A DNA stretch of 64,000 nt, taken from Bacteroidia bacterium. Its GTDB lineage: Bacteria; Bacteroidota; Bacteroidia; Cytophagales; JAAEPT01. Shown in pieces: positions 1 through 64,000 of the stretch. How positions within the stretch are numbered: the first letter of the stretch is position 1; each line of letters opens with the position of its first letter. The stretch spans positions 1 through 64,000 of the forward strand of contig JAUIJC010000016.1 of the NCBI GenBank assembly GCA_030431525.1. The letters run 5' to 3'. Both the position numbers and the translations under genes were made by a program. The notes under the pieces are model-generated. The model was not told the DNA's origin and searched no databases. It saw nothing but the letters and a program-made list of their open reading frames with translations.

Positions 1-6
1 ACGGAT

Positions 7-79
7 GATTCGGTAGCTCAGTTGGTAGAGCATCTCCCTTTTAAGGAGAGGGTCCTGGGTTCGAGCCCCAGCCGAATCA
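7..79 (+). tRNA. tRNA-Lys (anticodon TTT)
   Basis: A full cloverleaf folds here. The acceptor stem GATTCGG (7-13) pairs with CCGAATC (72-78). The D arm is at 16-31, the anticodon stem 33-37/45-49 closes a 7-base loop with TTT at 40-42, and the T arm is 55-59/67-71 with a TTCGAGC loop. The CCA end is not encoded in full. It lies 7 bases before the next tRNA and is probably co-transcribed with it. Confidence 0.97.
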
Positions 80-86
80 CATTTTT

Positions 87-170
87 GCAATCGTGGTGGA
101 ATTGGTAGACACGCTATCTTGAGGGGGTAGTGAGCTTACGCTCGTGGGGGTTCGACTCCCCCCGATTGCA
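87..170 (+). tRNA. tRNA-Leu (anticodon GAG)
   Basis: The acceptor stem GCAATCG (87-93) pairs with CGATTGC (163-169). The anticodon stem CTATC/GGTAG closes the loop TTGAGGG, giving anticodon GAG. A long variable arm (about 131-145) marks a class II leucine tRNA. A terminator follows directly, so the two tRNAs form a small operon. Confidence 0.97.
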
Positions 171-171
171 C

Positions 172-207
172 AAAGGCCAAGAGACATTTGTTTCTTGGCC
201 TTTTTTT
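172..207 (+). terminator. Rho-independent terminator of the tRNA operon
   Basis: The stem AGGCCAAGA/TCTTGGCCT surrounds a short loop and is followed by seven T. It ends the tRNA-Lys/tRNA-Leu transcript. Confidence 0.9.
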
Positions 208-320
208 ATTGCTCAGAATGTAGGTTCTAAAGTTGAATGGTGCAGGAGTTGATAAAACAATTCTCAACCTAATGGTCTTATGTTGAGAACCAGAGGTCAG
301 GAGAACCTAAAGGGGAAATA

Positions 321-364
321 GGCACGGGAGTGCTTCGCTGAACTCCCGCGCCAGTGGGGGATAC
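321..364 (+). repeat. Left inverted repeat flanking the lipoprotein islet
   Basis: About 44 bases match the reverse complement of 1186-1228 with few differences. The repeat has its own hairpin, CGGGAG (325-330) with CTCCCG (343-348). In the right copy the stem is CAGGAG/CTCCTG, so a base pair has changed on both sides together. Weaker similarity may extend outward to about 300. No transposase is present. Confidence 0.8.
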
Positions 365-368
365 CCCG

Positions 369-1088
369 CTAATTAGAATAACAAAATGGAGTTTTATTTG
401 GGTTTAAAACCACCTTATTACCGTTATCGAAAGAAATTATAATAGATAAGTCTTCGTTTATGATGTGTTCATTTTTTTTCCAAAAATACACGACCTTTCT
501 AAGGTTGAAGCTGGAAGTTAAATTCAAATCATTCTTGTTATATGTATTTATATATTCATTTATCGTACTATAACTATTTGTTTCATATTCTTCACATGGC
601 ATTTTGAAGCAACGAGGAGTATAATTATTCAAAAACCTAGAGCAGTTGTACTTCAGATGGACTCTTTCGTTTTTACCTGAAAAAGAATTGAATACATCTT
701 TGCTAACAGTGTCATTTTCCTGTAAAAAAATAACACTTTCTATCCGATTATCTACCCCGTCTAAACCTTCAGTATGCGTATTAGGAAATGAAACCATGCT
801 TTTCCTAGTAGAAACAAATCTTGTACTTAGGAGTACTTCAATCCCTAATATTGAATCTGATTCACTAAAAGGTCTGATAATTTCTATGTTATTAGAATCA
901 TTTTTTGTTACAAATCTATATGTCCCTCCAGTTATTTCCACTCTATCATTATAATAACACCCTGACAAGGATAATGTGATAGTAATAACAGGCGCTATAA
1001 TCATGGTTTTAAGGCTTAAGGAATATATACGACTCCACCCCAAGGATATAATTCGGAGTAGTTGTTTTAGTAGTTGAGTGCTTTCCAT
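369..1088 (-). CDS. Putative lipoprotein of unknown function inside an inverted-repeat pair
   Basis: I do not recognise a family. Read from the ATG at 1088 the product has 239 residues. A hydrophobic stretch ends in LSLSGC, a plausible lipobox, so it is probably a lipoprotein exported by Sec. The rest is polar, rich in N, S and T, with four later Cys residues, three of them in a cluster. The start is uncertain: an ATG at 1004 puts the lipobox Cys at residue 16 but leaves no basic N-terminus, while 1088 gives a long basic N-region. The open frame runs on to 1196 into the right inverted repeat, and the stop (369-371) lies five bases inside the left one. Base composition is more AT-rich than neighbouring core genes, which fits acquired DNA. 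Confidence 0.5.
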   Translation of the reverse strand: MESTQLLKQLLRIISLGWSRIYSLSLKTMIIAPVITITLSLSGCYYNDRVEITGGTYRFVTKNDSNNIEIIRPFSESDSILGIEVLLSTRFVSTRKSMVSFPNTHTEGLDGVDNRIESVIFLQENDTVSKDVFNSFSGKNERVHLKYNCSRFLNNYTPRCFKMPCEEYETNSYSTINEYINTYNKNDLNLTSSFNLRKVVYFWKKNEHIINEDLSIIISFDNGNKVVLNPNKTPFCYSN

Positions 1089-1185
1089 AATCCCATCTTT
1101 TAAAAGTAAACGATTTCTTATCTGTTGAAAAAACACCTTCTCCCATAATAGACTGAATAATGCCATGGACTGGAAACGTTTCCTT

Positions 1186-1228
1186 GGTACCCCCACTGGC
1201 GCAGGAGTTCAGCGAAGCGCTCCTGTGC
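1186..1228 (-). repeat. Right inverted repeat flanking the lipoprotein islet
   Basis: This is the inverted partner of 321-364, with hairpin CAGGAG (1202-1207) and CTCCTG (1220-1225). Similarity may extend outward to about 1250. Together the two copies bound a segment of about 0.9 kb containing one gene. Confidence 0.8.
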
Positions 1229-1361
1229 TTTCATTCCAACAAAGTCTCCAAGACTTTTCAACTCTAAGTTTTGATACAATATAGAAGCTTAGGCTGTTTC
1301 TGTGTATCGAAAATCTTGTGTTTAACTGCTCAGAGAGTCCCAGAATATTCTATTTGGGCAA

Positions 1362-1393
1362 ATAAAAAAGCCATTCGGTGCGAATGGCTTTTA
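1362..1393 (-). terminator. Terminator of the sigma/anti-sigma/Spy-like operon
   Basis: On the minus strand the stem AAAGCCATTCG/CGAATGGCTTT is followed by a T-rich run. It lies just downstream of the Spy-like gene. Confidence 0.85.
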
Positions 1394-1419
1394 GTGTTAA
1401 AAGAGTTTTTTAAAAGGAA

Positions 1420-1902
1420 TTAGTCTTCTTCCTCTTCAAAGGCTGGTCGGCCTTCTGGACCACGTCTTTCACGGGATTTTTTGTGAAGCATTCGCATGAA
1501 CTCACGTTCCGCTTTAAAGAGCTCAACCAATTGCTGTGGGCTGATAACCGACAAGAATTTGGTTTTGTATTCCTTGTGAAGGGCTACTTCCTTTTCCTGT
1601 ACCGCAATCATCTGGTCGATGATTTTCAAGGCATCTTCATCAGAAAGATTCTCAGTGTAGATGTTCTTCACTTGGCGACGCTCCTTATGCAGTGCACGGC
1701 GCTTTTCGCTAAACTCGTTGTAAATCGGCCAAAACATCTCAGCCTGTTCCGTTTTAAGGTTGAGCTGTTGAGTCAGGTAAGCGATTTTTGCCTGTTCGAT
1801 TTTTGCGATTTCCTCTTGTCGGTTAGGTTGTTGGCGCTGGGCATGAGCCACACCTACAGAAAATGCAAAAAGGAGTAGCAGTGTGTTTATAGCTGTCTTC
1901 AT
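1420..1902 (-). CDS. Periplasmic Spy/CpxP-like protein, likely sensor for the ECF sigma factor
   Basis: The 160-residue product has a signal peptide ending AHAQ (about residue 21). The rest is almost all charged alpha helix, with the pattern of LTXXQ/Spy-like proteins: a segment of the type LNLTxEQAxxFWPIYNEF, then a helix with LSDEDALKIIDQM. The tail is acidic. It is the last gene of a three-gene set, 11 bases after the anti-sigma-like gene. In Bacteroidota this gene is often labelled sensor of ECF sigma factor. By analogy with CpxP/Spy it may bind misfolded or envelope ligands in the periplasm and report to the membrane partner; that role is inferred from context. Confidence 0.7.
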   Translation of the reverse strand: MKTAINTLLLLFAFSVGVAHAQRQQPNRQEEIAKIEQAKIAYLTQQLNLKTEQAEMFWPIYNEFSEKRRALHKERRQVKNIYTENLSDEDALKIIDQMIAVQEKEVALHKEYKTKFLSVISPQQLVELFKAEREFMRMLHKKSRERRGPEGRPAFEEEED

Positions 1903-1913
1903 GGTGTCAGAGA

Positions 1914-2342
1914 TTAGTATTCATAATCGAGGAAATCCTCGGATTCAGGGTAGTAGTCCAAAACCTCATCTTGGGTGAGGTTGGTGTTTTGGAGCATGTC
2001 TTCGGGCTGAAGAACATAGGAGTTGCTTACAACATCGAAATTCTGCTCCAGCCAGTTCGAATCATAAAGGTATTGGTCCATGGCTTCGGTCGGAACCTCC
2101 GAGAGCATTTTGTTTACCTTGTAGTTGGCGCCCCACCAAGGGCTGAGCCAAAGGAGTCCAGCAATTAGGAGTACCAAGGCTGGAGTGCCCAAGCGCAATG
2201 TCCAATTCCAAGAAAAGACACCTGAGTTTTCAGTCTGCTTTTCCTGAGTGATGCGGTCTTGAATGCGGAAAGGCAACTGTTCAAAGTACTTTTCCGAAGG
2301 CCTATTTAATCCATGGCCAAGTTTCTTGTTGTGGTTTTCCAT
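1914..2342 (-). CDS. Anti-sigma-factor-like single-pass membrane protein
   Basis: The product has 142 residues. A short basic cytoplasmic N-terminus (about 1-50, with LNRPSEKYFEQLPFRIQDR) precedes one transmembrane helix at about 53-72 ending in SPWWG. An acidic periplasmic part of about 70 residues follows. There is no zinc-binding HxxxCxxC motif, so it is not a classical ZAS anti-sigma domain. Its place between an ECF sigma gene (9 bases upstream) and the Spy-like gene makes an anti-sigma role likely. The periplasmic tail could contact the Spy-like protein. Confidence 0.6.
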   Translation of the reverse strand: MENHNKKLGHGLNRPSEKYFEQLPFRIQDRITQEKQTENSGVFSWNWTLRLGTPALVLLIAGLLWLSPWWGANYKVNKMLSEVPTEAMDQYLYDSNWLEQNFDVVSNSYVLQPEDMLQNTNLTQDEVLDYYPESEDFLDYEY

Positions 2343-2351
2343 GGTTAATTA

Positions 2352-2924
2352 TTAAAAGGTTGTCTCGTCTCCCAATTCCAGCTTGATTTTCTTCACGGCA
2401 TGATGATAGGAAGCTTTGAGCGCCCCGACAGAAGTGCCGAGCACCTCAGAAATTTCGTCGTATTTCATGTCCTCAAAGTATTTCATATTGAAAACCAAGC
2501 GTTGTTTCTCTGGAAGATTCAATAGGGCTTTCTGAAGTTTTAGCTCGATTTCATCCCCGCTGAAATGATTGGCGTCCTCCAGTTTGCTCTGCAATTCGCC
2601 TTCCACATCATGGATGGGGAGGAAGAAGCGTCTCCGCTTTTTTTGGAGGAAGTTCAGGCATTCGTTGGTGGCAATGCGGTAAATCCATGTGAAGAGTCCG
2701 CTTTCACCCCGAAAGCCTTCGAGCTTGTGATAAATCTTCACAAAGACTTCCTGTACCAAGTCATCCGCATCGTCATGGTCCACGACCATCTTACGGATAT
2801 GCCAATACACCCGCTCCTGATATTTGGTCATCAGGAGGTTGAAGGCATAGTTTCGACTTTCCTCCCGACCGAACTTCTCTATGAGCTCTTGATCTTCCAA
2901 ATGTTGCGGTGGTGCTTCGGTCAA
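2352..2924 (-). CDS. ECF-family RNA polymerase sigma factor
   Basis: The 190-residue protein has the two ECF regions. Region 2 (about 28-95) carries DADDLVQEVFVKIYHKL and the FTWIYRIATNECLNFLQKK helix. Region 4 (about 125-185) carries LPEKQRLVFNMKYFEDM and a helix-turn-helix ending GTSVGALKASYHHAVKKIK. It directs RNA polymerase to a stress regulon and heads the operon with the anti-sigma-like and Spy-like genes. The start is a TTG at 2924; the open frame continues upstream to a stop without any ATG, and TTG leaves the usual short N-terminus before region 2. The ECF group cannot be assigned by eye. Confidence 0.93.
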   Translation of the reverse strand: MTEAPPQHLEDQELIEKFGREESRNYAFNLLMTKYQERVYWHIRKMVVDHDDADDLVQEVFVKIYHKLEGFRGESGLFTWIYRIATNECLNFLQKKRRRFFLPIHDVEGELQSKLEDANHFSGDEIELKLQKALLNLPEKQRLVFNMKYFEDMKYDEISEVLGTSVGALKASYHHAVKKIKLELGDETTF

Positions 2925-3200
2925 TGTTTCTTGGGTTGTTTTGTCCCTTTGACTGAGAGCCCCATAAATGGTTTAATTCGAAGGAAGTAATTTTTTCTGA
3001 TACCAGAGAATACTTTCCCAAAAAAGCCATGTAAGTATATGGTTTTGCATATTGAAAAAATAAAACTTCACTAATGCAATTCCATCAAGGGATTAGATGT
3101 AGGGTTGAAAAAGTAGGTTTTGTAGTGAGTGGGCAAAGAATTATTCCTTCTTGAAGTAGGGAGGGCGGGCTAAAATCTTTCAATAGGGAGGAAACTAGGG

Positions 3201-4166
3201 TCATTCTGTGTCTGAGTCCTTTGCAAGCATTTGGTCAAAATGGTTATCTCTGTTTAAGGTAGAGATGAGGTCCTTATTAAATAATTTCACGCCCACCTGA
3301 TTGAGGTGGTGATGATCGCTGAAATGTAGAGAGTCATCTAGTTTTATTGTCTTATTGAAATCATAATAAGGGAGTTTTTGTGAATTCATGATTTCGGTGA
3401 ACTCTTCAATGTTTTCCCAACTCTGGTAGGTGTTTTTGTTAATTGGGGCTTGAACCAAGATAACATCAACGTGTTGTTGCTTTAATTTTTCTAAATTTCT
3501 CTGAAATGCCTTTAGTTGAATTGGGGATATCGTCAACTGTTTACTTTGTTTGATCGAAGGACTGTTGAATTGAATTTCTTTTTCGACAAAACCTCCATTG
3601 ATATAAGTGTCTTCGGCTTTAATTTTTGGCTCTTTGAAGCTGTCATAATAGCCAGTGTAGTTTTTGTAAATAGAGAGAATTAATGTGTTATAAACTTTAA
3701 TGTTAAAAGTTTCTAAAGCCATTAAGACTGATCCCAGGTCATTGGGTTCATTTGAAATAATATCAAGAGTTGATTCAACTCCATCGACTGTGAATACATT
3801 AGGGTATACCTCATAAATCACAGTTTTTGGATTCAGTTTCTGAAGGTGTCTGTCTAGTAGAAGTTCCGTTTGGAGGTGGGATTGGGAGCTTGAGCCGAGA
3901 TTGAAGGAAGTAAAGCCATGTTCCTTAAAAATTCTTGGATCAAAACCTCGATAACTGTGTGATGATCCAAGGAACAAGATGTCTATGTTTGAGGTGTTTT
4001 TGGCTTCCTTCAGTCTGGTGTTTAAGTGTCCATATGCCCCTATTTTGTAAGAAATATTTTTCTTAAACATTGATGGAGCAAACTCACCAATGATAATTAC
4101 TGAAACTATATAAATAAGGGAGCTGGCACCTAAAAAGAGGCCTGTTTTAAGTAGAAGCTTTTTCAT
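3201..4166 (-). CDS. SGNH-hydrolase-like membrane-anchored partner of the MBOAT acyltransferase
   Basis: The 321-residue protein starts at the ATG at 4166, two bases after the MBOAT stop codon. One N-terminal membrane helix (about 6-27) anchors an extracytoplasmic SGNH/GDSL-like domain. Block I is IDILFLGSSHSYRGFD (Ser about 68), and the C-terminal block is HFSDHHHLNQVG, which supplies the Asp/His pair. The arrangement matches AlgJ/AlgX- and DltD-like partners that pass acyl groups from an MBOAT protein to an exported polysaccharide. It is probably co-translated with the upstream gene. The acceptor polymer is unknown. Confidence 0.75.
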   Translation of the reverse strand: MKKLLLKTGLFLGASSLIYIVSVIIIGEFAPSMFKKNISYKIGAYGHLNTRLKEAKNTSNIDILFLGSSHSYRGFDPRIFKEHGFTSFNLGSSSQSHLQTELLLDRHLQKLNPKTVIYEVYPNVFTVDGVESTLDIISNEPNDLGSVLMALETFNIKVYNTLILSIYKNYTGYYDSFKEPKIKAEDTYINGGFVEKEIQFNSPSIKQSKQLTISPIQLKAFQRNLEKLKQQHVDVILVQAPINKNTYQSWENIEEFTEIMNSQKLPYYDFNKTIKLDDSLHFSDHHHLNQVGVKLFNKDLISTLNRDNHFDQMLAKDSDTE

Positions 4167-4168
4167 TC

Positions 4169-5608
4169 TTAGAACTGGAAATAGACAAAGGGGGTTTCGT
4201 TTGTCTGCATAAATAAGCCTATAGAGCAACAAATAAAGGAGTAAAAGGCCCAACGTATTGGCCGTGGCCATGAATGCCCTGTTTTTTCAATCGCGTATTC
4301 ATTTTCTCTTCCAAGCCATTCAATAAGGACGAAAATGAAAATGATGAGCAAAATAAGAGTCGGGTGGTATTTTGGGCGCCCAAGCAAGCTGGAGTTAAAT
4401 ATTCCGATAATTATTTTCCAAGCATGGGTAAGGTTTTCGGCTCGAAAGAAAATCCAAGCAAAGACGGTCAAGGCAAATGTGGAAGCGATTTTTAGAAAAT
4501 CGGCAAAGCTTGGTAAAATTTTACCCTGTGACGGATTGTCAAGATTTCTCCTATTCTTCTTTCGCAGTAAAAGGGGCAGGAAGAATAATGCATTTAATGC
4601 ACCCCAAATAATAAAAGTCCAGTTGGCTCCATGCCAAAATCCACTGACAATAAAGATGATAAAGGTGTTTCTGATTTTTAACCAGAGATTTCCTTTACTA
4701 CCTCCTAAAGGAATGTACAGATAGTCCCTGAACCAAGTAGAAAGGGAAATGTGCCACCTTCTCCAAAATTCGGCTATATCCCTGGAGAAATAAGGGAAGG
4801 CAAAATTACGATTTAGGTTAAACCCAAAGAGACGAGAGGTGCCAATGGCAATGTCTGAATAGCCCGAAAAGTCACCGTAAATTTGAAAAGCAAAAAAGAT
4901 GGCGCCAAGTAACAGCGTACTTCCTTTTTCTTGGCTTGGATCTTCAAAGGCTTTATTAACGTATTCTGCACATAGGTCAGCGACGACCATTTTTTTGAAT
5001 AATCCCCACAAAATTTGGCGTAAACCGTCTACTGCTTTGTTGTAATCAAAGGTCCTTTTCTTATAGAATTGAGGTAGCAGGTTAGAGGCTCTTTCAATTG
5101 GTCCTGCTACCAATTGCGGGAAAAAGCTTACAAATGCTGTGAATGATATGAAGTCTTTAGTAGGCTTTAATTCTTTTTTGTATACATCAATAGTGTAACT
5201 CAGAGTTTGGAAGGTGTAAAAACTAATTCCTACTGGGAGAATGATGTTTAGTGACTGAACATCAATTCTTTTTCCAAAGAATAAAAAGGCGTCTACAAAA
5301 CTGTCTATAAAGAAGTTACTGTATTTGAAATATCCAAGTAATCCTAAGTTTATAATGAGACTTAACCAGAGAAGCAGTTTTCTCTTATTTGTGTTTGCTT
5401 CATTTGATAATTTCCGTCCAATTAGAAAGTCTACAACTGAACTGAAAAAAATTAAGGATAGAAATCGATAGTCCCACCATCCATAAAAAAGGTAGCTGGA
5501 GGCTGTAACAAAAAGGTTCTGGAGCTTTAGGCTTGAGTTTGTGACATACCAATAGAGGAGGAGTACTATCGGTAAGAATATGACAAAATCTATAGAATTA
5601 AAGAGCAT
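4169..5608 (-). CDS. MBOAT-family membrane O-acyltransferase (AlgI/DltB/PatA type)
   Basis: The 479-residue protein has many hydrophobic helices. The family hallmarks are present: the WRRWHISLSTWFRDYLYIPL block near residue 285 and SGFWHGANWTFIIWG, with the invariant His at about 326. These proteins move an acyl group, usually acetyl, across the inner membrane for transfer to alginate, peptidoglycan, teichoic acid or other surface glycans. It is followed after two bases by the SGNH-like partner, so the pair is a two-gene surface-polymer acylation module. No glycan synthesis genes are adjacent, so the substrate is open. Confidence 0.92.
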   Translation of the reverse strand: MLFNSIDFVIFLPIVLLLYWYVTNSSLKLQNLFVTASSYLFYGWWDYRFLSLIFFSSVVDFLIGRKLSNEANTNKRKLLLWLSLIINLGLLGYFKYSNFFIDSFVDAFLFFGKRIDVQSLNIILPVGISFYTFQTLSYTIDVYKKELKPTKDFISFTAFVSFFPQLVAGPIERASNLLPQFYKKRTFDYNKAVDGLRQILWGLFKKMVVADLCAEYVNKAFEDPSQEKGSTLLLGAIFFAFQIYGDFSGYSDIAIGTSRLFGFNLNRNFAFPYFSRDIAEFWRRWHISLSTWFRDYLYIPLGGSKGNLWLKIRNTFIIFIVSGFWHGANWTFIIWGALNALFFLPLLLRKKNRRNLDNPSQGKILPSFADFLKIASTFALTVFAWIFFRAENLTHAWKIIIGIFNSSLLGRPKYHPTLILLIIFIFVLIEWLGRENEYAIEKTGHSWPRPIRWAFYSFICCSIGLFMQTNETPFVYFQF

Positions 5609-5725
5609 CTGTAATCGTTCAAAATTTATTCTTGACCCTTTAGGAGTATTTTGAGGATCACAAAGTTACAATGATTTTGAGAATTGATATATCCTCATCA
5701 ATGGTAGGTGGATCGATTATTTTTT

Positions 5726-6673
5726 TCACTTCTTAGTCATCCACACTGGTGTGGTATCCGGCTCATGTTCCTTACCGATAATTTCTCGATACAAATCAGG
5801 GCGACGGGCTTTGCGGTAGCGATAACCACCTGCCTGCGTCAATTTTTCAGGAGTAATGGTGGCAATGCAAATGGCATCTTCAAATGATTTTACCTCGCTT
5901 AGCACTTCCCCAAATGGGTCGAGAATCATGGAGTTCCCATTTTTGAGATGTTCACCATCATAGCCGATGGGGTTGGCAAACACATAATAAACACCATTAT
6001 CATAAGCACGAGCAGGAAGCCAGCGCATCAGCCAGCCTCGGCCTTTTGGCCCGTCGAATTCCATGCGTAGGGGAACGGGATCCGTGTGGCGGTTTTGCCA
6101 AAGCTCATCACTTACATATCCGCGTCCCGGCATGGGCGAAGGCGTGCAACAAGTGACGTGTGGCGCAAAAATGATATCGGCACCTTTTAAGACTGTGGCG
6201 CGGACATTTTCAATCACATTGTTGTCGTAGCAAATCAAAATTCCGCATTTCCATCCTCGGAGTTCGAAGGTTATGTACTCTTCTCCAGCACTGAGGTATT
6301 GACTGATAAATGGATGGATTTTTCGATACTTTGCCACCAGTTTATCGCCGTCAACACACACATAAGTATTGAAAACCTGATCTCCCTCACGTTCCACCAA
6401 GCCAGCCAAAATGGGGATTTCGTAGGTGGTGGAAATTTCTTTCAATCGATTGACACTTGGGCCATTTTCCACTTCCTCAGCCAAGTCCAGCATTTCCTGC
6501 TTGCTCAAATCCTTGGTGAAGGTGTAAGCGGTGATACACATTTCATGAAAGGCGATTACCTCAGCGCCCTTTTGTTTGGCTTGTTTGGTGAGTTTTTCAA
6601 TGACAGAAAGGTTGTAGGCCTTGTCACCATCCTTGGGCTCAAACTGTGCGGAAGCAATTTTCAAGTTGTTCAT
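5726..6673 (-). CDS. Carbon-nitrogen hydrolase (nitrilase superfamily)
   Basis: The 315-residue protein starts at the ATG at 6673, giving MNNLKIASAQF, the usual first strand of the family. The Glu-Lys-Cys triad is visible: E44 in AFHEMCITAY, K118 in KYRKIHPF and C148 in GILICYDNN. A later block, YDNGVYYVFANPIGYDG, is also typical. The enzyme hydrolyses a nonpeptide C-N bond (amide, nitrile or carbamoyl); the Cys-Tyr-Asp context favours an amidase over a nitrilase, but the substrate cannot be told. It is cytoplasmic. A terminator lies between it and metG, so it is transcribed on its own. Confidence 0.9.
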   Translation of the reverse strand: MNNLKIASAQFEPKDGDKAYNLSVIEKLTKQAKQKGAEVIAFHEMCITAYTFTKDLSKQEMLDLAEEVENGPSVNRLKEISTTYEIPILAGLVEREGDQVFNTYVCVDGDKLVAKYRKIHPFISQYLSAGEEYITFELRGWKCGILICYDNNVIENVRATVLKGADIIFAPHVTCCTPSPMPGRGYVSDELWQNRHTDPVPLRMEFDGPKGRGWLMRWLPARAYDNGVYYVFANPIGYDGEHLKNGNSMILDPFGEVLSEVKSFEDAICIATITPEKLTQAGGYRYRKARRPDLYREIIGKEHEPDTTPVWMTKK

Positions 6674-6693
6674 GATTGTGGAAATGAGGGTGC

Positions 6694-6724
6694 AAAAAAA
6701 CGGCATCCCAAATTGAGATGCCGT
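6694..6724 (-). terminator. Terminator of metG
   Basis: On the minus strand the stem CGGCATC/GATGCCG is followed by seven T. It sits between metG and the start of the nitrilase-family gene. Confidence 0.88.
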
Positions 6725-6740
6725 CCAACAATAACTAATC

Positions 6741-8777
6741 TTATCCTACAAGCGATCCTTCGCCCACCTTTTTCTCAGGGGAAACAAAGGCGAGGCTACC
6801 GTCCTTGTCTTCGGCCATAAGAATCATGCCTTGCGATTCGATGCCCTTGATTTTGCGAGGGGCGAGGTTGCACAGGAGGTTAACCTGTTTGCCGATGATT
6901 TCCTCAGGGCTGTAGTTTTCCGCGATACCGCTGACCACCGTGCGCTTCTCGCTACCGATGTCAACCAACAGCTTCAGGAGCTTCTTGGTCTTTTTCACCT
7001 TCTCGGCTTCCAAGATGGTGCCGATGCGGATGTCCATTTTGACGAAGTCATCAAACTGAATGTTCTCCTTGATGTCAGGCAGTGTCGCGTTTTCAGCTTC
7101 GTTGGCCTTTTTGGTTTCAAGGAGCTTGTTCACTTGGGCTTCGATGGCGGAATCATCGATTTTGTCGAAAAGCAATTCCGCTTTATTCAATGCTGTTCCA
7201 GCAGGAATCAGGTCGATGGCACCAGCCTCGTTCCATTTTTTCTGCTCCATGTTCAGCATTCCAGCCAGCTTTTCGGCGGAGAACGGAATGAATGGCTCCA
7301 TCAAAATGGAGAGGTTGCCTGCGATTTGAGCACCGAGGTTGAGGATGGTTTTCACACGAGCCTCATCGGTTTTGATGAGTTTCCAAGGCTCAGTATCCGC
7401 CAAGTATTTGTTACCCGCACGACCCAAATCCATCAATTGGTTAAGGGCGTCGCGGAAACGATATTTTTCAATGGATTCCGATATGGCTTTTGGCGCTTCG
7501 GCCAAGGCTTTCAGCAATTCGTTTTCTGGGTCGAAGTGATCGCCAGCTTCAGGAACTTTGCCATCGAAATATTTGTGGGTCAAGACTACCACACGGTTGA
7601 TGAAGTTGCCCAAATTGGCCACCAACTCGTTGTTGTTCTTCGCTTGGAAATCCTTCCACGTAAAGTCGTTGTCCTTGGTTTCAGGGGCGTTGGCACAAAG
7701 GGTGTAGCGCAAAACGTCCTGCTTGTTTGGGAAGTCCTCCAAATACTCATGCAACCAAACTGCCCAGTTGCGGGAAGTTGAAATTTTGTTGCTTTCCAAG
7801 TTCAAGAACTCGTTGGCAGGCACGTTTTCAGGGAGGATGTACTCGCCCTTGGCCTTGAGCATGGCAGGGAAAATGATGCAGTGGAAAACGATGTTGTCCT
7901 TGCCGATGAAGTGCACCAGTTTCGTGTCTTCGCCTTTCCAATATGGCTCCCAGTCATTGCCTGTGGCCTCCGCCCATTCCTTGGTGGCGGAGATGTAACC
8001 GATTGGCGCATCGAACCAAACGTACATCACTTTGCCCTCGGCGCCTTCGATTGGTACGGGAACACCCCAGTCAAGGTCGCGGGTTACGGCGCGTGGTTGC
8101 AATCCAGCGTCAATCCAAGATTTGCACTGTCCGTAAACATTCGGTTTCCAGTCCGCTTTATGGCCATCCACAATCCATTCTTTCAACCAAGATTCGTATT
8201 GGTCCAAAGGAAGATACCAGTGCTTGGTTTCCTTCAACACTGGTGTTTCACCAGTGAGTGCGGATTTTGGATTGATCAATTCAGTGGCGCTCAATGAGGA
8301 ACCACAAGCTTCACATTGGTCACCATAAGCGCCCTCAGCATGACACTTTGGGCAAGTGCCCGTGATGTAGCGGTCCGCCAAGAACTGCTTGTGAACGGGA
8401 TCGTAATATTGCTCAGAAACCTGCTCAATGAATTTTCCCTTTTCATAAAGGTCTTTGAAAAACTCTTGGGCGGTTTCGTGGTGCGTCTTGTTCGACGTGC
8501 GAGAGAAGGTATCAAAGGAGATTCCGAAGTCACTGAAGGAATCTTTGATAATTTTGTGGTACTTGTCGACCACCTCCTGCGGAGTGATGCCCTCTTTTTG
8601 GGCGCGAATGGTAATCGGCACCCCGTGTTCATCCGTGCCACAGACGAATACCACGTCTTCGCCCTTGGAGCGCAAATAGCGCACGTAAATGTCGGCGGGA
8701 ACATATACCCCAGAAAGGTGTCCGATGTGGACTGGGCCGTTGGAGTAGGGAAGGGCGGAAGTAACGGTGTATCTCAT
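6741..8777 (-). CDS. metG: Methionyl-tRNA synthetase with C-terminal tRNA-binding domain
   Basis: The 678-residue class I synthetase charges tRNA-Met with methionine. The HIGH motif is in [10 protein letters not shown] near residue 16. A zinc knuckle with [18 protein letters not shown] sits near 143-160. The KMSKS loop is the variant KISTS in [14 protein letters not shown] near 331. The helical anticodon-binding domain follows, and the last 105 or so residues are an EMAP/Arc1p-like OB-fold ([19 protein letters not shown]) that adds tRNA affinity and dimerisation. The start ATG at 8777 gives [15 protein letters not shown], as expected. It is an essential housekeeping gene. Confidence 0.98.
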
Positions 8778-8865
8778 CTAACTATGAACGGTATCAGTTG
8801 AGGACAACAAGAGGGAGTTTTCCTTTCTTGTCATACCTTGCGTTGCAATTTCAAGCCACAAATAT

Positions 8866-9699
8866 ATGCAGAAAACTTATGGACAATATTCCTCCAAGGG
8901 GCTTTCCATGCATTATTCTGTATATGGTGAGGGGAAAAGGGTTTTAATCGCTTTTCATGGCTTTGGTCAGGATGAGTCGGCCTTCGACAAGTTGGGTGAA
9001 AAGTTGGTCCAAGAATTCAAGATTTACAGTTTTGATTTGCCCTTTCATGGGAAGTCAAGCTCCACCAAATCCCCGCTGGAGAAAAGTGATGTAAAGGATT
9101 TTTTTGACGGCTTTTTTAGGGAAGAAGCCATTGAGCGTTTTTCGCTGTTGGCCTTTTCGATTGGAGCCCGTTTGGCGGTGACTTTGGTCGAGCAATTTCC
9201 TAATCGTCTGGAGAGTTTGTTGTTGCTGGCGCCAGACGGCATTGGAACGCATGCAGTTTTCAGGTTGGCCACTGGAACCGCTTTATCGAGGAACCTATTT
9301 TCATTTTTGACTAAAAACAGTCATTTCCTTCTTCCTTTGGTCCATTTCGGAACGAGGCTTAAGATGATTTCTCCCAAGGAGGAAAGGATGTTAAAGGGGC
9401 AATTAAATGATGCAACTCGCCGAAACCGTGTGGTACAAACATGGCTGGCCTTCCGCAAACTTGAGTTGAATCCCGAAGTGTTCGCCTCCTTATTAAATGA
9501 ATTTGCCATTCCAACCTTTATGGTTTTGGCTGAGGGCGACGGTCTTGTGCCTCACAAGAATTTTTCGGCACTGAGGAATGGAAAGTCAAGTTTCTATGAG
9601 AAGACCTTGAATTGCCCTCACCATAGGTTGATTGATTTCACGGCAAGACTCAGCGACGGATTTTGGGAAGCATTTTGCAATTCATCCCTAAGTCGGTAG
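8866..9699 (+). CDS. Alpha/beta-hydrolase-fold protein
   Basis: The 277-residue cytoplasmic protein has the oxyanion motif AFHGFGQD (HG at 31-32), the nucleophile elbow AFSIGAR (S98), an acid in AEGDGLVPH and a C-terminal His in CPHHRLID. The fold and triad are secure; the substrate is not. The elbow lacks the second Gly of the classical GxSxG (F-S-I-G), so the nucleophile turn is slightly unusual. It is transcribed away from metG. Such proteins may be esterases, thioesterases or C-C hydrolases. Confidence 0.85.
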   Translation: MQKTYGQYSSKGLSMHYSVYGEGKRVLIAFHGFGQDESAFDKLGEKLVQEFKIYSFDLPFHGKSSSTKSPLEKSDVKDFFDGFFREEAIERFSLLAFSIGARLAVTLVEQFPNRLESLLLLAPDGIGTHAVFRLATGTALSRNLFSFLTKNSHFLLPLVHFGTRLKMISPKEERMLKGQLNDATRRNRVVQTWLAFRKLELNPEVFASLLNEFAIPTFMVLAEGDGLVPHKNFSALRNGKSSFYEKTLNCPHHRLIDFTARLSDGFWEAFCNSSLSR

Positions 9700-10036
9700 A
9701 GAATTTTTGGTGCCGAAATCCATTTTTTGAGGGTATTCAACGCATCTCTTCTTCCTTGTTTCTCTTGAGGAAGATCCCTTCCAAAATGACAAATGGCTTT
9801 TGAGCTCATTCTGATTTCTGTTCAGGAATTCAATGGCTTCCAGTTTGGGTCATGCTTTCGATGATTTGAAGTGGAATGACCAAAAAGTGCTCATAGGAGA
9901 TAATAGGCCGTTTCAAAGGGTGTTTTGTTTATTGTTGTGTAAAAATAGTTAAACATTTTTTGTTTAAAGTTTTTGTCATTTAGGTAAACACCCTATACAT
10001 TGGATGTCGTTACATTAACCAAAACAATAGTTGATC
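9700..10036. other. Non-coding gap upstream of the fasciclin gene
   Basis: There is no credible gene in these 337 bases. The last 110 bases are very AT-rich (9930-9985) and probably hold the promoter of the fasciclin gene. I cannot place a clean Bacteroidota TTTG/TAnnTTTG pair in it. Confidence 0.4.
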
Positions 10037-12421
10037 ATGCGACAGTTTTTATCACCTCGTCTGAAAGAGGCTGGCCGAAAGCTCGGCAAATGGGGAGTAG
10101 CCACCCTTTTGAGTCTGGCAGGACCGCTGGCCTCTCAGGCGCAGAACTCGGTACTGAACATTATTGAAGATAGTCCAGTGCACACCACCTTGGAGGATGC
10201 CGTCATTGCTGCGGAACTCGATGGCGCTTTGAACGACCCTTCGGCTGAGTTGACGGTATTTGCCCCAACTGATGCTGCCTTTGAGGCGCTCGGTCAGGAA
10301 ACCATCGATGCGTTGCTTGCCGAACCAAAGGGTGATTTGACTGACATTTTGCTTTACCATGTGGTAGGCATGGAGGCTTTCTCTGGAGATCTTTCTGACG
10401 GTCAAAAGGTGGAGACATTGAACGGGAAGAGCGTCACCATTAGCATCTCAAATGAGGTGATGGTAAACAATGCCATCGTAACAGTGAAGGATATCGACGC
10501 GGATAATGGCGTAGTTCACGTGATTGACGCAGTTCTTCTTCCTCCAGTGATTACTGTTTTTGACGTGATTGAGGAATCTGAAGACCACATGACCTTGGAA
10601 GCCGCAATTTTGGCTGCTGAGTTGGACGGCGCTTTGGAGGATGAGTCTTCAGAGTTGACGGTATTCGCTCCAACCGATGCTGCTTTTGAGGTGCTTGGTG
10701 AGGAAACGATCAATGCATTGTTGGCAGAGCCAAAAGGCGATTTGACTGACATCTTGCTCTACCACGTGGTAGGTGCTAAGGCCCTTTCTGGAAGTCTTTC
10801 CGACGGGCAAGAGATTGCAACCTTGAATGGCAAGGAGGTAACCATCAGTACTTCAGCTGGCGTGATGGTGAATGATGCGATGGTCACTGTTGCTGATTTG
10901 GAAACTGATAATGGCGTGGTTCACGTGATTGACGCAGTTCTTCTTCCTCCAGTGATTACTGTTTTTGACGTGATTGAGGAATCTGAAAATCACATGACTT
11001 TGGAAGCCGCAATTTTGGCTGCTGAGTTGGACGGCGCTTTGGATGATGAGTCCTCTGAGTTCACTGTTTTCGCTCCAACTGATGCTGCTTTTGAAGTGCT
11101 TGGTCAGGAAACTATTGATGCGTTGCTTGCCGATCCGAAAGGCGATTTGACTGACATCTTGCTCTACCATGTTGTAGGTGCTAAGGCCCTTTCTGGAAGT
11201 CTTTCCGATGGGCAAGAGATTGCTACTTTGAATGGTAAGGAAGTAACCATCAGCACTTCAGCTGGCGTGATGGTGAATGATGCGATGGTCACTGTTGCTG
11301 ATTTGGAAACTGATAATGGCGTGGTTCACGTGATTGACGCAGTTCTTCTTCCTCCAGTGATTACTGTTTTTGACGTGATTGAGGAATCTGAAGATCACAT
11401 GACTTTGGAAGCCGCAATTTTGGCTGCTGAGTTGGACGGCGCTTTGGAGGATGAGTCTTCAGAGTTGACTGTTTTTGCTCCAACCGATGCTGCTTTTGAG
11501 GTGCTTGGTGAGGAAACCATCAATGCATTGTTGGCTGATCCAAAGGGTGACTTGACTGACATTTTGCTCTACCACGTCGTGGGTATGGAGGCTTTCTCTG
11601 GAAATCTGTCTGACGGACAAAAAGTGGAAACCTTGAACGGTAAAAGTGTTATGATCAGCACTTCTGGTCAGTTGATGGTGAATAACGCCAATATCATTGT
11701 TACCGACATTGATGTAGACAACGGTATCGTTCATGTGATTGACGCGGTTCTTCTTCCACCAGTAGTTACTGTATTCGATGTGATTGAGGAATCAGAGGAC
11801 CACACCACTCTGGAAGCTGCGATTTTGGCTGCTGAGTTGGATGGTGCTTTGGAGGATGAGTCTTCAGAGTTGACGGTATTCGCTCCAACCGATGCTGCCT
11901 TCGAGGTGCTTGGTCAGGAAACTATCGATGCATTGCTTGCAGATCCAAAAGGCGATTTGACCGATATTTTGCTTTACCACGTAGTAGGCGCAAAGGCACT
12001 TTCATCATCCCTTTTTGAAGGGCAAGAAATCGAAACTTTGAATGGACAAAACGTTACGGTTTCCCTTCAGGGTGGTGTAATGATCAATGACGCCATGGTC
12101 GTTGTAGCTGATTTGGAATCTGACAACGGTGTGGTTCACGTGATTGACGCTGTGTTGATGCCAGAAATGGACCCATTGAGCACGGAGTCTGCTGTTGAAA
12201 CAGCTTCAGACCTTTTCTATCCAAACCCAGCAGAAGGCGACTTTGTGAACACTAATAAGGAGGCACAATCCTATGAGATTTATGATGCCTCTGGAACGCT
12301 TCAACTTTCTGGCAAGACAGGTCAACAAGGCATCTTTGTTGGAGAGCTCGAGGCTGGAATCTACATCATTCGTCTCACCAACTCTGACCAAGTAATGGTT
12401 GGACGTTTGATTAAGAACTAA
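10037..12421 (+). CDS. Secreted five-repeat fasciclin (FAS1) protein with T9SS sorting domain
   Basis: The product has 794 residues from the ATG at 10037; an upstream in-frame TTG at 10031 is unlikely. A basic N-terminus and hydrophobic core end at QAQN, a Sec signal peptide. Five FAS1 domains of exactly 135 residues (405 bp) follow, each with ELTVFAPTDAAFE and DILLYHVVG and ending in NGVVHVIDAVLLPP. The last 80 or so residues (FYPNPAEGDF ... GIYIIRLTNS ... GRLIKN) are a type A T9SS C-terminal sorting domain, so the protein should be exported through the outer membrane and attached to the surface or released. FAS1 domains mediate adhesion, so a matrix or cell-contact role is likely. Confidence 0.93.
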   Translation: MRQFLSPRLKEAGRKLGKWGVATLLSLAGPLASQAQNSVLNIIEDSPVHTTLEDAVIAAELDGALNDPSAELTVFAPTDAAFEALGQETIDALLAEPKGDLTDILLYHVVGMEAFSGDLSDGQKVETLNGKSVTISISNEVMVNNAIVTVKDIDADNGVVHVIDAVLLPPVITVFDVIEESEDHMTLEAAILAAELDGALEDESSELTVFAPTDAAFEVLGEETINALLAEPKGDLTDILLYHVVGAKALSGSLSDGQEIATLNGKEVTISTSAGVMVNDAMVTVADLETDNGVVHVIDAVLLPPVITVFDVIEESENHMTLEAAILAAELDGALDDESSEFTVFAPTDAAFEVLGQETIDALLADPKGDLTDILLYHVVGAKALSGSLSDGQEIATLNGKEVTISTSAGVMVNDAMVTVADLETDNGVVHVIDAVLLPPVITVFDVIEESEDHMTLEAAILAAELDGALEDESSELTVFAPTDAAFEVLGEETINALLADPKGDLTDILLYHVVGMEAFSGNLSDGQKVETLNGKSVMISTSGQLMVNNANIIVTDIDVDNGIVHVIDAVLLPPVVTVFDVIEESEDHTTLEAAILAAELDGALEDESSELTVFAPTDAAFEVLGQETIDALLADPKGDLTDILLYHVVGAKALSSSLFEGQEIETLNGQNVTVSLQGGVMINDAMVVVADLESDNGVVHVIDAVLMPEMDPLSTESAVETASDLFYPNPAEGDFVNTNKEAQSYEIYDASGTLQLSGKTGQQGIFVGELEAGIYIIRLTNSDQVMVGRLIKN
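10142..12166 (+). repeat. Five in-frame tandem 405-bp repeats encoding FAS1 domains
   Basis: Unit boundaries fall at 10142, 10547, 10952, 11357 and 11762, spaced 405 bp. Units 2 and 3 are nearly identical at the DNA level for long stretches, including third codon positions, while units 1 and 5 differ more. This points to recent duplication or gene conversion. Confidence 0.9.
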
Positions 12422-12457
12422 ACTCGGTCATCTCTCTGACATCTGACCTGTTTACCG

Positions 12458-12495
12458 AAAGAAACTGTCTCCGAAAGGAGGCAGTTTCTTTTTTT
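12458..12495 (+). terminator. Terminator of the fasciclin gene
   Basis: The stem AAGAAACTGTCTCC/GGAGGCAGTTTCTT has a GAAA loop and is followed by a T run. Confidence 0.9.
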
Positions 12496-12549
12496 GGTTT
12501 AAGCATACTGATCGGGGAAGAAGGCTTAGGGTCCTTCTCCCGACAAAAC

Positions 12550-12586
12550 AAAAAAGGGCTGTCTCACATTCGAGACAGCCCTTTCT
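12550..12586 (-). terminator. Terminator of purB
   Basis: On the minus strand AAAGGGCTGTCTC/GAGACAGCCCTTT is followed by a run of T. It faces the fasciclin terminator. Confidence 0.9.
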
Positions 12587-12607
12587 GTATTTTAAGAATC
12601 GGAGGGT

Positions 12608-13954
12608 TTAGAAAACACCAGTGTAAGAGAATGGTGTCGCTTTCTTCAACTCCTCTTTCACAGAGTCAGAAACGTTCAAGGTGTCAACGAATTTGTCGAT
12701 AACCTCTGCAGTGATTTTCTGGTTGGTACGGGTCAAGTCTTTCAAGGCCTCGTAAGGCTTTGGGTAACCCTCGCGACGCAATACCGTTTGGATAGCCTCG
12801 GCAACGACAGCCCAGTTGTTTTCCAAATCAGCGTTTACAGCGTCTTGGTTCAAAATCACTTTGCTCAAACCTTTGAGGGTAGAGTTCAAGGCAATAGCCG
12901 TGTGCGCCAATGGAACACCGATGTTACGGAGAACAGTGGAGTCCGTCAAGTCACGCTGTAGGCGTGAGATAGGCAATTTGGCTGAAAGGTGCTCGAACAA
13001 TGCGTTGGCGATGCCCAAGTTTCCTTCGGAGTTTTCAAAGTCGATTGGGTTGACTTTGTGAGGCATAGCCGATGAACCAACCTCGCCAGCCTTGATTTGC
13101 TGTTTGAAGTAGTCCGAAGAAATGTACTGCCAGAAGTCGCGGTCCAAGTCAATCAAAATCGTGTTGATACGCTTCAAGGCGTCAAACAAGGAAGCCAAGT
13201 TGTCGTAGTGCTCAATCTGGGTGGTGTACTGGCTGCGATCCAATCCCAACACATTGTTCACGAAGTTGTTACCGAACGTTGCCCAATCAGTCTCTGGGTA
13301 AGCGATGTTGTGTGCGTTGAAGTTACCTGTTGCACCACCGAATTTGGCAGAGAAAGGAATGGACTTCAACTGTTGTACTTGCTTGTAAATACGCTCATGG
13401 AAAACCTTCATTTCCTTACCCAATTTGGTAGGGGAGGCAGGCTGTCCGTGAGTACGCGCCAACATTGGAACATCTTTCCAATCATTCGCCAACTCGTCAA
13501 CACGCTCGAGCGCCTTTTGAATCAATGGAAGGTATTCGTTCTCGATGGCTTCTTTCAACAACAATGGCGTAGCCGTGTTGTTGACGTCCTGAGAAGTCAA
13601 TCCGAAGTGGATGAACTCCTTGAATTCTTGGATGTTGAGCTGGTCAAAACGCTTCTTGATGAAGTATTCAACGGCCTTTACATCGTGGTTAGTCACCTTT
13701 TCCTCCTCCTTGATTTCCAAGGCATTTTCCTCGGTAAAGTTGAGGTACATGTCGCGGAGAGGAGCGTAGAGGCTCTTGTCAAAGTCTTTAAGCTGAGGCA
13801 ATGGAAGCTCGCAGAGGGCGATGAAGTATTCAACTTCCACTCGGACACGGTACTTAATGAGTCCAAATTCAGAAAAATATGGGGCCAAGCCAGTGACCTG
13901 TCGGCGGTAGCGACCGTCCACAGGGGAGATTGCGGTGAGTTGATTCAAGTCCAT
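12608..13954 (-). CDS. purB: Adenylosuccinate lyase
   Basis: The 448-residue enzyme cleaves SAICAR and adenylosuccinate in purine synthesis. The fumarase/aspartase superfamily signature GSSAMPHKVNPIDFE lies near residues 293-307, with the catalytic Ser in its flexible loop. The N-terminal TAISPVDGRYRRQ and the THGQPASPTKLGKE block are typical of the E. coli-type PurB subgroup. The ATG at 13954 is preferred to an in-frame TTG at 13963. It is cytoplasmic and works as a tetramer. No other pur operon genes are adjacent. Confidence 0.97.
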   Translation of the reverse strand: MDLNQLTAISPVDGRYRRQVTGLAPYFSEFGLIKYRVRVEVEYFIALCELPLPQLKDFDKSLYAPLRDMYLNFTEENALEIKEEEKVTNHDVKAVEYFIKKRFDQLNIQEFKEFIHFGLTSQDVNNTATPLLLKEAIENEYLPLIQKALERVDELANDWKDVPMLARTHGQPASPTKLGKEMKVFHERIYKQVQQLKSIPFSAKFGGATGNFNAHNIAYPETDWATFGNNFVNNVLGLDRSQYTTQIEHYDNLASLFDALKRINTILIDLDRDFWQYISSDYFKQQIKAGEVGSSAMPHKVNPIDFENSEGNLGIANALFEHLSAKLPISRLQRDLTDSTVLRNIGVPLAHTAIALNSTLKGLSKVILNQDAVNADLENNWAVVAEAIQTVLRREGYPKPYEALKDLTRTNQKITAEVIDKFVDTLNVSDSVKEELKKATPFSYTGVF

Positions 13955-14143
13955 TACCTGCAAGAATTATTAAATCAGTTAGAAGACATTACACGAACCT
14001 TTGAGCGTGGAGTGCTGTTGGGTGTGTTCAAATTTAAGGCTACAAATATAGGGTTTTTCCCTCCTTTGTAAGTCTTTGGGGATTATAATGGAGGTTGGAT
14101 TCTCGGAAAAAAATGACAATTTTGGGAGAGGAATGCGAGGGAT

Positions 14144-15889
14144 ATGAAATCAGTATACAAGTCAGCAGTTAAGGAATTATCAGGCTTTCCAATCAAGCGG
14201 TTTTTCCAGCTTGTAACATTGGAGCGTGAGGATATCACCCTTATTTACATCTATTCCCTATTAGCGGGATTGATTAACCTCTCATTGCCCTTGGGCATCC
14301 AAGCCATTATGGCCTTGGTGATGGGAGGCACAATGTCATCCTCTTGGGTGTTGATGTTGTGTTTGGTTGTTGGGGGAATCATCTTCGGTGGTTCGTTGCA
14401 AATTATGCAGCTCACCCTTTCTGAGCGGCTTCAACAACGGATTCTTGCTCGAGCTTCTTTTGATTTTGCTTTTAGGGTTCCGCGTTGGAAGCTGGAATCC
14501 ATCCTTAAGAAATACGCGCCGGAGCTTATGAACCGCTTTTTTGACGTGATGAACGTTCAAAAGAGTTTGGCGAAAATCATGGTGGACGTTTCCACCGCCC
14601 TGTTACAGGTGGTTTTCGGTTTGTTGCTTCTGGCTGTTTACCACACCTCCTTTGCCGTATTTGGCGCACTCTCCTTTATAGGCCTTATTATTCTGTTCCG
14701 CTTCACCTTTGACAAGGGATTGGACACCAGCCTTGAGACTTCGAACCACAAGTATAAGATTGCTGAATGGTTGGAGGAGCTTGGCCGTACCATGAACATT
14801 TTCAAGTTGGCGGGTTACACGGACATGCACTTGAAGAAAACCGACCGTTTGGTGGTGGGTTATCTTAAAGCGCGTAAGGCTCACTTTAATGTGCTTCGTT
14901 CCCAGTTTACCATGATGATTGGCTTTAAGGCCCTCATTACTGGTGGGTTAGTGGTCATTGGTAGCTTGCTCGTTTTCCAGCAGGAAATCAGTATCGGTCA
15001 ATTTGTGGCCTCTGAGATTGTAATCATCTTGATTTTGGGCTCAGTTGAGAAGCTCATGAAGCATATTGAGACGATTTATGGCTTGTTGACCTCTTTGGAA
15101 AAGATTGGTAAGGTGACGGATATTCCAATTGAGGGCGAGAAAGGAATTGCCTTTGAGGATATTGATACAGGCCGAGGGGTAGAGATTGTCTTCAAGGACG
15201 TTCGATACCGTTTCCCTAAAGCTGAGCGCGAAACCCTTCGTGGATTGGACTTGCATGTGAAGCCAGGGGAGAAAATTTGTGTGGCGGGCTTTAATGGCGC
15301 TGGTAAATCGACATTGATCAACTTGGCTTCCACCATGTTGATGAACTATACTGGCCTGATCACTTTCAACGATATTTCCCTCAAAAACCTGAACCTAATC
15401 AGTTTGAGGAGCTATGTGGGTGAGAACCTTTCTACCAAGGAACTCTTGCATGGTACCATTGAGGATAATATTGGTATGGGTCGTGAGGATATTTCCTATC
15501 ACGATATCAAGAAGGCGACGGATGCTGTAGGCTTGACCGAATACATTCAGAGTACGCCTGAGGGTTTCAATACTGTTTTGGTGCCGGAGGATATTACGAT
15601 CCCGAAAAGCATTGTCAACAAGATTACCATGGCGCGAAGCATCGCGGAGAAGCCACACTTGTTTATTCTTGATGACTTTTTGGGAAGCCTTGATGCCAGC
15701 GAACAAGAAAAGATTGTGAAGTCTTTGACAGGTAGCGATAAATTCTGGACCCTTTTGGGAACCTCTCAGAAAAAGGTGTTTGCGAAACACTGTGACCGCA
15801 TTGTGGTGATGGACAAAGGGCAAATCATCGATGTGGGAGATTATGACCACATTTCTAAGAAGGATTACTTTGATGAAATCTTCGTCTAA
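14144..15889 (+). CDS. Type-I-secretion-like ABC transporter with degenerate ATPase motifs
   Basis: The 581-residue protein has an N-terminal ABC exporter membrane domain (about 30-325) and a nucleotide-binding domain (about 350-581). Walker A is intact: GFNGAGKST, 382-390, K388. Other motifs are altered. The LSGGQ signature position reads IPKSI (486-490), Walker B ends in D510-D511 where DE is usual, the switch His position is S541 in GTSQKK, and the Q-loop Gln is absent (GENLS, 426-430). It heads an operon with an HlyD-like adaptor 53 bases downstream and a TolC-like channel further on, the three parts of a type I secretion system. There is no C39 peptidase domain. The motif losses may mean slow, regulated or no ATP hydrolysis. 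Confidence 0.88.
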   Translation: MKSVYKSAVKELSGFPIKRFFQLVTLEREDITLIYIYSLLAGLINLSLPLGIQAIMALVMGGTMSSSWVLMLCLVVGGIIFGGSLQIMQLTLSERLQQRILARASFDFAFRVPRWKLESILKKYAPELMNRFFDVMNVQKSLAKIMVDVSTALLQVVFGLLLLAVYHTSFAVFGALSFIGLIILFRFTFDKGLDTSLETSNHKYKIAEWLEELGRTMNIFKLAGYTDMHLKKTDRLVVGYLKARKAHFNVLRSQFTMMIGFKALITGGLVVIGSLLVFQQEISIGQFVASEIVIILILGSVEKLMKHIETIYGLLTSLEKIGKVTDIPIEGEKGIAFEDIDTGRGVEIVFKDVRYRFPKAERETLRGLDLHVKPGEKICVAGFNGAGKSTLINLASTMLMNYTGLITFNDISLKNLNLISLRSYVGENLSTKELLHGTIEDNIGMGREDISYHDIKKATDAVGLTEYIQSTPEGFNTVLVPEDITIPKSIVNKITMARSIAEKPHLFILDDFLGSLDASEQEKIVKSLTGSDKFWTLLGTSQKKVFAKHCDRIVVMDKGQIIDVGDYDHISKKDYFDEIFV

Positions 15890-15942
15890 GAATCCCTTGG
15901 AAAGCAGAACGGAAAATTCCCATTAGATTTTAAGAGGCGGTC

Positions 15943-17340
15943 ATGCTGAACATTTCTAAAAACACCATCGACGAGTTTATCAGCGATCAGGACTATAAGG
16001 CTTTTGAGATTGTTACCAATCCTTATAAAGCCAAGGCCCTTGCTCGTTGGTTATTGGTATTTGTCATCATTTTCATTGGCGTATTGTTTCTTCCATGGAC
16101 GCAGTATGTAGAAGTGGCAGGAAACGTCACCATCCGAAATCCTGAGCAACGTCCCCAAACGATTCAGGCCGTTATTCCTGGCCGAATCCAAAAATGGCAT
16201 GTTCAAGAGGGTGAATTGGTTGATTCAGGGGCAATCATTGTCAGCTTGACTGAAATCAAGTCCGAGTACTTTGATAAGGATTTGATTGCAAGAACCCGCG
16301 ATCAGCTTAAAACCAAGGTGGCTTCCATTGAGGTTTACAAACAAAAAGTAGATGCCTTGAAGGCTCAGCGTGCAGCCTTGCAACAAGCTCGAGACTTGAA
16401 GCTGAATCAAACCCGCACTAAGGTTCGCCAAAAAGTGCTGAAAGTTCAGGCGGATAGTGCTAAATACGAGGCAGCTAAAGTGGCTCGCAAAAACGTCAAG
16501 CTGGATTACGAGCGAACAAAAAGCTTGGTAGATCAGGGAATTAAATCCCTACGTGATTTGCAGGAGAAAGAAAGCAAGTTGCAAGAGTATGATGCCAAAC
16601 TTCGGGTAGCGCAAAATTCTTGGGAGTCCACTCAAGCCGACCTTTTGAATACTCAAGTTGAGGTAACCAGTGTTCAAGCCCAGTATGCTGATAAACTGGC
16701 TAAGAACCTTTCGGATATTTCATCGGCAGAATCGGCAATGTTTGATGCGCAGGTGACTGTTTCCAAGTTGCGTGTGACCTTATCCAACTATGAAACTCGT
16801 GGTGGAAACTACTTGATTCGCGCTCCGCAAAAGGGTTATGTGACCAAGGCCATGGAAACTGGTGTTGGCCAGATTGTGAAGGAGGGTTCTCCTGTGGTCA
16901 CCTTTATTCCATACAACCATGATGTGGCGGCGGAGCTTTATGTGGACGCTACCGATATTCCTTTGATTGGTCGTAACCACAAAGTGCGTTTGCTCTTCGA
17001 CGGTTGGCCTTCTGTTTATGTTTCTGGTTGGCCAGATGCTTCTTACGGTATGTTCAGTGGTGAAATCATCGCTGTGGACAACGTGATTAGTGCCAACGGG
17101 AAATACCGTATTCTTGTAGTTCCTGACAATGATGAGTTGGTAGGTGGACCGTGGCCGCATGCCCTAAGAATGGGAGCGGGTGTCCAAGGAATGGCTTTAC
17201 TTAACGAAGTGCCTGTATATCGTGAGATTTGGCGTAAGCTAAATGGCTTCCCGCAGGCGTTCTATGATGAGTATCAGCCGCACACCTACATCCACGAGAA
17301 GCAGAAGAAGGAAAAGAAGAAGAAGGATAAAAAGAAATAA
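15943..17340 (+). CDS. HlyD-family membrane fusion protein
   Basis: The 465-residue adaptor has a cytoplasmic N-terminus of about 30 residues, one membrane helix (about 35-55, WLLVFVIIFIGVLFLPW) and a periplasmic part. A biotinyl-lipoyl half (VIPGRIQKWHVQEGELVDSG) precedes a long alpha-helical hairpin rich in K, Q and A (about 110-270). The second lipoyl half (YLIRAPQKGYVTKAMETGVG) and a beta-barrel follow. The last 20 residues are nearly all Lys and Glu. It should link the ABC protein to the TolC-like channel. The lysine-rich tail is unusual for HlyD proteins. Confidence 0.92.
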   Translation: MLNISKNTIDEFISDQDYKAFEIVTNPYKAKALARWLLVFVIIFIGVLFLPWTQYVEVAGNVTIRNPEQRPQTIQAVIPGRIQKWHVQEGELVDSGAIIVSLTEIKSEYFDKDLIARTRDQLKTKVASIEVYKQKVDALKAQRAALQQARDLKLNQTRTKVRQKVLKVQADSAKYEAAKVARKNVKLDYERTKSLVDQGIKSLRDLQEKESKLQEYDAKLRVAQNSWESTQADLLNTQVEVTSVQAQYADKLAKNLSDISSAESAMFDAQVTVSKLRVTLSNYETRGGNYLIRAPQKGYVTKAMETGVGQIVKEGSPVVTFIPYNHDVAAELYVDATDIPLIGRNHKVRLLFDGWPSVYVSGWPDASYGMFSGEIIAVDNVISANGKYRILVVPDNDELVGGPWPHALRMGAGVQGMALLNEVPVYREIWRKLNGFPQAFYDEYQPHTYIHEKQKKEKKKKDKKK

Positions 17341-17351
17341 GCAAAAGAAAA

Positions 17352-17493
17352 ACAATAAGCTGACCCAGTCGTCTTGTTCGTTTGCCCGCTGTTCGTAGCA
17401 AGTTGATTTGCGATAGCTACGGCTATCCCTGCATCAACTTGCCACAAACAGCGAACAAAATAACTGCGCCTTAGTGGGCCAGTTTATTATTTC
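17352..17493. repeat. Intergenic nested inverted repeat between hlyD-like and tolC-like genes
   Basis: Three levels of symmetry share one centre. The outer arms AACAATAAGCTGACCCA and TGGGCCAGTTTATTATT face each other. Inside them are GTTCG/CGAAC arms with GCTGTTCG/CAGCGAAC, then GCAAGTTGAT/ATCAACTTGC, then GATAGC/GCTATC at the centre (about 17420). The outer arm resembles 59513-59600 (ACAATAAGC, CAGTCG, CTTGTTC, GCTGTTCGT). It could form a large cruciform or RNA stem within the operon. Confidence 0.75.
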
Positions 17494-17522
17494 ACTTTAG
17501 CTAAGGGGAATTGTGCTGTGTT

Positions 17523-18992
17523 ATGAAGAAGTCTTGTCTAATGGCAGGTAAGTGTTTTTTCAAGGGGGCTTTTGTTAGCCTCCTTCTTCTCTTTGCTGCA
17601 AACCGATCATTCGCTCAGGTTATAGATACCCTTGTGGATCTGGACGTTCAGGTATTGACCTACGAGAAGTTTTTGGAGATGGTGCGGGCAACCCATCCCA
17701 TGGCCAAACAAGCTGATATCGTAGCTGAGAAAGGAAAAATGCAGCTCCGCAAATCACGCGGTGTTTTTGATCCTTATCTGGAAGGCTGGTACAAGGACAA
17801 GTATTTCAAGGAAAGTAATTACTATGAAACCTTCCATGGAGGTTTGGTAATTCCTACTTGGTTTGGTGCTTCTGTAAAGGCTGGATGGGATTATAATGAT
17901 TCTAATGGTGTCCACTTCAATGAAGAGTATTATACTCCAAGTGCAGGGACGGCTTATTTAGGGGTTTCTGTACCTGTTGGTGCAGGGCTTATCATGGACA
18001 AGCGTCGTTTGGAGCTTCGAAAGGCCCAAGCATTTCAGCAATCCTCCGATCAGGAAAGAATTTTAATGCTCAACACTTTGTTGTTGGACGCCACTAAATC
18101 CTATTGGGATTGGATGGAGGCGTATAATCAGTTGATGGTAGCTGAGCGCTCATTGGAAATTGCGAGAGTCCGAATTGCAGCTGTGCAATCCAGCTATGAA
18201 CAGGGCGATTTAGCGGCCATGGATACTTTGGAGGCTTATACCCAGCTTCAGGCCATTCAGCTTAGTGCTTATGACGCTCGAGTGAATTTGCAGAACACAA
18301 GCCTTTATCTTTCTATTTATCTTTGGGATGAGGAGGTTAAGCCTTTAGAGTTGACGGAAAAGATGAGGCCTGTCCTTTCCAGTGAGGTGAAAAAATATCG
18401 TAGGTTAGAAGAGACCCGCGCTTTGGTGGATTCTTCGGAGCAATTATTGGCAAACCATCCAATTCTTGCCCAGTACCGATTGAAAATGCAGGCCTTGAGG
18501 GTCGAGCGCAGGTACAAGGCTAACAACCTCTTACCAAAATTGAAGTTTGAATATAGCTTCCTTGCACCTGGAGATAAATTGAAAGTTTCTGGTTCCAATT
18601 ATAAATGGGGATTCTCCGTGTATTATCCTCTTTTCCTTCGTGAAGCGAGAGGTGATTTGAGAATTGCAGATTTGAAATTGCAGGAAACAGAGTTTAAGCT
18701 TCGTCAAAAGAACTTGGAGCTAAAAAACAAACTCTTGGCTTCGCAGAACAAGTTGTTGACGCTAGAGGAACAGATTAAGTTGTACGAAAGTGCGAGCTAC
18801 AACTACCAACGCCTTTTGGAATTGGAGGAGATTAAGCTTCAAAGCGGTGAGAGTTCCCTGTTTAAGGTGAATGAGCGTCATCAGAAGATGCTTAATGCCC
18901 AAATGAAGTTGTTGAGCTTGCAGACAAAATATCTTCAGGAGCGTGCAGGATTGTTTTGGGTGGCGGCTGTGCTGACCAACTTTACAGATTAA
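17523..18992 (+). CDS. TolC-family outer membrane efflux/secretion channel
   Basis: From the ATG at 17523 the product has 489 residues; the frame opens earlier at a TTG (17511). A signal peptide ends near SFAQ (about residue 32). The body has the two-fold pattern of long amphipathic helices and short strands of TolC proteins, for example QLMVAERSLEIARVRI and LLELEEIKLQSGESSLFKVN in the second half. It is the outer membrane exit for the ABC/HlyD pair upstream and belongs to the same operon by orientation, although 182 bases with a large hairpin separate it from the hlyD-like gene. Confidence 0.9.
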   Translation: MKKSCLMAGKCFFKGAFVSLLLLFAANRSFAQVIDTLVDLDVQVLTYEKFLEMVRATHPMAKQADIVAEKGKMQLRKSRGVFDPYLEGWYKDKYFKESNYYETFHGGLVIPTWFGASVKAGWDYNDSNGVHFNEEYYTPSAGTAYLGVSVPVGAGLIMDKRRLELRKAQAFQQSSDQERILMLNTLLLDATKSYWDWMEAYNQLMVAERSLEIARVRIAAVQSSYEQGDLAAMDTLEAYTQLQAIQLSAYDARVNLQNTSLYLSIYLWDEEVKPLELTEKMRPVLSSEVKKYRRLEETRALVDSSEQLLANHPILAQYRLKMQALRVERRYKANNLLPKLKFEYSFLAPGDKLKVSGSNYKWGFSVYYPLFLREARGDLRIADLKLQETEFKLRQKNLELKNKLLASQNKLLTLEEQIKLYESASYNYQRLLELEEIKLQSGESSLFKVNERHQKMLNAQMKLLSLQTKYLQERAGLFWVAAVLTNFTD

Positions 18993-19014
18993 TCGGTTGT
19001 AAATACTTTAAGAT

Positions 19015-19050
19015 AAGCCCCAGAGGATATGCGTCTTTTGGGGCTTTTTT
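19015..19050 (+). terminator. Terminator of the ABC/HlyD/TolC operon
   Basis: The stem AAGCCCCAGAG/CTTTTGGGGCTT is followed by six T. Confidence 0.88.
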
Positions 19051-19089
19051 GTGTTTTGGGGGAATGTTAGGTGCAAAGGGATGAAGTCC

Positions 19090-19270
19090 TTTGCTGTGGA
19101 GAGCTGCCCTTTCAGGGCTTTATAGTGTGGCGGCTTTCTATAGCGATTGGTGTGTAATCCAATGTTGTCAACTTAAACCTAGAGGGACGTCTGCAATCTA
19201 TTCCTGAAAGCCCTGTAAGGGCGAAATATATCAGAGTGGGGCGTATAGCCCTACTCAAAAGGAAATAGAA
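19090..19270. repeat. Dispersed intergenic repeat, copy A
   Basis: This fills most of the 426-base gap between the tolC-like gene and the phosphatase gene. The core 19202-19256, containing GCCCTGTAAGGGCGAAATAT and ATCAGAGTGGGGCG, is nearly identical to the reverse complement of 50120-50176. TTGTCAACTTAAA at about 19168 and a second TTGACA near 19280 give it loosely inverted ends. A related CCCTTTCAGGGC palindrome lies at about 19108. The rest of the gap holds no gene. Confidence 0.75.
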
Positions 19271-19353
19271 TCCATTTAGTTGACAAAATTGGGTGTTTAA
19301 CCCATCGACAATAAATCATTGTTGTTCATCAATTGGAACCCCCATAAATGAAG

Positions 19354-19393
19354 AAAAGGGATAACCCGTCCTTGATGGACGGGTTATCCCTTT
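19354..19393 (-). terminator. Terminator of the GAF/SpoIIE cluster
   Basis: A near-perfect palindrome, AAAGGGATAACCCGTCC/GGACGGGTTATCCCTTT, lies just downstream of the phosphatase gene. It could act in both directions. Confidence 0.9.
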
Positions 19394-19418
19394 GGTTGTG
19401 TTTAGCTACCGTAGCGGC

Positions 19419-22400
19419 CTAAAGCTGAATACCAATTAAAAGCACATCATCGGTTTGTTTTCCAGTGCCTTGCCATTCATTAAATGAACAGGAAAGAGAA
19501 TCTTTGATGATGCCAAACGGCTTTCCAGCATTTTCTTGCACCAAGTTTTTGATGCGTCGTGGGCCAAACTTCCTTTGGGATGGACCGCCGAATTGATCAG
19601 GGAAGCCATCGGAGAAGAAGTAAAGGGCGTCACCCTGTTCCACAGGAATCTGATGAGTGGTGAACTTCTTGTTTTCGTAGGCGCTGCCACCACCAATCGG
19701 GAATTTGTCACCTTTGGTTTCAATCAATTCACCGTCTGGTTTAATAAGGTAGAGTGGGCGTTGTGCTCCTGCATATTCCAGTGTGGAATGATCATCACTG
19801 ATTTTGCAAAGGGCGATATCCATTCCATCTTTCACCTCACCGTCTGTGTTACCCTGTTTTAGGGTGTGGCCCAGACGTTCATCCAAAAGGTCAAGAATTG
19901 TCCCTGGACAATTTGCCTCTTCATTCTTCACAATGTCATTGAGCAGGAAGTAGCCAATGATGGAAAGCATGGCGCCAGGCACACCGTGACCAGTACAGTC
20001 CACAGCGGCAATATAGGTGAAGCCATTTTTCTTCATCATCCATGGGAAGTCACCACTAACGACATCCTTGGGACGGAAGAAAATAAAGGAGTTTGGCAGC
20101 GATTGCTGCAAGATGGACTCATGCGGAAGAATGGCATTCTGCAAATGCTCCGCATAGTTGATACTATCGTTGATCTTACGGTTTTTCCGCTTGATTTCGT
20201 TCTCTGTGGCTTTTTGCTCGGTAATGTCGTGGCTTACCACAAGGATGGATTCCAATTCCTCGTGTTCGTTGAATTCAGGAATGGCGTTTACAGCCATCGT
20301 CCGCTCGCCTTTGGTGGATGGAAGATCCAGTTCCACATTGACTTTTGAGCGATTTTCCGTCACCTGATCCACCAGCTCAGAGAGGTGGGTGGTGATTTTC
20401 TCATCCAGCCCACTTAGTGTGAGCATCTTGTTCCGCAACTCCTCAGGACGTTTTCCTGTCAGGTTGGTGATGGCTGGGTTGGAATAGAAGAAGGTTTTTT
20501 GACGGCTAATTCGCGTGATGATATCTGGAGAGTTTTCCGAAAGGGCCTGCATCTGACCACGCTTCCTTTCTTCCTGTTCTGCCCTTAAACGTTCCGTAAT
20601 GTCGCGGTAGTTTACAACAATCCCTTGGATGGCAGGATTCTCCAACATATTTCGCCCAGTAGCCTCCAGCCAGATTTTATCTCCCGTTTTACGGTAGTAG
20701 CTGATGGTTACAGTTTCAAGGCAACTGTCGTCATTGAGTAGGCGCTCAAACATTTCCCGCACCAACCCTTGCTCATTCTTATGGACAAAGTTGATGTCTC
20801 GGGAGCCAATCATTTCCTCTGGGCGGTAGCCCAAAATATGCTCCACAGAAGGGCTGACATATTGGACAGTTCCTTCTTCATCATAAATGGTAATTACCTC
20901 AGAGGCGTTTTCAAGAAGTGCCTGAATACGGTGTTGAGCATTGTTCACCTCTGTGATTTGATGTTCCAATGCTTTGTTCGCCTCTTGGATTTCTTCCTGA
21001 GAGGCTGCCATTTTCAAAGCGTTTTCCTGAAGCTCCTTTTGGCGCTCTTGGAGAATGACGTTCATCTCCTCCGATTGCTCGTGGAGGCGTTGCTTTTCTT
21101 CCTGATGCTTGGTGTTGGAAATGGTTTGGGCGATAATTTCGCTTACCTCCTCCAAGAATTGAATCTCGCCCTCAGAGAACTTGTGGAAGCTTACAAGTTC
21201 AAGTACGCCATATACCGTTTCATTGGTGATAAGTGGAATGATGGCGATGCAGGTAGGGGACTGAGTTTCCAACAAACCCGAACTCACATGCATGTAGTCA
21301 TTCGGGATTTCAGTTCTGAGGATGGTATCCTTTTCAAGAACAGCTTGGCCAATCAGTCCTTCACCAACTTCAAACTTGGCATCAATGTATTTTTTGCGCT
21401 CATAGGCGTAACTGGCCCTCAGGTCAATCACGGAATTGTTGCCATCTTGTTTTTCAACAACAAAGAACCCGCCCTGAATGGCATCAACACGCTGACAAAG
21501 GTATTGGAGCAGTTCATCGCCCAATTGGGTCAGGGTTTTTGTTTCACGAAGGATTTCACCTGTTTCGGCAATACCCAATACAATCCAGTTTCGCAGTGCG
21601 TCATTCGTTTCCGCTTTATGAAGGCTGGAGCGCATGTTTACCAGTGCCTGACCCAGAATATCACGGTCACTCAAAGGTTGGAAGGAGGAGTAGAAATGCC
21701 CTTCACCAATTTTTCGTGCAAAATCTGCAGTGTGGCGCAGGTTGTAAACCAATTGGTTTAGGGTGGCAATCATTTCCCCAATTTCATCTTTCCAAGGGGT
21801 CTTCAATTTTGGAGGGAGAACACCCTGACTGATGAGCATCAAAGCCTGTTTCAGTTTGATGAGTGGTTGGGTAAGAATTTGACTTGTATGGAAGCTGATG
21901 AGCGAAGTCAAAAGAATCAGCACAAGGCCACAGGTTCCTGCAACATAAAGGAAGTCAGCCAAGGTATTTCCAAAGACTCGACTCTCGAATGTGGCCATGA
22001 TGCCAATATCGAAGTTGCTGGAATGCTTCCAATAGGAGAGTTGTTCCTCGCCGTTCGGGAAGGTGTAGAAACCATGCTCGGTAATGTCCGAGGAAGCAGA
22101 GCGATAAAATGGATCCTCACCTTTTGGCTTGAAGCTCGAGACGTTTCCGCCAAGTTCTTCAGGCCATTCATTGTGCAAATAGAAAATCCCCTGCGGACTA
22201 TCCTGATAACAGAATAGGTGCATTTGGGGGTGAGTAGTTAAGATTTTTTCTCGGAAATGCTCAAGGATGGGAACAATGTCCAACTTGCCTACAATGGCCC
22301 CGACCACCTTATTGTTTTCATCCAAAATAGGAAGGGAGAGATAGGCGAAGGAAGCAATCTTTCCCGCTTTGGGCTCTAAGGTTGGTTTGTTGACATAAAA

Positions 22401-22910
22401 GTGAGGCTTGTACGGGTCAATGGTGCTGTTGTTCAGGTTATGGAACTGCACGTTGTTTAGCTCCAAATCCTCTTGGTGATACAGCAGACGCCCATTTCCG
22501 TTTACCACATAAATGTCTTTGTAACCAAAATTCTTGGTGAAGGAGTTTAAATAGTTTTCCCTTAGCAATGCCCTTTTCTCCTTGGCAATCGCACGCAGGG
22601 AGTCGTTGTGGCTATGAGTGATGCCTCGAAGCTCCCACAGCTTTTTACCGATTTCTCCTTGGGTGAGAAATTCCAATTCATGGCGGCGTTCCTCAAAATG
22701 CGCCTCCAGTTTCTGTTCAAAGTTTTCTACCGCCAATTTTAAGCGGTCTTCATCCCTTTCCCGAATAATCTGTTTGGTGGTCAAAAAAGTGAACAGGCTT
22801 TCGGCCAGTACCGAGCCACTGACCAATACAAACACCAACAGTAACACCTTCAGGGAAACAGGAATTCGCCGTAGAAATGATGCCATAGAGGAGTAGTTAT
22901 GTTTTTTCAA
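19419..22910 (-). CDS. Cache-HAMP-GAF-PAS-PAS-SpoIIE membrane phosphatase
   Basis: The 1163-residue protein has a membrane helix at about 17-37, a periplasmic Cache-like sensor to about 315, a second helix (about 318-340), HAMP (about 345-410), GAF (about 470-590), a coiled coil (about 590-665), two PAS domains (about 665-775 and 785-900) and a C-terminal PP2C/SpoIIE phosphatase (about 920-1163). The phosphatase keeps the metal-binding residues in VVSGDF, AAVDCTGHGVPGAM, FSDGFPDQFGG and TDDVLLIGI, so it should be active on a phospho-Ser/Thr protein, typically an anti-sigma-antagonist. No STAS or kinase partner is adjacent. It is the last gene of a three-gene run starting at 25686. A second ATG at 22886 is also possible. 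Confidence 0.9.
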   Translation of the reverse strand: MKKHNYSSMASFLRRIPVSLKVLLLVFVLVSGSVLAESLFTFLTTKQIIRERDEDRLKLAVENFEQKLEAHFEERRHELEFLTQGEIGKKLWELRGITHSHNDSLRAIAKEKRALLRENYLNSFTKNFGYKDIYVVNGNGRLLYHQEDLELNNVQFHNLNNSTIDPYKPHFYVNKPTLEPKAGKIASFAYLSLPILDENNKVVGAIVGKLDIVPILEHFREKILTTHPQMHLFCYQDSPQGIFYLHNEWPEELGGNVSSFKPKGEDPFYRSASSDITEHGFYTFPNGEEQLSYWKHSSNFDIGIMATFESRVFGNTLADFLYVAGTCGLVLILLTSLISFHTSQILTQPLIKLKQALMLISQGVLPPKLKTPWKDEIGEMIATLNQLVYNLRHTADFARKIGEGHFYSSFQPLSDRDILGQALVNMRSSLHKAETNDALRNWIVLGIAETGEILRETKTLTQLGDELLQYLCQRVDAIQGGFFVVEKQDGNNSVIDLRASYAYERKKYIDAKFEVGEGLIGQAVLEKDTILRTEIPNDYMHVSSGLLETQSPTCIAIIPLITNETVYGVLELVSFHKFSEGEIQFLEEVSEIIAQTISNTKHQEEKQRLHEQSEEMNVILQERQKELQENALKMAASQEEIQEANKALEHQITEVNNAQHRIQALLENASEVITIYDEEGTVQYVSPSVEHILGYRPEEMIGSRDINFVHKNEQGLVREMFERLLNDDSCLETVTISYYRKTGDKIWLEATGRNMLENPAIQGIVVNYRDITERLRAEQEERKRGQMQALSENSPDIITRISRQKTFFYSNPAITNLTGKRPEELRNKMLTLSGLDEKITTHLSELVDQVTENRSKVNVELDLPSTKGERTMAVNAIPEFNEHEELESILVVSHDITEQKATENEIKRKNRKINDSINYAEHLQNAILPHESILQQSLPNSFIFFRPKDVVSGDFPWMMKKNGFTYIAAVDCTGHGVPGAMLSIIGYFLLNDIVKNEEANCPGTILDLLDERLGHTLKQGNTDGEVKDGMDIALCKISDDHSTLEYAGAQRPLYLIKPDGELIETKGDKFPIGGGSAYENKKFTTHQIPVEQGDALYFFSDGFPDQFGGPSQRKFGPRRIKNLVQENAGKPFGIIKDSLSCSFNEWQGTGKQTDDVLLIGIQL

Positions 22911-22931
22911 ATCCTGAACCGAGGTTCAGCA

Positions 22932-23783
22932 TCAGTGATGTTTTTTCACGTTTGTTTGCGAAGGGGTGCCAAGGGCTTCACCCAACTGTGTGGCCATCCA
23001 AGTCAAAAAGGAAATGTCCTCTTCAGAAAATGCTCTGAAGGTTGCCAGTTCAAACACGGCCAAGGTTTCTTGCTTGTGAACAATTGGAAGCAAACACAAG
23101 TGGGTAGGGGCTGAGTTCCCTAAACCAGTGGCTGTTTCCATGAGGTGTTCAGCAGGGATTTGTCCTAAAAAAATTGGACGTTGATTTTGGGCAACCTGTC
23201 CCACAAGGCCTTCGCCAAATGCGAATTCGCGCTCTCTTTTGGAGGCGGAGACTGCGTATCCGCCAATGACTTTTAAGGTAGCATCACCCTTGGTTTTCAT
23301 GCTTTTGAAAACAAGCCCTTGAATAATTTCAAGTTCTGGAGCAATCAGGGTCAGCAGGTGTGCGTAGAATTTCTCATCACTTTGCTCCGAAGCGCCAGCA
23401 AAACAAGTCGCCAAATCATTTTTAAGGCTTTCAAGGTTTGATGAGTCATCAAGGCATTTCTCGGATTTTTCTTCCTTCTCAGCGGCACTTTCGGTTGTAG
23501 GCAGGGTTTGCTCCAACCAAAGTTCCATGGGGTCCTTTTGATGCTTCAGGTAGTAGAGGAAAAACAGGCCAATGAAGCCTGCCGTGAGTTCCAAAAAGGC
23601 CAAACCTGTAAGCCAATTCACCTCGGTGGGGAGGTGATCAGGAATTCCACATTCAGGCATATCCGCCAAATGCACTACAAAATTCTGCAGCGTGTGGATG
23701 GCGTGAATGTTCATCAGGGCAATCGCCAAAAAGACGCCCACCACAGCCAGAAACGTTTTGTTCTTTACAAACTTTTTGGGCAT
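22932..23783 (-). CDS. Membrane-anchored GAF-domain protein
   Basis: The 283-residue protein has two membrane helices (about 8-30 and 58-80) joined by a short loop with two Cys, then a linker and one GAF domain (about 130-270). The GAF domain keeps the FGEGLVGQVAQNQRPIFLGQI pattern shared with the neighbouring proteins. There is no catalytic or output domain. It lies 4 bases after the HAMP-GAF gene and 21 bases before the phosphatase gene, so the three should be one transcript. A role as a sensory accessory to the phosphatase is inferred from context only. Confidence 0.8.
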   Translation of the reverse strand: MPKKFVKNKTFLAVVGVFLAIALMNIHAIHTLQNFVVHLADMPECGIPDHLPTEVNWLTGLAFLELTAGFIGLFFLYYLKHQKDPMELWLEQTLPTTESAAEKEEKSEKCLDDSSNLESLKNDLATCFAGASEQSDEKFYAHLLTLIAPELEIIQGLVFKSMKTKGDATLKVIGGYAVSASKREREFAFGEGLVGQVAQNQRPIFLGQIPAEHLMETATGLGNSAPTHLCLLPIVHKQETLAVFELATFRAFSEEDISFLTWMATQLGEALGTPSQTNVKKHH

Positions 23784-23787
23784 GGGA

Positions 23788-25686
23788 TTATTCTTGTTTT
23801 TGACGGAGCTTTTGGATTTTCAAGTCCTTCAGGCGGAGACTTTCTTGGAGGTCGGAAATTCGATCCTCTTGGCTTTGGAGATTTTCCTTCAGCTTCTCAG
23901 AACTAATTTGAAGGGCCTCGTTTTCACTTTCTTGTGATTGAAGTTGTTCCTTCAGGGCTTCCAACTCCTTAGTAAGCTGCTGCTTGGTGGTGAGCAACTC
24001 CTCATTTTTCTTCTGGAGTTTTTCGCTAATGTGTACCACCTGTTTTTCTTGGATGAATGCCTCACGTTGGGCAATCTGTTTGGCGGACTCAAGTTCCTGA
24101 AGCTTTTTGAGGGTAGAATCCTCTTGTTCCTGCAGCTTTTTTGTGAGTTCCTGAGAGGCTTGCAACAATGTTTGTGTGCGGTTGCTGATTTCCACAGCAG
24201 AAAGGCTGGAGGCAATGTTTTCTCCTACCTTCTCTACAAAATCAATCTGGTGTTTTTCTAAGAGGTAGAGCGAGGCAATTTCAATGATGCCGTAGATTTT
24301 CCCCTTGTTGATGAGCGGCACCACCAATAGGTTTGTTGGCTTGGCTTGCCCAAGACCAGACTGAATATTTGAATGTTCTTCAGGGAGTTCTTGGATGTGG
24401 ATGGTTCCACCTTCCTGCCAAGCTTGACCCGCCAAGCCTTCACCCATTTCAAAGGATCGCTTCAGGAATTTTCTGCGGCCATAAGCCGTGCAGGCTACCA
24501 AATCCAAGGTTTCTTTTCCGTTGGCGTCCTTCACTACAAACAAGCCGCCCTGCTGACCATTGACATATTGAACAAGAGAGGAAATAACCTTGTCAGCCAA
24601 ATGGTTGAAATCACCTTTTTCATGGAGGATTTCAGACAAAAGGGCTTGGCCTTTAATGTTCCAGTTTCGCTTGTTTTCCTGTTCTCTCAGGCTTGAAAGC
24701 TCGGTGAGCATTCGATGTAATGATTGACCAAGTGGACGTTCGCGGTTCTGTTTTGGGAGGTGAGGGCTTGCATCCAGTTTGCCTTCTGTGATTTCATCCA
24801 CAAAGACTCGCGCTTCTCTGATGTCAGAAGACAAGGTGGACAATAGGCCAAAAAGTTCACCCATTTCCATGTTTCGCTTTGGCGGTAGAATGTCGCCCTT
24901 TGCCGTTTTTAGGAAACGTTCGCCTTGTTTGCTTAATGCTTGAATAGGAACCAGAATGTTGCGTTTGAGGAACCAATACACCCAAGCAATTAGGGCGATG
25001 TTCAAAAGGATGATTACCCCATTGATAAGCTTGTAGCGGAAAGTTGCTTCTCCAAGATTTTCTAAGTGGCGCTCCTGAAAGTGAACTAACTCTTCAGAAA
25101 GGTGGCTGGCCAAAAATTGAATATTCGCCAATGCCTGTTGAGCTGCTGGCGACAAGACCATGGCATTTCGGTGGAATTTCTCGATGGCCTTGGTGCGTTC
25201 ACCTCTTCGGTAAAGCTGAACCTCACGGATTTCAGTCAGGACGCTATCCACCAAAATATCCTCATAAAGGATATGGTTGATGTTTTGTTTGATGATTTCC
25301 CACTTCTCATAGTTGTACATCAACATAATGGCCTGTTCTGGAGATTCAGGCGAGAGGTGGAGGGCAAGGCTGTCCTTAGCGTAAGGACGGTAGCGTTGAT
25401 ATTCGAGAGTGAATAGAATATTCTGGAAAGCGGATTCGAAGTTCTTTTGCTGCTTGGCAAAGTACTTTCGGTGGTCCTCTGGTGCCTCAGAAAAGTTGTG
25501 GGCGTGGGTGCTCAGGTTGATGAGCGTGTTTTCCAGTTGAGTAACATTGTCCAGCAAACCTTGTTGTTTTTCCAAGGATTGGTGCAACATGTAGGCGCCA
25601 ATTAAACTGGCCACAAAAAATACGGCAACGGAAAGGAAAAGAATTGTGAGCTGTCTTTTCAGCGAGGGTAGTTTTCCTTTCTTCAT
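23788..25686 (-). CDS. HAMP-GAF-coiled-coil membrane sensor without output domain
   Basis: The 632-residue protein starts with a membrane helix at about 12-33. A helical periplasmic sensor region (about 34-210) resembling four-helix-bundle or CHASE3-type sensors follows, then a second membrane helix (about 217-240), a HAMP-like linker (about 241-300) and a GAF domain (about 350-500) with FEMGEGLAGQAWQEGG and TNLLVVPLINKGKIYGIIE. The final 125 residues are an uninterrupted coiled coil rich in E, Q, K and L. No kinase, cyclase or phosphatase domain is present, so the coiled coil may pass signals by binding a partner. It is the first gene of the run that ends with the SpoIIE protein. Confidence 0.85.
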   Translation of the reverse strand: MKKGKLPSLKRQLTILFLSVAVFFVASLIGAYMLHQSLEKQQGLLDNVTQLENTLINLSTHAHNFSEAPEDHRKYFAKQQKNFESAFQNILFTLEYQRYRPYAKDSLALHLSPESPEQAIMLMYNYEKWEIIKQNINHILYEDILVDSVLTEIREVQLYRRGERTKAIEKFHRNAMVLSPAAQQALANIQFLASHLSEELVHFQERHLENLGEATFRYKLINGVIILLNIALIAWVYWFLKRNILVPIQALSKQGERFLKTAKGDILPPKRNMEMGELFGLLSTLSSDIREARVFVDEITEGKLDASPHLPKQNRERPLGQSLHRMLTELSSLREQENKRNWNIKGQALLSEILHEKGDFNHLADKVISSLVQYVNGQQGGLFVVKDANGKETLDLVACTAYGRRKFLKRSFEMGEGLAGQAWQEGGTIHIQELPEEHSNIQSGLGQAKPTNLLVVPLINKGKIYGIIEIASLYLLEKHQIDFVEKVGENIASSLSAVEISNRTQTLLQASQELTKKLQEQEDSTLKKLQELESAKQIAQREAFIQEKQVVHISEKLQKKNEELLTTKQQLTKELEALKEQLQSQESENEALQISSEKLKENLQSQEDRISDLQESLRLKDLKIQKLRQKQE

Positions 25687-25984
25687 GTATATAGTGTGTT
25701 TTCTATGAGAAAGTAGGGAAGACCTGTACAGTGGTCTGTTCCATCTGTAAACTCGTTTGGTTTGGAAAAAGGTCTTGTAAAATGCTTTTTTGCAGAGACC
25801 AATTAATTTTCCAACCTTCTTTAAAGATATGTAATTTATACATGAAGATTTAGCTGAAACGCCATTTTCATAGTATTTTTAAAGGAAGGCCCGTAGGATA
25901 AGTTCCTACATGCAGGGAATTAAGACGTTATTCCTTTTGTTTCCTTGTGTATGGATAAGGTTTGCCCTTTAGTCCCCACCATAT
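25687..25984. promoter_or_regulatory. Divergent promoter region of two HAMP-GAF genes
   Basis: These 298 non-coding bases separate the start codons of two paralogous HAMP-GAF genes pointing away from each other. Both promoters must lie here. A strongly AT-rich stretch runs from about 25800 to 25880. I cannot name precise boxes. Confidence 0.5.
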
Positions 25985-27772
25985 ATGAAATTAAACTTTA
26001 ACAATCAGGCGAATGCCAATGAGGAGGAGCTCAACCAGTTTGGCGTTGGGAATTTCTTTCGGCTGAACATTGGCAGAAAGCTGATGATTGGCTTCGGCCT
26101 TTTCCTTTTCAGTATCCTTTCCTTTGGACTCTTTATCTGGAGGCCTATCCAGAAAAATAAGGAGCTCAACGAAGTAAGTGCTCAGGTTTACGCACCTTCT
26201 ATTGACGCGCTCAAAGATTTGAAATTCAATGTGCTGTCATCGCAGTCGCTCATGGGGGTGTGGCTGACGGTGGACAAGGACTTGGGTGATGAGGATGCCA
26301 AGGGCAAGCGCGATTTGGTGCAAATCCATGAATATGATTATCCGAAAATCAAGCAAGATTTGAGGATGTTGATGGGGCGCTGGGATGGTGACGACCGTTT
26401 GTTGATGGACTCCGTTTTTAATCGCATTGATTCACTGATGGCTTTTGAGCATGAATTGATGGTGGAGTTTAGTGAGAGTGAGGTGTATTGGATTCCTTAT
26501 GAAAATGTTGACCGAAGAAAAGTCTATCGCGAGAGTTTGGCCCATGGCCCGTTGAGCGATAAGGTCATTAATATAGTGGAGGGGCTTCGCGATGTTACCC
26601 ATCGATTGGAGAACAAGTCGCGGACCTACAGCCACCAAATGCACGACTCGCTGAACATGCTCGACCAATTGGTGTGGTCGCTCATGATTTTGCTTTTTGT
26701 AGTTGGAATTACCGTAGCCTTCTTTACCATTCGATCGATTGTTCGGCCAGTTTCTCAGCTGAAGGATGCCCTGTTGACGATGGGGCAAGGAGTTCTTCCG
26801 CAGAGTAGAGTGCGGGAAGGGAATGATGAGATTGGGCAGATGTCCATGGCCTTGAACAACCTTATTAGTGGTTGGCGTCGTACGTCGGAGTTTGCCAAGG
26901 AAATTGGAGAAGGTAACCTGAAATCGGAGTATGAGCCATTGAGTGAAGAGGATTTGTTGGGTAACTCCCTGCTCCGAATGCGTGAAAAACTGGCAAGAGT
27001 GGCCGAGGAGGAAGGCAAGCGAAGCTGGTCTTCGGAAGGTCTCACGATGTTCAGTGAGGTGCTGCGCAAGAACAACGACAACATGGATGCCCTTTGTCGT
27101 GCACTTATTTCCGCATTGGTGAAATACTTGAATGCCAACCAAGGCGGCATGTTTGTATTGAACAATGACGGTGATGAGCACTTCATGGAGTTGAGGGGCT
27201 GTTATGCGTGGGACCGATATAAGTACAACGAGGAAAAAATTTTCTTGGGAGAAGGCCTTGTAGGCCAAGTGTGGCAGGAAAAAGGAAGCATGTATTTGAC
27301 TGACATTCCTGAGGACTATATTTCTATCGTTTCAGGATTGGGAGAAGCTTCACCGAAGAATTTGTTGGTTGTTCCAATGATTTCCAACGACACCGTATTT
27401 GGTGTGATTGAGTTGGCTTCTTTCGACGAAATGGATGATTACCAAGTTCGTTTTGTTGAGCGTTTGGCTGAAAGTATCGCCACCACCATCGCGGCAGTGA
27501 AGGTAAATGAGCGAACAAAAATCTTGTTGGGTCGCTATGAAAAGGCGTCCGAGCAAATGAAAGACAAGGAGGAGGAGCTTAAGCACAGCCAAATTGCCAT
27601 GGAAGAAGCTCAGCAAAAAATGTCCTTGCAGTTGGAAAGCTTGGTGATTGAAGTTCAGAAACATCGCAAAAAGGAAAAGCTTCTGATGGAAGAGAATACA
27701 ATGCTTCAGGAGCGGGTGAGAAGTGTGGCGATTGAGCTTGAGGAAGTGAAAAGAGAATTTAATCTTCAATAG
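25985..27772 (+). CDS. HAMP-GAF-coiled-coil membrane sensor, divergent paralogue
   Basis: The 595-residue protein has the same order as the product of the gene at 23788: membrane helix (about 32-54), helical periplasmic sensor (about 55-220), membrane helix (about 222-245), HAMP (about 246-305), GAF (about 350-500) with FLGEGLVGQVWQEKGSMYL and KNLLVVPMISNDTVFGVIE, then a coiled coil to the end. It lacks an output domain. The GAF and HAMP parts (GQGVLPQSRVREGNDEIGQM) resemble the matching parts of the SpoIIE protein (SQGVLPPKLKTPWKDEIGEM) closely, so the cluster grew by duplication. It has its own terminator. Confidence 0.87.
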   Translation: MKLNFNNQANANEEELNQFGVGNFFRLNIGRKLMIGFGLFLFSILSFGLFIWRPIQKNKELNEVSAQVYAPSIDALKDLKFNVLSSQSLMGVWLTVDKDLGDEDAKGKRDLVQIHEYDYPKIKQDLRMLMGRWDGDDRLLMDSVFNRIDSLMAFEHELMVEFSESEVYWIPYENVDRRKVYRESLAHGPLSDKVINIVEGLRDVTHRLENKSRTYSHQMHDSLNMLDQLVWSLMILLFVVGITVAFFTIRSIVRPVSQLKDALLTMGQGVLPQSRVREGNDEIGQMSMALNNLISGWRRTSEFAKEIGEGNLKSEYEPLSEEDLLGNSLLRMREKLARVAEEEGKRSWSSEGLTMFSEVLRKNNDNMDALCRALISALVKYLNANQGGMFVLNNDGDEHFMELRGCYAWDRYKYNEEKIFLGEGLVGQVWQEKGSMYLTDIPEDYISIVSGLGEASPKNLLVVPMISNDTVFGVIELASFDEMDDYQVRFVERLAESIATTIAAVKVNERTKILLGRYEKASEQMKDKEEELKHSQIAMEEAQQKMSLQLESLVIEVQKHRKKEKLLMEENTMLQERVRSVAIELEEVKREFNLQ

Positions 27773-27796
27773 GAAGAAGTTTTGTAATTCCTAAAG

Positions 27797-27840
27797 AGGG
27801 GTAACGAAAGGCTGGTGGTCTTTCGTTACCCCTTTTTTTA
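27797..27840 (+). terminator. Terminator of the divergent HAMP-GAF gene
   Basis: The stem AGGGGTAACGAAAG/CTTTCGTTACCCCT is followed by seven T. Confidence 0.92.
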
Positions 27841-27870
27841 TGCCTGACTGGTAGTGAATTATTGGAAAGG

Positions 27871-27984
27871 AACCGCAGAGGACACAGAGGAATGGAGATG
27901 AAGAGACTCCCATGTTCTAAACAGATTGGGCTTTTGAGAGTAAGAGGCCTCCTTTTCTCCATACCTCTGTGCCCTCAGTGGTCA
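27871..27984. repeat. ACCACGG-type inverted-repeat element, copy 1
   Basis: The left arm (ACCGCAGAGGACACAGAGG, from 27872) and the right arm (CCTCTGTGCCCTCAGTGGT, ending near 27983) are imperfect inverse copies around an unrelated centre of about 60 bases. It is one of five such elements here. The remainder of the 432-base gap before the PorE-like gene shows no gene. Confidence 0.8.
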
Positions 27985-28204
27985 TTTTGAAAAGGCCTCT
28001 ACCGACAAGTTCGTGTTTGAGTCGCAGTAGGGTAATTTTTGATTCGTTTGGGATTAAGCTCATTCCACCGATAAACCGACTTGTTTAGCCCTTCTTTTGG
28101 AAAAGGTCTGATAGTTTTTGGCGTAGGGTGGCGTTTTTCCATGGAGCAATCTCCCATCAAGCAAATTCAATGATGGAGAGGATGCAGGACTAAACCGAAA
28201 TCCT

Positions 28205-30232
28205 ATGAAGAAGAATGTCATTGCAGGTTTGTTGCTGTCGGGAATCCTTGCCATAGGCTCTCAAACGAGCCTTGCTTTGGCTTCTGATGGGGGGGAGAAA
28301 TCCTTGTTAAGGCAGGCCAACTTGGAGTTTTCTGCTGATGCCTTTGCCTCGGCACTTCCAATTTATCAGCAAGTCTTGGAGAAGAACCCCGATAATGTTC
28401 AAGCCAACTACAAGGCTGGACTTTGTTGTTTGGATGAAGGTTCCATTCACAAACGTGAAGCAGCCGCTTATCTGGAAAAGGCCTATGCCTTGGACCCAAA
28501 AGTGGACAAGGAAATCCTGTTTCTCTTGGGACGAGCCTATCAAATGCGTGGTGATTATGACCTCGCCAGCGAAAAATATGAGGAGTTTATCAGCAGTGGT
28601 CACGGCAAGAATGACACCCAGCAAAGGGCAAAACAACTTATCGAGGATTGTGCGTTAGCCAAGGAGCTTAAGGCGAATCCATTGGATGTGAACATTGTTC
28701 CATTCGCCCCTGGAATTAATACACCCTACCATGAGTATTCAGCGGTGTTATCAGCAGATGAGCGCACCATGGTGTTTACTTCTCGCCGACCTGGTTCCAC
28801 AGGTTCTGAAGAACAGGATGAAGCTGATGATCTGTTTGAGGACATGTATGTGGTGACCAAAAATGATCAAGGAAAGTGGGGGACTCCGGTGAATCTTGAG
28901 GAGATTAACACCGACTCTCATGACGCCTCGGTGGGCTTGTCTCCTGATGGCCAACAGCTCTTGGTGTATTTGTCAGACGAGGGAGCTGGTGATATTTTCT
29001 ATTGCGACCGTAACGAGGACGGTACTTGGCAACGCCCTAAGCCATTTCCAAAGCAAATCAATAACCCAATGAGTAATGAGCGCCATGCTACAATCAGTAG
29101 GGATGGCAACACGCTTTATTTTGTGAGTGATCGCTCAGGCGGACTTGGAGGCTTTGATATTTATCGGGTGTCAAAAAACCCCGATGGGAAATGGGGAGGC
29201 GCCGTTAACCTTGGTGCACCAGTGAATACCCCAGGTGATGAGGATGCTCCATTTATCGATATCGATGACCAGACCTTGTATTTCAGCTCGAATGGTCACC
29301 CAGGAATGGGAGAGTTTGATGTGTTCAAAACTAAATGGGACGAGGAACAGTCTGCTTGGGCGGAGCCAAAGAATATGGGTTTCCCTATTAACTCGCCAAG
29401 TTCGGATATCTTCTTTGTGGTCTCTGGTGATGGTAAAACTGCCTATTTCAATTCGGCCTCTGATGGAGGACAAGGTGGTATTGACCTCTACATGATTAGT
29501 CCCATGTTGGTAGACAATATTGAGGAACGCCAACGTATCGTTTCGGATTTGACAGGTAAACCAATTCCTGAAATACCTGATGTCTCCTTGGGTATCATCG
29601 GTCAGGTGCAAAGTGTGAAGGGGGATCCCGTTGCCGATGCTACGGTACATTTAGTGGATGAGGAAGGTCAGGTAGTGCTGGATTTGCCGAAAACCCCCAA
29701 GGGCTATCAAGCAGAATTGCCGGAGGATTTGAGTGGTACTTTCCGTGTAGTAGCCAATGCCCAAGGTTTTCTCGAAGGTTCTGAAGAGGTGGTTATTGAA
29801 GAGAACCAGCTGGAAAAAGGCAATGTGTCCTTCACCATTTTCCTAAAGCCAATTGAGGAGAACGCCTCCATTGTCTTGCACAATATCTACTATGATTTTG
29901 ACAAGGCTACCCTCAAGAAAGAGTCCTTTGCGCAATTGGATCGCTTGGCCAATTTCATGGAAACACACCCCGGAGTAACCGCTGAGGTTGGTGGTCACTG
30001 CGATTCCAGAGGTTCAGAAGCCTACAACCAAAGCTTGTCCGAGCGTAGAAGTAAGGCGGTGGTGGAGTATTTGGTGAAGAAGGGAGTTGATTCCCATCGG
30101 CTTATCGCCAAAGGATATGGGGAAACAAGGCCTTTGGCTTCCAATGATGATGAAAAGGATGGCCGCGAGGTGAATCGAAGAACAGAGTTTACCGTCAAGA
30201 AGCATATGATTCAGGAGGAGGCACGGCATTAA
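28205..30232 (+). CDS. PorE-like TPR/beta-propeller/CRD/OmpA protein
   Basis: The 675-residue exported protein has a signal peptide (about 1-27), TPR helices (about 30-165), a PD40/WD40-like propeller (about 175-440; LYFVSDRSGGLGGFDIYRVS and LYFSSNGHPGMGEFDVFKT are typical blades), a carboxypeptidase-regulatory-like domain (about 465-535) and a C-terminal OmpA domain (about 560-670) with GGHCDSRGSEAYNQSLSERR, the peptidoglycan-binding signature. This order matches PorE of the type IX secretion machinery, which ties the complex to peptidoglycan. PorE is a lipoprotein; this signal shows no lipobox Cys, so it may be a PorE paralogue. T9SS cargo is encoded elsewhere in the window. Confidence 0.8.
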   Translation: MKKNVIAGLLLSGILAIGSQTSLALASDGGEKSLLRQANLEFSADAFASALPIYQQVLEKNPDNVQANYKAGLCCLDEGSIHKREAAAYLEKAYALDPKVDKEILFLLGRAYQMRGDYDLASEKYEEFISSGHGKNDTQQRAKQLIEDCALAKELKANPLDVNIVPFAPGINTPYHEYSAVLSADERTMVFTSRRPGSTGSEEQDEADDLFEDMYVVTKNDQGKWGTPVNLEEINTDSHDASVGLSPDGQQLLVYLSDEGAGDIFYCDRNEDGTWQRPKPFPKQINNPMSNERHATISRDGNTLYFVSDRSGGLGGFDIYRVSKNPDGKWGGAVNLGAPVNTPGDEDAPFIDIDDQTLYFSSNGHPGMGEFDVFKTKWDEEQSAWAEPKNMGFPINSPSSDIFFVVSGDGKTAYFNSASDGGQGGIDLYMISPMLVDNIEERQRIVSDLTGKPIPEIPDVSLGIIGQVQSVKGDPVADATVHLVDEEGQVVLDLPKTPKGYQAELPEDLSGTFRVVANAQGFLEGSEEVVIEENQLEKGNVSFTIFLKPIEENASIVLHNIYYDFDKATLKKESFAQLDRLANFMETHPGVTAEVGGHCDSRGSEAYNQSLSERRSKAVVEYLVKKGVDSHRLIAKGYGETRPLASNDDEKDGREVNRRTEFTVKKHMIQEEARH

Positions 30233-30266
30233 GCTGTGGAATATATAGGTAAGGGAGTTGAATTTT

Positions 30267-30421
30267 TAAACCACGGAGAAAGGGAGGAAAGGAGACGTGT
30301 TTTGTCAAAAAGGAGATGCTTCGCATTTAGAGAAGGGGAGACACAAACACCTCCCTTTCTCTACAGAGGCTTAGCTTCTACTCCTCTAAACTATCATTTG
30401 CTCCCTTTCTCCGTGGTTGAA
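30267..30421. repeat. ACCACGG-type inverted-repeat element, copy 2
   Basis: The left arm ACCACGGAGAAAGGGAGG begins near 30269 and the right arm CTCCCTTTCTCCGTGGT ends near 30417. The similarity continues outward as TTTTTAA/TTGAATT. Between the arms are about 100 bases, including a second, looser inverted pair (TCTACAGAGG and GGAGACACAAACACC). It occupies part of the 421-base gap between the PorE-like gene and nuoN; a 64-codon open frame across it is a by-product. Confidence 0.85.
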
Positions 30422-30458
30422 TTTCAATAATCAATTGCTTGACCTATATAAGTGAAAG

Positions 30459-30486
30459 AAGGAAGCTCATTGGGCTTCCTTTTTTT
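30459..30486 (+). terminator. Terminator downstream of the PorE-like gene
   Basis: The stem AAGGAAGC/GCTTCCTT is followed by a T run. It isolates nuoN from upstream transcription. Confidence 0.8.
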
Positions 30487-30627
30487 GGTTTTGGGCGAAT
30501 GTTGACTTTTCGCCAAGGCATGGTCATGAAAATGTTAAGTTCCTGAAATCTTCTGCCCAAAAAATTGCCCTGTTTACAAGGGAAAACTCGTAACTTGCGG
30601 CCGAAAACTTACCCCTACAAAAGGGGC

Positions 30628-30657
30628 ATGGCAAAGCGCGAATCAGGATTCTTGTGA
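30628..30657 (+). CDS. Possible 9-codon leader peptide overlapping the nuoN start
   Basis: A short frame, MAKRESGFL, begins at the ATG at 30628 and stops with TGA at 30655-30657. It overlaps the GTG start of nuoN at 30654 by four bases. The overlap could couple translation, which would make sense of the GTG start. It is equally likely to be chance: nine codons are too few to judge. Confidence 0.25.
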   Translation: MAKRESGFL

Positions 30658-32183
30658 TCTTCCTCGTCAAACAACTACCATTACCTAACGCTCAGCATTT
30701 GGAAACTTCCCTAAGGGGAATTTTGGACAATGTGGGGCACTTCCTGCCCGAGCTACTGTTGAGTGGTCTTCTGCTTGTGGTGTTGATGCAGGACTTAGTC
30801 TTGAGGGGAAAAGGAAGAAAGAGTTTGGCTTGGGTGACAGGTTTGGGTTTTGTGGGAGTCGCAGCCTCTCTGTTATTGCAGTGGGGCAAGTTTCCAGATG
30901 GGCTCTTGTTTGAGGGGATGTTACAGGTCAATGCATTGACCACATTTTTTAAGCTGATTGTATTGCTTGGTGCTGGAGTTGCCGTGTGGCATACCGAAGC
31001 AAGTTTGCATAAGAGGAGTGAGTACGAGGGGTCTGGAGAATATTATCAATTATTGATTTCTGTGGTTTTGGGAAGCTTACTGATGGTTTCAGCCACTCAT
31101 TTGGTTTCCCTATTTGTCGCTTTGGAATTGGTTTCCATTCCATCGTATGCCTTGGTGTTGTTCGCTGGAGATAAGCGCAGCAAGGAGGCAGGAATGAAAT
31201 ACATCTTGTTCGGGTTGTTTGCGGCGGCTTTGATGCTCTACGGAATGTCCTTTGTTTATGGCATTACCGGAGGGTTGGATTATGCTTCCATTCTTGAATA
31301 CTTTGAGCAGAATGCTTTGCAATGCAGTACGTTGCTGTCATTCGCCTTGTTGGCGGTAGCAGCGGGAGCGCTCTTCAAAATTTCGGCGGCGCCGATGCAC
31401 GTATGGACGCCAGATGTTTATGAAGGTTCACCAATGCCGGTGGTTTCCTTCTATTCGATTGCTCCAAAAGTTGCAGGCCTCATGGCCTTGATGATGTTGG
31501 TTCAGACTTCATCTTCTGTCATTTTCTTCGAAAAAATTACGTGGACATCTGTACTTGCTTTGGTGGCCTTGGTGTCCATCGTGGTAGGTAATTTCACGGC
31601 GCTTTTGCAAAAAAACGCCAAGCGGATGTTGGCTTATTCATCCATTGCTCATGCAGGTTTCTTGATGATAGGATTTATCGCAGGGAACCAAGCCGGCATG
31701 AATGGGCTTTTATACTACGTGTTGGCCTATGTCTTCATCAATATGGGCGCGTTCATCTTGGTAGATTTCCTTTCCAAGAAAACAGGCTCTGATGCCATGG
31801 AAAGCTTTGCTGGATTAGGCAAAAGTTATCCGTTGGTTGGAATTTTCATCATCCTTGTGATGTTGGCTTTGATTGGAATGCCACCAACCTCAGGATTCAT
31901 GGCCAAGTTGATGGTCTTTATTGCCTTGTGGGAAGCATACGGCGCGTCAGGTGATAACCTGTTGATGATCCTGTTTGTGGTTGGATTGGCCAATATTGTG
32001 ATCTCATTATTCTTCTACTTGAAGATACCTTACTATATGTATTTCCGTCAGTCGCCACAGGAGGTTGGCGCTGCGGGGATTGGATGGGGTAGCCAGCTGC
32101 TGCTATGGCTTCTTATCCTTCCAATAATTGGAATGTTCTTCTTTGTGTCCTTTGTAAATGGGCACTTGGCAGCAATTAGTTGA
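30654..32183 (+). CDS. nuoN: NADH-quinone oxidoreductase subunit N
   Basis: The 509-residue polytopic protein is an antiporter-like subunit of respiratory complex I that helps translocate protons. Family marks include LVSLFVALELVSIPSYALV, the Lys in SKEAGMKYILFG, KISAAPMHVWTPDVYEGSP and KRMLAYSSIAHAGFLMIG. The C-terminus has GMPPTSGFMAKLMVF. The start is a GTG at 30654; no ATG fits the frame upstream, and it leaves about 28 residues before the first helix. No other nuo gene is adjacent, although nuoN normally closes a long operon, so the complex I locus is split or this is an extra copy. Confidence 0.93.
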   Translation: MIFLVKQLPLPNAQHLETSLRGILDNVGHFLPELLLSGLLLVVLMQDLVLRGKGRKSLAWVTGLGFVGVAASLLLQWGKFPDGLLFEGMLQVNALTTFFKLIVLLGAGVAVWHTEASLHKRSEYEGSGEYYQLLISVVLGSLLMVSATHLVSLFVALELVSIPSYALVLFAGDKRSKEAGMKYILFGLFAAALMLYGMSFVYGITGGLDYASILEYFEQNALQCSTLLSFALLAVAAGALFKISAAPMHVWTPDVYEGSPMPVVSFYSIAPKVAGLMALMMLVQTSSSVIFFEKITWTSVLALVALVSIVVGNFTALLQKNAKRMLAYSSIAHAGFLMIGFIAGNQAGMNGLLYYVLAYVFINMGAFILVDFLSKKTGSDAMESFAGLGKSYPLVGIFIILVMLALIGMPPTSGFMAKLMVFIALWEAYGASGDNLLMILFVVGLANIVISLFFYLKIPYYMYFRQSPQEVGAAGIGWGSQLLLWLLILPIIGMFFFVSFVNGHLAAIS

Positions 32184-32220
32184 GAGTAAAAAATACAGAC
32201 TACTATACGTCTTTGTATCA

Positions 32221-32293
32221 AGTACAATGTATTATGTACAATGAGCTTCAAGAAGGGCAATCATTGTACATAGTACATAATACATTGTACAAA
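32221..32293. repeat. TACATTGTAC-type inverted repeat
   Basis: GTACAATGTATTATGTACA (32222-32240) and its inverted partner (about 32261-32290, TCATTGTACATAGTACATAA and on) flank 18 bases. The right arm has eight extra bases, TAGTACAT, so the unit has grown by internal repetition. It sits between nuoN and the amidophosphoribosyltransferase gene. Confidence 0.85.
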
Positions 32294-32397
32294 TGTATGG
32301 TGAGCTGAAAAAGTATTAGTGTTAGAGTCCTGTTGGACGGGAGGAATTTCCTTCAACAGTGTGCTTTAACCTGCTACATCTCTATCCCTTCACAGCA

Positions 32398-34284
32398 ATG
32401 CTTGAAGCAATCAAACACGAGTGCGGCATCGCCATGATTCGGCTCCGCAAGCCTTACCAGTACTACATCGACAAGTACGGTACCCCAATGTACGCCTTGA
32501 ACAGGATGTACCTGCTTATGGAGAAGCAGCACAACCGAGGTCAAGACGGTGCAGGTCTGGCAACCATCAAACTGAAGGTTCCCGAAGGAACGCGTTACAT
32601 CAGCCGTTACCGTTCGATTGACAAGCAGCCTATCGCTGAGATTTTCAGGAAGGTGAATGTCAAGTTCAAAAAGGGCTTGAAGGGAAACCGCAAGAAAATC
32701 TCAAATGCCAAATGGCTTCAGGAGAATTTGGCCTTCACAGGAGAGGTGTTGTTGGGTCACTTGCGTTATGGCACCCACGGTCAGAACAGCGTGGAGAACT
32801 GTCACCCATTCTTGCGTCAAAATAATTGGCGTAGCAAGAGCTTGGTGGTGGCCGGTAACTTCAACATGACCAATGTGGATGAGCTGTTCGCCCGATTGGT
32901 GGAGTTGGGTCAGCATCCAAAGGAAAAGGTGGACACGGTGACCGTGTTGGAGAAGATTGGTCATTTCTTGGATGAAGAAAGCCAACGTCTCTTCGCCCGA
33001 TTCAAGAAGGAAGGCAATCTTTCTAACCGAGAGATTTCCGAACTGATTGAAAATAACATTGATTTACAGACGGTACTTCGCCGTTCCTGTAAGGACTTTG
33101 ACGGTGGTTATGCCATGTGTGGTATGACTGGTTATGGCGCTACTTTCGTGGCTCGTGACCCTGCCGGAATCCGTCCTGCATATTATTACGCCGATGATGA
33201 GGTAGTCGTGGTTGCTTCCGAAAAGCCAGCCATCAAGACAGCCTTTAACATCGATTTTGACAAGATTAAGGAGGTAACTCCAGGTCATGCGCTCATCATT
33301 GAGAAGAATGGTGCCTTCGCGGAGAAGCCATTCATTGACCAATTGCCGAAGAAGTCTTGTTCATTCGAGCGCATTTACTTCTCTCGCAGTTCTGATCCAG
33401 GCATCTATCGCGAGCGTAAGGATTTAGGTCGTTTGTTGGCGCCAAAAGTATTGGAGGCTGTTGACCACGATCTTGAGAATACGGTGTTCTCTTACATTCC
33501 AAACTCTGCTGAGGTTTCCTTTATGGGACTGATGGAGGGCGTTGAGGAATACTTGTCCAAGCACAGAAAGGAGAAAATCAAAGAGGGGAAGATGTCCGAT
33601 CAGGAATTGGACAAATTGCTTTCGATTTCTCCTCGTGTAGAAAAATTGGTGATCAAGGACGCCAAGTTGCGCACCTTTATCACCGAGGACAAAGGCCGTG
33701 ACGATTTGGTTTCCAACGTTTACGACACCACTTATGAGGTGGTGAAGAAAGAGGTGGATACCTTGGTGGTGATTGACGATTCCATCGTTCGCGGAACAAC
33801 GCTTGAGAAAAGTGTTATCCGAATGTTGGATCGCTTGAAGCCAAAGAAAATCATCATTGTTTCCTCGGCTCCGCAAATCCGTTACCCAGACTGTTACGGC
33901 ATTGACATGTCGAAGATGAAGGAGTTTGTGGCGTTCCGTGCTTTGCTCGATCTGCTAAGGGATACTGATCAAGAAGGCAAGTTGGAGGAGGTTTATCAGA
34001 TGGCCAAGAAGGCTACTGACAATTCTCCGAACTATGTGCAGAGCCTTTATGATCTCTTTACGGAGGAGCAGATTACAGAACAAATTGCTCGAATCGTTGA
34101 TCCAGGAGATGTCGATGCTGGTATTAAAGTCATTTACCAGACCGTAGATAATTTGCACGAGGCCTGCCCAGATCATTTGGGTGATTGGTACTTCACTGGT
34201 AACTACCCAACTAAAGGTGGTAACCGCGTGGTGAACAAAGCCTTTGTGAACTTTATGGAAGGCGTAGAAGGAAGGGCTTATTAA
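32398..34284 (+). CDS. Long amidophosphoribosyltransferase (PurF-related)
   Basis: The 628-residue protein joins an N-terminal glutamine amidotransferase (Ntn hydrolase) domain to a type I phosphoribosyltransferase domain. The ATG at 32398 places the nucleophile at Cys9 (KHECGIAM), so an eight-residue propeptide would be removed. Conserved Ntn blocks are QHNRGQDGAGLA and HLRYGTHGQNSVENCHPF. The PRPP motif is VVIDDSIVRGTT near 458-469. Family PurF enzymes are about 470-500 residues; this is the long form seen in Bacteroidota, with extra segments near 75-105 and 375-450. It should make phosphoribosylamine from PRPP and glutamine, or is a PurF paralogue with another role. I leave the symbol blank for that reason. 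Confidence 0.85.
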   Translation: MLEAIKHECGIAMIRLRKPYQYYIDKYGTPMYALNRMYLLMEKQHNRGQDGAGLATIKLKVPEGTRYISRYRSIDKQPIAEIFRKVNVKFKKGLKGNRKKISNAKWLQENLAFTGEVLLGHLRYGTHGQNSVENCHPFLRQNNWRSKSLVVAGNFNMTNVDELFARLVELGQHPKEKVDTVTVLEKIGHFLDEESQRLFARFKKEGNLSNREISELIENNIDLQTVLRRSCKDFDGGYAMCGMTGYGATFVARDPAGIRPAYYYADDEVVVVASEKPAIKTAFNIDFDKIKEVTPGHALIIEKNGAFAEKPFIDQLPKKSCSFERIYFSRSSDPGIYRERKDLGRLLAPKVLEAVDHDLENTVFSYIPNSAEVSFMGLMEGVEEYLSKHRKEKIKEGKMSDQELDKLLSISPRVEKLVIKDAKLRTFITEDKGRDDLVSNVYDTTYEVVKKEVDTLVVIDDSIVRGTTLEKSVIRMLDRLKPKKIIIVSSAPQIRYPDCYGIDMSKMKEFVAFRALLDLLRDTDQEGKLEEVYQMAKKATDNSPNYVQSLYDLFTEEQITEQIARIVDPGDVDAGIKVIYQTVDNLHEACPDHLGDWYFTGNYPTKGGNRVVNKAFVNFMEGVEGRAY

Positions 34285-34312
34285 GTGGATTCCTTTTGAA
34301 AATAAAAGAATG

Positions 34313-34343
34313 AAAAAAGCACCGTCGTATGGCGGTGCTTTTT
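34313..34343. terminator. Bidirectional terminator between convergent genes
   Basis: AAAAAAGCACCG with CGGTGCTTTTT forms a stem with T runs on both strands. It ends the amidophosphoribosyltransferase gene and the opposing small-protein gene. The same hairpin recurs almost unchanged at 34985. Confidence 0.9.
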
Positions 34344-34359
34344 CTGTTTTTGGAGCTTA

Positions 34360-34845
34360 TTATTTAGCCCGCTTAAAATAATATCGGGTGATGAAAATCC
34401 CCTTGCCATCGCCTTTGCCAGCATCGCTTTCTACACCACCAATGACGTTAACGAGTTCCCAACCTTGAGCAGTCATCTCATTAAGTTTAGAGGCTTGCAT
34501 CGCGTCATTGGATGCAATGTTTTGGAAGTTGATACCAACACCACTGTAAAAGTTGACCATTTTGGTTTCCTTAAAGCCATTAATCTTAATGTCACCTCGC
34601 TTAACCTTTCCCTGATCTGATTTTTTGCCATCAGTTCTTTCGGTGGTAAAGTCGGCAACATTTAACTGATCGGTGTTTTCCACAATGCGCGAGCGACCTA
34701 ATCCCATTGGAACAATGGATTCTACAGCCGTGATGATTTTAAACTCATAGACTGGAGCAGTTTGCTGGGTTTGTGTCCCTGCTTTAAAAGAAATGAGGCC
34801 CAATGTAAGGGCACCTGCTGTAATGCCAATTAAAAGCTTTTTCAT
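34360..34845 (-). CDS. Small exported protein, DUF4177-like C-terminus
   Basis: The 160-residue protein has an N-terminal hydrophobic signal (about 1-22; LISFKAGT follows). The C-terminal half, LNEMTAQGWELVNVIGG then GIFITRYYFKR, has the short beta-helix-beta pattern of DUF4177-type proteins (a strand, a helix ending in GWEL, a YYFKR strand). Function is unknown. It probably sits in the periplasm or membrane. It is a single-gene unit between two terminators. Confidence 0.55.
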   Translation of the reverse strand: MKKLLIGITAGALTLGLISFKAGTQTQQTAPVYEFKIITAVESIVPMGLGRSRIVENTDQLNVADFTTERTDGKKSDQGKVKRGDIKINGFKETKMVNFYSGVGINFQNIASNDAMQASKLNEMTAQGWELVNVIGGVESDAGKGDGKGIFITRYYFKRAK

Positions 34846-34914
34846 AGGGTAATTGTTTTGTGTTCAATGACCCAAGTGAAACAGGTTAAGGTGGAATATG
34901 GTTCTGCTATCCAA

Positions 34915-34948
34915 TAAAAAAGACAGCCCCATTCAAGGCTGCCTTTTG
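34915..34948 (-). terminator. Hairpin between the small exported protein and the SBBP gene
   Basis: AAAAGACAGCC with GGCTGCCTTTT forms a stem with one mismatch, flanked by T runs on the minus strand. It lies upstream of the small-protein gene and downstream of the SBBP gene, in tandem with the next terminator. Confidence 0.6.
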
Positions 34949-34984
34949 ATAAACTCAAAAAACCTTTGTGAGAATTTGAGCATC

Positions 34985-35016
34985 AAAAAAGCACCGTCGT
35001 TTGGCGGTGCTTTTTT
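34985..35016 (-). terminator. Terminator of the SBBP-repeat gene, copy of the 34313 hairpin
   Basis: AAAAAAGCACCGTCGTTTGG continues into CGGTGCTTTTTT. The stem differs from 34313-34343 by about one base in the loop. It lies 83 bases after the SBBP gene stop. Confidence 0.88.
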
Positions 35017-35098
35017 CAATACAGCTGATTTCGTATTGGCTAAGGAGGTGCCAAGGTAAATTCTATTTGAAAAAAGCTGTTAATTTCCTTTGCCAACA

Positions 35099-37534
35099 TT
35101 ACTCAATGACAAACTTAATTTCTTGTATCTCTTGAGTACTCAAATCCAAAATGACCATAGAGTATAGCCCTGGGTTGAGGGTGGTGGTAATGGCAGAAAT
35201 ATCAACTTCAGGGCCATTGACTTCAAGTGTCGTTTCCAAAATAGTTTGTCCAGACTGTACATCCAAAAGTTGAATCTGGGCGTTTGTATAACCTTCCGTA
35301 TAGGTTAGTTTTATCGGATCAGGAATAGGTTTTAGTCCAAATTTATTTCGTGGACATTCCTCCGGTGATTTTTCGATTACCCTGAATTTCAGGTATTCAC
35401 ATGCTGTGTTGGACTCAACAAAATAGTCATGATTTCCAATCATGCTATAGTCAAAGAAAAAGAGGTGCATCTCACCATCTTCATCTGTGTAGTGATATAA
35501 TCCTTCACTAATGTCACTCATTGGACACACCTCAATGGTGACAATTGGTCTGTAAATCGCAGGTTTTACATAGAGGAATAGATGCCTTTCATATTCGCTA
35601 CAGGGCTCTGCAAAAGTCATGTAGTTGGCATTTAGCGTATTACCTCCATCGATATATGAAGTCTGGATTTCAATTCCATTTTCCCAGATGTATTTTTCCC
35701 CAGCACAAATAGTATCATAAGCATATTGCTCATGAATAGTGAGGTTTAGGGTTACGATAGAGTCACATCCATTTTTTGTGCTTCCAACTCCTTGATAGGT
35801 GCCGCTGTGCGCGTAAAACTCACCTGTTAGTGGCCAATAGAAATCAAAGCATGCCTCGATGTCAACCGTTTCTTCAATGGTCACATTCATTAAGAGATTT
35901 AGGGTTACAATGGAATCACATCCAGTGATAGCGCCATTTGTAATCGTATGTGTTGCCGTGTTGTTGCTTGATGTATAGGTTATTCCATCGATCCAAGTGA
36001 AGGAGCCACAAGCAATGACCGTATCAATTCCATATTTAGTGGTGCAAGGTTTCAGTTTTTGAATGAAGACATCGTTATCTCCAGCAGAGGTTAAGTTGTA
36101 AATTGCTGAGGCAGGGTCAAAGTCTGTTTTTTCTTGAAAAAAACCAGTGGTATAAATATTTCCAAAGGCATCAGCTGCTATCGACCTTCCTTCATCATCT
36201 TTCTCGTGGGATAGTTGTCCTACACCATTGCCCATTGCTTTTGCCCAGACAAACTGCCCTGAGGTGTCGAGTTTTTCAATGAAAATGTCCCTTTCACCGA
36301 GTGAGCTTAGGCTAAAGGAATTTGTTGTGTCAGGGTCAAAGTCTACCGTGTTGGTGAAATAACCTGTGGTATACACATGACCTAAGCCATCGACAGTAAT
36401 ATCCATTCCTGCATCTTCATGAATAGAGCCAAAGGCTTTTGCCCACAGGAAATCCCCATTTCCAGTCAGTTTTTCAATAAAAATGTCTGAAGAACCAGTT
36501 GCGCTTAGATTATAGGTGTTTTGGCTAGGGTCAAAATCAGATGTGCCCCAAAAATAACCTGTGCAATACAGATCCCCTTTTTGGTCACAGGTGATTGACG
36601 TTGCCTTATCTTCATTTGTTCCTCCGATAGATTTTACCCAAACAAAGTCTCCATTGGCATCAAGTTTTTGGACAAATACTTGATCTTTCACAGGATATCC
36701 AGGAGATCTTAAGTTGAATACTGATCCAGAGGGGTCGAAATCAATGTTGCCTGAAAAAGTGCCTATTGTATAAACATTGTTTGCAGTGTCCACCGTGATA
36801 CCATTTCCAACAACGATGGAGGATTGTCCTGAAAATGATTTGGACCAAAGGTAGTCTCCATTTGTTTTTAGTTTTACAACAAATGCACTCCGTGGACCAA
36901 TGCTAGTATGAAGTGTCGTACTGTCATTTTGCTCAAAATTTATTTGGTCAGCATATACCCCCGTGACATATACGTTCTTATTCTCATCACAAGTAATGGA
37001 TGCCGCTTCGTCGTTTAGGTTTCCCCCAGCTGTTTTTGCCCATCTGAAGATTCCACTCGGACTTAGCTTCATTACGAAAACATCAGTGTAGTTATCTGTA
37101 GTTGAACTTGCGGAGTACACCTTTGGTCCAGGGTTTAGGTCGATGGTTCCGCGAAAGCCTCCAGTGACATAGACTGCTCCATTGGAATCAGTGGTGACGG
37201 AGGTGCCATAACTGATATTACTATTTTGTATTGGGCTGATGTTTTCAATCATTTTGGCCCATATGAAGTTCCCATTGGAATCCAGCTTTTGAATGAAAGT
37301 GGCGTTTGAGATGGTGTGTGTAAGGTTAAAGGTGTTCGGTCCTGGGTCAAAGTCAACCGTACCATGAAACCGACCTGTAGTAATGACGTTTCCATCAGGG
37401 TCAGTAGTAATACTTGTTCCAATGTCTTTTTGAGTGTTTCCGCTACAAATGGCCCAATCAAATTGTTGGTCCTGTGCGAATACTGAGGCTGAGCTCATGA
37501 AAGCCAGCCAAAGCATGAGTAGTCCTTTTCTCAT
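35099..37534 (-). CDS. Secreted SBBP-repeat (beta-propeller-like) protein, probably T9SS cargo
   Basis: The 811-residue protein has a signal peptide (cut near VFAQ, about residue 20). About seven SBBP-type repeats follow, each built as DFDPxxxxFxLxS, then DxFIxKLDxxGxFxWAKxxG, then DxxGNxYxTGxF, to about residue 510. Two Cys-containing repeats with CDSIVTLNL follow (about 515-610), as in SprB-like adhesins. The C-terminus (YTNAQIQLLDVQSGQTILE ... NPGLYSMVILD ... KFVIE) has the layout of a T9SS sorting domain but lacks the usual final basic residue, so T9SS export is likely, not certain. Probably a cell-surface adhesin or scaffold. Confidence 0.8.
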   Translation of the reverse strand: MRKGLLMLWLAFMSSASVFAQDQQFDWAICSGNTQKDIGTSITTDPDGNVITTGRFHGTVDFDPGPNTFNLTHTISNATFIQKLDSNGNFIWAKMIENISPIQNSNISYGTSVTTDSNGAVYVTGGFRGTIDLNPGPKVYSASSTTDNYTDVFVMKLSPSGIFRWAKTAGGNLNDEAASITCDENKNVYVTGVYADQINFEQNDSTTLHTSIGPRSAFVVKLKTNGDYLWSKSFSGQSSIVVGNGITVDTANNVYTIGTFSGNIDFDPSGSVFNLRSPGYPVKDQVFVQKLDANGDFVWVKSIGGTNEDKATSITCDQKGDLYCTGYFWGTSDFDPSQNTYNLSATGSSDIFIEKLTGNGDFLWAKAFGSIHEDAGMDITVDGLGHVYTTGYFTNTVDFDPDTTNSFSLSSLGERDIFIEKLDTSGQFVWAKAMGNGVGQLSHEKDDEGRSIAADAFGNIYTTGFFQEKTDFDPASAIYNLTSAGDNDVFIQKLKPCTTKYGIDTVIACGSFTWIDGITYTSSNNTATHTITNGAITGCDSIVTLNLLMNVTIEETVDIEACFDFYWPLTGEFYAHSGTYQGVGSTKNGCDSIVTLNLTIHEQYAYDTICAGEKYIWENGIEIQTSYIDGGNTLNANYMTFAEPCSEYERHLFLYVKPAIYRPIVTIEVCPMSDISEGLYHYTDEDGEMHLFFFDYSMIGNHDYFVESNTACEYLKFRVIEKSPEECPRNKFGLKPIPDPIKLTYTEGYTNAQIQLLDVQSGQTILETTLEVNGPEVDISAITTTLNPGLYSMVILDLSTQEIQEIKFVIE

Positions 37535-37850
37535 TGTTGTGTGTTAAAAGGTGATTAAAAGAAAGCTCCCTGAAAGGTCAAGACCTTCTTGACTGAGGGA
37601 TGTACAAAAGTGCATGGGGAGGCTTTCTTAAATCGTTCAAGGACTTCCACAAATCAATCAGGGACTGTCTCATTTCGGTCAAAAAAGGTCTCTAATCAAT
37701 CATAGTACCCCATAATAGTCAGTTTAGAAGAGGGGAGGGTACTGAAGGCAACAATGTTTTTCAGTCAAGTAGAAGCCTTTGTAAGGGCTCTTTTTATGGG
37801 TTTCAAGAGAATGATAACGTGGCGGTTTTACCTTTGGCTTCATAAAAAAT
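37535..37850. other. Non-coding gap upstream of the SBBP gene
   Basis: No gene is supported. A hairpin with TCCCT/AGGGA outer and GTCAAG/CTTGAC inner arms lies at about 37569-37603, just upstream of the SBBP start, and could be a leader structure. A GCCTTTGTAAGGGC palindrome at about 37771 faintly resembles the core of the 19.2-kb repeat. Confidence 0.4.
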
Positions 37851-37883
37851 AAAAAGGGCTACCTCGGAAGAGATAGCCCTTTA
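37851..37883 (-). terminator. Terminator of the 521-codon exported-protein gene
   Basis: On the minus strand AAAGGGCTATCTC/GAGGTAGCCCTTT is followed by T-rich sequence. Confidence 0.88.
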
Positions 37884-37915
37884 ACAAATTCAATAAGGAT
37901 GTGGGTATTTCCCTT

Positions 37916-39445
37916 TTATTTAAAGGCCACTTTGTTGATGAAGAACACTACGCGCTTCTTCTTGTTACCCTTCTTTTTCTCCTCCTTGTTTTTGATTTTC
38001 TGAGTGCCTGAGGCCAAGAAATATTGGTCGTAGAGGTGGAGGACATCATTGCTACTGGTCCAACGAACCTTGTCTGCTTCATTGAAGGTTGTCAGGATAT
38101 CCAAAGAGTGCTCATTCTTTACTCGACCATTTTTGTCAAAAGCCATGGACTTAATGGTAGAGCTGGCGCAGAAAATTAAGTCAGTTGCTCCAGACTCATG
38201 AGCTGTTACAGTAAGGAATCGCTTCACATAAAACGGCTTGTAGGAAGGCCACATCTCGAAAGTATTGCTCCAAAGCATTTTGCCATTTTGGCTGAAGGAT
38301 GCGATGGCAGCGTGAGTGTACTGATAGCCATCAAACACCTGCCTGGTTCTAGTGATGGTGTTACCGTTGGCATCAGTGGTGGTATAGGTCTCGGTTCTGT
38401 AAGTAGGGTAGTAGAACTCACCTACGAAAGTGTAACCCATTGGGCTTTCGGTGATGTCATGGATGGCGCAGAGATAGTTGAGCGTTAGCTCTTTGCCTTT
38501 TTTCTCCTTCTTGTTCTTTTTCTTCTCAATTTTTTCCTGTCTCCTCTCAGAAAGGTAGGAGGTGAAATTCTTGAGGTCCAGATAGTTGGTGTAGGTGATG
38601 AACTGTTTGCTTCCAGCGTGGTTTAGCTTGGCGAAGAAGATTCCCTCAGAAACTGGTTTTTTGGTGTTTTTAGTCGAGTAAGTACCCGACATCAAATAGT
38701 TGTTCTTGGAATCCTTTGAGAAGGTGAGGCTTTGCAGTTGGTGGGTTTCATCGTAGTTGTGTACGACAAGTTTTCCAATGCTTTTGCCGTGCTCATCAAA
38801 GCGCATGATGGAATAATGCAACTTTTGTTTTTTACCGCTTTTGTAGACGAAAAACAGCTCTGTGTCCTTTTTTTCGCTGACAGGTTCCAAGTCATAAAAG
38901 GAAAGCTTTTTTTCTCCTAATTGGGTATCTGGAAAGTAGGATTTGCTGGAGCCAGATTTCAGGTCAACAACTTGGATGAGGTGCTTCTTTTTTACGCTAA
39001 GAGCAAAATAGGCTTTGTCATTCAATACCAACCACTCTTCGATGTTGGCTTTTTTCGGAAAAATGCCTGAAACTTTTTTGCGGTCAAGGGAAGGAACTTT
39101 CAGGGTGTAGAGCTCAAAGCTCCCTTCTTTCTTGTTGCGGTTAAGGAAGAAAAGTTCCTTGGTAGAGGAATAGAAATAGCTCTTGGATTTCCGCTCAAGG
39201 CTAAGGTTAATTTTGTTTTTGCGGTTCAGGTTTTTGTCGACAAGTTCAAAACGTCTGATGGTTGTTTGGTTTTCACCGTCAATGCTTGAGGTGACGACTG
39301 AACCATTGTTCCCAAAAGTGAACAGCTCGTAGTCTTCGAATTCATCATTAAACTCGACACGGTCGGTTTGGTTGATTTGGGAAATGGCAGGTAGGCAGAT
39401 ACAGAATAGAATTGATGCTATCCAAAAACGGATGTATTTGGTCAT
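37916..39445 (-). CDS. Exported protein of unknown function, paralogue of the next gene
   Basis: I do not recognise a named family. From the ATG at 39445 it has 509 residues; the earlier frame to 39481 is less likely. A signal peptide ends near AISQ (about residue 23). The rest is beta-rich with Lys-rich linkers, including a basic stretch RRQEKIEKKKNKKEKKGK near 310 and a Lys-rich C-terminal loop. GEFYYPTYRTETYTTTDANG and then IASFSQNGKMLWSNTF match the equivalent parts of the next gene, suggesting related propeller-like proteins. It probably works in the periplasm or on the outer membrane. It is separated from the paralogue by a terminator. Confidence 0.65.
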   Translation of the reverse strand: MTKYIRFWIASILFCICLPAISQINQTDRVEFNDEFEDYELFTFGNNGSVVTSSIDGENQTTIRRFELVDKNLNRKNKINLSLERKSKSYFYSSTKELFFLNRNKKEGSFELYTLKVPSLDRKKVSGIFPKKANIEEWLVLNDKAYFALSVKKKHLIQVVDLKSGSSKSYFPDTQLGEKKLSFYDLEPVSEKKDTELFFVYKSGKKQKLHYSIMRFDEHGKSIGKLVVHNYDETHQLQSLTFSKDSKNNYLMSGTYSTKNTKKPVSEGIFFAKLNHAGSKQFITYTNYLDLKNFTSYLSERRQEKIEKKKNKKEKKGKELTLNYLCAIHDITESPMGYTFVGEFYYPTYRTETYTTTDANGNTITRTRQVFDGYQYTHAAIASFSQNGKMLWSNTFEMWPSYKPFYVKRFLTVTAHESGATDLIFCASSTIKSMAFDKNGRVKNEHSLDILTTFNEADKVRWTSSNDVLHLYDQYFLASGTQKIKNKEEKKKGNKKKRVVFFINKVAFK

Positions 39446-39534
39446 GAGTGAAAATTGGTTGATAGGAGTGAGAATTCTCAATTATTAGGAGTAGGGAATA
39501 AGATAAAGTTAGTGAATATTAAGCCTTTAAATAG

Positions 39535-39572
39535 AAAACCCCGACCAGTAGAACACAGGTCGGGGTTTCTTC
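39535..39572 (-). terminator. Terminator of the 561-codon exported-protein gene
   Basis: AAACCCCGACC/GGTCGGGGTTT with a T-rich end on the minus strand. Confidence 0.9.
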
Positions 39573-39590
39573 AAAAATGAGGAAAATCTC

Positions 39591-41276
39591 TTAACGATCA
39601 GCAACAAGCGTTTGCTTGGCCTTCAAATCAACAGTACCAAACTTGTAACGCTTACCCTTCTTGGCAAAGATTACAAGGTTTTCACCCTGACTGCCTTGGT
39701 AGCTAACGTTTGGCTTGAAGTAAACCCCCGAGTTTTGTGCCTCTGTGAACAAAGATTTTGTTCTCTTACCTGTCAACAAGTTAATCTCGTGCTTGGTAAC
39801 TACGGCATTACCCAAACGCTTCAAGTTCTTTTGACGTTCGTGGGTTTCAGTTGTACGCTCCAAGTTCTTGATGTGGTCGTTGTAGGCTACGATTAGTTTA
39901 TTGCCATCAAAGCCAGCAAGGTAGGAGTAGTGCTGACGGATTTGTGGAATGGAGAACCAGCTCACACCCCATGGACCGTAGCAGATTCCTGCATAGCTAT
40001 AGTTAATGAAGAAGTCCTGGTTTTTTGGGATACGGTTGGCCCAAATGAGCTCACCCTCCGCTGTGAAGTTGATGGCAACAATGTCGCCATAGTGCCAACG
40101 CTCAGCAGTAGTATTACCATTGCCATCAGTGTAGCGCTGGTAGTAGAACTGCTCACCCAGGAGAACGATACCACCATCAGCCTTGTCCAAGATTTTCATG
40201 TTGGAGTCGAAAGAGTTGGTAGCGTTGTTCTTATCCTTGCCTTTCTTAGCTTGGCGCTTTGTGAGGAACTGGTCCTTGAATTCTTTGTCAAATTCGGTAA
40301 CCTTAGAAACCATAACTTCCTTGGAAAGGTTATCGATTTTCAAGTAGTAGCAACCATCCAAGCTATTAGTGAAACGAGTCTTCTGCTTACCGTTTTTCTT
40401 GGTTTTCACCTCAGGTTTGGAGTAGTAACCAGCTACAACCAAATCATTTTCTGCATTGATGTTGAAGACCATGTCAGTGATAGCAAAGCGGGCTGTGTTG
40501 AATAGACCAACACGTTCTACTTTGATTTCATCGACAGCTTCTTCCCATTTTTCAAAATCCCTGTTGGCGTCAAATGAGCCAATGTAGAATTTGTTGTTTG
40601 CACGACGCGCGTAGTAAACAGAGCCATCGTTGTCAAGGATGTAGTTGTAAGACTTATAGTCGTCGTCCTCTTTCTTGTAAGACTCCTCCTTGCTCAAAAG
40701 AACGTTTAAGTCGCTGTCGATAAGTTTGTGGCGAACAACGTACTTACCAGCTTCTTTGTAGTAACCTTCATGTTTGACCAAGATTTTGGATTTGTCTTCG
40801 GAAATGTAAACATCATAGTCACCACGACGACGCTTTTTTTCTACAGGAATATCCAAAACAGTAACGTGCTTGTCGTTTGTTTTACCTGTTTTGGCATTTA
40901 CTGTAAAGGCATACACCTCATTTTTCTTGGACTCCTTTTTATACTGGGAGATGAAAACAAGGAATTGGCCGTCGATGAACTCTACGTTCTCGATTTCTAC
41001 TTTTTTGATGCCTTTGATACGTGGCGGTTCAACCTCACGGGAGAACTCCTTGGCCATGGTCTTTTTGTTGAACATTTCCACCACATACTTGTTGCGCTCT
41101 TGAGCAAAGGTGTAAATACCTTCGCTGTCCTCGCCCAAAATAGTAGGGTAGTAATGCTTGGAAGTGGCCTTATTCTCTTGGCCCCATTTTACGTTTTGGG
41201 CTTGGGCCGTTTGACCAGCCATGGCAAGTCCCAGGGTCAAAGCAATAGCTTTAACGCAGGTAATTAGTCGTTTCAT
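39591..41276 (-). CDS. Exported protein of unknown function, propeller-like
   Basis: The 561-residue protein has a signal peptide (MKRLITCVKAIALTL start, cut near AQAQ, about residue 27). No catalytic motif is visible. The sequence is beta-rich with repeated blade-like segments such as DGSVYYARRANNKFYIGSFD and ILDKADGGIVLLGEQFYYQR, so a beta-propeller or similar repeat fold is likely. GEQFYYQRYTDGNGNTTAER and then AEGELIWANRIPKN mirror the preceding paralogue (GEFYY ... GNTITRTRQ ... NGKMLWSNTF). Basic clusters (KKRRRGD, KTKKNGKQK) are notable for an exported protein. It is likely a surface or periplasmic binding protein. Confidence 0.6.
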   Translation of the reverse strand: MKRLITCVKAIALTLGLAMAGQTAQAQNVKWGQENKATSKHYYPTILGEDSEGIYTFAQERNKYVVEMFNKKTMAKEFSREVEPPRIKGIKKVEIENVEFIDGQFLVFISQYKKESKKNEVYAFTVNAKTGKTNDKHVTVLDIPVEKKRRRGDYDVYISEDKSKILVKHEGYYKEAGKYVVRHKLIDSDLNVLLSKEESYKKEDDDYKSYNYILDNDGSVYYARRANNKFYIGSFDANRDFEKWEEAVDEIKVERVGLFNTARFAITDMVFNINAENDLVVAGYYSKPEVKTKKNGKQKTRFTNSLDGCYYLKIDNLSKEVMVSKVTEFDKEFKDQFLTKRQAKKGKDKNNATNSFDSNMKILDKADGGIVLLGEQFYYQRYTDGNGNTTAERWHYGDIVAINFTAEGELIWANRIPKNQDFFINYSYAGICYGPWGVSWFSIPQIRQHYSYLAGFDGNKLIVAYNDHIKNLERTTETHERQKNLKRLGNAVVTKHEINLLTGKRTKSLFTEAQNSGVYFKPNVSYQGSQGENLVIFAKKGKRYKFGTVDLKAKQTLVADR

Positions 41277-41407
41277 AAACGAAAACGAATTGGATTGGTT
41301 AAAAGAAAAAACTTGGTTAACAAGAATTAATGAAAAGGCTGAAAATTAGCTTATAAAAGAAGGGTTTTTTCATCTAAAAGCCATAATTCAATCATTAAAT
41401 TCAAGGA

Positions 41408-43522
41408 TTAATTGCTTACAATGGTGAGGTCCTCACTGATGAGTTTTTCCAATTTTTTTAGTCTCATGGGTCCATCATAGTTGAGTGTATGCTCGTAGAG
41501 CCACTCTCCCGTTTTGAGGTCAAAAAGCACAAAGTAATAAATGGAATTTCCTCGTTTATTTGTCCTTAAGGCCACATCACAAATAAGGTTTGAACCAAAA
41601 TTACGTGAAGCATTTCCCAGCAGGTCTGAGCTTAATGGAAGGATTTCTAACTCTCCATGCATATGTCTTTCTGCAAGCCATTCTTCTAAGAGAATGTAGT
41701 CGTTAAAATCATCCAAGGTATTTGCAGAAAGTCCCTTGGTGCTAATGGTTCGAGATTCAATGCCGACTTGATTAGCCTGTTGTTCCACAATCTGGTCGAA
41801 TTGTTTTTTCGAATCCTCGGACTCCAGGAATTTTTTAGAAACAAAGTAATCCGGATCAACCACAACAATTGACTTAGCATGAATATTTCCTATGCCTGCT
41901 TTAAAGGCTTTCTGCATTGCCTTTTCTTTGGCCATACGTTCCTTATAGCTCAAACCTTCTTCTTGTTCCTTCTTTGCTCGTTTCTGGTATGCGTCCTTAA
42001 AGGCTTTGGTGAAATGTGGATCTTCAAGGTCTTCAATAAAAGCCATTCGGAAAAATTCACCATCCCGTTTCATCTTTGCTTTGATGATTTCACGTTCCCT
42101 AATACGAGGGTTAGGATTGGTTACAGTGATTGGAGCATTATAATCCTCGGGAATTGTTTTCCAGTAGTCCTGTAGGTTTAATCCATTATCCACCACCAAC
42201 CCTTCAACCAATTCCTTCTCCATTTTTACAAAGAAATTGTTGTCCTTGTGCTTTTGGCGGACATACCTAAGGTACTTTAGGGCAACTGTGTTGAGTTGCT
42301 TAGCATTTAACTGTTTGAGTAGGTAATGAAGCTGTTGGGATTCGCCTTCTACTTTAGTGTAGGAGCGAGCTACCCAGTGAAACTCATTGATATTCTTATA
42401 TTTCGTCAGGCCATAGAGAGCCTTGGCGATAGACTCTTCCAAAAACTTGTTATCCGGATGTTTTTGCAAAAGGAGGTAGGCAGAGTATATGGCATCCCCG
42501 TAGTTGGCGTTAATCAAATCAAGATAAACTGATTCAAAGCGGGCGATTTCACGAATTTTAAAAAACTCCTCTTTAGGAAATAAGAAGTCTTGGTTGCCAC
42601 CTTCATTCTTATGTTTGTTTAAGAGCTTTTTCAGGTCTTCTTTCCGCGTATGAATGTTAGGATGCGTGTGCATATCATCCTCGTAATTCATTTCGCTGGA
42701 GATCGGAGTGAATTCTTTTTTGAAAAAGCTACCTGGAATTACCAAGCTACCCTTGTTGAAAAAAGTGGTGTCGAAAGGCACCTCATCAAAAGGGAGATAG
42801 GCATAGTGAAGCACATTGAAATGGTCAATAAAGTTTTGAGGGTCGTAGCCAGATTTTAAGTACCTGAGAAATCCCAGTTCATCAGCCTCAGTTTCAAACT
42901 CACGGGAACGCGAGAAGGCCGCAAAGATTTTCTGGTCAATGCTCATACCTCGGTATTGTCCCTTGTTCTTTTTCAACTTGAGGTTTTCCAAGTGATGGTT
43001 CAAGGAATGCTTTTCCGTGTAATGGGCGATTTCATGGCATAAGGTAGCCGCCAAGTGAGCCTCATTTTCGATTTGTGCCAAGTACCCCACGTTGATACCG
43101 ATAATCCCTTCAGGTGTACAAAAAGCGTTTGTTGAGCTTGACTTATAGGTGTAAAACTGAAGTTTGGCTGCAAGGGCAGGTTCATTTTCTAAGATTTTCG
43201 CTGCCACTTTATTCACGTAATCAGTGAGCGGATCCCCGAAAAGGATTCGTCCACTAAGGAGCATTTCCTGGTGAAGGAAAGTAGTTTCAAGAGTGAATTC
43301 TTCCTTGGTCTTTTTATCTCGTCGTTTGTCCTCTTCACTAATGTTCTCCTCTAGGTTTGTCTCGTAGTTTTCCGCTGCACTTTTCAGGAAATAGGTAGGG
43401 ATTTTACCCTCTGCCCTCAATGGCTTAAAGTCCTTAAATGCTACATTTTGGGCAAAAACCTCTGAAAGTGAGAAGAGTAAAGCCAGAAGTAACCCTGCCC
43501 TTAAAAAGAACTGTTTGAACAT
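41408..43522 (-). CDS. Exported M48-family zinc metallopeptidase
   Basis: The 704-residue protein has a signal peptide (cut near VFAQ, about residue 25). The HExxH zinc site is TLCHEIAHYTEKH (H163, E164, H167), and the third ligand lies in SREFETEADELGFLRYLKSG, the usual M48 arrangement for BepA/Oma1-like proteins. The long C-terminal half (about 330-704) is helical, TPR-like to about residue 450, then less clear. M48 periplasmic peptidases degrade or help fold outer-membrane proteins, which is a reasonable guess here. It lies upstream of the two exported paralogues, in the same orientation. Confidence 0.88.
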   Translation of the reverse strand: MFKQFFLRAGLLLALLFSLSEVFAQNVAFKDFKPLRAEGKIPTYFLKSAAENYETNLEENISEEDKRRDKKTKEEFTLETTFLHQEMLLSGRILFGDPLTDYVNKVAAKILENEPALAAKLQFYTYKSSSTNAFCTPEGIIGINVGYLAQIENEAHLAATLCHEIAHYTEKHSLNHHLENLKLKKNKGQYRGMSIDQKIFAAFSRSREFETEADELGFLRYLKSGYDPQNFIDHFNVLHYAYLPFDEVPFDTTFFNKGSLVIPGSFFKKEFTPISSEMNYEDDMHTHPNIHTRKEDLKKLLNKHKNEGGNQDFLFPKEEFFKIREIARFESVYLDLINANYGDAIYSAYLLLQKHPDNKFLEESIAKALYGLTKYKNINEFHWVARSYTKVEGESQQLHYLLKQLNAKQLNTVALKYLRYVRQKHKDNNFFVKMEKELVEGLVVDNGLNLQDYWKTIPEDYNAPITVTNPNPRIREREIIKAKMKRDGEFFRMAFIEDLEDPHFTKAFKDAYQKRAKKEQEEGLSYKERMAKEKAMQKAFKAGIGNIHAKSIVVVDPDYFVSKKFLESEDSKKQFDQIVEQQANQVGIESRTISTKGLSANTLDDFNDYILLEEWLAERHMHGELEILPLSSDLLGNASRNFGSNLICDVALRTNKRGNSIYYFVLFDLKTGEWLYEHTLNYDGPMRLKKLEKLISEDLTIVSN

Positions 43523-43772
43523 GAGAGGAGTTTTTTAAACAAATTGATATCAGTAGGCTTAAAAATGGATAAGCGCCAAAGAATGCCACAAAGGTAAAAC
43601 CTTTATTTTAAATCAAAAGGATGGTTCTAAGGGAAGAAAATTATTCAGGTTTGAAAAGTAAACCATTGTCATCAATTCTGTTCCCGCAAGGTCAAATGGT
43701 TATCCCGCAAGGTGAAGGGGTTGTTTGAAATTCACAATATAGGTTGGAGGGAGATGGCTTTCTAAAGGAAAA

Positions 43773-45002
43773 TTAGTGATGATGCCCATGCCCAGCCTCG
43801 CTCTTCTTCATTTCCGCAAGTAGCTGATAAGCATTATTCAAGGTAATCTTTGAGGAATCAGGGAATTCCTCCAGTGGATTGATGGCCACCCAGCCTTGGT
43901 CTTTTTGGGCGAGCACTACTTTTAAAGGCTTGAAGTGAAACTCAGCATCACTCTTTTTCTCCAACACAAAAATGAAATAGGTGTCGCCTTGCTCCACTAT
44001 GGCTTCTTGGGGAACGGCAAGCACACTGTCCTCAGCAATTTCGATTCGACCTTCGATGAATGTTCCAGAGAGGAGTTCCTCACTGTTGTTCACGATTTCG
44101 GCGTGGATGTGCACAGCTTTGGATTCCTCTTCGAAGACCTTGCCCACGGAATAGATGCTTGCCACATATTCCTGCCTTGAGGCATTGGTTTGGAAGCGCA
44201 CCTTTTGCCCGATTTTCACCTTTGGGGCGTCTTGCTCAAATACCATTAAATCGGCGTGGATATGGTGGTTGTTGACCACATCAAAAAGATGCTGTCCGGG
44301 CTGGATGTATTGACCAGTATTTACCTCCACTTTTTTAATGTATCCCTCGATAGGCGAATAGATGGGGGCTTTGGAATCGATTTTTCCGGACTCAACGCGA
44401 CTTGGGCTAATCCGAATCAGTTCAAGCTTGGCTTTCAGTCCAGCCACCTTTGCGCGAAGCGACTGATATTCCGAAGTGATGCGTTGTGACTCTCTTCCAG
44501 AGGTAGCCTTTTTCTCCAAAAGGGCTCTTTGCCTTTGGTATTCAGTCTCTAAAAATTTCAGTTGGGAAAGGGCTTCTTGGTAGTCGGCTTGGAGGTCTAC
44601 GATTTTGGGGTCGGAAACATAGGCCAAAAGCTGTCCCTTTTTGACTTTATCGCCCTCAATGATTTTGATGTTCGTCACGCTTCCTTGGATGAAGGAACTG
44701 ATGGACGCTTCATTTTGCGGGGGAACTTCCAACCTTCCTGTGGCGGAAATGGTGGCCGAAATATTTCGGTATTCAGCCGTGCCGATTTTCAAGCCCAAAA
44801 CCTTGGCTTGGCGAGCGCTCAAGTGGACTTCGTTTTCGTCATGATGTTCGGCTTCCTCTCCGTGTTGATGGCCGTGTTCATCGTGATGCTCCTTGTGTTC
44901 GTTGTGCTCTGAATTTCCATGGTCATGGTCGCCGTGGTTTTCTTGGGAGTTGCAGGAAAACAGAGAGAGGGCAAGGGCGAAAACAAGCAGGTTTTTATTC
45001 AT
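43773..45002 (-). CDS. Heavy-metal RND periplasmic adaptor lipoprotein (CzcB/CusB-like)
   Basis: The 409-residue protein has a lipobox, SLFSC (Cys17), so it is lipid-anchored. Residues about 22-55 are His-rich (repeats of HDH, HEHK and HGHQH) and the C-terminus ends in HGHHH, both plausible metal-binding tails. The core has lipoyl halves (SSFIQGSVTNIKIIEGDKVK and APIYSPIEGYIKKVEVNTG), a helical hairpin of about 90 residues and a beta-barrel. It should connect the RND pump encoded upstream to the outer membrane channel. Zn, Co, Cd or Cu/Ag cannot be told apart by eye. Confidence 0.9.
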   Translation of the reverse strand: MNKNLLVFALALSLFSCNSQENHGDHDHGNSEHNEHKEHHDEHGHQHGEEAEHHDENEVHLSARQAKVLGLKIGTAEYRNISATISATGRLEVPPQNEASISSFIQGSVTNIKIIEGDKVKKGQLLAYVSDPKIVDLQADYQEALSQLKFLETEYQRQRALLEKKATSGRESQRITSEYQSLRAKVAGLKAKLELIRISPSRVESGKIDSKAPIYSPIEGYIKKVEVNTGQYIQPGQHLFDVVNNHHIHADLMVFEQDAPKVKIGQKVRFQTNASRQEYVASIYSVGKVFEEESKAVHIHAEIVNNSEELLSGTFIEGRIEIAEDSVLAVPQEAIVEQGDTYFIFVLEKKSDAEFHFKPLKVVLAQKDQGWVAINPLEEFPDSSKITLNNAYQLLAEMKKSEAGHGHHH

Positions 45003-45026
45003 GGGAGAGGCTGAGTTGGGATGTTG

Positions 45027-45126
45027 AATTAACCACGGAGAAAGGGAGGGAAGGGGCAGAGAACTGTTTCGGTTGAGAAATTTCGAATAATTAGGGTCTC
45101 CTTTTCTCCATTTCTCCGTGGTTGAG
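45027..45126. repeat. ACCACGG-type inverted-repeat element, copy 3
   Basis: ACCACGGAGAAAGGGAGG (from 45032) faces TCTCCATTTCTCCGTGGTT (ending about 45122) across about 60 bases. It lies between the adaptor gene and the RND gene, inside what should be one operon. Confidence 0.88.
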
Positions 45127-45148
45127 AAAATGACTCCTTTGCGAGGTG

Positions 45149-48100
45149 CTATTGAGTGAGGTACTCAAGTTCCACCAAGGCCATCAAGTAGTTCTGCAAC
45201 ACATCCAAGTATTTCTGTTGGGTGACCAATGAGTTCTGGGTGTTCAGCAAATGGTTATTCAAACTGATGGCGCCCAGCTCATAGGAATTAGCCGAGGCTT
45301 CCAGCTGTTCTTGGGCTAAAGGGAGCGCCTGTTCTTGGAAGAAGGCCAAACTCATTTCCCACTTTTGAAAGTTTAGGACGGCCACCTGAAGGCGGGCATT
45401 GGCTTCGAGCTTTCGCGCCTCAAGGTTTTGCAAAGCAATTTCTTGAGCCACTTGGCTGGCCTGAATTCGGGCGCCTTGGCCAGTGAACAACGGGAAGTTT
45501 ACGCCAGCCTGAAAGTTGTGGAAACCATACACTTTTTGGACGCGCTCCACGCCGTACTGAATGTTAAAGGTCGGTAGGCGATTGGCTTTTTGGCGGTCAA
45601 TGTTTTCAATGTTTACCGCCAATTCTTGGTTGGCTGTCGCCAAAAGCGGGTGTTCCATCGAAATGCTGTCCGCCCAGTTAAGGTGATGGCTTTTCGTCAA
45701 CAGGCTATCATTCATTGGTGTCGGGATAAAAGCCGAATCCGTTCCCAGCCATTGGTTCAGCTGAACCACGCGGATGAGCAAATCCTGCTGGCTTTGTTGC
45801 TTGTAAAGCTTCATCCGCATCAAGCGGTTTCTGGCCTCGAGCATCTCCAAATCCGAAATGCTCTGTTGCTCAAAGCGTGCTTCCAACGTGCTGAGCCATT
45901 GGCCAACCAAGCTGTCGCGCTCACTCCAAATCTCCAAACTACGCTGGGCCACATGCGCTGAATACCAGCGTTCTTTCACCACTTTTTCGATTTCCCTTTC
46001 GGTGAGTTGCGCCTGAAGCGATGCCAACTGGCGTTGGGATTCCAACCATTCCTTTCTGGAATTGATGCCCAACAATTGCATCTGATTTTGCTGAATACCC
46101 GCCAAAATAAAGAGGTTGATGCCCTGTCGGCTGATTTCATCCGCGCTGGTGAACAGGGTGGTGTTACCCAGATTGACGGCGGTTTGTTTGAGTTCATCTC
46201 GCCGTTCAATCTCAAGCTGTTTTGCCTTGAGTTGTGGATGCGTTTTGGAACGGGAAATGGCTTCCTCCAATGAAATTTCAGGAAGCTTGCCGAGGTCTTG
46301 GGCTTGGCCCTGTTGAGGAATCAAACCAATGGAAGCAACCAAAAGAAGGGTGAGGGCAGTAGCCACAGTCGTCATTCCTTTGGAAGTTGAATCCTTCGGC
46401 TTTTCCGCCATCCACCATTTATAAAGCACAGGAATCACGAATAGGGTAAGCAATGTGGAGGTAAACAATCCGCCAATGACCACCGTGGCCAGCGGACGCT
46501 GAACTTCGGCGCCAGCGGTGTTGGACAGGGCCATGGGCAGAAAGCCGAGAATATCCGTGGAGGCGGTCAACATAATGGGGCGGATGCGTCGCTTACTTCC
46601 TTCGATGATGAGTTGGAGCAAGCTCAGTTTTCCTTCTTCTTTCAATTCATTAAAACCGTTGATTAGTACTAAGCCATTAAGCACCGCCACACCGAATAGC
46701 ACAATGAAGCCAATGCCTGCCGAAATACTGAAGGGCATATCCCGAAGCCACAGGGCATAAATGCCACCAATGGAGGCCAGCGGAATGGAAACGAAGATAA
46801 TCAGTGATTGTTTAAAGGACTTTAGGGCCAAGAAAATCAGCAGGAATATCACGCCCAAGGCCAAGGGAATCACCAATTGAAGGCGGTCTTTGGCGCGCTC
46901 CAAGTTTTCGAAAGCTCCGCCATATTGAATGGAATAGCCAGCAGGAAGTTGGAGTTTTTCTTCCAATACTTTTGAGATGTCTTTGATGACGGATTCCACA
47001 TCTCGCCCACGGACGTTGACGCCCACATACACCCGACGGCGTGTGTTGTCTCGGCTGATTTGCATCGGTCCCGTTTGGTAGCGGATGGTAGCCACCTCGC
47101 GCAATGGAATTTGTTGGCCGTTGGGTAGGGGAAGGTAGAGGTTTCGCAGGTTGTCAATGTCCTGACGGTAATGGTGATCAAGGCGGACTACCAAATCAAA
47201 CTTCCGTTCGCCTTCAAAAATTTCTCCTGCTTTCCCTCCTGCAAATGCGGTATTGATCAAATCATTTAGGTCGTCGATGTTCAATCCGTAGCGCGCGATT
47301 TGGTCGCGGTTGTATTTTACTGTGAGCTGTGGCAAGCCAAGTGTCGCTTCCGCTCGAAGGTCGCCCACGCCTTCAACCCCAGCAATGAGCTTTTGAATTT
47401 CATCGGCTTTTAAGGCTAATATTTCCAAATCCTCTCCGAAAACTTTGATGGCAATATCTTCCCGAACGCCTGTCAGCAATTCATTAAAGCGCATCTCTAT
47501 GGGTTGGCTAAATTCAAAACTCAAACCAGTCAAGCCACTTAAGCTTTTTTCTATTTTTTCAATAAGCTCTTCTTTGGTTTCCGCAGATTCCCATTCGTCT
47601 TGAGGTTTTAGAATGGCAAAGCAATCCGCCAAATCCATCGGCATTGGGTCAGTGGGTACATCCGCCACGCCAATTTTGCTAATCACATGCTCGATTTCGG
47701 GGAACTCAGCTTTCAGGATTTTCTCCACTTCGGTGGTGGCCTTCACACTTTCCGTCAGGGAACTACCTGATTTGAGCATGACGTGAAATGCCAAGTCGCC
47801 TTCGTCCAGTTTCGGGATGAACTCACCACCCATTTGCCTGAAAATGGCTACCGAAGAGGTGAACATGATGAAAGCACCTATCAAAATGTAGCTGGTGTTT
47901 TTCAAGGCATTTTCCAACATTGGACCATACAGCTTGACGAACCAGTTGTTGATGCGGTCACCAATATTCTGCTTCTCAGTTTTTGAAACCCGAAGGAAAA
48001 GTGCTGAAATGACAGGAACCCAAGTGAGGCAGAGTACGATGGCGCCAATCATGGCAAAGCTGAAGGTCAGCGCCATGGGCTTAAACATTTTGCCTTCTAC

Positions 48101-49510
48101 ACCTTCGAGGGCAAGAATTGGCAGGAAAACCATCAGGATAATCAATTGCCCGAAAAAGGCTGAACCCATCATTTTTTGGGAAGAGGAAATGACTTCTTCG
48201 TCCGATGGGCGAATGTGTTTGTCCTGATGGTTTAGGCTGGAAACTCGGGTGACGATGGCAAAAACAGTGGCCTCTACAATGATGACAGCGCCGTCCACGA
48301 TAATGCCGAAGTCAATGGCGCCAAGGCTCATTAAGTTGGCGGACACCCCGAAGAGTTTCATCAGCAAAAAGGCGAACAATAAGGAAAGCGGAATGGTGGA
48401 GGCCACAATCAGTCCGCTTCGCCAGTTGCCGAGCAATAGAATCAAGACGAAGATGACAATCAAACCGCCTTCGGCAAGGTTGCGTTTTACGGTGCTGGTG
48501 GTATGCTCAATCAGTTTGCTTCGGTCCAAGAATGGTTCGATTTGCACACCCTCGGGAAGTGTTTTGTTGATTTGCGCCATTCGGGTTTTTACCCGTTCAA
48601 TCACCCCGTTCGAGTTTTCACCTTTGAGCATCATCACCATCCCTCCAACGGTTTCACCTTCCCCGTCTTTGGTGATGGCGCCAAAGCGTAAGGCTTTGCC
48701 AAAGCGAACCGTCGCCACATCCCGAATTTTGATTGGCACCCCATTGCGATGGGCCACCACAATCAGCTCAATGTCGCTAATGCTTTCCGCCAATCCTTCG
48801 CCACGGATAAACTGGGCTTGGCTCGCATGTTCGATATAGGCGCCACCGCTGTTGGCGTTGTTGGATTCAAGCGCCCGAAAAATATCGTGGATGGTCACGT
48901 TCACCGCCCTTAGGCGTTCAGGGGAAATGGCCACCTCATATTGGCGGGTCTGCCCTCCAAAGCCGTTCACTTCCACCACGCCAGACACCAAGGCCATCTG
49001 GCGTTTGACAATCCAGTCCTGAATTTCACGGAGTTTGCTCGGAGTGAACTCAGCTTTATGGTCAGGATCGACTTTTAAGGTGTATTGGTAAATCTCGCCC
49101 AAACCCGTGGTGATGGGGCCGATAGAAGGCTGACCGAAGTGTGCTGGGATTTCTTGGCGGACCTCTTCCAGCTTTTCCGTCACCAACTGGCGTGGGAGGT
49201 AGGTGCCAATTTCGTCCTTGAAAACAACCGTGACAATGGAAAGCCCCGAGCGGGAAACCGAGCGAACTTCGGTCATGTCGGGCAGGTTGGCCACGGCCAT
49301 TTCCACGGGGTAGGTGATAAAGCGTTCGACGTCCTCGGTGCCCAAGTCTGGCGCTTGGGTGATGATCTGCACCTGATTGTTGGTGATGTCAGGAACGGCG
49401 TCCAGCGGTACACTCCTCATCGCCCAAAGACCACCCAAAAACAGTCCGAGCGTCAGCAGACAGATGATGGTTTTGTTTCGGACAGAAAAGGCGATAAGGG
49501 CGTTGATCAT
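45149..49510 (-). CDS. CzcA/CusA-type RND efflux pump fused to a TolC-like channel domain
   Basis: The 1453-residue protein has an HME-type RND transporter in residues about 1-1040: GAIDFGIIVDGAVIIVEA in TM4 carries the DFGxxxDGA signature of heavy-metal pumps, followed by the second six-helix half (PIMLTASTDILGFLPMAL). After about residue 1046 comes a second signal-peptide-like segment (TALTLLLVASIGLIPQQGQAQ) and about 380 residues of TolC/CzcC type (ISLEEAISRSKTHPQLKAK; LLNTQNSLVTQQKYLD). The pump takes metal ions from periplasm or cytoplasm and the TolC part would form the outer membrane exit. Such fusions occur in Bacteroidota, but one chain spanning both membranes is odd, so cleavage at the internal AQA site or an internal start at about residue 1046 is plausible. 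Confidence 0.92.
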   Translation of the reverse strand: MINALIAFSVRNKTIICLLTLGLFLGGLWAMRSVPLDAVPDITNNQVQIITQAPDLGTEDVERFITYPVEMAVANLPDMTEVRSVSRSGLSIVTVVFKDEIGTYLPRQLVTEKLEEVRQEIPAHFGQPSIGPITTGLGEIYQYTLKVDPDHKAEFTPSKLREIQDWIVKRQMALVSGVVEVNGFGGQTRQYEVAISPERLRAVNVTIHDIFRALESNNANSGGAYIEHASQAQFIRGEGLAESISDIELIVVAHRNGVPIKIRDVATVRFGKALRFGAITKDGEGETVGGMVMMLKGENSNGVIERVKTRMAQINKTLPEGVQIEPFLDRSKLIEHTTSTVKRNLAEGGLIVIFVLILLLGNWRSGLIVASTIPLSLLFAFLLMKLFGVSANLMSLGAIDFGIIVDGAVIIVEATVFAIVTRVSSLNHQDKHIRPSDEEVISSSQKMMGSAFFGQLIILMVFLPILALEGVEGKMFKPMALTFSFAMIGAIVLCLTWVPVISALFLRVSKTEKQNIGDRINNWFVKLYGPMLENALKNTSYILIGAFIMFTSSVAIFRQMGGEFIPKLDEGDLAFHVMLKSGSSLTESVKATTEVEKILKAEFPEIEHVISKIGVADVPTDPMPMDLADCFAILKPQDEWESAETKEELIEKIEKSLSGLTGLSFEFSQPIEMRFNELLTGVREDIAIKVFGEDLEILALKADEIQKLIAGVEGVGDLRAEATLGLPQLTVKYNRDQIARYGLNIDDLNDLINTAFAGGKAGEIFEGERKFDLVVRLDHHYRQDIDNLRNLYLPLPNGQQIPLREVATIRYQTGPMQISRDNTRRRVYVGVNVRGRDVESVIKDISKVLEEKLQLPAGYSIQYGGAFENLERAKDRLQLVIPLALGVIFLLIFLALKSFKQSLIIFVSIPLASIGGIYALWLRDMPFSISAGIGFIVLFGVAVLNGLVLINGFNELKEEGKLSLLQLIIEGSKRRIRPIMLTASTDILGFLPMALSNTAGAEVQRPLATVVIGGLFTSTLLTLFVIPVLYKWWMAEKPKDSTSKGMTTVATALTLLLVASIGLIPQQGQAQDLGKLPEISLEEAISRSKTHPQLKAKQLEIERRDELKQTAVNLGNTTLFTSADEISRQGINLFILAGIQQNQMQLLGINSRKEWLESQRQLASLQAQLTEREIEKVVKERWYSAHVAQRSLEIWSERDSLVGQWLSTLEARFEQQSISDLEMLEARNRLMRMKLYKQQSQQDLLIRVVQLNQWLGTDSAFIPTPMNDSLLTKSHHLNWADSISMEHPLLATANQELAVNIENIDRQKANRLPTFNIQYGVERVQKVYGFHNFQAGVNFPLFTGQGARIQASQVAQEIALQNLEARKLEANARLQVAVLNFQKWEMSLAFFQEQALPLAQEQLEASANSYELGAISLNNHLLNTQNSLVTQQKYLDVLQNYLMALVELEYLTQ

Positions 49511-49726
49511 TGGACGTAATGTAAGTCTTTTGGCGAATCTAAGTTAAAATTTAGACAACTCTAAATATGGAAATGGGCTGAACAAAGACTCGGATAGGTG
49601 AATGGGGAAATCATTGCTGGAATTTCCCTGTTTTCTTTCTGTGTAATTTCTCGAAAAAAATACAGGAAATGTTACTTGGGTGAGTCTAATCACAGACTTC
49701 AGAGCGAAAATGAAGTATAATGCAGT

Positions 49727-50053
49727 ATGTTGAAGAAGTTGATTAAAAAATTGATGGGGCTGGACACCGATTTAAGGGAGGTATTGGCCCGAAATCCACG
49801 CATCATTGATGTCCGAATTCCTGAGCAGTTTTCGGCGGAACATATTGATGGCGCCGAGAATCTGCCTTTGGCTACCTTGGATAAACACTTGCCGAATTGG
49901 AAGGATGATAGGCCAGTGGTGGTGTATTGCAACCGTGGCGTTCAAAGCGGAATGGCGATGCGCAAAATGAAGAAATTCGGTATTGAGGTTTATAATGGTG
50001 GGGCTATCGGTTCACTGAGAAATCAGCTTTCGCGAAGGGCAGGTAATGCTTGA
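49727..50053 (+). CDS. Small rhodanese-domain protein
   Basis: The 108-residue cytoplasmic protein is a single rhodanese domain. The active-site loop is VVVYCNRGVQS, with the persulfide Cys and a GVxS ending. DVRIPEQFSAEHIDGAENLP is the CH2A-type entry block. These domains carry sulfane sulfur. The gene runs divergent from the metal efflux gene and is followed by a dispersed repeat element and a second rhodanese gene. Confidence 0.88.
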   Translation: MLKKLIKKLMGLDTDLREVLARNPRIIDVRIPEQFSAEHIDGAENLPLATLDKHLPNWKDDRPVVVYCNRGVQSGMAMRKMKKFGIEVYNGGAIGSLRNQLSRRAGNA

Positions 50054-50056
50054 ATT

Positions 50057-50235
50057 TACCACGGAGAACACGGAGGAATGGAGGTAAGGAGGCTACCTAC
50101 TCCAATGATGTCAACTTAAGAGTGGGGCTAAACGCCCCACTCTGATATATTTCGCCCTTACAGGGCTCTCAGGATTGGATAGCGGACATCTTTCCTAAGC
50201 CTCCTTTTCTCCTTTCCTCTGTGCTCTCAGTGGTT
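50057..50235. repeat. ACCACGG-type inverted-repeat element, copy 4, with another repeat inside
   Basis: The left arm ACCACGGAGAACACGGAGG (from 50058) pairs with CCTCTGTGCTCTCAGTGGT (ending near 50234). Between them lies a complete copy of the 19.2-kb repeat core (50110-50190), so one element sits inside the other. Confidence 0.82.
50110..50190. repeat. Dispersed intergenic repeat, copy B (nested)
   Basis: The reverse complement matches 19168-19270: GCCCTGTAAGGGCGAAATAT, ATCAGAGTGGGGCG and the TTAAGTTGACATCA end. Its own hairpin is AGTGGGGC/GCCCCACT (50120-50141). It is nested in the ACCACGG-type element. Confidence 0.8.
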
Positions 50236-50259
50236 CTAAAAACTCTCCTGTGGCAAACT

Positions 50260-50293
50260 CACACTGCCAAAGCCTCCGGCTGTTGGCAGGTGA
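50260..50293. repeat. GCCAAAG palindrome, copy 1
   Basis: CTGCCAAAGCC-TCC-GGCTGTTGGCAG folds as a near-perfect stem. It lies 43 bases before the lipoprotein rhodanese start. Four more copies are at 50845, 50908, 51944 and 52003. Confidence 0.85.
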
Positions 50294-50336
50294 CAGCCTA
50301 CGTAAACACAGTCAGTATTATTTCTCCTAGTAAAAA

Positions 50337-50834
50337 ATGAAGTGGTTAAAATTTTCCCTCTTAGCAGTTTTCTTGTCGGGTTTTACCTCCTGTGCCAAAA
50401 GCAATAATCGGGTAGGGAGCAAGGCATTTGCCACCTTGCTGGACACCATGCTGTCTCATTCCGTCACGGAGATTGACGTGAAGGAGGCCGTCGCATTGCC
50501 TGATGATGTGATTTTTCTGGATGCAAGGGCCAAGGAGGAGTTTGCCGTGAGTCATATCAAGGGTGCCATTTGGGCCGATGGCAATGAGCTCCAGACGCTG
50601 GACAAGAACAAAACGATTATCGTCTACTGTTCTATCGGTGTGCGCAGTGAGCATCTCACCAAGAAATTGAAGGATGCAGGTTTCACCGACGTGAGGAATT
50701 TATATGGTGGCATTTTCGAATGGGTGAACCAAGGGCATCCTGTTTACCATGAGGGTGAGGAAACTCAAAAAGTGCATGCCTATAATAAGACTTGGGGGAT
50801 TTGGTTGGAGAAGGGGGAGAAGGTTTATAAGTGA
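50337..50834 (+). CDS. Rhodanese-domain lipoprotein
   Basis: The 165-residue protein has a signal peptide ending in the lipobox FTSC (Cys19), so the domain is outside the cytoplasm. The rhodanese part has FLDARAKEEFAVSHIKGA and an active-site loop VYCSIGVRSE, with the expected Cys near 102. The C-terminal 30 residues (YNKTWGIWLEKGEKVYK) extend beyond the usual domain. It may hold or pass sulfane sulfur in the periplasm. The gene is flanked on both sides by dispersed palindromic repeats. Confidence 0.88.
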   Translation: MKWLKFSLLAVFLSGFTSCAKSNNRVGSKAFATLLDTMLSHSVTEIDVKEAVALPDDVIFLDARAKEEFAVSHIKGAIWADGNELQTLDKNKTIIVYCSIGVRSEHLTKKLKDAGFTDVRNLYGGIFEWVNQGHPVYHEGEETQKVHAYNKTWGIWLEKGEKVYK

Positions 50835-50844
50835 GATTGAGGAG

Positions 50845-50942
50845 CACCTCTGCCAACAACCAGAGGCTTTGGCAGTAGGTTTTCTTTAGGAGCGTGATTT
50901 AAAGAGTTCACACTGCCAAAGCCTCTGGCTGTTGGCAGGTGA
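50845..50942. repeat. Inverted pair of GCCAAAG palindromes (copies 2 and 3)
   Basis: Copy 2 (50845-50876, minus) and copy 3 (50908-50941, plus) face each other around 31 bases. Copy 3 ends 11 bases before the start codon of the hydroxylase-family gene, so its hairpin would lie in the ribosome-binding region of the mRNA. Confidence 0.85.
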
Positions 50943-50952
50943 AAAAGTAATC

Positions 50953-51873
50953 ATGGAAAAGTATCTGGACATAGCGGTTTCGGCCTATTCAGGCTACTGG
51001 AATTACTTGGTGGGGGAAGTGCTCAATCCAAGTTGGACCAACTGGTTCTATTGGCTGACGGGACTTTCCTTGTTGGTGTGGGGCTTGGAAATCGCCTTTC
51101 CTTGGCGCAAGCAACAATCCATCATCCGCAAGGACTTTTGGCAAGACCTGTTCTACCTCTACTTCAATTTCTTTCTCTTTTCCCTGATTGGCTACAATGC
51201 CATTTCCAATGTGGCCGTGGTGGCTTTCAATGATTTCCTTGGCTTGTTCGGCATCAAGAATTTGATGGCGATTCAGGTGGGAACATGGCCAAAATGGGGG
51301 CAATTGCTTCTCCTTTTTGTCTTGGCGGATTTCATCCAATGGAACACTCACAGGCTATTGCACCGGTTCGATTTTCTCTGGAAGTTCCATAAGCTTCATC
51401 ATTCAGTGACGGAAATGGGCTTTTCCGCTCATTTGCGTTTCCATTGGATGGAAACCATCCTTTATAAAAGCATCCAATACATTCCCTTGGCCATGATTGG
51501 ATTCGGCATTGAGGATTTCTTCTTGGTGTATCTCTTCACGGTGGTTATCGGGCATTTGAACCATGCCAACTTGAACTGGTCTTATGGGCCATTCAAATAC
51601 ATTTTTAACAATCCGCGGATGCACCTGTTACATCATGCTGTGGACTTGCCTGAAAACCATCGCTACGGCGCCAACTTTGGGTTGACGCTAAGCATTTGGG
51701 ATTACTTGTTCGGCACGGCCTATACCTTGGAGGGCGATGGAAATGTGCCCGTAGGTTTGTCCGATCAGAAGGATTTTCCAGAGGATACTTGGGAGCAGAT
51801 GTGGTATCCGTTTCATGGGGAATCGGAGGAAGAGGTGTTGGATTCTTCTGAGGGGAGACGGGTGGTTAGGTAG
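50953..51873 (+). CDS. Fatty-acid-hydroxylase-superfamily (sterol-desaturase-like) membrane protein
   Basis: The 306-residue protein is polytopic. The di-iron His motifs are present: THRLLHRFDFLWKFHKLHHS, then HLNHANLNW, then MHLLHHAVDLPENHRYG. This is the hydroxylase/desaturase pattern for an integral-membrane oxidase acting on a lipid substrate. The lipid cannot be named. The ATG at 50953 is preferred over an in-frame start inside the palindrome at 50932. Acidic residues end the protein. It is flanked by repeats at both ends. Confidence 0.88.
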   Translation: MEKYLDIAVSAYSGYWNYLVGEVLNPSWTNWFYWLTGLSLLVWGLEIAFPWRKQQSIIRKDFWQDLFYLYFNFFLFSLIGYNAISNVAVVAFNDFLGLFGIKNLMAIQVGTWPKWGQLLLLFVLADFIQWNTHRLLHRFDFLWKFHKLHHSVTEMGFSAHLRFHWMETILYKSIQYIPLAMIGFGIEDFFLVYLFTVVIGHLNHANLNWSYGPFKYIFNNPRMHLLHHAVDLPENHRYGANFGLTLSIWDYLFGTAYTLEGDGNVPVGLSDQKDFPEDTWEQMWYPFHGESEEEVLDSSEGRRVVR

Positions 51874-51882
51874 GAGGATTTT

Positions 51883-52099
51883 TAAACCACGGAGAAAGGG
51901 AGGTAGGGAGACGCACTAATGTTCGCTGAATTTGCTTCGGCTGTCACCTGCCAACAGCTGGAGGCTTTGGCAGTGTGATATTTCCCACAGAGCTATTGTT
52001 TGTATCACACTGCCAAAGCTTTCAGCTGTTGGCAGGTGATACAAACAATAGCTCTTTTAAATTCTAACCTGCTCCTTTTCTCCCTTTCTCCGTGGTTAA
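51883..52099. repeat. ACCACGG-type inverted-repeat element, copy 5, with GCCAAAG pair inside
   Basis: ACCACGGAGAAAGGGAGG (from 51886) faces CTCCCTTTCTCCGTGGT (ending about 52097). Inside is a pair of GCCAAAG palindromes (51944-51980 and 52003-52041) with further arms AGAGCTATTGTTTGTATCAC and GTGATACAAACAATAGCTCT. A lone right-arm copy, CTCCGTGGTTAA, follows at about 52157-52168. Together these fill the 359-base gap before xseA. Confidence 0.85.
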
Positions 52100-52232
52100 T
52101 ATACCCTCATTCCCCATACTTTTTTACGCGAACTGTGCGCCTCCCTTTCTCCCAACCTCCGTGGTTAACCTTTCATCATGACGTTCTTTGTAGCCATTTC
52201 CTCTAACTTTGCCCTTCCACAACCTTCCCCAA

Positions 52233-53426
52233 ATGGAAAACACCCCCAAAGGACAAAGCCTCTTTGATTTTCTCAGTTCCGTTCGGCAGTTTCTCAACCG
52301 TCCTTTTTTCAAGGATGCTTGGGTGAGTGCCGAGCTTGCAGGCATTTCCTCATCGGGTGCGGGGCACTTGTATTTGGAGTTGGTGGAGCGTGATGGGGAA
52401 CGCGTTTTGGCGAAGACCCGAGGAACGATTTGGGCGAATACGGCCAACCGTTTGGTGGCCAAATTTGCTGAGGCCACAGGCAAGGCTCCTGAGGTCGGCA
52501 TGCGCATGTTGCTTCGGGTGGAGCTTACTTACCATGAAGTCTATGGGCCGTCCCTGAACATCATGGACATTGACCCCGCCTATACCTTGGGCGAGTTGGA
52601 GCGCAAGCGCCAAGAAACGCTCGTCCGTTTGGAGGCTGAGGGACTGTTCGAAACCAATAAGCAAAAGCCCTTGCCACGGGTGTTACAGCGCTTGGCGGTT
52701 GTTGCCTCGGAAACTTCGGCGGGCTACGACGACTTTGTTCAACACCTCAAGGATAATCCTTACGCGTATTCCTTTTCCGTTCAATTGTTTCCCGCCATTG
52801 TGCAGGGCGATGAGGCGACGGCTTCCGTGGCGCAGGCCATAGCGTCCATTGATTCCGAGGAATTTGACGCCATCGTATTGATTCGTGGTGGGGGCGCCAA
52901 GATGGACTTGGCCTGTTTTGATGAATACCTGCTTTGTGAGGCCGTGGCCAAGGCGCCGTTGCCGGTGATTGCGGGCATCGGTCACGAACGGGATGAATCT
53001 TTGGCGGATTTGGTGGCGCATTTGAGCCTGAAAACGCCGACGGCAGTGGCCAATTATTTGGTGGATGCCAATGCCGAATTTGAGTATCGCATTCAGCAGT
53101 TGGCCGAGCGTTTAAAGGATAGCGTAGCCCTGCGATTGGAGCGGGAGGAACGGAAATTATTGGTGTTGGAAAACCGTTTGGCCAGCGGACTGAAGTTCAG
53201 CCTTCAGCAAAAAGAGTGGGCTTTGGAGCGCATGGTGTCCCGCTTGCAAGGCGTGCATCCCGAAGCCCTCGCCCAAAAGGGTTATTACAGGTTGTATGGC
53301 ACCGAGGGCATCATCAAACAACTGGATGATTTGTCCGAGGGGCAGTGTATTGAGCTGGCCATGCCGGAGGGCATGGTGAAATTGGAAGTAAAGTCAATCA
53401 ATCGAAATGAAGGAGATAAGCTATGA
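52233..53426 (+). CDS. xseA: Exodeoxyribonuclease VII large subunit
   Basis: The 397-residue protein starts at the ATG at 52233, after an in-frame TTG (52209). It has an N-terminal OB-fold (about 25-100, with GAGHLYLELVE and LLRVELTYHEVYGPSLNI) and the conserved ExoVII catalytic core (about 120-300; VVASETSAGYDDFVQHL, VLIRGGGAKMDLACFDEYLL, GIGHERDESLADLVAHLSLKTPT), then a coiled-coil region. The D-x-x-x-x-x-D arrangement and GIGHE block are typical. It degrades single-stranded DNA and overlaps xseB by 20 bases. XseA/XseB form the complex. Confidence 0.94.
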   Translation: MENTPKGQSLFDFLSSVRQFLNRPFFKDAWVSAELAGISSSGAGHLYLELVERDGERVLAKTRGTIWANTANRLVAKFAEATGKAPEVGMRMLLRVELTYHEVYGPSLNIMDIDPAYTLGELERKRQETLVRLEAEGLFETNKQKPLPRVLQRLAVVASETSAGYDDFVQHLKDNPYAYSFSVQLFPAIVQGDEATASVAQAIASIDSEEFDAIVLIRGGGAKMDLACFDEYLLCEAVAKAPLPVIAGIGHERDESLADLVAHLSLKTPTAVANYLVDANAEFEYRIQQLAERLKDSVALRLEREERKLLVLENRLASGLKFSLQQKEWALERMVSRLQGVHPEALAQKGYYRLYGTEGIIKQLDDLSEGQCIELAMPEGMVKLEVKSINRNEGDKL

Positions 53427-53586
53427 GCAGGCCTTGGCCGAGCTGGAGGATTTGGTCCAAAAAATTGAGGCTGGTGAACTGCCCTTGGCAGAGCTAAAAA
53501 CCGCCATGCAACGGGCGGAGGTGTTGAAAAAATATTGTGAGGATACCTTGAGAGGGGTGAGGGAGGAGATTGAGAAAGGGGAGTGA
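53407..53586 (+). CDS. xseB: Exodeoxyribonuclease VII small subunit
   Basis: The 59-residue protein is MKEISYEQALAELEDLVQKI and on: the small helical ExoVII subunit pattern (SYEEALAELEELVxKIExGELPLxEL). It starts at the ATG at 53407 and overlaps the xseA stop (53424-53426) by 20 bases, so translation is coupled. The frame is short and easily missed. The small subunit forms a dimer that binds the long coiled coil of XseA. Confidence 0.93.
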   Translation: MKEISYEQALAELEDLVQKIEAGELPLAELKTAMQRAEVLKKYCEDTLRGVREEIEKGE

Positions 53587-53629
53587 TTGGTGGGAGGAGT
53601 TTCTACAACGTTGGGTTTATGATATGTTG

Positions 53630-53893
53630 CTATTTAAGTATTCCTTTAAAATACCTCCTTGAAATATCATTTCCATCTATGATTTCAAATCCAATGTATC
53701 CTCCGTTTTCAAGGGTTTCATAAGGAACTACTATCCGAAAAATGTTACCATTAAATTTTGAGTCATATACTTGAACTGGATTAAAATCTCCAGATGGGTC
53801 AAACTCTTCAAGTCCAGAAAGACCTTCTGGGTCAATATTAATAGCAGTTATATCGGTATGGATTTTATTGAATTCTTTGATTTTTGATGTCAT
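53630..53893 (-). CDS. Hypothetical protein in the AT-rich islet
   Basis: I do not recognise this 87-residue protein. It has no signal peptide or membrane helix. It reads as a short beta-rich domain (VYDSKFNGNIFRIVVPYETL; IGFEIIDGNDISRRYFKGIL), which could be a small binding or immunity-like protein. The base composition is clearly more AT-rich than the xse genes. It is oriented against xseB. Confidence 0.45.
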   Translation of the reverse strand: MTSKIKEFNKIHTDITAINIDPEGLSGLEEFDPSGDFNPVQVYDSKFNGNIFRIVVPYETLENGGYIGFEIIDGNDISRRYFKGILK

Positions 53894-54040
53894 TAATATT
53901 TTTGCCCTTAAGGATATTTTTTCATGCTCAAAAAAAAGTGATTTTGATATCTGTGCTATTGTCTCTATATGAATAGGTCATGTTCGTGTACTTGTGTTGC
54001 TAAGGTGTAGGAAAATCGTATGCTTGTACTAGAGTGAGGG

Positions 54041-54760
54041 TTAGTTTTCATCATATGCATTAATGAACTCGTGACTAGTCTCTATCCAGGTTTGTTTTTT
54101 CTCCTCATAATGATATATGTGTTTTCCTAAATGATTAGCATCAGCATGAACCAGTGTTGTTAAGTTTTTATTTTCAATGTTAATATCAGATGGAAAAAAT
54201 GTCATAGAATCACTTAGATAATCACTTCTAATAAAATTTTTGGTAGGCGTTTGTAGGTAGTAATCGTATTCAGGCCCGCCATTTCCGCCTGAATTTACTT
54301 TAATGGCAAAATCATCTCTATTGTCAAAGTTAAAATCTGCAACAACGAAATCTCCATAATCATTGTCCATTGCTGTAACAGTGTCGTTAATATTAGTTGA
54401 GTATGAACGAACATTGTTGCAATTCATAAATACATCTGAAAAGTAGTAGTCTGATTTTATAGTGATTTTCTGTTTATGCGTTTTGTCATTTTTTAGAATG
54501 GGAGTAATAATCGTTATGCAAGAATCAAAAAGGTTGTTTTTATGTCTCTCAATATATGTTTCAAATTTGAAATGAGAAGATGATTCCGTATGAAGACATG
54601 TGGTTGTATCGATTGATTCTAATTTATTAGTGTTGTTTATAGGGTTGGTTTTAGTTTTATTATCCTTAATAGGGGATAATTTTTTATTTGTGTTTTCATC
54701 TTTACATGAACAAAGGGTTATTATTGTGAGAAATAGTGCCGTTATAAGTTTAGTGCTCAT
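54041..54760 (-). CDS. Lipoprotein with FG-GAP-like C-terminus (XAC2610-like)
   Basis: The 239-residue protein has lipobox TLCSC (Cys19). A low-complexity N/T/K linker precedes a globular part with DFVVADFNFDNRDDFAIKVN then GGNGGPEYDYYLQT, a motif of the XAC2610/VCBS-related family where a DxDxDGxxDxA-like loop binds calcium in related repeats. Function is unknown; it should sit in the outer membrane or periplasm. The gene is AT-rich, in a run with other small lipoproteins. Confidence 0.55.
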   Translation of the reverse strand: MSTKLITALFLTIITLCSCKDENTNKKLSPIKDNKTKTNPINNTNKLESIDTTTCLHTESSSHFKFETYIERHKNNLFDSCITIITPILKNDKTHKQKITIKSDYYFSDVFMNCNNVRSYSTNINDTVTAMDNDYGDFVVADFNFDNRDDFAIKVNSGGNGGPEYDYYLQTPTKNFIRSDYLSDSMTFFPSDINIENKNLTTLVHADANHLGKHIYHYEEKKQTWIETSHEFINAYDEN

Positions 54761-54916
54761 TGATTTTTACTATTAGTATGTGTGAGTGCAGTTAGGTGAA
54801 GGTATTTCCTTGTCTTTCAATAAATTCTTCTACTAGTGGATGATTGATCTTAAGTGGTAGATGAGTTAAACGAATATCTAACCGTTTAACTTTACTTGTG
54901 TTAATCCACTTATTCT

Positions 54917-55240
54917 TTAGTAATCCCACGGGAGAGATTCTAAAACAATTAGACTATCAGGCTTTATGATGACCTGACGATTAATGGATTCAGAAATCGG
55001 ATTTCCATTTACATGATTTATTTGTAAGTAAATAGTGTCATCAAGGTTGATATTGCCCATCCAAGTGCCTTGATATTTTAATTCTACTCCTCGTCTTGTA
55101 CAAATTTCATTGAAAGTGGAGTCAGACATTAATTTGAGTTCTGTGTAATGATTATTGTCATTCTTTGTGATGTAGTGTTTGGGCCATTCGCAACTGGTCA
55201 AAACACAAAGGGAAAAAATCAGTAGGGTGGAGTATTTCAT
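54917..55240 (-). CDS. Small lipoprotein of unknown function
   Basis: The 107-residue protein has lipobox VLTSC (Cys17). The mature part holds no recognised motif. Its ending, with VIIKPDSLIVLESLPWDY, is beta-rich. AT-rich base use. It shares orientation and composition with its neighbours. Confidence 0.5.
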   Translation of the reverse strand: MKYSTLLIFSLCVLTSCEWPKHYITKNDNNHYTELKLMSDSTFNEICTRRGVELKYQGTWMGNINLDDTIYLQINHVNGNPISESINRQVIIKPDSLIVLESLPWDY

Positions 55241-55284
55241 TTACCGATAAATAATGTCTTATATAAGTTTCCCATTGTTGGGAA

Positions 55285-55812
55285 TTATTTTATCTCAAAC
55301 CAAATTGGTTCTGCATTGTTGTAATTTATCTCGTATGTTCCTTTTGTGAATTTTTCCTTTAGCTGAATTATTGATAGTAGATTATATTCTTTTCTGAATT
55401 CTTGATTTGGAAGTATTGCCGTTTTAAAATTTTCGGATTCTTCCTGAGAAGAGGTTTGAGAGTTCATGATTGCCCAATGTTCCCGAACTATAGAACTTCC
55501 CGAAGAATCTAAAATGTTCAATTCACTTCCTGTTGGGTACATACCAGCATCAATCCAAATTTTCAGTTCCTTGGCTGTAGTGTTTTTAGCTACCAATGTC
55601 ACCACGATGGGTTCATCAATTGAATAAATTTCTTTGTCCAGAATTATTTCATATTGAATTGAATCATTCTTGTTAGGTGTTGTGGATGTTTCGCCTTTTG
55701 TTTTTTTATCTACAATTACCTGATCTTGATTTGAAGAAAGCTCATGTTGTTTTGAATGGTTGTTACAATTACAAAGTCTTATCAAGAGGGTTAAAAGTAA
55801 TAAGTGTTTCAC
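55285..55812 (-). CDS. Lipoprotein with BsuPI-like beta-sandwich domain
   Basis: The 175-residue protein has an N-terminal hydrophobic segment ending near Cys residues (LCNCNN, about 14-16) consistent with a lipoprotein signal. The rest resembles BsuPI-type (intracellular proteinase inhibitor) beta-sandwich domains: YSIDEPIVVTLVAKNTTAKE, a middle block with LNILDSSGSSIVREHW, and KGTYEINYNNAEPIWFEIK at the end. Function is not known. It lies in the AT-rich run. Confidence 0.5.
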   Translation of the reverse strand: MKHLLLLTLLIRLCNCNNHSKQHELSSNQDQVIVDKKTKGETSTTPNKNDSIQYEIILDKEIYSIDEPIVVTLVAKNTTAKELKIWIDAGMYPTGSELNILDSSGSSIVREHWAIMNSQTSSQEESENFKTAILPNQEFRKEYNLLSIIQLKEKFTKGTYEINYNNAEPIWFEIK

Positions 55813-55849
55813 TGTGTGGTGTTTATTTATGGTTGTGTGAGCCTATTAT

Positions 55850-56023
55850 TTACTTAATCTTTCCAATTGATATCCCAGTAATAGTAGAGATTGTCTTGTC
55901 GTCCAACCCAGCATGGATTGAATTGATGATAATCTCGATATCTCTTTTTTTAATGGCTTCAGATTTGGCTGTGTCTATAATATTTTTCAGATCGTTATGA
56001 TGCTTCCTAATATTTTTATTCAT
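55850..56023 (-). pseudogene. Short fragment resembling the C-terminus of an Rpn-family nuclease/transposase
   Basis: The 57-residue frame from the ATG at 56023 ends in INSIHAGLDDKTISTITGIS, like the small helix-turn-helix tail (GLSxExIAxITGLS) found at the end of PD-(D/E)XK Rpn/transposase-like proteins. No nuclease domain precedes it. It is either a remnant of such a gene or an independent small protein. The upstream neighbour's stop codon (56038-56040) is 14 bases away. AT-rich. Confidence 0.35.
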
Positions 56024-56037
56024 GAGTTTAAAATCGA

Positions 56038-56598
56038 TCAATCCGCATAAAAATTCGGCAACTGCTCTCCCTCATTTTTCACAGTCTTATTGTAATCCAA
56101 AACCTGATCACTGTAGGTAGTTCGCTGACGAATTAACTGGTCACGGTATTCACCAATTTCTTCAACCAACTGGTGATAGAGTGGGCGGGCATCCATATCT
56201 GGGGTTTCTTCGGCAATCACCAAGATTTGATTGGTGCGCTCATAGGTGAGGTCATCCAACACGCCCACGGAATCGAAATCTGGGATATTGGATTGCCCAT
56301 AGCGAGATTCCTTGATGGCCACCAAAAGTGATTCTGCCTCTTGGAGCTTTTTAGGGCTGTGCTTTGAATTATAGCCTACCTCGCGAAGCAAAATTTCCAA
56401 GTTTCGGATTTGGTTGTCCTCGAACTTGGAATAGTTAGCCCAAGCAGAGTCTAGTTTTGCTTTTGGACTTTCTGGAGCGATTGTCTCAATCTTAGGTGAC
56501 GCAGTCGTGTCGGCTGTTGTCCGTTCCTCTTTTTTCTCGGAAGGCTGGCAGGCGAAAAGGAGCGTGGAGGCGATGGCGGGAAAGAGTATTTTTTTCAT
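56038..56598 (-). CDS. Lipoprotein, LemA-like tail possible
   Basis: The 186-residue protein has lipobox LLFAC (Cys17) after MKKILFPAIAS. A P/T-rich linker precedes a helical body, ending RTTYSDQVLDYNKTVKNEGE and PNFYAD, a weak resemblance to the end of LemA-family proteins. I do not assign a function. Its base use is closer to the core genes than that of the four AT-rich genes after it, so it may mark the edge of the islet. Confidence 0.5.
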   Translation of the reverse strand: MKKILFPAIASTLLFACQPSEKKEERTTADTTASPKIETIAPESPKAKLDSAWANYSKFEDNQIRNLEILLREVGYNSKHSPKKLQEAESLLVAIKESRYGQSNIPDFDSVGVLDDLTYERTNQILVIAEETPDMDARPLYHQLVEEIGEYRDQLIRQRTTYSDQVLDYNKTVKNEGEQLPNFYAD

Positions 56599-56627
56599 GA
56601 CGATGAGATTAGGGTATCAAGTATCAA

Positions 56628-56668
56628 GACACAAGTAGCAGGATGTAGCTGATCTTGCTACTTGTGTC
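56628..56668. repeat. Perfect inverted repeat between two hypothetical genes
   Basis: GACACAAGTAGCA (56628-56640) and TGCTACTTGTGTC (56656-56668) are perfect inverse copies around 15 bases, with TATCAAGTATCAAG just before. It is a 13-bp stem without a T tract, so not a standard terminator. Confidence 0.7.
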
Positions 56669-56685
56669 CTGCTACTGGCGTCTCT

Positions 56686-56955
56686 TTAGGAATCCAAAAA
56701 CAGGTATTCTTCGTAAGTGGCGAAGGCCTCTTCGATTGATTCTTGGAGGACTTCCTTTTGTGTGGCGTAAAGTTGGACGTCGGTGTTGATGGTGTCGAAG
56801 AAACTTAAAAACACGCCGAATTGTAATTCAAAGGACAGCTCTTCAAAGGAAATGCCCTTATCATTGAGGTTTCCGTCCATGTTGTCATAGAAGTCAATAA
56901 AGTACTTCCATGCTTTGGCGTAGTTTTCTTTGATGTTGTCGGTAAATGCTGACAT
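56686..56955 (-). CDS. Small acidic hypothetical protein
   Basis: The 89-residue protein is helical and acidic (NIKENYAKAWKYFIDFYDNM; QESIEEAFATYEEYLFLDS). No family is recognised. It is divergent from the permuted NlpC candidate, whose start lies 22 bases beyond its own start, so both share a very small regulatory region. Confidence 0.5.
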   Translation of the reverse strand: MSAFTDNIKENYAKAWKYFIDFYDNMDGNLNDKGISFEELSFELQFGVFLSFFDTINTDVQLYATQKEVLQESIEEAFATYEEYLFLDS

Positions 56956-56977
56956 CTGTCGAAATCAAATTCAGTGG

Positions 56978-57967
56978 ATGATGCGAGGTGAAATCATTGT
57001 GTTGGCTTGGCCCGAAACGCCTGTGCGCATGGCTGGTGGCCTTTATGACAAGCCCCTCCAATGGTTAGGGATTAACCGTTCGGGCTATTACCAAGCGGGC
57101 CATTCGGCCTTGGTGCTGGTGCATCCCGAGGACGGAAGGTGTGCGTACTACGATTTTGGCCGTTATGTTACCCCGTTGGGTAAGGGCCGAGTGCGTAGCG
57201 CCCAAACCGATGTTGAATTGGAAATGCCTTTAAAAGCACAATACAACACTTCGGGAAAGATACTTAATCTGCCCGAAATTTTGACGTTTTTGGCGGGTCA
57301 TGAGCCCACGCATGGGACTGGGGTAATGTATGCATCGGTCTGTTCGGTGGATGCCAAACGGGCTGAACGCTGGATATTGGAATTGCAGGCGAAGGGCAGT
57401 ATTCCCTATGGTCCTTTTGTTCAGAAAGGCTCGAATTGTTCGAGGTTTGTGGCTGATGCGGTGCTGAATTCCAGCAAGGACCGATTGGTGAAATGGTTGG
57501 TTCGCTGGCCGTTTTATTGGACGCCTTCGCCTTTGGGAAATGTGTTTAATGCGTCGTCGGATGGGATGGCCTACAGGGTGAAGGGTAGAAAAGTGGAGCC
57601 TTTCCTTTTTGGCAAGAAAGAAAGCATCGCCAAGGTGGCGAATTACTTTTTTGGTACGCCAGATAAGGTGGCTGGTGGAAATGGCGAGGGAACCTTAGTT
57701 CCACCTCGCAAACCTGAGTGGTTGCCCAAGAATGCCCAGTGGTTGGGTGGGATTGGTGCCGGTGCTTGGTATTATTTGAAGGAGGAGAAAAATAGTTATC
57801 GCTATCAGGTTTTTGCGCCGAATGGTGAGCGACTTTTTGATAGTCTGATGTCGCCTGATAAGCCTTTTGATTTTAGGGAGGCGTTTGAGTTTGTTTATGA
57901 TTCACATTGCGCCTTTTGCACGGTCAGGCAGGGCGGAAGGGAGATTCGTTTTTATCCGAGGGGGTAG
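56978..57967 (+). CDS. Candidate permuted NlpC/P60-like (YiiX-type) protein
   Basis: The protein has 329 or 330 residues from the ATG at 56978 or 56981. The order GHSALVLV (His near 43) first and GSNCSRFVADAV (Cys near 160) later is the reverse of normal NlpC/P60 enzymes and matches the permuted papain-like group (YiiX/YaeF/LRAT-like). A conserved PETPVRMAGGLYDKPLQWLG start is striking. No signal peptide is seen. If active it could cut or transfer on amide or lipid substrates; that is inferred from the motif order alone. It starts 22 bases from the divergent small gene. Confidence 0.5.
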   Translation: MMRGEIIVLAWPETPVRMAGGLYDKPLQWLGINRSGYYQAGHSALVLVHPEDGRCAYYDFGRYVTPLGKGRVRSAQTDVELEMPLKAQYNTSGKILNLPEILTFLAGHEPTHGTGVMYASVCSVDAKRAERWILELQAKGSIPYGPFVQKGSNCSRFVADAVLNSSKDRLVKWLVRWPFYWTPSPLGNVFNASSDGMAYRVKGRKVEPFLFGKKESIAKVANYFFGTPDKVAGGNGEGTLVPPRKPEWLPKNAQWLGGIGAGAWYYLKEEKNSYRYQVFAPNGERLFDSLMSPDKPFDFREAFEFVYDSHCAFCTVRQGGREIRFYPRG

Positions 57968-57973
57968 TGTACT

Positions 57974-58117
57974 GGGGGAACCCCACCTCTGTCCTCCCCT
58001 TAAAACAAGGGGAGGAGAAACCATCAGCCCAAAGTATCAAACAACAATTGGTAAGTATTTTCTGTAACATTCTCCTCCCCTTGGAAAGGGGAGGACAGAG
58101 GTGGGGTTGATTCCCCC
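57974..58117. repeat. CCCACCTCTGTCC-type nested inverted repeat
   Basis: GGGGGAACCCCACCTCTGTC and on pairs with GACAGAGGTGGGGTTGATTC across 140 bases. Each arm has a second hairpin: CTCCCCTT/AAGGGGAG. The centre (about 58018-58068) is unrelated. The pair ends just before a bidirectional terminator. Confidence 0.88.
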
Positions 58118-58136
58118 ATTGTATTTAACAGACAAT

Positions 58137-58168
58137 AAAAAAGGGGCTTCAAAAGCCCCTTTCTATTT
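58137..58168. terminator. Bidirectional terminator between convergent genes
   Basis: AAAGGGGCTTC/GAAGCCCCTTT-type stem with A/T runs on both sides. It ends the NlpC-like gene and the E2 gene. Confidence 0.88.
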
Positions 58169-58169
58169 T

Positions 58170-59465
58170 TTAAACCTCGGTGTCGAGGCTGAATCGTTCT
58201 AAGTAATCCGCTACCCGTCGGACAAACATTCCGCCCAAAGCGCCGTCCACCACACGGTGGTCGTAGGAATGGGAGAGGAACATTTTGTGGCGGATGCCGA
58301 TGGTGTCGCCCGTTGGGGTTTCAATTACGGCAGGTTTCTTTTCGATGGCGCCCAAGGCCAAGATGCCAACTTGTGGTTGCACCAAAATCGGGGTGCCCAT
58401 CACGTTGCCGAAGGAACCCATGTTGGAAACGGTGTAGGTTCCGTCCGATAGGTCGTCGGCGGTCAACTTGTTATTGCGGGCACGTTTTGCCAAGTCGTTT
58501 ACGGCTTTGGTAAGTCCCACCAAGTTGAGGCGGTCAGCGTTTTTGATGACTGGAACAATCAGGTTGCCGTTTGGCAGTGCCACGGCCATGCCGATGTTGA
58601 TGTTATGCTTTTTGATGATTTTGTCCCCGTCTACGGAGATGTTCATCATCGGATAGTCCTTCAATGCCTTTACCACGGCCTCAATCATGATTGGGGTGAA
58701 GGTCAATGCCGAACCATAAGTGTCCATGAAGTAGTGCTTCTTGCGGTTGCGCCAGTACACGATGTTGGTGACATCGGCCTCCACAAAGGAAGTGACGTGT
58801 GCAGAAGTACGACGGGATTCCAACATTCTGTCGGCAATCATCTTGCGCATGCGGTCCATCTGAATGATGTCCGAAGCGCCAGAAAGTGATGGGCTAACTT
58901 GTTGGATTGGCGCAGGCGCTTGACCACGGTTGCTGACGTAAGCAAGGATATCTTTTTTGCTTAGACGCTGGTCTTTGCCCGTTCCCTTGATGGTTCTCAA
59001 TTCCTCTTGGGAGATGCCTTCCTCCTTGGCAATGCTCATTACCAATGGCGAGTAAAAACCATTGTTTTGTGGTTCGCCAGTTGCAGTGAAGGTTGGTGCA
59101 GTAGTCGCTGGAGTTTCAGGTTTTTGTTCCTCCTTTGGCGCTTCTACTACACTTTTGGGCTCAGCAGTTTTTTCCTCAGCAGGAGCAGGTTTCTCCTCTG
59201 ATTTTGCCTCCGAAGCTTGTTCAGCGCTGGTCTCAATTTTGGCAATGACAGAACCTACTTGGGCAATCTCACCCTCGGGCACAAGAATCTCGGCCAAGGT
59301 GCCATCAAGGGTTGATGGAATCTCGGTGTCCACTTTGTCGGTGGCCACTTCCAACAAGGATTCGTCCTCTTCAATCGTGTCGCCGACCTGCTTCAACCAA
59401 GAAAGGATGGTTCCTTCTGTGACACTTTCGCCCATTTGGGGCATGATGAAATCAACGAGAGGCAT
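58170..59465 (-). CDS. 2-oxo-acid dehydrogenase E2 (dihydrolipoamide acyltransferase)
   Basis: The 431-residue protein has an N-terminal lipoyl domain (1-77; lipoyl Lys in EVATDKVDTEIPS, about K44), an A/E/P-rich linker, a peripheral-subunit-binding domain (about 137-180; SPLVMSIAKEEGISQEELR and KDILAYV) and a catalytic acyltransferase domain (about 195-431) with FLSHSYDHRVVDGALGG (His and Asp near 403 and 407). It transfers acyl groups to CoA within the pyruvate, 2-oxoglutarate or branched-chain dehydrogenase complex. Which complex cannot be decided; the branched-chain type is plausible. No E1 or E3 genes are adjacent. Confidence 0.93.
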   Translation of the reverse strand: MPLVDFIMPQMGESVTEGTILSWLKQVGDTIEEDESLLEVATDKVDTEIPSTLDGTLAEILVPEGEIAQVGSVIAKIETSAEQASEAKSEEKPAPAEEKTAEPKSVVEAPKEEQKPETPATTAPTFTATGEPQNNGFYSPLVMSIAKEEGISQEELRTIKGTGKDQRLSKKDILAYVSNRGQAPAPIQQVSPSLSGASDIIQMDRMRKMIADRMLESRRTSAHVTSFVEADVTNIVYWRNRKKHYFMDTYGSALTFTPIMIEAVVKALKDYPMMNISVDGDKIIKKHNINIGMAVALPNGNLIVPVIKNADRLNLVGLTKAVNDLAKRARNNKLTADDLSDGTYTVSNMGSFGNVMGTPILVQPQVGILALGAIEKKPAVIETPTGDTIGIRHKMFLSHSYDHRVVDGALGGMFVRRVADYLERFSLDTEV

Positions 59466-59511
59466 TGCGTAATCAATTAATTGCTTAAAAAGAGGAGGGT
59501 CAGAGTCCCTA

Positions 59512-59605
59512 AGCAGAAGAGAAACAATAAGCAGAACCAGTCGGCTTGTTCTTTTGTTTGCTGTTCGTGATTCAGATTATTATTTCTCTTCTGCTAAACC
59601 TGACT
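59512..59605. repeat. Intergenic inverted repeat related to the 17.4-kb element
   Basis: AGCAGAAGAGAAACAATAA pairs with TTATTATTTCTCTTCTGCT across about 50 bases. The centre shares ACAATAAGC, CAGTCG, CTTGTTC and TGCTGTTCGT with 17352-17405. It lies between the E2 and cinA genes. Confidence 0.8.
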
Positions 59606-59614
59606 CCAAAGATA

Positions 59615-60874
59615 TTATTTTTCGCCGTTGAAGCCCATTAAAGTTTTGCGCAGGAGGTCCAAAGCGTAGATAGAGGCCAGCTCGATGTTGTTAAGTCGCT
59701 CAATGCCAAGCTGTAGTTTTTTGGAAATTGTTTGCTCTGGCGTAGCCAATGAAAGCCAAACGGTGCCGACCGGTTTTTCTGGAGAACCACCATTTGGGCC
59801 AGCGATGCCACTGAGGGCAAGGGCATAGTCAGCGTTCAATTGCTTTCTGGCGTTTTGGGCCATGGCACAAACGGTTTGTTCGCTGACGGCGCCAAATTCC
59901 TTCAAGGTGTTTGGAGAAACCTCAAGCAAGTCTTCTTTTACTTGATTGGCGTAGCTGACAATCCCTCCCATGAAATAGGAAGAGCTTCCTGAAATGGAGG
60001 TGATTTTATGAGAAAGGAAACCGCCTGTACAGCTTTCCGCCGTAGCCAGCCTTTTTCCTTGTTCCTTTAATAATTGCCCGATACGTTCCTCAATGGTCAG
60101 TGTTTTTCCCTCACCAATGATGATGTTTGGAATCAAACCATGTAGTTTTTTGACTTCATTCTCCAAGGCCGTTTCCAACACTTTGGCATCTTCATGTGCT
60201 CCTGTCAAGCGAAGTAAAACACGAGCAGGTTTGGGAAGATAAGCCAGTTTGAGGAAGGGCGGAAGAAGGTCTTCCCAGTCGGAAAGGAGGCCAGCAATTT
60301 TAGATTCACCCATGCCCACCGTTTGGATGAATCGGTGTTGAATATTTGGCAAGGGAAAACGTTTTTTAATGCGTGGAAGAACCTCAGAGGTCATCAAAAG
60401 CTTCATTTCCCTTGGCACGCCAGGCATGGAAACGATAACGGTTCCTTGTTCGTCAAACCACATGCCTGGTGCCGTTCCAATGGTATTTGACAAAGAAGTG
60501 CAGTTGTCGGGAATCAAGGCTTGGTCCTCATTGAGCTTGTCCATTGCCCGACCACGCTGGTGGAAGTAGAGCGTGACTTCTCTTAGTCGTGCTTCATCAA
60601 GCACCAATTTGGCTCCGAAGAATTCGGCCAAGCACTTTTTGGTGATGTCGTCCTTTGTGGGGCCCAGGCCTCCAGTAATCAGAACAATGTCTGAACGTGA
60701 GGTGGCGGTTTTCAGAGATTCAAAAATTGCTTCACGGGTATCACTTATTACGGTTTGATGGAGGCATTTCACGCCGATTTCCTCCAGTTGTTGTCCCATC
60801 CAAGAGGCGTTGGTGTTGATGGTGTGTCCCAAAAGTAGCTCGTCCCCGATATTGATGATTTCCGCAATGGCCAT
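59615..60874 (-). CDS. cinA: CinA-family protein (nicotinamide-nucleotide amidase)
   Basis: The 419-residue protein starts at the ATG at 60874, which gives MAIAEIINIGDELLLGHTIN; longer frames upstream are unlikely. The N-terminal molybdopterin-binding-like domain carries GDELLLGHTINTN and ITGGLGPTKDDITKK. The C-terminal PncC-like domain has LATAESCTGGFLSHKITSI and SGIAGPNGGSPEKPVGTVWL. The PncC domain deamidates NMN to nicotinate mononucleotide in pyridine-nucleotide recycling. It belongs to a minus-strand run with the E2 gene. Confidence 0.95.
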   Translation of the reverse strand: MAIAEIINIGDELLLGHTINTNASWMGQQLEEIGVKCLHQTVISDTREAIFESLKTATSRSDIVLITGGLGPTKDDITKKCLAEFFGAKLVLDEARLREVTLYFHQRGRAMDKLNEDQALIPDNCTSLSNTIGTAPGMWFDEQGTVIVSMPGVPREMKLLMTSEVLPRIKKRFPLPNIQHRFIQTVGMGESKIAGLLSDWEDLLPPFLKLAYLPKPARVLLRLTGAHEDAKVLETALENEVKKLHGLIPNIIIGEGKTLTIEERIGQLLKEQGKRLATAESCTGGFLSHKITSISGSSSYFMGGIVSYANQVKEDLLEVSPNTLKEFGAVSEQTVCAMAQNARKQLNADYALALSGIAGPNGGSPEKPVGTVWLSLATPEQTISKKLQLGIERLNNIELASIYALDLLRKTLMGFNGEK

Positions 60875-60920
60875 TCCCGTTGAATTTTTTCTTTCAAAGA
60901 TAGGACAGGGCGGAAACAAA

Positions 60921-60954
60921 GAAAAAGCCACCTGAGGTTGTCAGGTGGCTTTTG
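60921..60954 (-). terminator. Terminator of the subtilase gene
   Basis: On the minus strand AAAAGCCACCTGA/TCAGGTGGCTTTT is followed by a short T run. Confidence 0.88.
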
Positions 60955-60971
60955 GAGGAAATGTTTGAGTC

Positions 60972-62930
60972 TTATCGTTTAATCACGCGGTGTACTTCCG
61001 TTTCCGTATCCGTTTCAATTTTTAGGATATAGACGCCAGACTGGAGATTCAGTTCATTCATTTCCAGATTGATCGTCTCTTCATATTCCAATCTTGAAAA
61101 GAGTATCTGACCTGTTTGGCTGAAAAGTGAAATGGAGCGTTCCTCCGAAGAAGCCAAGTTAATCGTTATCGACTCTTCAAATGGATTGGGGGAAATCGTG
61201 GTTTTGGGTTGAGGGGTAAAGCTGATTTCTCCTGTGATTAAAGTTGGTTTCAAGCTGGCTGAAAGCGAATCATCACCCATAGCTTCTCCCTCGGGGCTTT
61301 CAAATTCCAAGGTGAAGGACAGTGTTTCCAGCGTATCATAACTTGGATGGATATAGAGGGTGAGCGGTGTAATCGAAGTTACCGTATCACCCAAGTTGAT
61401 GGCAGGCAATGAACAGGCGCCTTCAACAATGGAGAAGTTGTCCGATTCAGCCACAATGGAGACATTGACCCCTGAACCAACAGGAAGGTCGGTGATGATT
61501 TTTGGATAGAAGAGAATAGTGTCTCCTTCTTGATCTACAATGTGGTCTTTATGGTCTTGGTCCAAAGCGTAGTCAGTGGCAATCAAGTGCGCCATTGAAC
61601 CGTTAAGGGCACGAACTGGATTAAGGAATCGCCCAATTTTTCCTGCATAAGCTTCATTGCCAGCGACGGTGTCAATCACATCACCAGATTCAACCAAAAG
61701 GTCAATAACTTCTTGTGCCCTTAAATGCGGGTATTTTGAGCGGACCAAAGCAGCAGCTCCAGAAACAACGGCAGTAGCAATGGAAGTGCCTGAGGTAGCG
61801 TGGTAGGAGCTCGGCGAATTTTTGGTAGTACGAACATTGACCCCAACTGCCGCAATGTCCACGGTACTGTCATAGGTGCTCATGGACTGCTTTACTCGGT
61901 TGCGGTCAACACTCGCCACTGAAATGACACCTTCCAGTCCTGCAGGAAAGTACTCTTCTTCTTTACCAGAATTTCCTGCGGCAGCGACTATAACGGCATC
62001 ATGATCTAATACGGCGTAGTCGATGAATTCCTGCATCATTTCCCTTGAGCTTTCGTAGCCCAAACCTCTCCAAGAAAGGTTAATGACGTTGCACCCTTGC
62101 TCAGCGGCATACATCAATCCATCATATCCATGAGTAACATTTTTTGGCAAGACATCCCAAGTGGCTTTAATGGGCATGAATTTACAGTGATAGCCTGTCC
62201 CGGCGATACCTAATTCATTGTCAGGTGTTGCTCCAAGCACGCCTGTCACCTCATGGCCATGTGTGCCACCTTTTACACTTGGGTCATTATCCCTGTCAGC
62301 GATATCCCAGCCACGGTAGTTGTCAATAAGGTCCTGACTTTTATAGGTGTCGAAGTCATTGTTGATGCTGTCTATAGGGTCCTTATAGTTGATGAAAAGG
62401 TTTTCTTGTACATCCTCATGTTCAAAATCAATTCCTGTGTCTACTACGCCTATCACCACATTGGTATCTCCTTTTTCATATTCCCAAGCTTTGTAAAAGT
62501 TGTGGGCTTGTAGTTGGAGTTGTCCTGCACTTCCCAATGAGGAGTCTGCCAGAGGATCGTTTGGAGTGTAAAGGACTTGGTAGATAGGACTTGGTGAGGC
62601 GAATTCGATGAATGGGTGTTTTTCCAGTAGTTCAATGGAGGCAATAATATCTGTTGATTGGGGAACATGGAGACGAAAAACTTGGTCAATGGATGATTTC
62701 CAAGAGCGTCGGCTGTCCTCCCTTGGTTTTACCACAGCTTCAATTTCCAAAACATCAAGCTGACCGTAAGAATCATCAAAAGTGTTGATGTTTTCTTTAA
62801 ACCGATTGAGCTTCTCTTTTTTGACTTTAATAAAAATTACTCCAGGCAAAAAGTCCTGCGCGCACAAGGGAAATGCTCCCAAAAAAAGTGTGCAAAAACA
62901 GAGAATAAAAGTGTGCGAATAAAAATGCAT
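60972..62930 (-). CDS. Secreted subtilisin-like (S8) serine protease with T9SS sorting domain
   Basis: The 652-residue protein has a Sec signal peptide (cut near LCAQ, about residue 25), a prodomain, the S8 catalytic domain (about 140-430) and a C-terminal T9SS sorting domain (ISPNPFEESITINLA ... SGVYILKIETDTE ... RVIKR). The catalytic triad is visible: Asp in GVVDTGIDFEHED, His in GGTHGHEVTGV, Ser in SGTSIATAVVSGAA. The oxyanion Asn is in VAAAGNSGKEEE. The Ser motif reads GTSIATA, where GTSMATP is usual, so the Pro is replaced. The protein should leave through T9SS and act outside. Confidence 0.94.
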   Translation of the reverse strand: MHFYSHTFILCFCTLFLGAFPLCAQDFLPGVIFIKVKKEKLNRFKENINTFDDSYGQLDVLEIEAVVKPREDSRRSWKSSIDQVFRLHVPQSTDIIASIELLEKHPFIEFASPSPIYQVLYTPNDPLADSSLGSAGQLQLQAHNFYKAWEYEKGDTNVVIGVVDTGIDFEHEDVQENLFINYKDPIDSINNDFDTYKSQDLIDNYRGWDIADRDNDPSVKGGTHGHEVTGVLGATPDNELGIAGTGYHCKFMPIKATWDVLPKNVTHGYDGLMYAAEQGCNVINLSWRGLGYESSREMMQEFIDYAVLDHDAVIVAAAGNSGKEEEYFPAGLEGVISVASVDRNRVKQSMSTYDSTVDIAAVGVNVRTTKNSPSSYHATSGTSIATAVVSGAAALVRSKYPHLRAQEVIDLLVESGDVIDTVAGNEAYAGKIGRFLNPVRALNGSMAHLIATDYALDQDHKDHIVDQEGDTILFYPKIITDLPVGSGVNVSIVAESDNFSIVEGACSLPAINLGDTVTSITPLTLYIHPSYDTLETLSFTLEFESPEGEAMGDDSLSASLKPTLITGEISFTPQPKTTISPNPFEESITINLASSEERSISLFSQTGQILFSRLEYEETINLEMNELNLQSGVYILKIETDTETEVHRVIKR

Positions 62931-63063
62931 ACGCTAAAAAATACTTTGTACACCTTCTCATACCTGCGGGATCTTAAAAAGGTTACGGTTTTTTTCGCGT
63001 AGAAATACAACGGCCTTCCTGTGCCTTACGTCTAACAATAGTAGGAACTCAGTAAGGCTTGGT

Positions 63064-64000
63064 ATGAAACAGCGGCACACCTATGATTATGGGGTAATCG
63101 GAAACTGCGCATATATGGCATATGTGCGCAAAGACGGGGATATCAACTGGATGTGTTGGCCAAGGTTTGACAGCACTTTTGTGTTTGGAGGGATGTTGGA
63201 CCCCGATAAAGGAGGTCAACTTTCAATCAAACCCTGTTGTTCGAAAACATTCGACACCAAACAGTATTACATCGAGAACACGAATGTGCTGGTGACGGAG
63301 TTTGAGGCTGAGAGTGGATCCTATCGTGTCACTGATTTTGCGCCACGTTTTGAGCAGTACGAGCGGGTGTATAAACCCTTGATGCTCATTCGAAAAATTG
63401 AGCCTATCTCTGGAATGCCACGCATTAAGGTGTCATGTCAACCGGTTGGTGCTTATGGTAAGGACAGGCCAAGTGTTTACCAAGGAAGCAGTCATATTCG
63501 TTACCTCGGGCTGGGCGAGCCAATTCGATTGGCGACAAATGTGTCTTTGTCCTATGTGATGGACGAAGACCCTTTTGTATTGAATGAAACCAAGTACCTC
63601 ATTCTAACTTATGGGGTTCCTTTGGAGGCAAGTATCAATTACACGGCGGAATCCTTTCTTGTGAAGACAATTGCCTATTGGCAAAACTGGATTAAGTCTA
63701 CCAGTATTGGGTATTTCTATCAAGCGGATATTATCCGTTCGGCATTGCTGTTAAAGATCAAGCAGTTTGAGGATACGGGTGCAATTGTAGCAGCGGGTAC
63801 CACAAGTTTGCCTGAACATCCTGGGAGTACGAGGAATTGGGACTACCGTTATTGCTGGATGCGGGATTCCTACTATACCTTAAACGCCTTTAACCATGTT
63901 GGTCACTTTGAGGAGCTGGAGCGTTATTTCCACTACATCGAGAACACCACAATCACAGAGAAGGAGCGATTTCAGCCTTTATATACCATCACCGGCCAAA
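63064..64000 (+). CDS. Glycoside hydrolase family 15 protein (N-terminal part)
   Basis: The frame runs from the ATG at 63064 to the end of the window (312 complete codons), so the C-terminal half is missing. TYDYGVIGNCAYMAYVRKDG then INWMCWPRFDS opens the GH15 N-terminal beta-sandwich. LPEHPGSTRNWDYRYCWMRD is a GH15 catalytic-domain block (glucoamylase and trehalase enzymes have this NWDYRxCWxRD motif). It hydrolyses alpha-glucosidic bonds; glucoamylase-type or trehalase-type action cannot be separated here. No signal peptide is evident, so it is probably cytoplasmic. It runs divergent from the subtilase. Confidence 0.9.
   Translation, partial: MKQRHTYDYGVIGNCAYMAYVRKDGDINWMCWPRFDSTFVFGGMLDPDKGGQLSIKPCCSKTFDTKQYYIENTNVLVTEFEAESGSYRVTDFAPRFEQYERVYKPLMLIRKIEPISGMPRIKVSCQPVGAYGKDRPSVYQGSSHIRYLGLGEPIRLATNVSLSYVMDEDPFVLNETKYLILTYGVPLEASINYTAESFLVKTIAYWQNWIKSTSIGYFYQADIIRSALLLKIKQFEDTGAIVAAGTTSLPEHPGSTRNWDYRYCWMRDSYYTLNAFNHVGHFEELERYFHYIENTTITEKERFQPLYTITGQ

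Follow-up and report, generated by a model that had tools for sequence, protein, structure and literature searches.

Several described systems resemble parts of the locus considered here. The SiaABCD partner switch of Pseudomonas aeruginosa is described as including a membrane phosphatase with a HAMP and a PP2C domain (PMC7647112, PMC8457831). RsbK of Bacillus cereus, with the order CHASE3-HAMP-GAF-signalling helix, receives methyl groups from RsbM on that helix, and the RsbK-RsbM-RsbY pathway ends in RsbV/RsbW partner switching (PMC4574943). Tsr (PMC1079850) and FrzCD (PMC2535941) are described as having a helical sensor between two transmembrane (TM) helices, followed by HAMP, and Glu-Glu pairs seven residues apart that fit the chemoreceptor methylation consensus EExxA(S/T). 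A search of the open-licence PubMed Central literature found no paper linking CheR/CheB to SiaABC.

Here we describe a cluster of four genes for membrane GAF proteins in a 64,000-nucleotide stretch (the window) of contig JAUIJC010000016.1 of a Bacteroidia bacterium belonging to the Cytophagales (GCA_030431525.1). With a probability of about 0.58, we regard the cluster as a reduced, rewired remnant of a Bacteroidota module in which receptors adapted by CheR and CheB would act on SiaA, which together with SiaB would set the phosphorylation of SiaC. The genes and their domains are as follows.

23788..25686, minus strand: P0001, receptor-like protein of 632 residues without an output domain (ORF list and Pfam)
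24205..24609, minus strand: GAF domain of P0001 (Pfam GAF_2 3.9e-13, residues 360-494)
23791..24201, minus strand: coiled-coil tail of P0001, with DS, QE and QI where relatives have Glu-Glu pairs
22932..23783, minus strand: P0002, two-helix GAF protein of 283 residues (Pfam, relatives' neighbourhoods, GAF tree)
22971..23267, minus strand: GAF domain of P0002 (Pfam GAF_2 3e-12, residues 173-271)
19419..22910, minus strand: P0003, SiaA-type phosphatase of 1163 residues (Pfam, orthologue alignment, solved-structure match)
22011..22766, minus strand: dCache sensor region of P0003 (Pfam dCache_1 3e-7, significant but under the curated cut-off)
21735..21878, minus strand: HAMP region of P0003 (Pfam HAMP 1.3e-4; 22.6 bits, just under the cut-off of 25)
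21120..21539, minus strand: GAF domain of P0003 (Pfam GAF_2 2.6e-17)
20211..20930, minus strand: two PAS domains of P0003 (Pfam PAS 1.3e-19 and PAS_4 1.8e-20)
19425..20018, minus strand: SpoIIE/PP2C phosphatase domain of P0003 (Pfam SpoIIE 5.7e-18)
25985..27772, plus strand: P0004, receptor-like protein of 595 residues without an output domain (ORF list and Pfam)
26723..26863, plus strand: HAMP domain of P0004 (Pfam HAMP 2e-8, residues 247-293)
27080..27490, plus strand: GAF domain of P0004 (Pfam GAF_2 1.4e-17, residues 366-502)
27491..27769, plus strand: C-terminal helix of P0004, in which Glu-Glu pairs two and three have become IA and QK

All four reading frames lie where the original prediction had placed them, at 19419-27772: the 632-, 283- and 1163-residue genes form one tight run with gaps of 4 and 21 bases, and the divergent 595-residue gene is 298 bases from P0001. 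It had also claimed a GAF domain in every protein and a single output domain in the cluster, and both claims are borne out by Pfam, GAF_2 being above cut-off in each of the four and PAS, PAS and SpoIIE in P0003 alone. The GEGLxGQ block is indeed common to all four GAF domains; the accompanying LVVP/VFGVIE pair, judged by eye, is good in two and recognisable in P0003 but weak in P0002. P0001 has a helical sensor flanked by two hydrophobic helices, a HAMP-like region, a GAF domain and a coiled-coil tail with an eroded methylation-type helix, and P0004 has a helical sensor between TM helices, HAMP, GAF and a C-terminal helix of 110 residues. The description of both as HAMP-GAF-coiled-coil proteins holds for P0004, where HAMP is above cut-off, but only in part for P0001, where Pfam did not detect it. 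An AlphaFold2 model of P0004 had a pLDDT of 78 and a low pTM of 0.44; in a fold search with it, the 50 matches listed were nearly all GAF-containing structures, which is uninformative on the sensor or the tail.

The clustering of these genes is far beyond chance, as four of the ten GAF_2 matches in the genome lie within 8.4 kb, an arrangement met in 0 of 200,000 random placements. Recent tandem duplication as its origin is ruled out by the GAF tree, because the P0002 and P0003 GAF domains belong to separate well-supported families and those of P0001 and P0004 are not sisters.

P0003, with the order dCache, HAMP, GAF, coiled-coil linker, PAS, PAS and SpoIIE/PP2C, is a membrane-anchored phosphatase with a sensor and a HAMP region. 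Its closest solved protein is P. aeruginosa SiaA (6k4e, E 3.6e-32), its GAF domain falls in the SiaA clade (support 100/98), and its metal-site blocks SGD, DCTGHG, DGMD, SDG and DD are intact and invariant across 17 orthologues. It scores 185.7 bits against the NCBIfam SiaA equivalog NF038263, below the cut-off of 700, so that by sequence we class it as a SiaA-like relative rather than an equivalog. The TTG start of the P0003 reading frame is probably too early, an ATG nine codons in, near 22886, being preferred because relatives start there. Compared with the SiaA described for P. aeruginosa (PMC7647112, PMC8457831), the Cytophagales protein is roughly double in length and has a GAF domain and two PAS domains in addition.

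What surrounds such a phosphatase in relatives? Among 37 loci with an orthologue of P0003 (L055 and L096, being one record, were counted once; L110 was annotated yet lies outside the count, and L111-L168 lie outside the annotation), siaB and siaC directly follow siaA in 33, cheR-cheB lies upstream in 32, a two-helix (2TM-GAF) gene is present in 34 and ABC transporter genes in 32. P0002 is the orthologue of this 2TM-GAF gene, which lies upstream of siaA in relatives (GAF clade support 100/99). A typical module thus comprises output-less receptors, CheR, a receiver-less CheB, the 2TM-GAF protein, SiaA, SiaB, SiaC and an ABC transporter. An output-less GAF receptor is nearby in just 16 of the 37 loci, and in several families its gene is within the operon or divergent to it. 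The receptors have the layout TM, sensor, TM, HAMP, GAF and adaptation helix, and no kinase, cyclase, phosphatase or MCPsignal domain was found in the ten operon receptors scanned (L068_GAFx452 and L089_GAFx635, SpoIIE proteins caught by the receptor model, were removed). The SpoIIE protein and the GAF proteins without output form one conserved neighbourhood and are not scattered in relatives; scattering would have spoken against the original prediction. The absence of a STAS partner, also claimed, is true of the window locus but not of the module, in which the kinase SiaB and the STAS-like SiaC are normally present, since siaBC adjoins siaA in 33 of 37 loci. This arrangement is like that of SiaABCD, with the kinase and the phosphoprotein encoded beside the phosphatase; as far as SiaABCD is described (PMC7647112, PMC8457831), the Cytophagales operon differs from it in having CheR, receiver-less CheB, 2TM-GAF and ABC genes, and also in that GGDEF was found in none of the operon proteins scanned.

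The receptors of relatives carry a conserved helix after the GAF domain, with heptad-spaced Glu-Glu pairs fitting EExxA(S/T); in an alignment of 12 receptors, the positions QEE..RQ..EE..ATQEE are invariant. In a set of 58 relatives, 30 of the 33 that have both CheB and SiaC carry the helix, and none of the other 25 does (CheB only, 0/7; SiaC only, 0/6; neither, 0/12). These genomes are not independent, and in a family-level tally 13 families agree on presence, 7 agree on absence and 2 disagree. Fifteen of the 30 helix-bearing genomes have CheB yet no MCPsignal, that is, no chemoreceptor signalling domain. Twenty further helix proteins of relatives, taken as about every eighth row of the best-scoring listed matches, are likewise free of these four kinds of domain (kinase, cyclase, phosphatase, MCPsignal), and EExxA(S/T) stands at the central pair in 18 of them, a sample biased to well-conserved helices because it was drawn from the best-scoring matches. 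The coiled-coil tails, originally viewed as protein-binding arms, are better read as chemoreceptor-type adaptation helices that may be methylated, because the Glu-Glu pairs are heptad-spaced in most relatives and the helix is confined to genomes with CheB and SiaC.

A rival explanation closer to the original view would make the helix a surface for binding or oligomerisation, such as the site of mixed coiled coils of receptors and SiaA, and would give CheR and CheB other targets (SiaA, the 2TM-GAF protein or proteins unrelated to these). The Glu pairs are accompanied by invariant Gln, Arg and Asn, which methylation leaves unexplained, a related linker is present in SiaA, and such a surface would co-occur with SiaC too; however, the helix fits the methylation consensus at heptad spacing, and pure SiaA binding does not predict its absence from all six relatives with SiaC but no CheB. 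We consider this explanation unlikely, though its probability is appreciable. Some observations bear on how tightly the helix is tied to CheB: the receptors at L067, L069 and L070 have degenerate pairs despite an adjacent cheB, and that at L105 has an eroded helix though its genome has CheB elsewhere. L105 was for this reason withdrawn as an independent case lacking che genes and left out of the rank test, and it speaks against a close tie. There is weak support for a second methylated site in the SiaA linker, its pairs varying widely even beside cheB. Stand-alone receiver-less CheB genes, checked in 20 extra stretches, gave no further link to the receptors, as most of the low-scoring CheB genes are near other large proteins and make up another type. 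The helix profile matched no solved chemoreceptor significantly (6db1, E 0.48), the best match being a designed coiled coil; the receptors match Tsr at E 4.4e-6, carried mainly by TM2 and HAMP.

Do the receptors report to SiaA at all? They might instead act on a histidine kinase or the ABC transporter, the shared locus reflecting common descent and gene dosage; a receptor is near siaA in only 16 of 37 loci, and most receptors of a genome are located away from it. Against this, the helix always occurs with SiaC (30/30 among the 58 relatives), half of those 30 genomes lack MCPsignal receptors, and several families have a receptor inside or divergent to the operon, so that we judge this alternative improbable.

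In the window genome, much of the module is gone. CheB is absent, as is a true CheR, the sole match being a false one inside an acyltransferase/methyltransferase protein; no SiaB or SiaC is encoded beside P0003 within the window, and MCPsignal is absent from the genome as well as from P0001 and P0004 by Pfam. Elsewhere the genome has one SiaB and two SiaC, as a siaB-siaC pair on contig C70 and an orphan siaC on C26. The C70 pair is not a displaced operon pair, since in trees it groups with non-operon pairs (SiaB support 100/99; SiaC support rough, with long branches). The EExxA(S/T) sites are eroded in both P0001 and P0004, and three of the four receptors of this genome have eroded helices. 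The ratio of helix to GAF identity is 0.53, 0.58, 0.88 and 1.14 in these four, compared with 1.07-1.50 in 15 receptors beside cheB, the erosion being observed in one genome. That the cluster has lost its function and is decaying, as the loss of CheR, CheB and the operon siaBC and the eroded helices might suggest, is very improbable: all four reading frames are intact, whereas stop codons would be expected in a relic, the GAF domains of P0001 and P0004 show a normal level of identity to those of relatives (0.39-0.46), and the phosphatase blocks of P0003 are intact.

The preferred reading, in which adapted receptors act on SiaA, can be outlined as follows. In relatives, a signal sensed by the receptor would pass through HAMP and GAF to the coiled-coil helix. 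CheR would add methyl groups to the Glu-Glu pairs of this helix and CheB would remove them, resetting the receptor as in chemotaxis. The receptors would act not on a CheA kinase but on their sister protein SiaA, likewise a HAMP-GAF-helix protein, probably by mixed coiled-coil assembly together with the 2TM-GAF protein, and SiaA working against SiaB would set SiaC phosphorylation as the output. In the window genome, P0001, P0002 and P0004 would be non-adapting inputs to P0003, because CheR, CheB and the operon SiaB/SiaC are gone and the sites are lost from three of the four receptor helices; the likely substrate of P0003 would be the C70 SiaC, which is beside SiaB, or the orphan SiaC on C26. 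In the region of the threonine site, the SiaC of the window genome is similar to 6kko/6k4f. The multi-input phosphatase array of the original prediction is partly right, as it is plausible that numerous receptors feed a single phosphatase pathway: one SiaC each is present in seven relatives that have 3 to 39 receptor helices, the latter the highest number per genome.

Such a pathway would share with that of RsbK a HAMP-GAF-helix sensor, methylation of the helix and a partner-switch end. As described in PMC4574943, RsbK includes a histidine kinase domain and a receiver domain, no cognate esterase accompanies the orphan methyltransferase RsbM, and the receptor is a single one; in contrast, no histidine kinase domain follows the helix in P0001, P0004 or the relatives' scanned receptors, the Bacteroidota set has both CheR and CheB, and 3 to 39 helix matches occur per genome in relatives. 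Shared with chemotaxis are the layout and Glu-Glu pairs of Tsr and FrzCD and, in relatives, a gene set that includes CheR and CheB, whereas the GAF receptors scanned have no MCPsignal hairpin and, unlike Tsr and FrzCD as described (PMC1079850, PMC2535941), a GAF domain between HAMP and the helix.

We tentatively propose, at odds not quite even, that Bacteroidota have a second chemosensory kind, in which families of GAF receptors (up to dozens per genome) are adapted on a chemoreceptor-like helix by CheR and a receiver-less CheB and signal through SiaA-SiaB-SiaC without an MCP hairpin or CheA. The window genome would then be an experiment of nature, with decay of the methylation sites after loss of the adaptation enzymes and of the cognate switch, and a loss case for reading site conservation. 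The 15 helix-bearing genomes without MCPsignal leave CheR and CheB with no obvious substrate in many relatives. If the GAF receptors are that substrate, adaptation by methylation would not be confined to the CheA array and would serve a phosphatase switch. SiaABC signalling would then be tied to receptor families of large size, and those Bacteroidota that lack a classical chemotaxis array would have a candidate chemosensory pathway. Cultured relatives include Flexithrix dorotheae and Chryseolinea lacunae.

The four genes named in the original prediction were all found, in a check of open reading frames, where it had placed them:

P0001, minus strand, receptor-like protein of 632 residues
P0002, minus strand, GAF protein with two transmembrane helices (2TM-GAF), 283 residues
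P0003, minus strand, predicted SiaA-type phosphatase of 1163 residues
P0004, divergent from this run at a distance of 298 bases, receptor-like protein of 595 residues

The three minus-strand genes are separated by 4 and 21 bases. Pfam confirmed a single output domain among the four proteins, the SpoIIE domain of P0003. In the genome as a whole (4.24 Mb, 99.97% complete) there are 12 SpoIIE matches and 10 GAF_2 matches, four of the latter in this cluster. The prediction that the membrane GAF proteins assemble with the SpoIIE protein as a multi-input array survives in altered form: on the best reading, they belong to a family of chemosensory-type receptors that CheR and CheB would adapt and that would act on a SiaA-type phosphatase, methylation, coupling and substrate all being putative, and the window carries a reduced version of this receptor-SiaA module.

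P0003 is, as judged from its sequence, a SiaA-like phosphatase. Its last 260 residues align with the solved SiaA phosphatase of Pseudomonas aeruginosa (6k4e; E 3.6e-32), and SiaA is its best full-family name, at a score far below the equivalog cut-off. In an alignment of 17 orthologues including P0003, which spans the HAMP-GAF-PAS-PAS-SpoIIE part, the SGD, DCTGHG, DGMD, SDG and DD blocks are invariant. In P. aeruginosa, phosphorylation of SiaC at T68 is reported to be balanced by SiaA and SiaB (PMC7647112).

P0002 has a match in 35 of 59 genomes, its own counted. Twenty stretches were fetched around its best short homologues, and the SiaA alignment, used in a named scan, brought in at least 80 loci, of which L089–L110 were annotated and L089–L109 counted. 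Together with the twenty stretches, and after removal of one duplicate, these make 40 distinct loci, and 37 of them contain SiaA. In this set of 37, siaB and siaC are both found in 33, cheR and cheB in 32, an ABC transporter in 32, an output-less GAF receptor in 16 and the 2TM-GAF gene in 34, the 2TM-GAF and SiaA frequencies alone being inflated by the choice of loci through these two genes. Contig ends account for some missing genes (L098, L100, L106). Pfam on one such operon (L067) names CheR, a receiver-less CheB catalytic domain, GAF, SiaA, DUF6272 (identified through NCBIfam as the SiaB family), SiaC and a TerB-ABC transporter. A canonical chemotaxis set (3–5263; CheA-CheW-CheW-CheR-kinase-CheD-CheB, this CheB with receiver) immediately precedes the operon in L101; a CheB of receiver-bearing length also lies upstream of the operon in L102 and L108. 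In many operons the transporter is followed by a pair of genes for about 300 and 145 residues; the pair of L101 (17020–18489) has no match in Pfam. Just past the operon of L089 (20172–23543) lie a second SpoIIE protein (623 residues), a SiaC and a 366-residue SiaB relative.

P0001 and P0004 are laid out like the operon receptors of relatives: transmembrane segment, helical sensor, transmembrane segment, HAMP or HAMP-like domain, GAF and a final helix. No catalytic domain was detected in the 10 operon receptors scanned, each of which has GAF with or without PAS. In a GAF tree, the 2TM-GAF and SiaA families each form one group and the remainder are receptors. A profile built on 15 receptors matches Tsr (E 4.4e-6), with TM2 and HAMP contributing most of the match. 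Across 12 operon receptors the helix is invariant at L3, Q17, E18, E19, R22, Q23, E26, E27, A30, T31, Q32, E33 and E34; its Glu-Glu pairs recur every seven residues, the central one reading EExxAT. The methylation sites reported for FrzCD are E168, E175 and E182 (PMC2535941). The closest published parallel appears to be RsbK, described as a CHASE3-HAMP-GAF-signalling-helix kinase of a partner-switching pathway whose helix is methylated by RsbM (PMC4574943). A helix-bearing receptor lies inside the operon in L184 and divergent to it in L188.

A 40-residue helix profile was searched against 59 genomes, and the counts refer to the 58 relatives. The helix occurs in 30 of them, with 3 to 39 matches each: in 30 of 40 genomes with CheB against none of 18 without, and in 30 of 39 with SiaC against none of 19 without. 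Jointly, it is present in 30 of 33 genomes having both, and in 0/7, 0/6 and 0/12 of the other classes. Because the genomes are related, the evidence is weaker than the Fisher values (2.9e-8 and 7.3e-9) suggest; at family level, 13 families agree on presence, 7 on absence and 2 disagree. The MCPsignal domain is missing in 15 of the 30 helix-bearing genomes, and seven carry a single SiaC against 3 to 39 helix matches. Each of 20 helix proteins sampled contains GAF and lacks an output domain, and in 18 of them the central pair fits EExx(A/S)(S/T).

The genome of the window has no CheB match, and its sole CheR match lies inside a protein read by Pfam as MMPL, acyltransferase and methyltransferase. 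It has one SiaB and two SiaC above cut-off. The SiaB-SiaC pair on contig C70, whose SiaC keeps the TSS site of P. aeruginosa SiaC, groups in both trees with non-operon pairs of other genomes, and in the SiaC tree the 33 operon SiaC and one more sequence from G003 form a single separate clade; the operon's own pair is thus gone, so that any partner of P0003 is only a candidate. SiaC is expanded in G046 (42 matches), G012 (19) and G003 (14), other SiaC-bearing genomes having 1 to 13.

The window genome encodes two more output-less GAF receptors, on contigs C46 (L079 7422–9428) and C73 (L080 7443–9089). Three of its four receptors have eroded helices: helix identity divided by GAF identity gives 0.53, 0.58, 0.88 and 1.14 in the four, versus 1.07–1.50 in 15 receptors beside cheB (rank test, p 0.004, with L105 excluded), and the helix profile finds one match in the whole genome (E 1.2e-9). 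However, a simple erosion of the helix after loss of CheB does not account for everything: L105 has a ratio of 0.66 although its genome has CheB, the pairs are imperfect in L067, L069 and L070, all beside cheB, and the C73 receptor keeps intact pairs despite the lack of CheB.

Adjoining the cluster, outside the conserved module, is one run of ABC transporter, HlyD-type and outer-membrane efflux genes (14144–18992). A long open reading frame (13097–14071) that is antisense to an adenylosuccinate-lyase gene and has no Pfam match is probably not a gene, and the protein encoded at 10031–12421 combines five fasciclin domains with a Por secretion tail.

Follow-up and report, generated by a model that had tools for sequence, protein, structure and literature searches.

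Several described systems of dispersed repeats resemble, each in part, the intergenic inverted-repeat elements analysed here. Like MITEs, the present family is short and gene-less, has inverted ends, is scattered in many intergenic copies and keeps its centres within subfamilies, and it has gene-bearing relatives in another genus. However, its arms are degenerate tandem 8–9-mers, and what those relatives encode is no known transposase but a predicted PD-(D/E)XK nuclease. The intervening sequences (IVSs) of 23S rRNA and other four-helix-bundle (IVP, S23) elements also have the architecture of those gene-bearing relatives, namely one small gene that reads in the direction of the host transcript and is enclosed by inverted, repeated arms. 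Their arms, however, have a period of 7 instead of 8–9, and the classical IVS is located in 23S rRNA, whereas the present elements lie in gaps between protein genes, hold no IVP gene, and are thus not IVSs. REP/BIME sequences with their RAYT are likewise intergenic palindromes close to gene ends, at times in arrays, but the present family is devoid of the GTAG/CGTC tag, its arms are longer and its associated gene is a different one. Finally, heptamer repeats such as TAACTGA (Beggiatoaceae, Cyanobacteria and Bacteroidetes; PMC4679880) and GGGAATC / GGGGA(C/T)T (PMC4692102) are also short tandem repeats that abound between genes and whose spread is unexplained, but they have a period of 7 and have been described as direct repeats.

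The original prediction placed five inverted-arm elements in intergenic gaps of the window (the whole stretch of 64,000 nucleotides that was analysed), two of them with other repeats nested inside, and both statements hold:

19209-19255, minus strand: second Acido-Lenti-1-like copy, resembling the core of element 4
27872-27982, no strand assigned: element 1, type B, period-9 arms at about 27872-27899 and about 27955-27982 (locus L054)
30243-30269, no strand assigned: outer flank of element 2 (TATAGGTAAGGGAGTTGAATTTTTAA), mirrored at 30418-30450
30270-30417, no strand assigned: element 2, the long form of type A, with period-8 arms and a branched centre (locus L010)
45032-45122, no strand assigned: element 3, type A, short form (locus L011)
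50058-50234, no strand assigned: element 4, type B arms, unusually long centre (locus L055)
50121-50167, plus strand: foreign repeat inside element 4, resembling Acido-Lenti-1 RNA (RF01687; 34.9 bits, gathering threshold 37)
51886-52096, no strand assigned: element 5, type A arms (locus L012)
51941-52042, no strand assigned: inverted pair of CACACTGCCAAAG..GTTGGCAGGTG palindromes inside element 5
52140-52165, minus strand: orphan right arm ACCACGGAGGTTGGGAGAAAGGGAGG, 44 bp past element 5

All copies in the window are gene-less, with no GxxExxY gene inside any of them, and all five form strong hairpin folds when compared with mononucleotide shuffles (z of -6.6, -9.4, -5.8, -10.1 and -15.3 for elements 1 to 5). 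Element 1 is preceded by the outer-flank motif TATTGGAAAGGA and shares its centre with other type-B copies, while element 2 starts 37 bp past the upstream stop codon, element 3 separates an HlyD-like gene from an RND efflux gene, both read from the minus strand, and element 4 follows a stop codon at a distance of 4 bp. The outer flank of element 2 is kept in many type-A copies, and a GTTGATTTTT-like flank motif accompanies 34 of 74 A arms (5 of 148 control flanks); the unit is bigger than the arms alone. The core nested in element 4 and its counterpart at about 19.2 kb score 34.9 and 35.7 bits, short of the Rfam gathering threshold of 37 for Acido-Lenti-1, and the centre of element 5 consists of an inverted pair of another palindrome family, single copies of which adjoin other elements, for example to the right of element 4. 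The arms match no Rfam family. MicroRNA matches at 51953-52030 were rejected as below-threshold hairpin matches of the chance type.

Outside the five elements, similarity between arms goes far beyond chance. With up to 2 mismatches allowed, the window contains 177 occurrences of the motif ACCACGGAG; shuffled sequence gives 120 ± 12, and 0 of 100 shuffles reach 177. Genome-wide, the 18-mer ACCACGGAGAAAGGGAGG (up to 3 mismatches) has 90 sites against 2 for its reversed control, and for the B-type arm the figures are 110 and 19. The count of five was too low: at least 77 paired copies of 51–335 bp, with inverted ends around a short gene-less centre, are present in the genome, in addition to the orphan right arm, and the short hairpin elements dispersed between its genes number about 80–90. 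Type B (elements 1 and 4 in the window) comprises 23 copies of 110–115 bp that align end to end around one conserved centre, and type A (elements 2, 3 and 5) has centres common within smaller groups. The impression that centres are not conserved came from mixing these two subfamilies, given that 54 of the 73 testable centres match another centre at E<=0.01 (0–2 after shuffling). The argument against transposition of a single unit falls with it: full-length copies with the same centre, which the prediction itself had named as evidence to the contrary, are common.

The arms are built of degenerate tandem 8–9-mers (unit NNCRCNRAG), with a period of 8 in A copies (25/26) and 9 in B copies (17/18). 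The proposal that arms spread as paired ends survives in part, in that arms of this unit enclose various contents in other genomes, most often a GxxExxY gene, and some local copies are hybrids of an A arm and a B arm; what spreads, however, is the whole unit, with some exchange and nesting, as the conservation of centres inside subfamilies indicates. Back-to-back arrays occur in some cases (L187). No gene was found between window-type arms anywhere in the genome.

The link to GxxExxY genes comes from other genomes. GxxExxY, which matches Pfam PDDEXK_3, is a predicted PD-(D/E)XK nuclease with invariant residues D67, E77-x-K79 and Q91-x3-Y95, and its gene is present in 59 of 118 sampled Bacteroidota genomes. 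Inverted flanking arms exceed the 95% point of controls at 24 of 28 testable GxxExxY loci. Inward NNCRCNRAG units, one or more on each side, occur at 23 of 30 GxxExxY loci and 4 of 32 four-helix-bundle genes, and two or more on each side at 15 of 30 and 0 of 32, respectively, the GxxExxY loci with such arms belonging to other Bacteroidota plus single cases from other phyla. Arms of this type flank the GxxExxY genes of Bernardetia, Bacteroides finegoldii and one IMG/VR contig; Gemmatirosa has hairpins of the unit beside its gene, and the Sphingomonas gene has a left arm only. Two or more arm sites are present in 32 of 59 genomes with GxxExxY and in 5 of 59 without it (p 9e-8, 118 genomes, uncorrected for phylogeny), many arm-bearing genomes carrying decayed copies and related genomes being non-independent samples. 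The association, read from sequences, is correlative. The sole GxxExxY gene of the window's own genome (C54:45504-45842) is flanked by other repeats, of GATTAACAGGATGCAGCC type, so the cognate gene for the window arms is missing from an assembly that is 99.97% complete. In viral contigs one GxxExxY locus was confirmed, the exact arm pattern was not found in those searched, and there is no sign in this collection that phages are the main carriers. A separate contig scan with a very specific arm pattern gave one match, a gene-less element at the end of a contig from an Opitutales MAG.

The comparison of loci among relatives, suggested with the original prediction, was made in another genus, g95, where gene-bearing and gene-less elements are both present or absent at orthologous sites: a gene-bearing element is filled in four species, decayed in one and absent in three, and a gene-less element is filled in four and absent in two. 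In one operon gap, two species carry an IVP element where four others carry a gene-less ACCACAAAG element, a likeness to the IVS/IVP system at the level of the insertion site. In this genus, gene-bearing and gene-less copies within one genome have 18-mers in common, and the same arm words bracket GxxExxY, which they do not in the window's genome; GxxExxY is not a proven transposase. The nearest relative among the genomes searched gave no DNA match for a site comparison, a result that proves nothing about empty sites.

Four-helix-bundle genes of the 23S-IVS type, present in 232 of 296 genomes, are also flanked by inverted arms, but these are made of 7-mers. Their arm period is 7 in 13 of 16 cases, whereas that of GxxExxY is mostly 8–10; pooled flanks give z 17.9 at lag 7 for the former and z 5–7 at lags 9–10 for the latter, and the same split appears in records of named genomes, with z values of 8.6 (lag 7) and 5.5 (lag 9).

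The reading that we favour, with a probability of about 0.58, is that the window repeats are gene-less, MITE-like, non-autonomous members of a GxxExxY element class, mobilised in trans at the DNA level. Their membership of the class is inferred, and since no GxxExxY gene lies between their arms they are better called gene-less relatives than full members. The nuclease would be expressed through read-through of the host operon, would recognise the repeats of the arms, either in duplex form or as an extruded hairpin, and would mobilise DNA in trans, gene-less copies included. Arms, outer flanks and centre spread together into intergenic gaps, mostly just behind stop codons. No target duplication of at least 4 bp was found at the insertions, in contrast to most DNA transposons, a point that weighs against this reading; settled copies are probably neutral hairpins in 3' UTRs that decay and recombine one unit at a time. 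Movement is placed at the DNA level because gene-less B copies lack a sense-strand bias (11 same, 8 opposite). That the nuclease is the mover is our inference, as the only GxxExxY gene of this genome has other arms. Because the same overall architecture surrounds four-helix-bundle genes, whose products are not established nucleases, the mover may be something other than the encoded protein.

Ordinary MITEs of a DDE transposase, with the arms as plain terminal inverted repeats and GxxExxY as coincidental cargo, would account for the size and number of the copies, their inverted ends, their scatter between genes and their conserved centres. This is nevertheless unlikely: no direct repeat of 4–9 bp is enriched at any pair of offsets, so that a target-site duplication of at least 4 bp was not found, the ends are tandem 8–9-mers in place of unique terminal repeats, none of 26 examined loci lacking the short pair showed intact arms around a longer insert, and the arm unit is associated with GxxExxY across the phylum.

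It is quite unlikely that the elements are RNA hairpins with a function, as 3'-UTR stabilisers, processing sites or terminators, which older duplication dispersed and selection maintains. Strong folding in all five fits such a role, as do the 63 of 72 copies that adjoin one or more gene 3' ends (just 9 sit in divergent gaps) and the coupling between a copy's own arms at B positions 6, 10 and 11. However, T-runs behind the hairpin are rare (5 of 154), which means that the hairpins are mostly not terminators, stem mismatches of A-C are as frequent as G-T (23 and 17), which leaves no RNA-specific pairing signature, and some species of the tested genus have empty orthologous sites. Mobility at the RNA level, in which a transcribed stem-loop is reverse-copied into the genes of other transcripts as in 23S rRNA IVSs, is doubtful to much the same degree. 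IVSs are stem-loops that carry a four-helix-bundle gene and are cut by RNase III (PMC4990558), and gene-bearing elements are co-directional in operons (51 same, 2 opposite, GxxExxY and four-helix-bundle pooled); yet the gene-less B copies do not share this bias, for which a requirement of the gene-bearing copies to be expressed by read-through is the better explanation. Movement of REP/BIME-type palindromes by a RAYT (IS200/IS605-like Y1) transposase is highly improbable. The elements are indeed short palindromes near gene 3' ends, at times in back-to-back arrays, but the GTAG/CGTC tag, the mark of the two large REP superfamilies (PMC3733652), stands at the stem base in 2 of 154 cases against 5 of 459 controls, and no RAYT adjoins any copy among the neighbouring genes.

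To return to the GxxExxY reading, it offers a testable partner for two common orphan protein families, GxxExxY and four-helix-bundle/IVP, and it concretely explains those families of short tandem repeats between genes for whose spread "no mechanism evident" was reported (PMC4679880). Through the common architecture, the common insertion site and the period rule, it also opens the old question of how 23S intervening sequences move to direct tests of binding and mobility. A mobile element with a single PD-(D/E)XK protein would be unusual; no prior description was found in the open-access papers searched for the arm 16-mers, GxxExxY and the PF13366/TIGR accessions. More tentatively, and at somewhat less than even odds, these elements may represent a widespread, undescribed minimal class of bacterial mobile element, a promoterless gene between inverted arms of degenerate tandem repeats whose protein sets the period (7-mers for IVP, 8–10-mers for the GxxExxY PD-(D/E)XK protein). 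Many of the "unexplained" intergenic repeats could then be its gene-less derivatives, the ACCACGG family among them and perhaps also the heptamer repeats known from Bacteroidota, Beggiatoaceae and cyanobacteria. In the window's own genome, TAACTGA-like heptamers are the arms of the IVP element at C12:97194.

The five inverted-repeat elements of the original prediction are present in the window, at positions that differ from it by a few bases at most. The similarity of their arms extends beyond these copies: the 4.24-Mb genome contains approximately 90 arm sites of one type and 110 of the other, against 2 and 19 for reversed-pattern controls. The host is judged to be a Bacteroidota bacterium from what the window genes match best at the protein and DNA levels. 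Genome-wide pairing of inward-facing arms yields 77 gene-less elements in two subfamilies, to which weaker or hybrid ones are additional, and in some cases an A arm is joined to a B arm:

Type A, ACCACGGAG-AAAGGGAGG-AAAGGAG: 37 copies, 51-335 bp; in the window at 30270-30417, 45032-45122 and 51886-52096
Type B, ACCACRGAG-NNCACAGAG-GAAAGGAG: 40 copies, mostly 110-113 bp; in the window at 27872-27982 and 50058-50234

The centres had been described as not conserved, and this was held to argue against simple transposition of one unit; neither statement survives the alignments. Full-length B copies (23) can be aligned end to end and have their centre in common, and 54 of the 73 testable centres, A and B together, match another copy at E<=0.01 (0-2 after shuffling). 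Conservation continues beyond the arms, as TATAGGTnAGGnAGTTGATTTTTTA at A copies and CTGAATAGAnTTATTGGTAAGGA-like flanks at B copies, both enriched relative to control flanks. Since centres are shared within subfamilies and conserved sequence lies outside the arms, the comparison indicates that the elements moved as whole units exceeding the arms. The proposed nesting was confirmed, and some copies carry foreign repeats internally. The repeat near 19.2 kb, which recurs inside the element at 50058, is a dispersed repeat by its behaviour here, and both window copies fall just below the RF01687 gathering score:

19209-19255, minus strand: Acido-Lenti-1-like (RF01687), 35.7 bits, gathering score 37
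50121-50167, plus strand: Acido-Lenti-1-like (RF01687), 34.9 bits, gathering score 37

Palindromes of another, distinct family, CACACTGCCAAAG..AGCTGTTGGCAGGTG, are found within or beside elements (window 51941-52042 and 50252-50300; flanks of loci L079 and L009). In a genome of the same order (G011, C15:70000-73000, L187), ACCACAGAG elements are arrayed back to back, the right arm of one meeting the left arm of the next across short A/T linkers.

The arms consist of short runs of degenerate units with a GAG end. The unit period is 8 in 25 of 26 scoreable copies of type A and 9 in 17 of 18 of type B, a structure that led to comparison with small orphan genes known from repeats. The two four-helix-bundle (IVP, PF05635) genes of the home genome have inverted arms of other words, such as GGTTCATGGTTGATGG and AACTGTTAACTGATAAC, and inverted flanking arms are also found at many IVP genes across the phylum. 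Arms of the window's own type flank GxxExxY genes (TIGR04256) of other Bacteroidota, where the arm score at 24 of the 28 testable loci lies beyond the 95% point for control flanks. Among best-scoring, phylogenetically non-independent loci, inward NNCRCNRAG units occur on both sides of 23/30 GxxExxY genes vs 4/32 IVP genes, and two or more per side at 15/30 vs 0/32. Examples of GxxExxY arms are:

TTTAACCACAGAGTTCACAGAG: a Bacteroidota genome (L173)
TTCACCACAGAGGACGCAGAGGACACGGAG: Bacteroides finegoldii, where the gene has radA and an FAD-protein gene as neighbours

Paired arms are also found at GxxExxY genes of Bernardetia and an IMG/VR contig, and in Gemmatirosa hairpins of an NNCRCNRAG-type unit adjoin the gene. 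On a Sphingomonas parapaucimobilis plasmid only the left side of the gene, which lies between fabD and fabG, bears a clear arm (CACGCGAAGGCGCGAGGACGCGAAG); clear arms were not found in the Treponema, Fusobacteria, Persicobacter and Prevotella records examined.

Arm periods are 7 (13 of 16 scoreable) or 8 at IVP genes and mostly 8-10 at GxxExxY genes (11 of 13). When 70-bp flanks are pooled, without arms being chosen beforehand, IVP flanks peak at lags 7 (z=17.9) and 14 (z=13.6), GxxExxY flanks give a broad signal at lags 8-12, highest at 9-10 (z 5-7), and control flanks stay close to background. The rule was repeated in named records, for IVP genes of Cyanobacteria and Alphaproteobacteria (lag 7, z=8.6) and GxxExxY genes of several phyla (lag 9, z=5.5). 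By period and unit sequence, the window arms are assigned to the GxxExxY side.

Gene-bearing and gene-less forms meet in another genus, g95, in which identical 18-mer arm words occur at GxxExxY gene flanks and in gene-less 50-60-bp elements. There, a 440-bp GxxExxY element occupies its site in four species, is decayed in a fifth and is missing from three more; in the operon gap before ATGCCAGAAATATTTATAGACGG (L307-L314), a gene-less ACCACAAAG element is filled in four species and absent in two, and two others have a 117-aa IVP element instead. Across 118 genomes, at least two arm sites occur in 32/59 with a GxxExxY gene vs 5/59 without (p 9e-8; p 3e-4 for genomes of at least 3 Mb, kinship ignored in both).

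GxxExxY matches Pfam PDDEXK_3 and, weakly, Cas4, and a 12-sequence alignment has D67, E77-x-K79 and Q91-x3-Y95 invariant; it is thus predicted to be a RecB/Cas4-like nuclease with putative catalysis. Such a nuclease would recognise its repeated arms and mobilise whatever DNA they enclose, gene-less copies included. Counting against this model, the only GxxExxY gene of the home genome (C54:45504-45842, within locus L185, C54:44000-47500) has different flanking repeats, several GATTAACAGGATGCAGCC..ATCCTG..AATCC hairpins on either side; these hairpins constitute a third arm vocabulary. At tandem sites in operons both gene types are co-directional, 51 to 2, so their expression probably depends on read-through from neighbouring genes. 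No such orientation bias is seen among gene-less B copies (11:8), and insertion itself is therefore probably orientation-blind and at the DNA level.

A gene 3' end adjoins 63 of 72 copies, mostly behind stop codons, and divergent gaps hold nine. Despite this placement and strong folding, a selected RNA role of the copies is unproven, because T-runs are rare at elements (5/154) and G-T stem mismatches are not in excess over A-C. A clear hairpin of the intrinsic-terminator kind, with a T-run (window 27795-27838), precedes the element at 27872, which therefore probably lies outside the upstream gene's transcript.

Among known systems, the elements work like MITEs but differ from them in that no target duplication of 4 bp or more is found in the home genome, and none is visible at the g95 sites. 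They lack the REP tag and are not 23S intervening sequences. IVP elements do have the same architecture, and in g95 one insertion gap is occupied by an IVP element in some species and by a gene-less relative in others. TAACTGA heptamers have been described in Beggiatoaceae, Cyanobacteria and Bacteroidetes with "no mechanism evident" (MacGregor, 2015; PMC4679880), and heptamer repeats of Xanthomonas and Nostoc without a tie to known mobile elements (Rehm, 2015; PMC4692102). The arms of the home genome's IVP element at C12:97194 (L062) are built of TAACTGA-repeat words, and a possible tie between published heptamer repeats and IVP elements is a lead. Heptamer arms such as TAACTGATAACTG, at this and other four-helix-bundle loci, are words of the TAACTGA repeats (PMC4679880). 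Another four-helix-bundle gene lies between cas6 and cas4 on the Anabaena sp. 90 plasmid pANA02 (L358).
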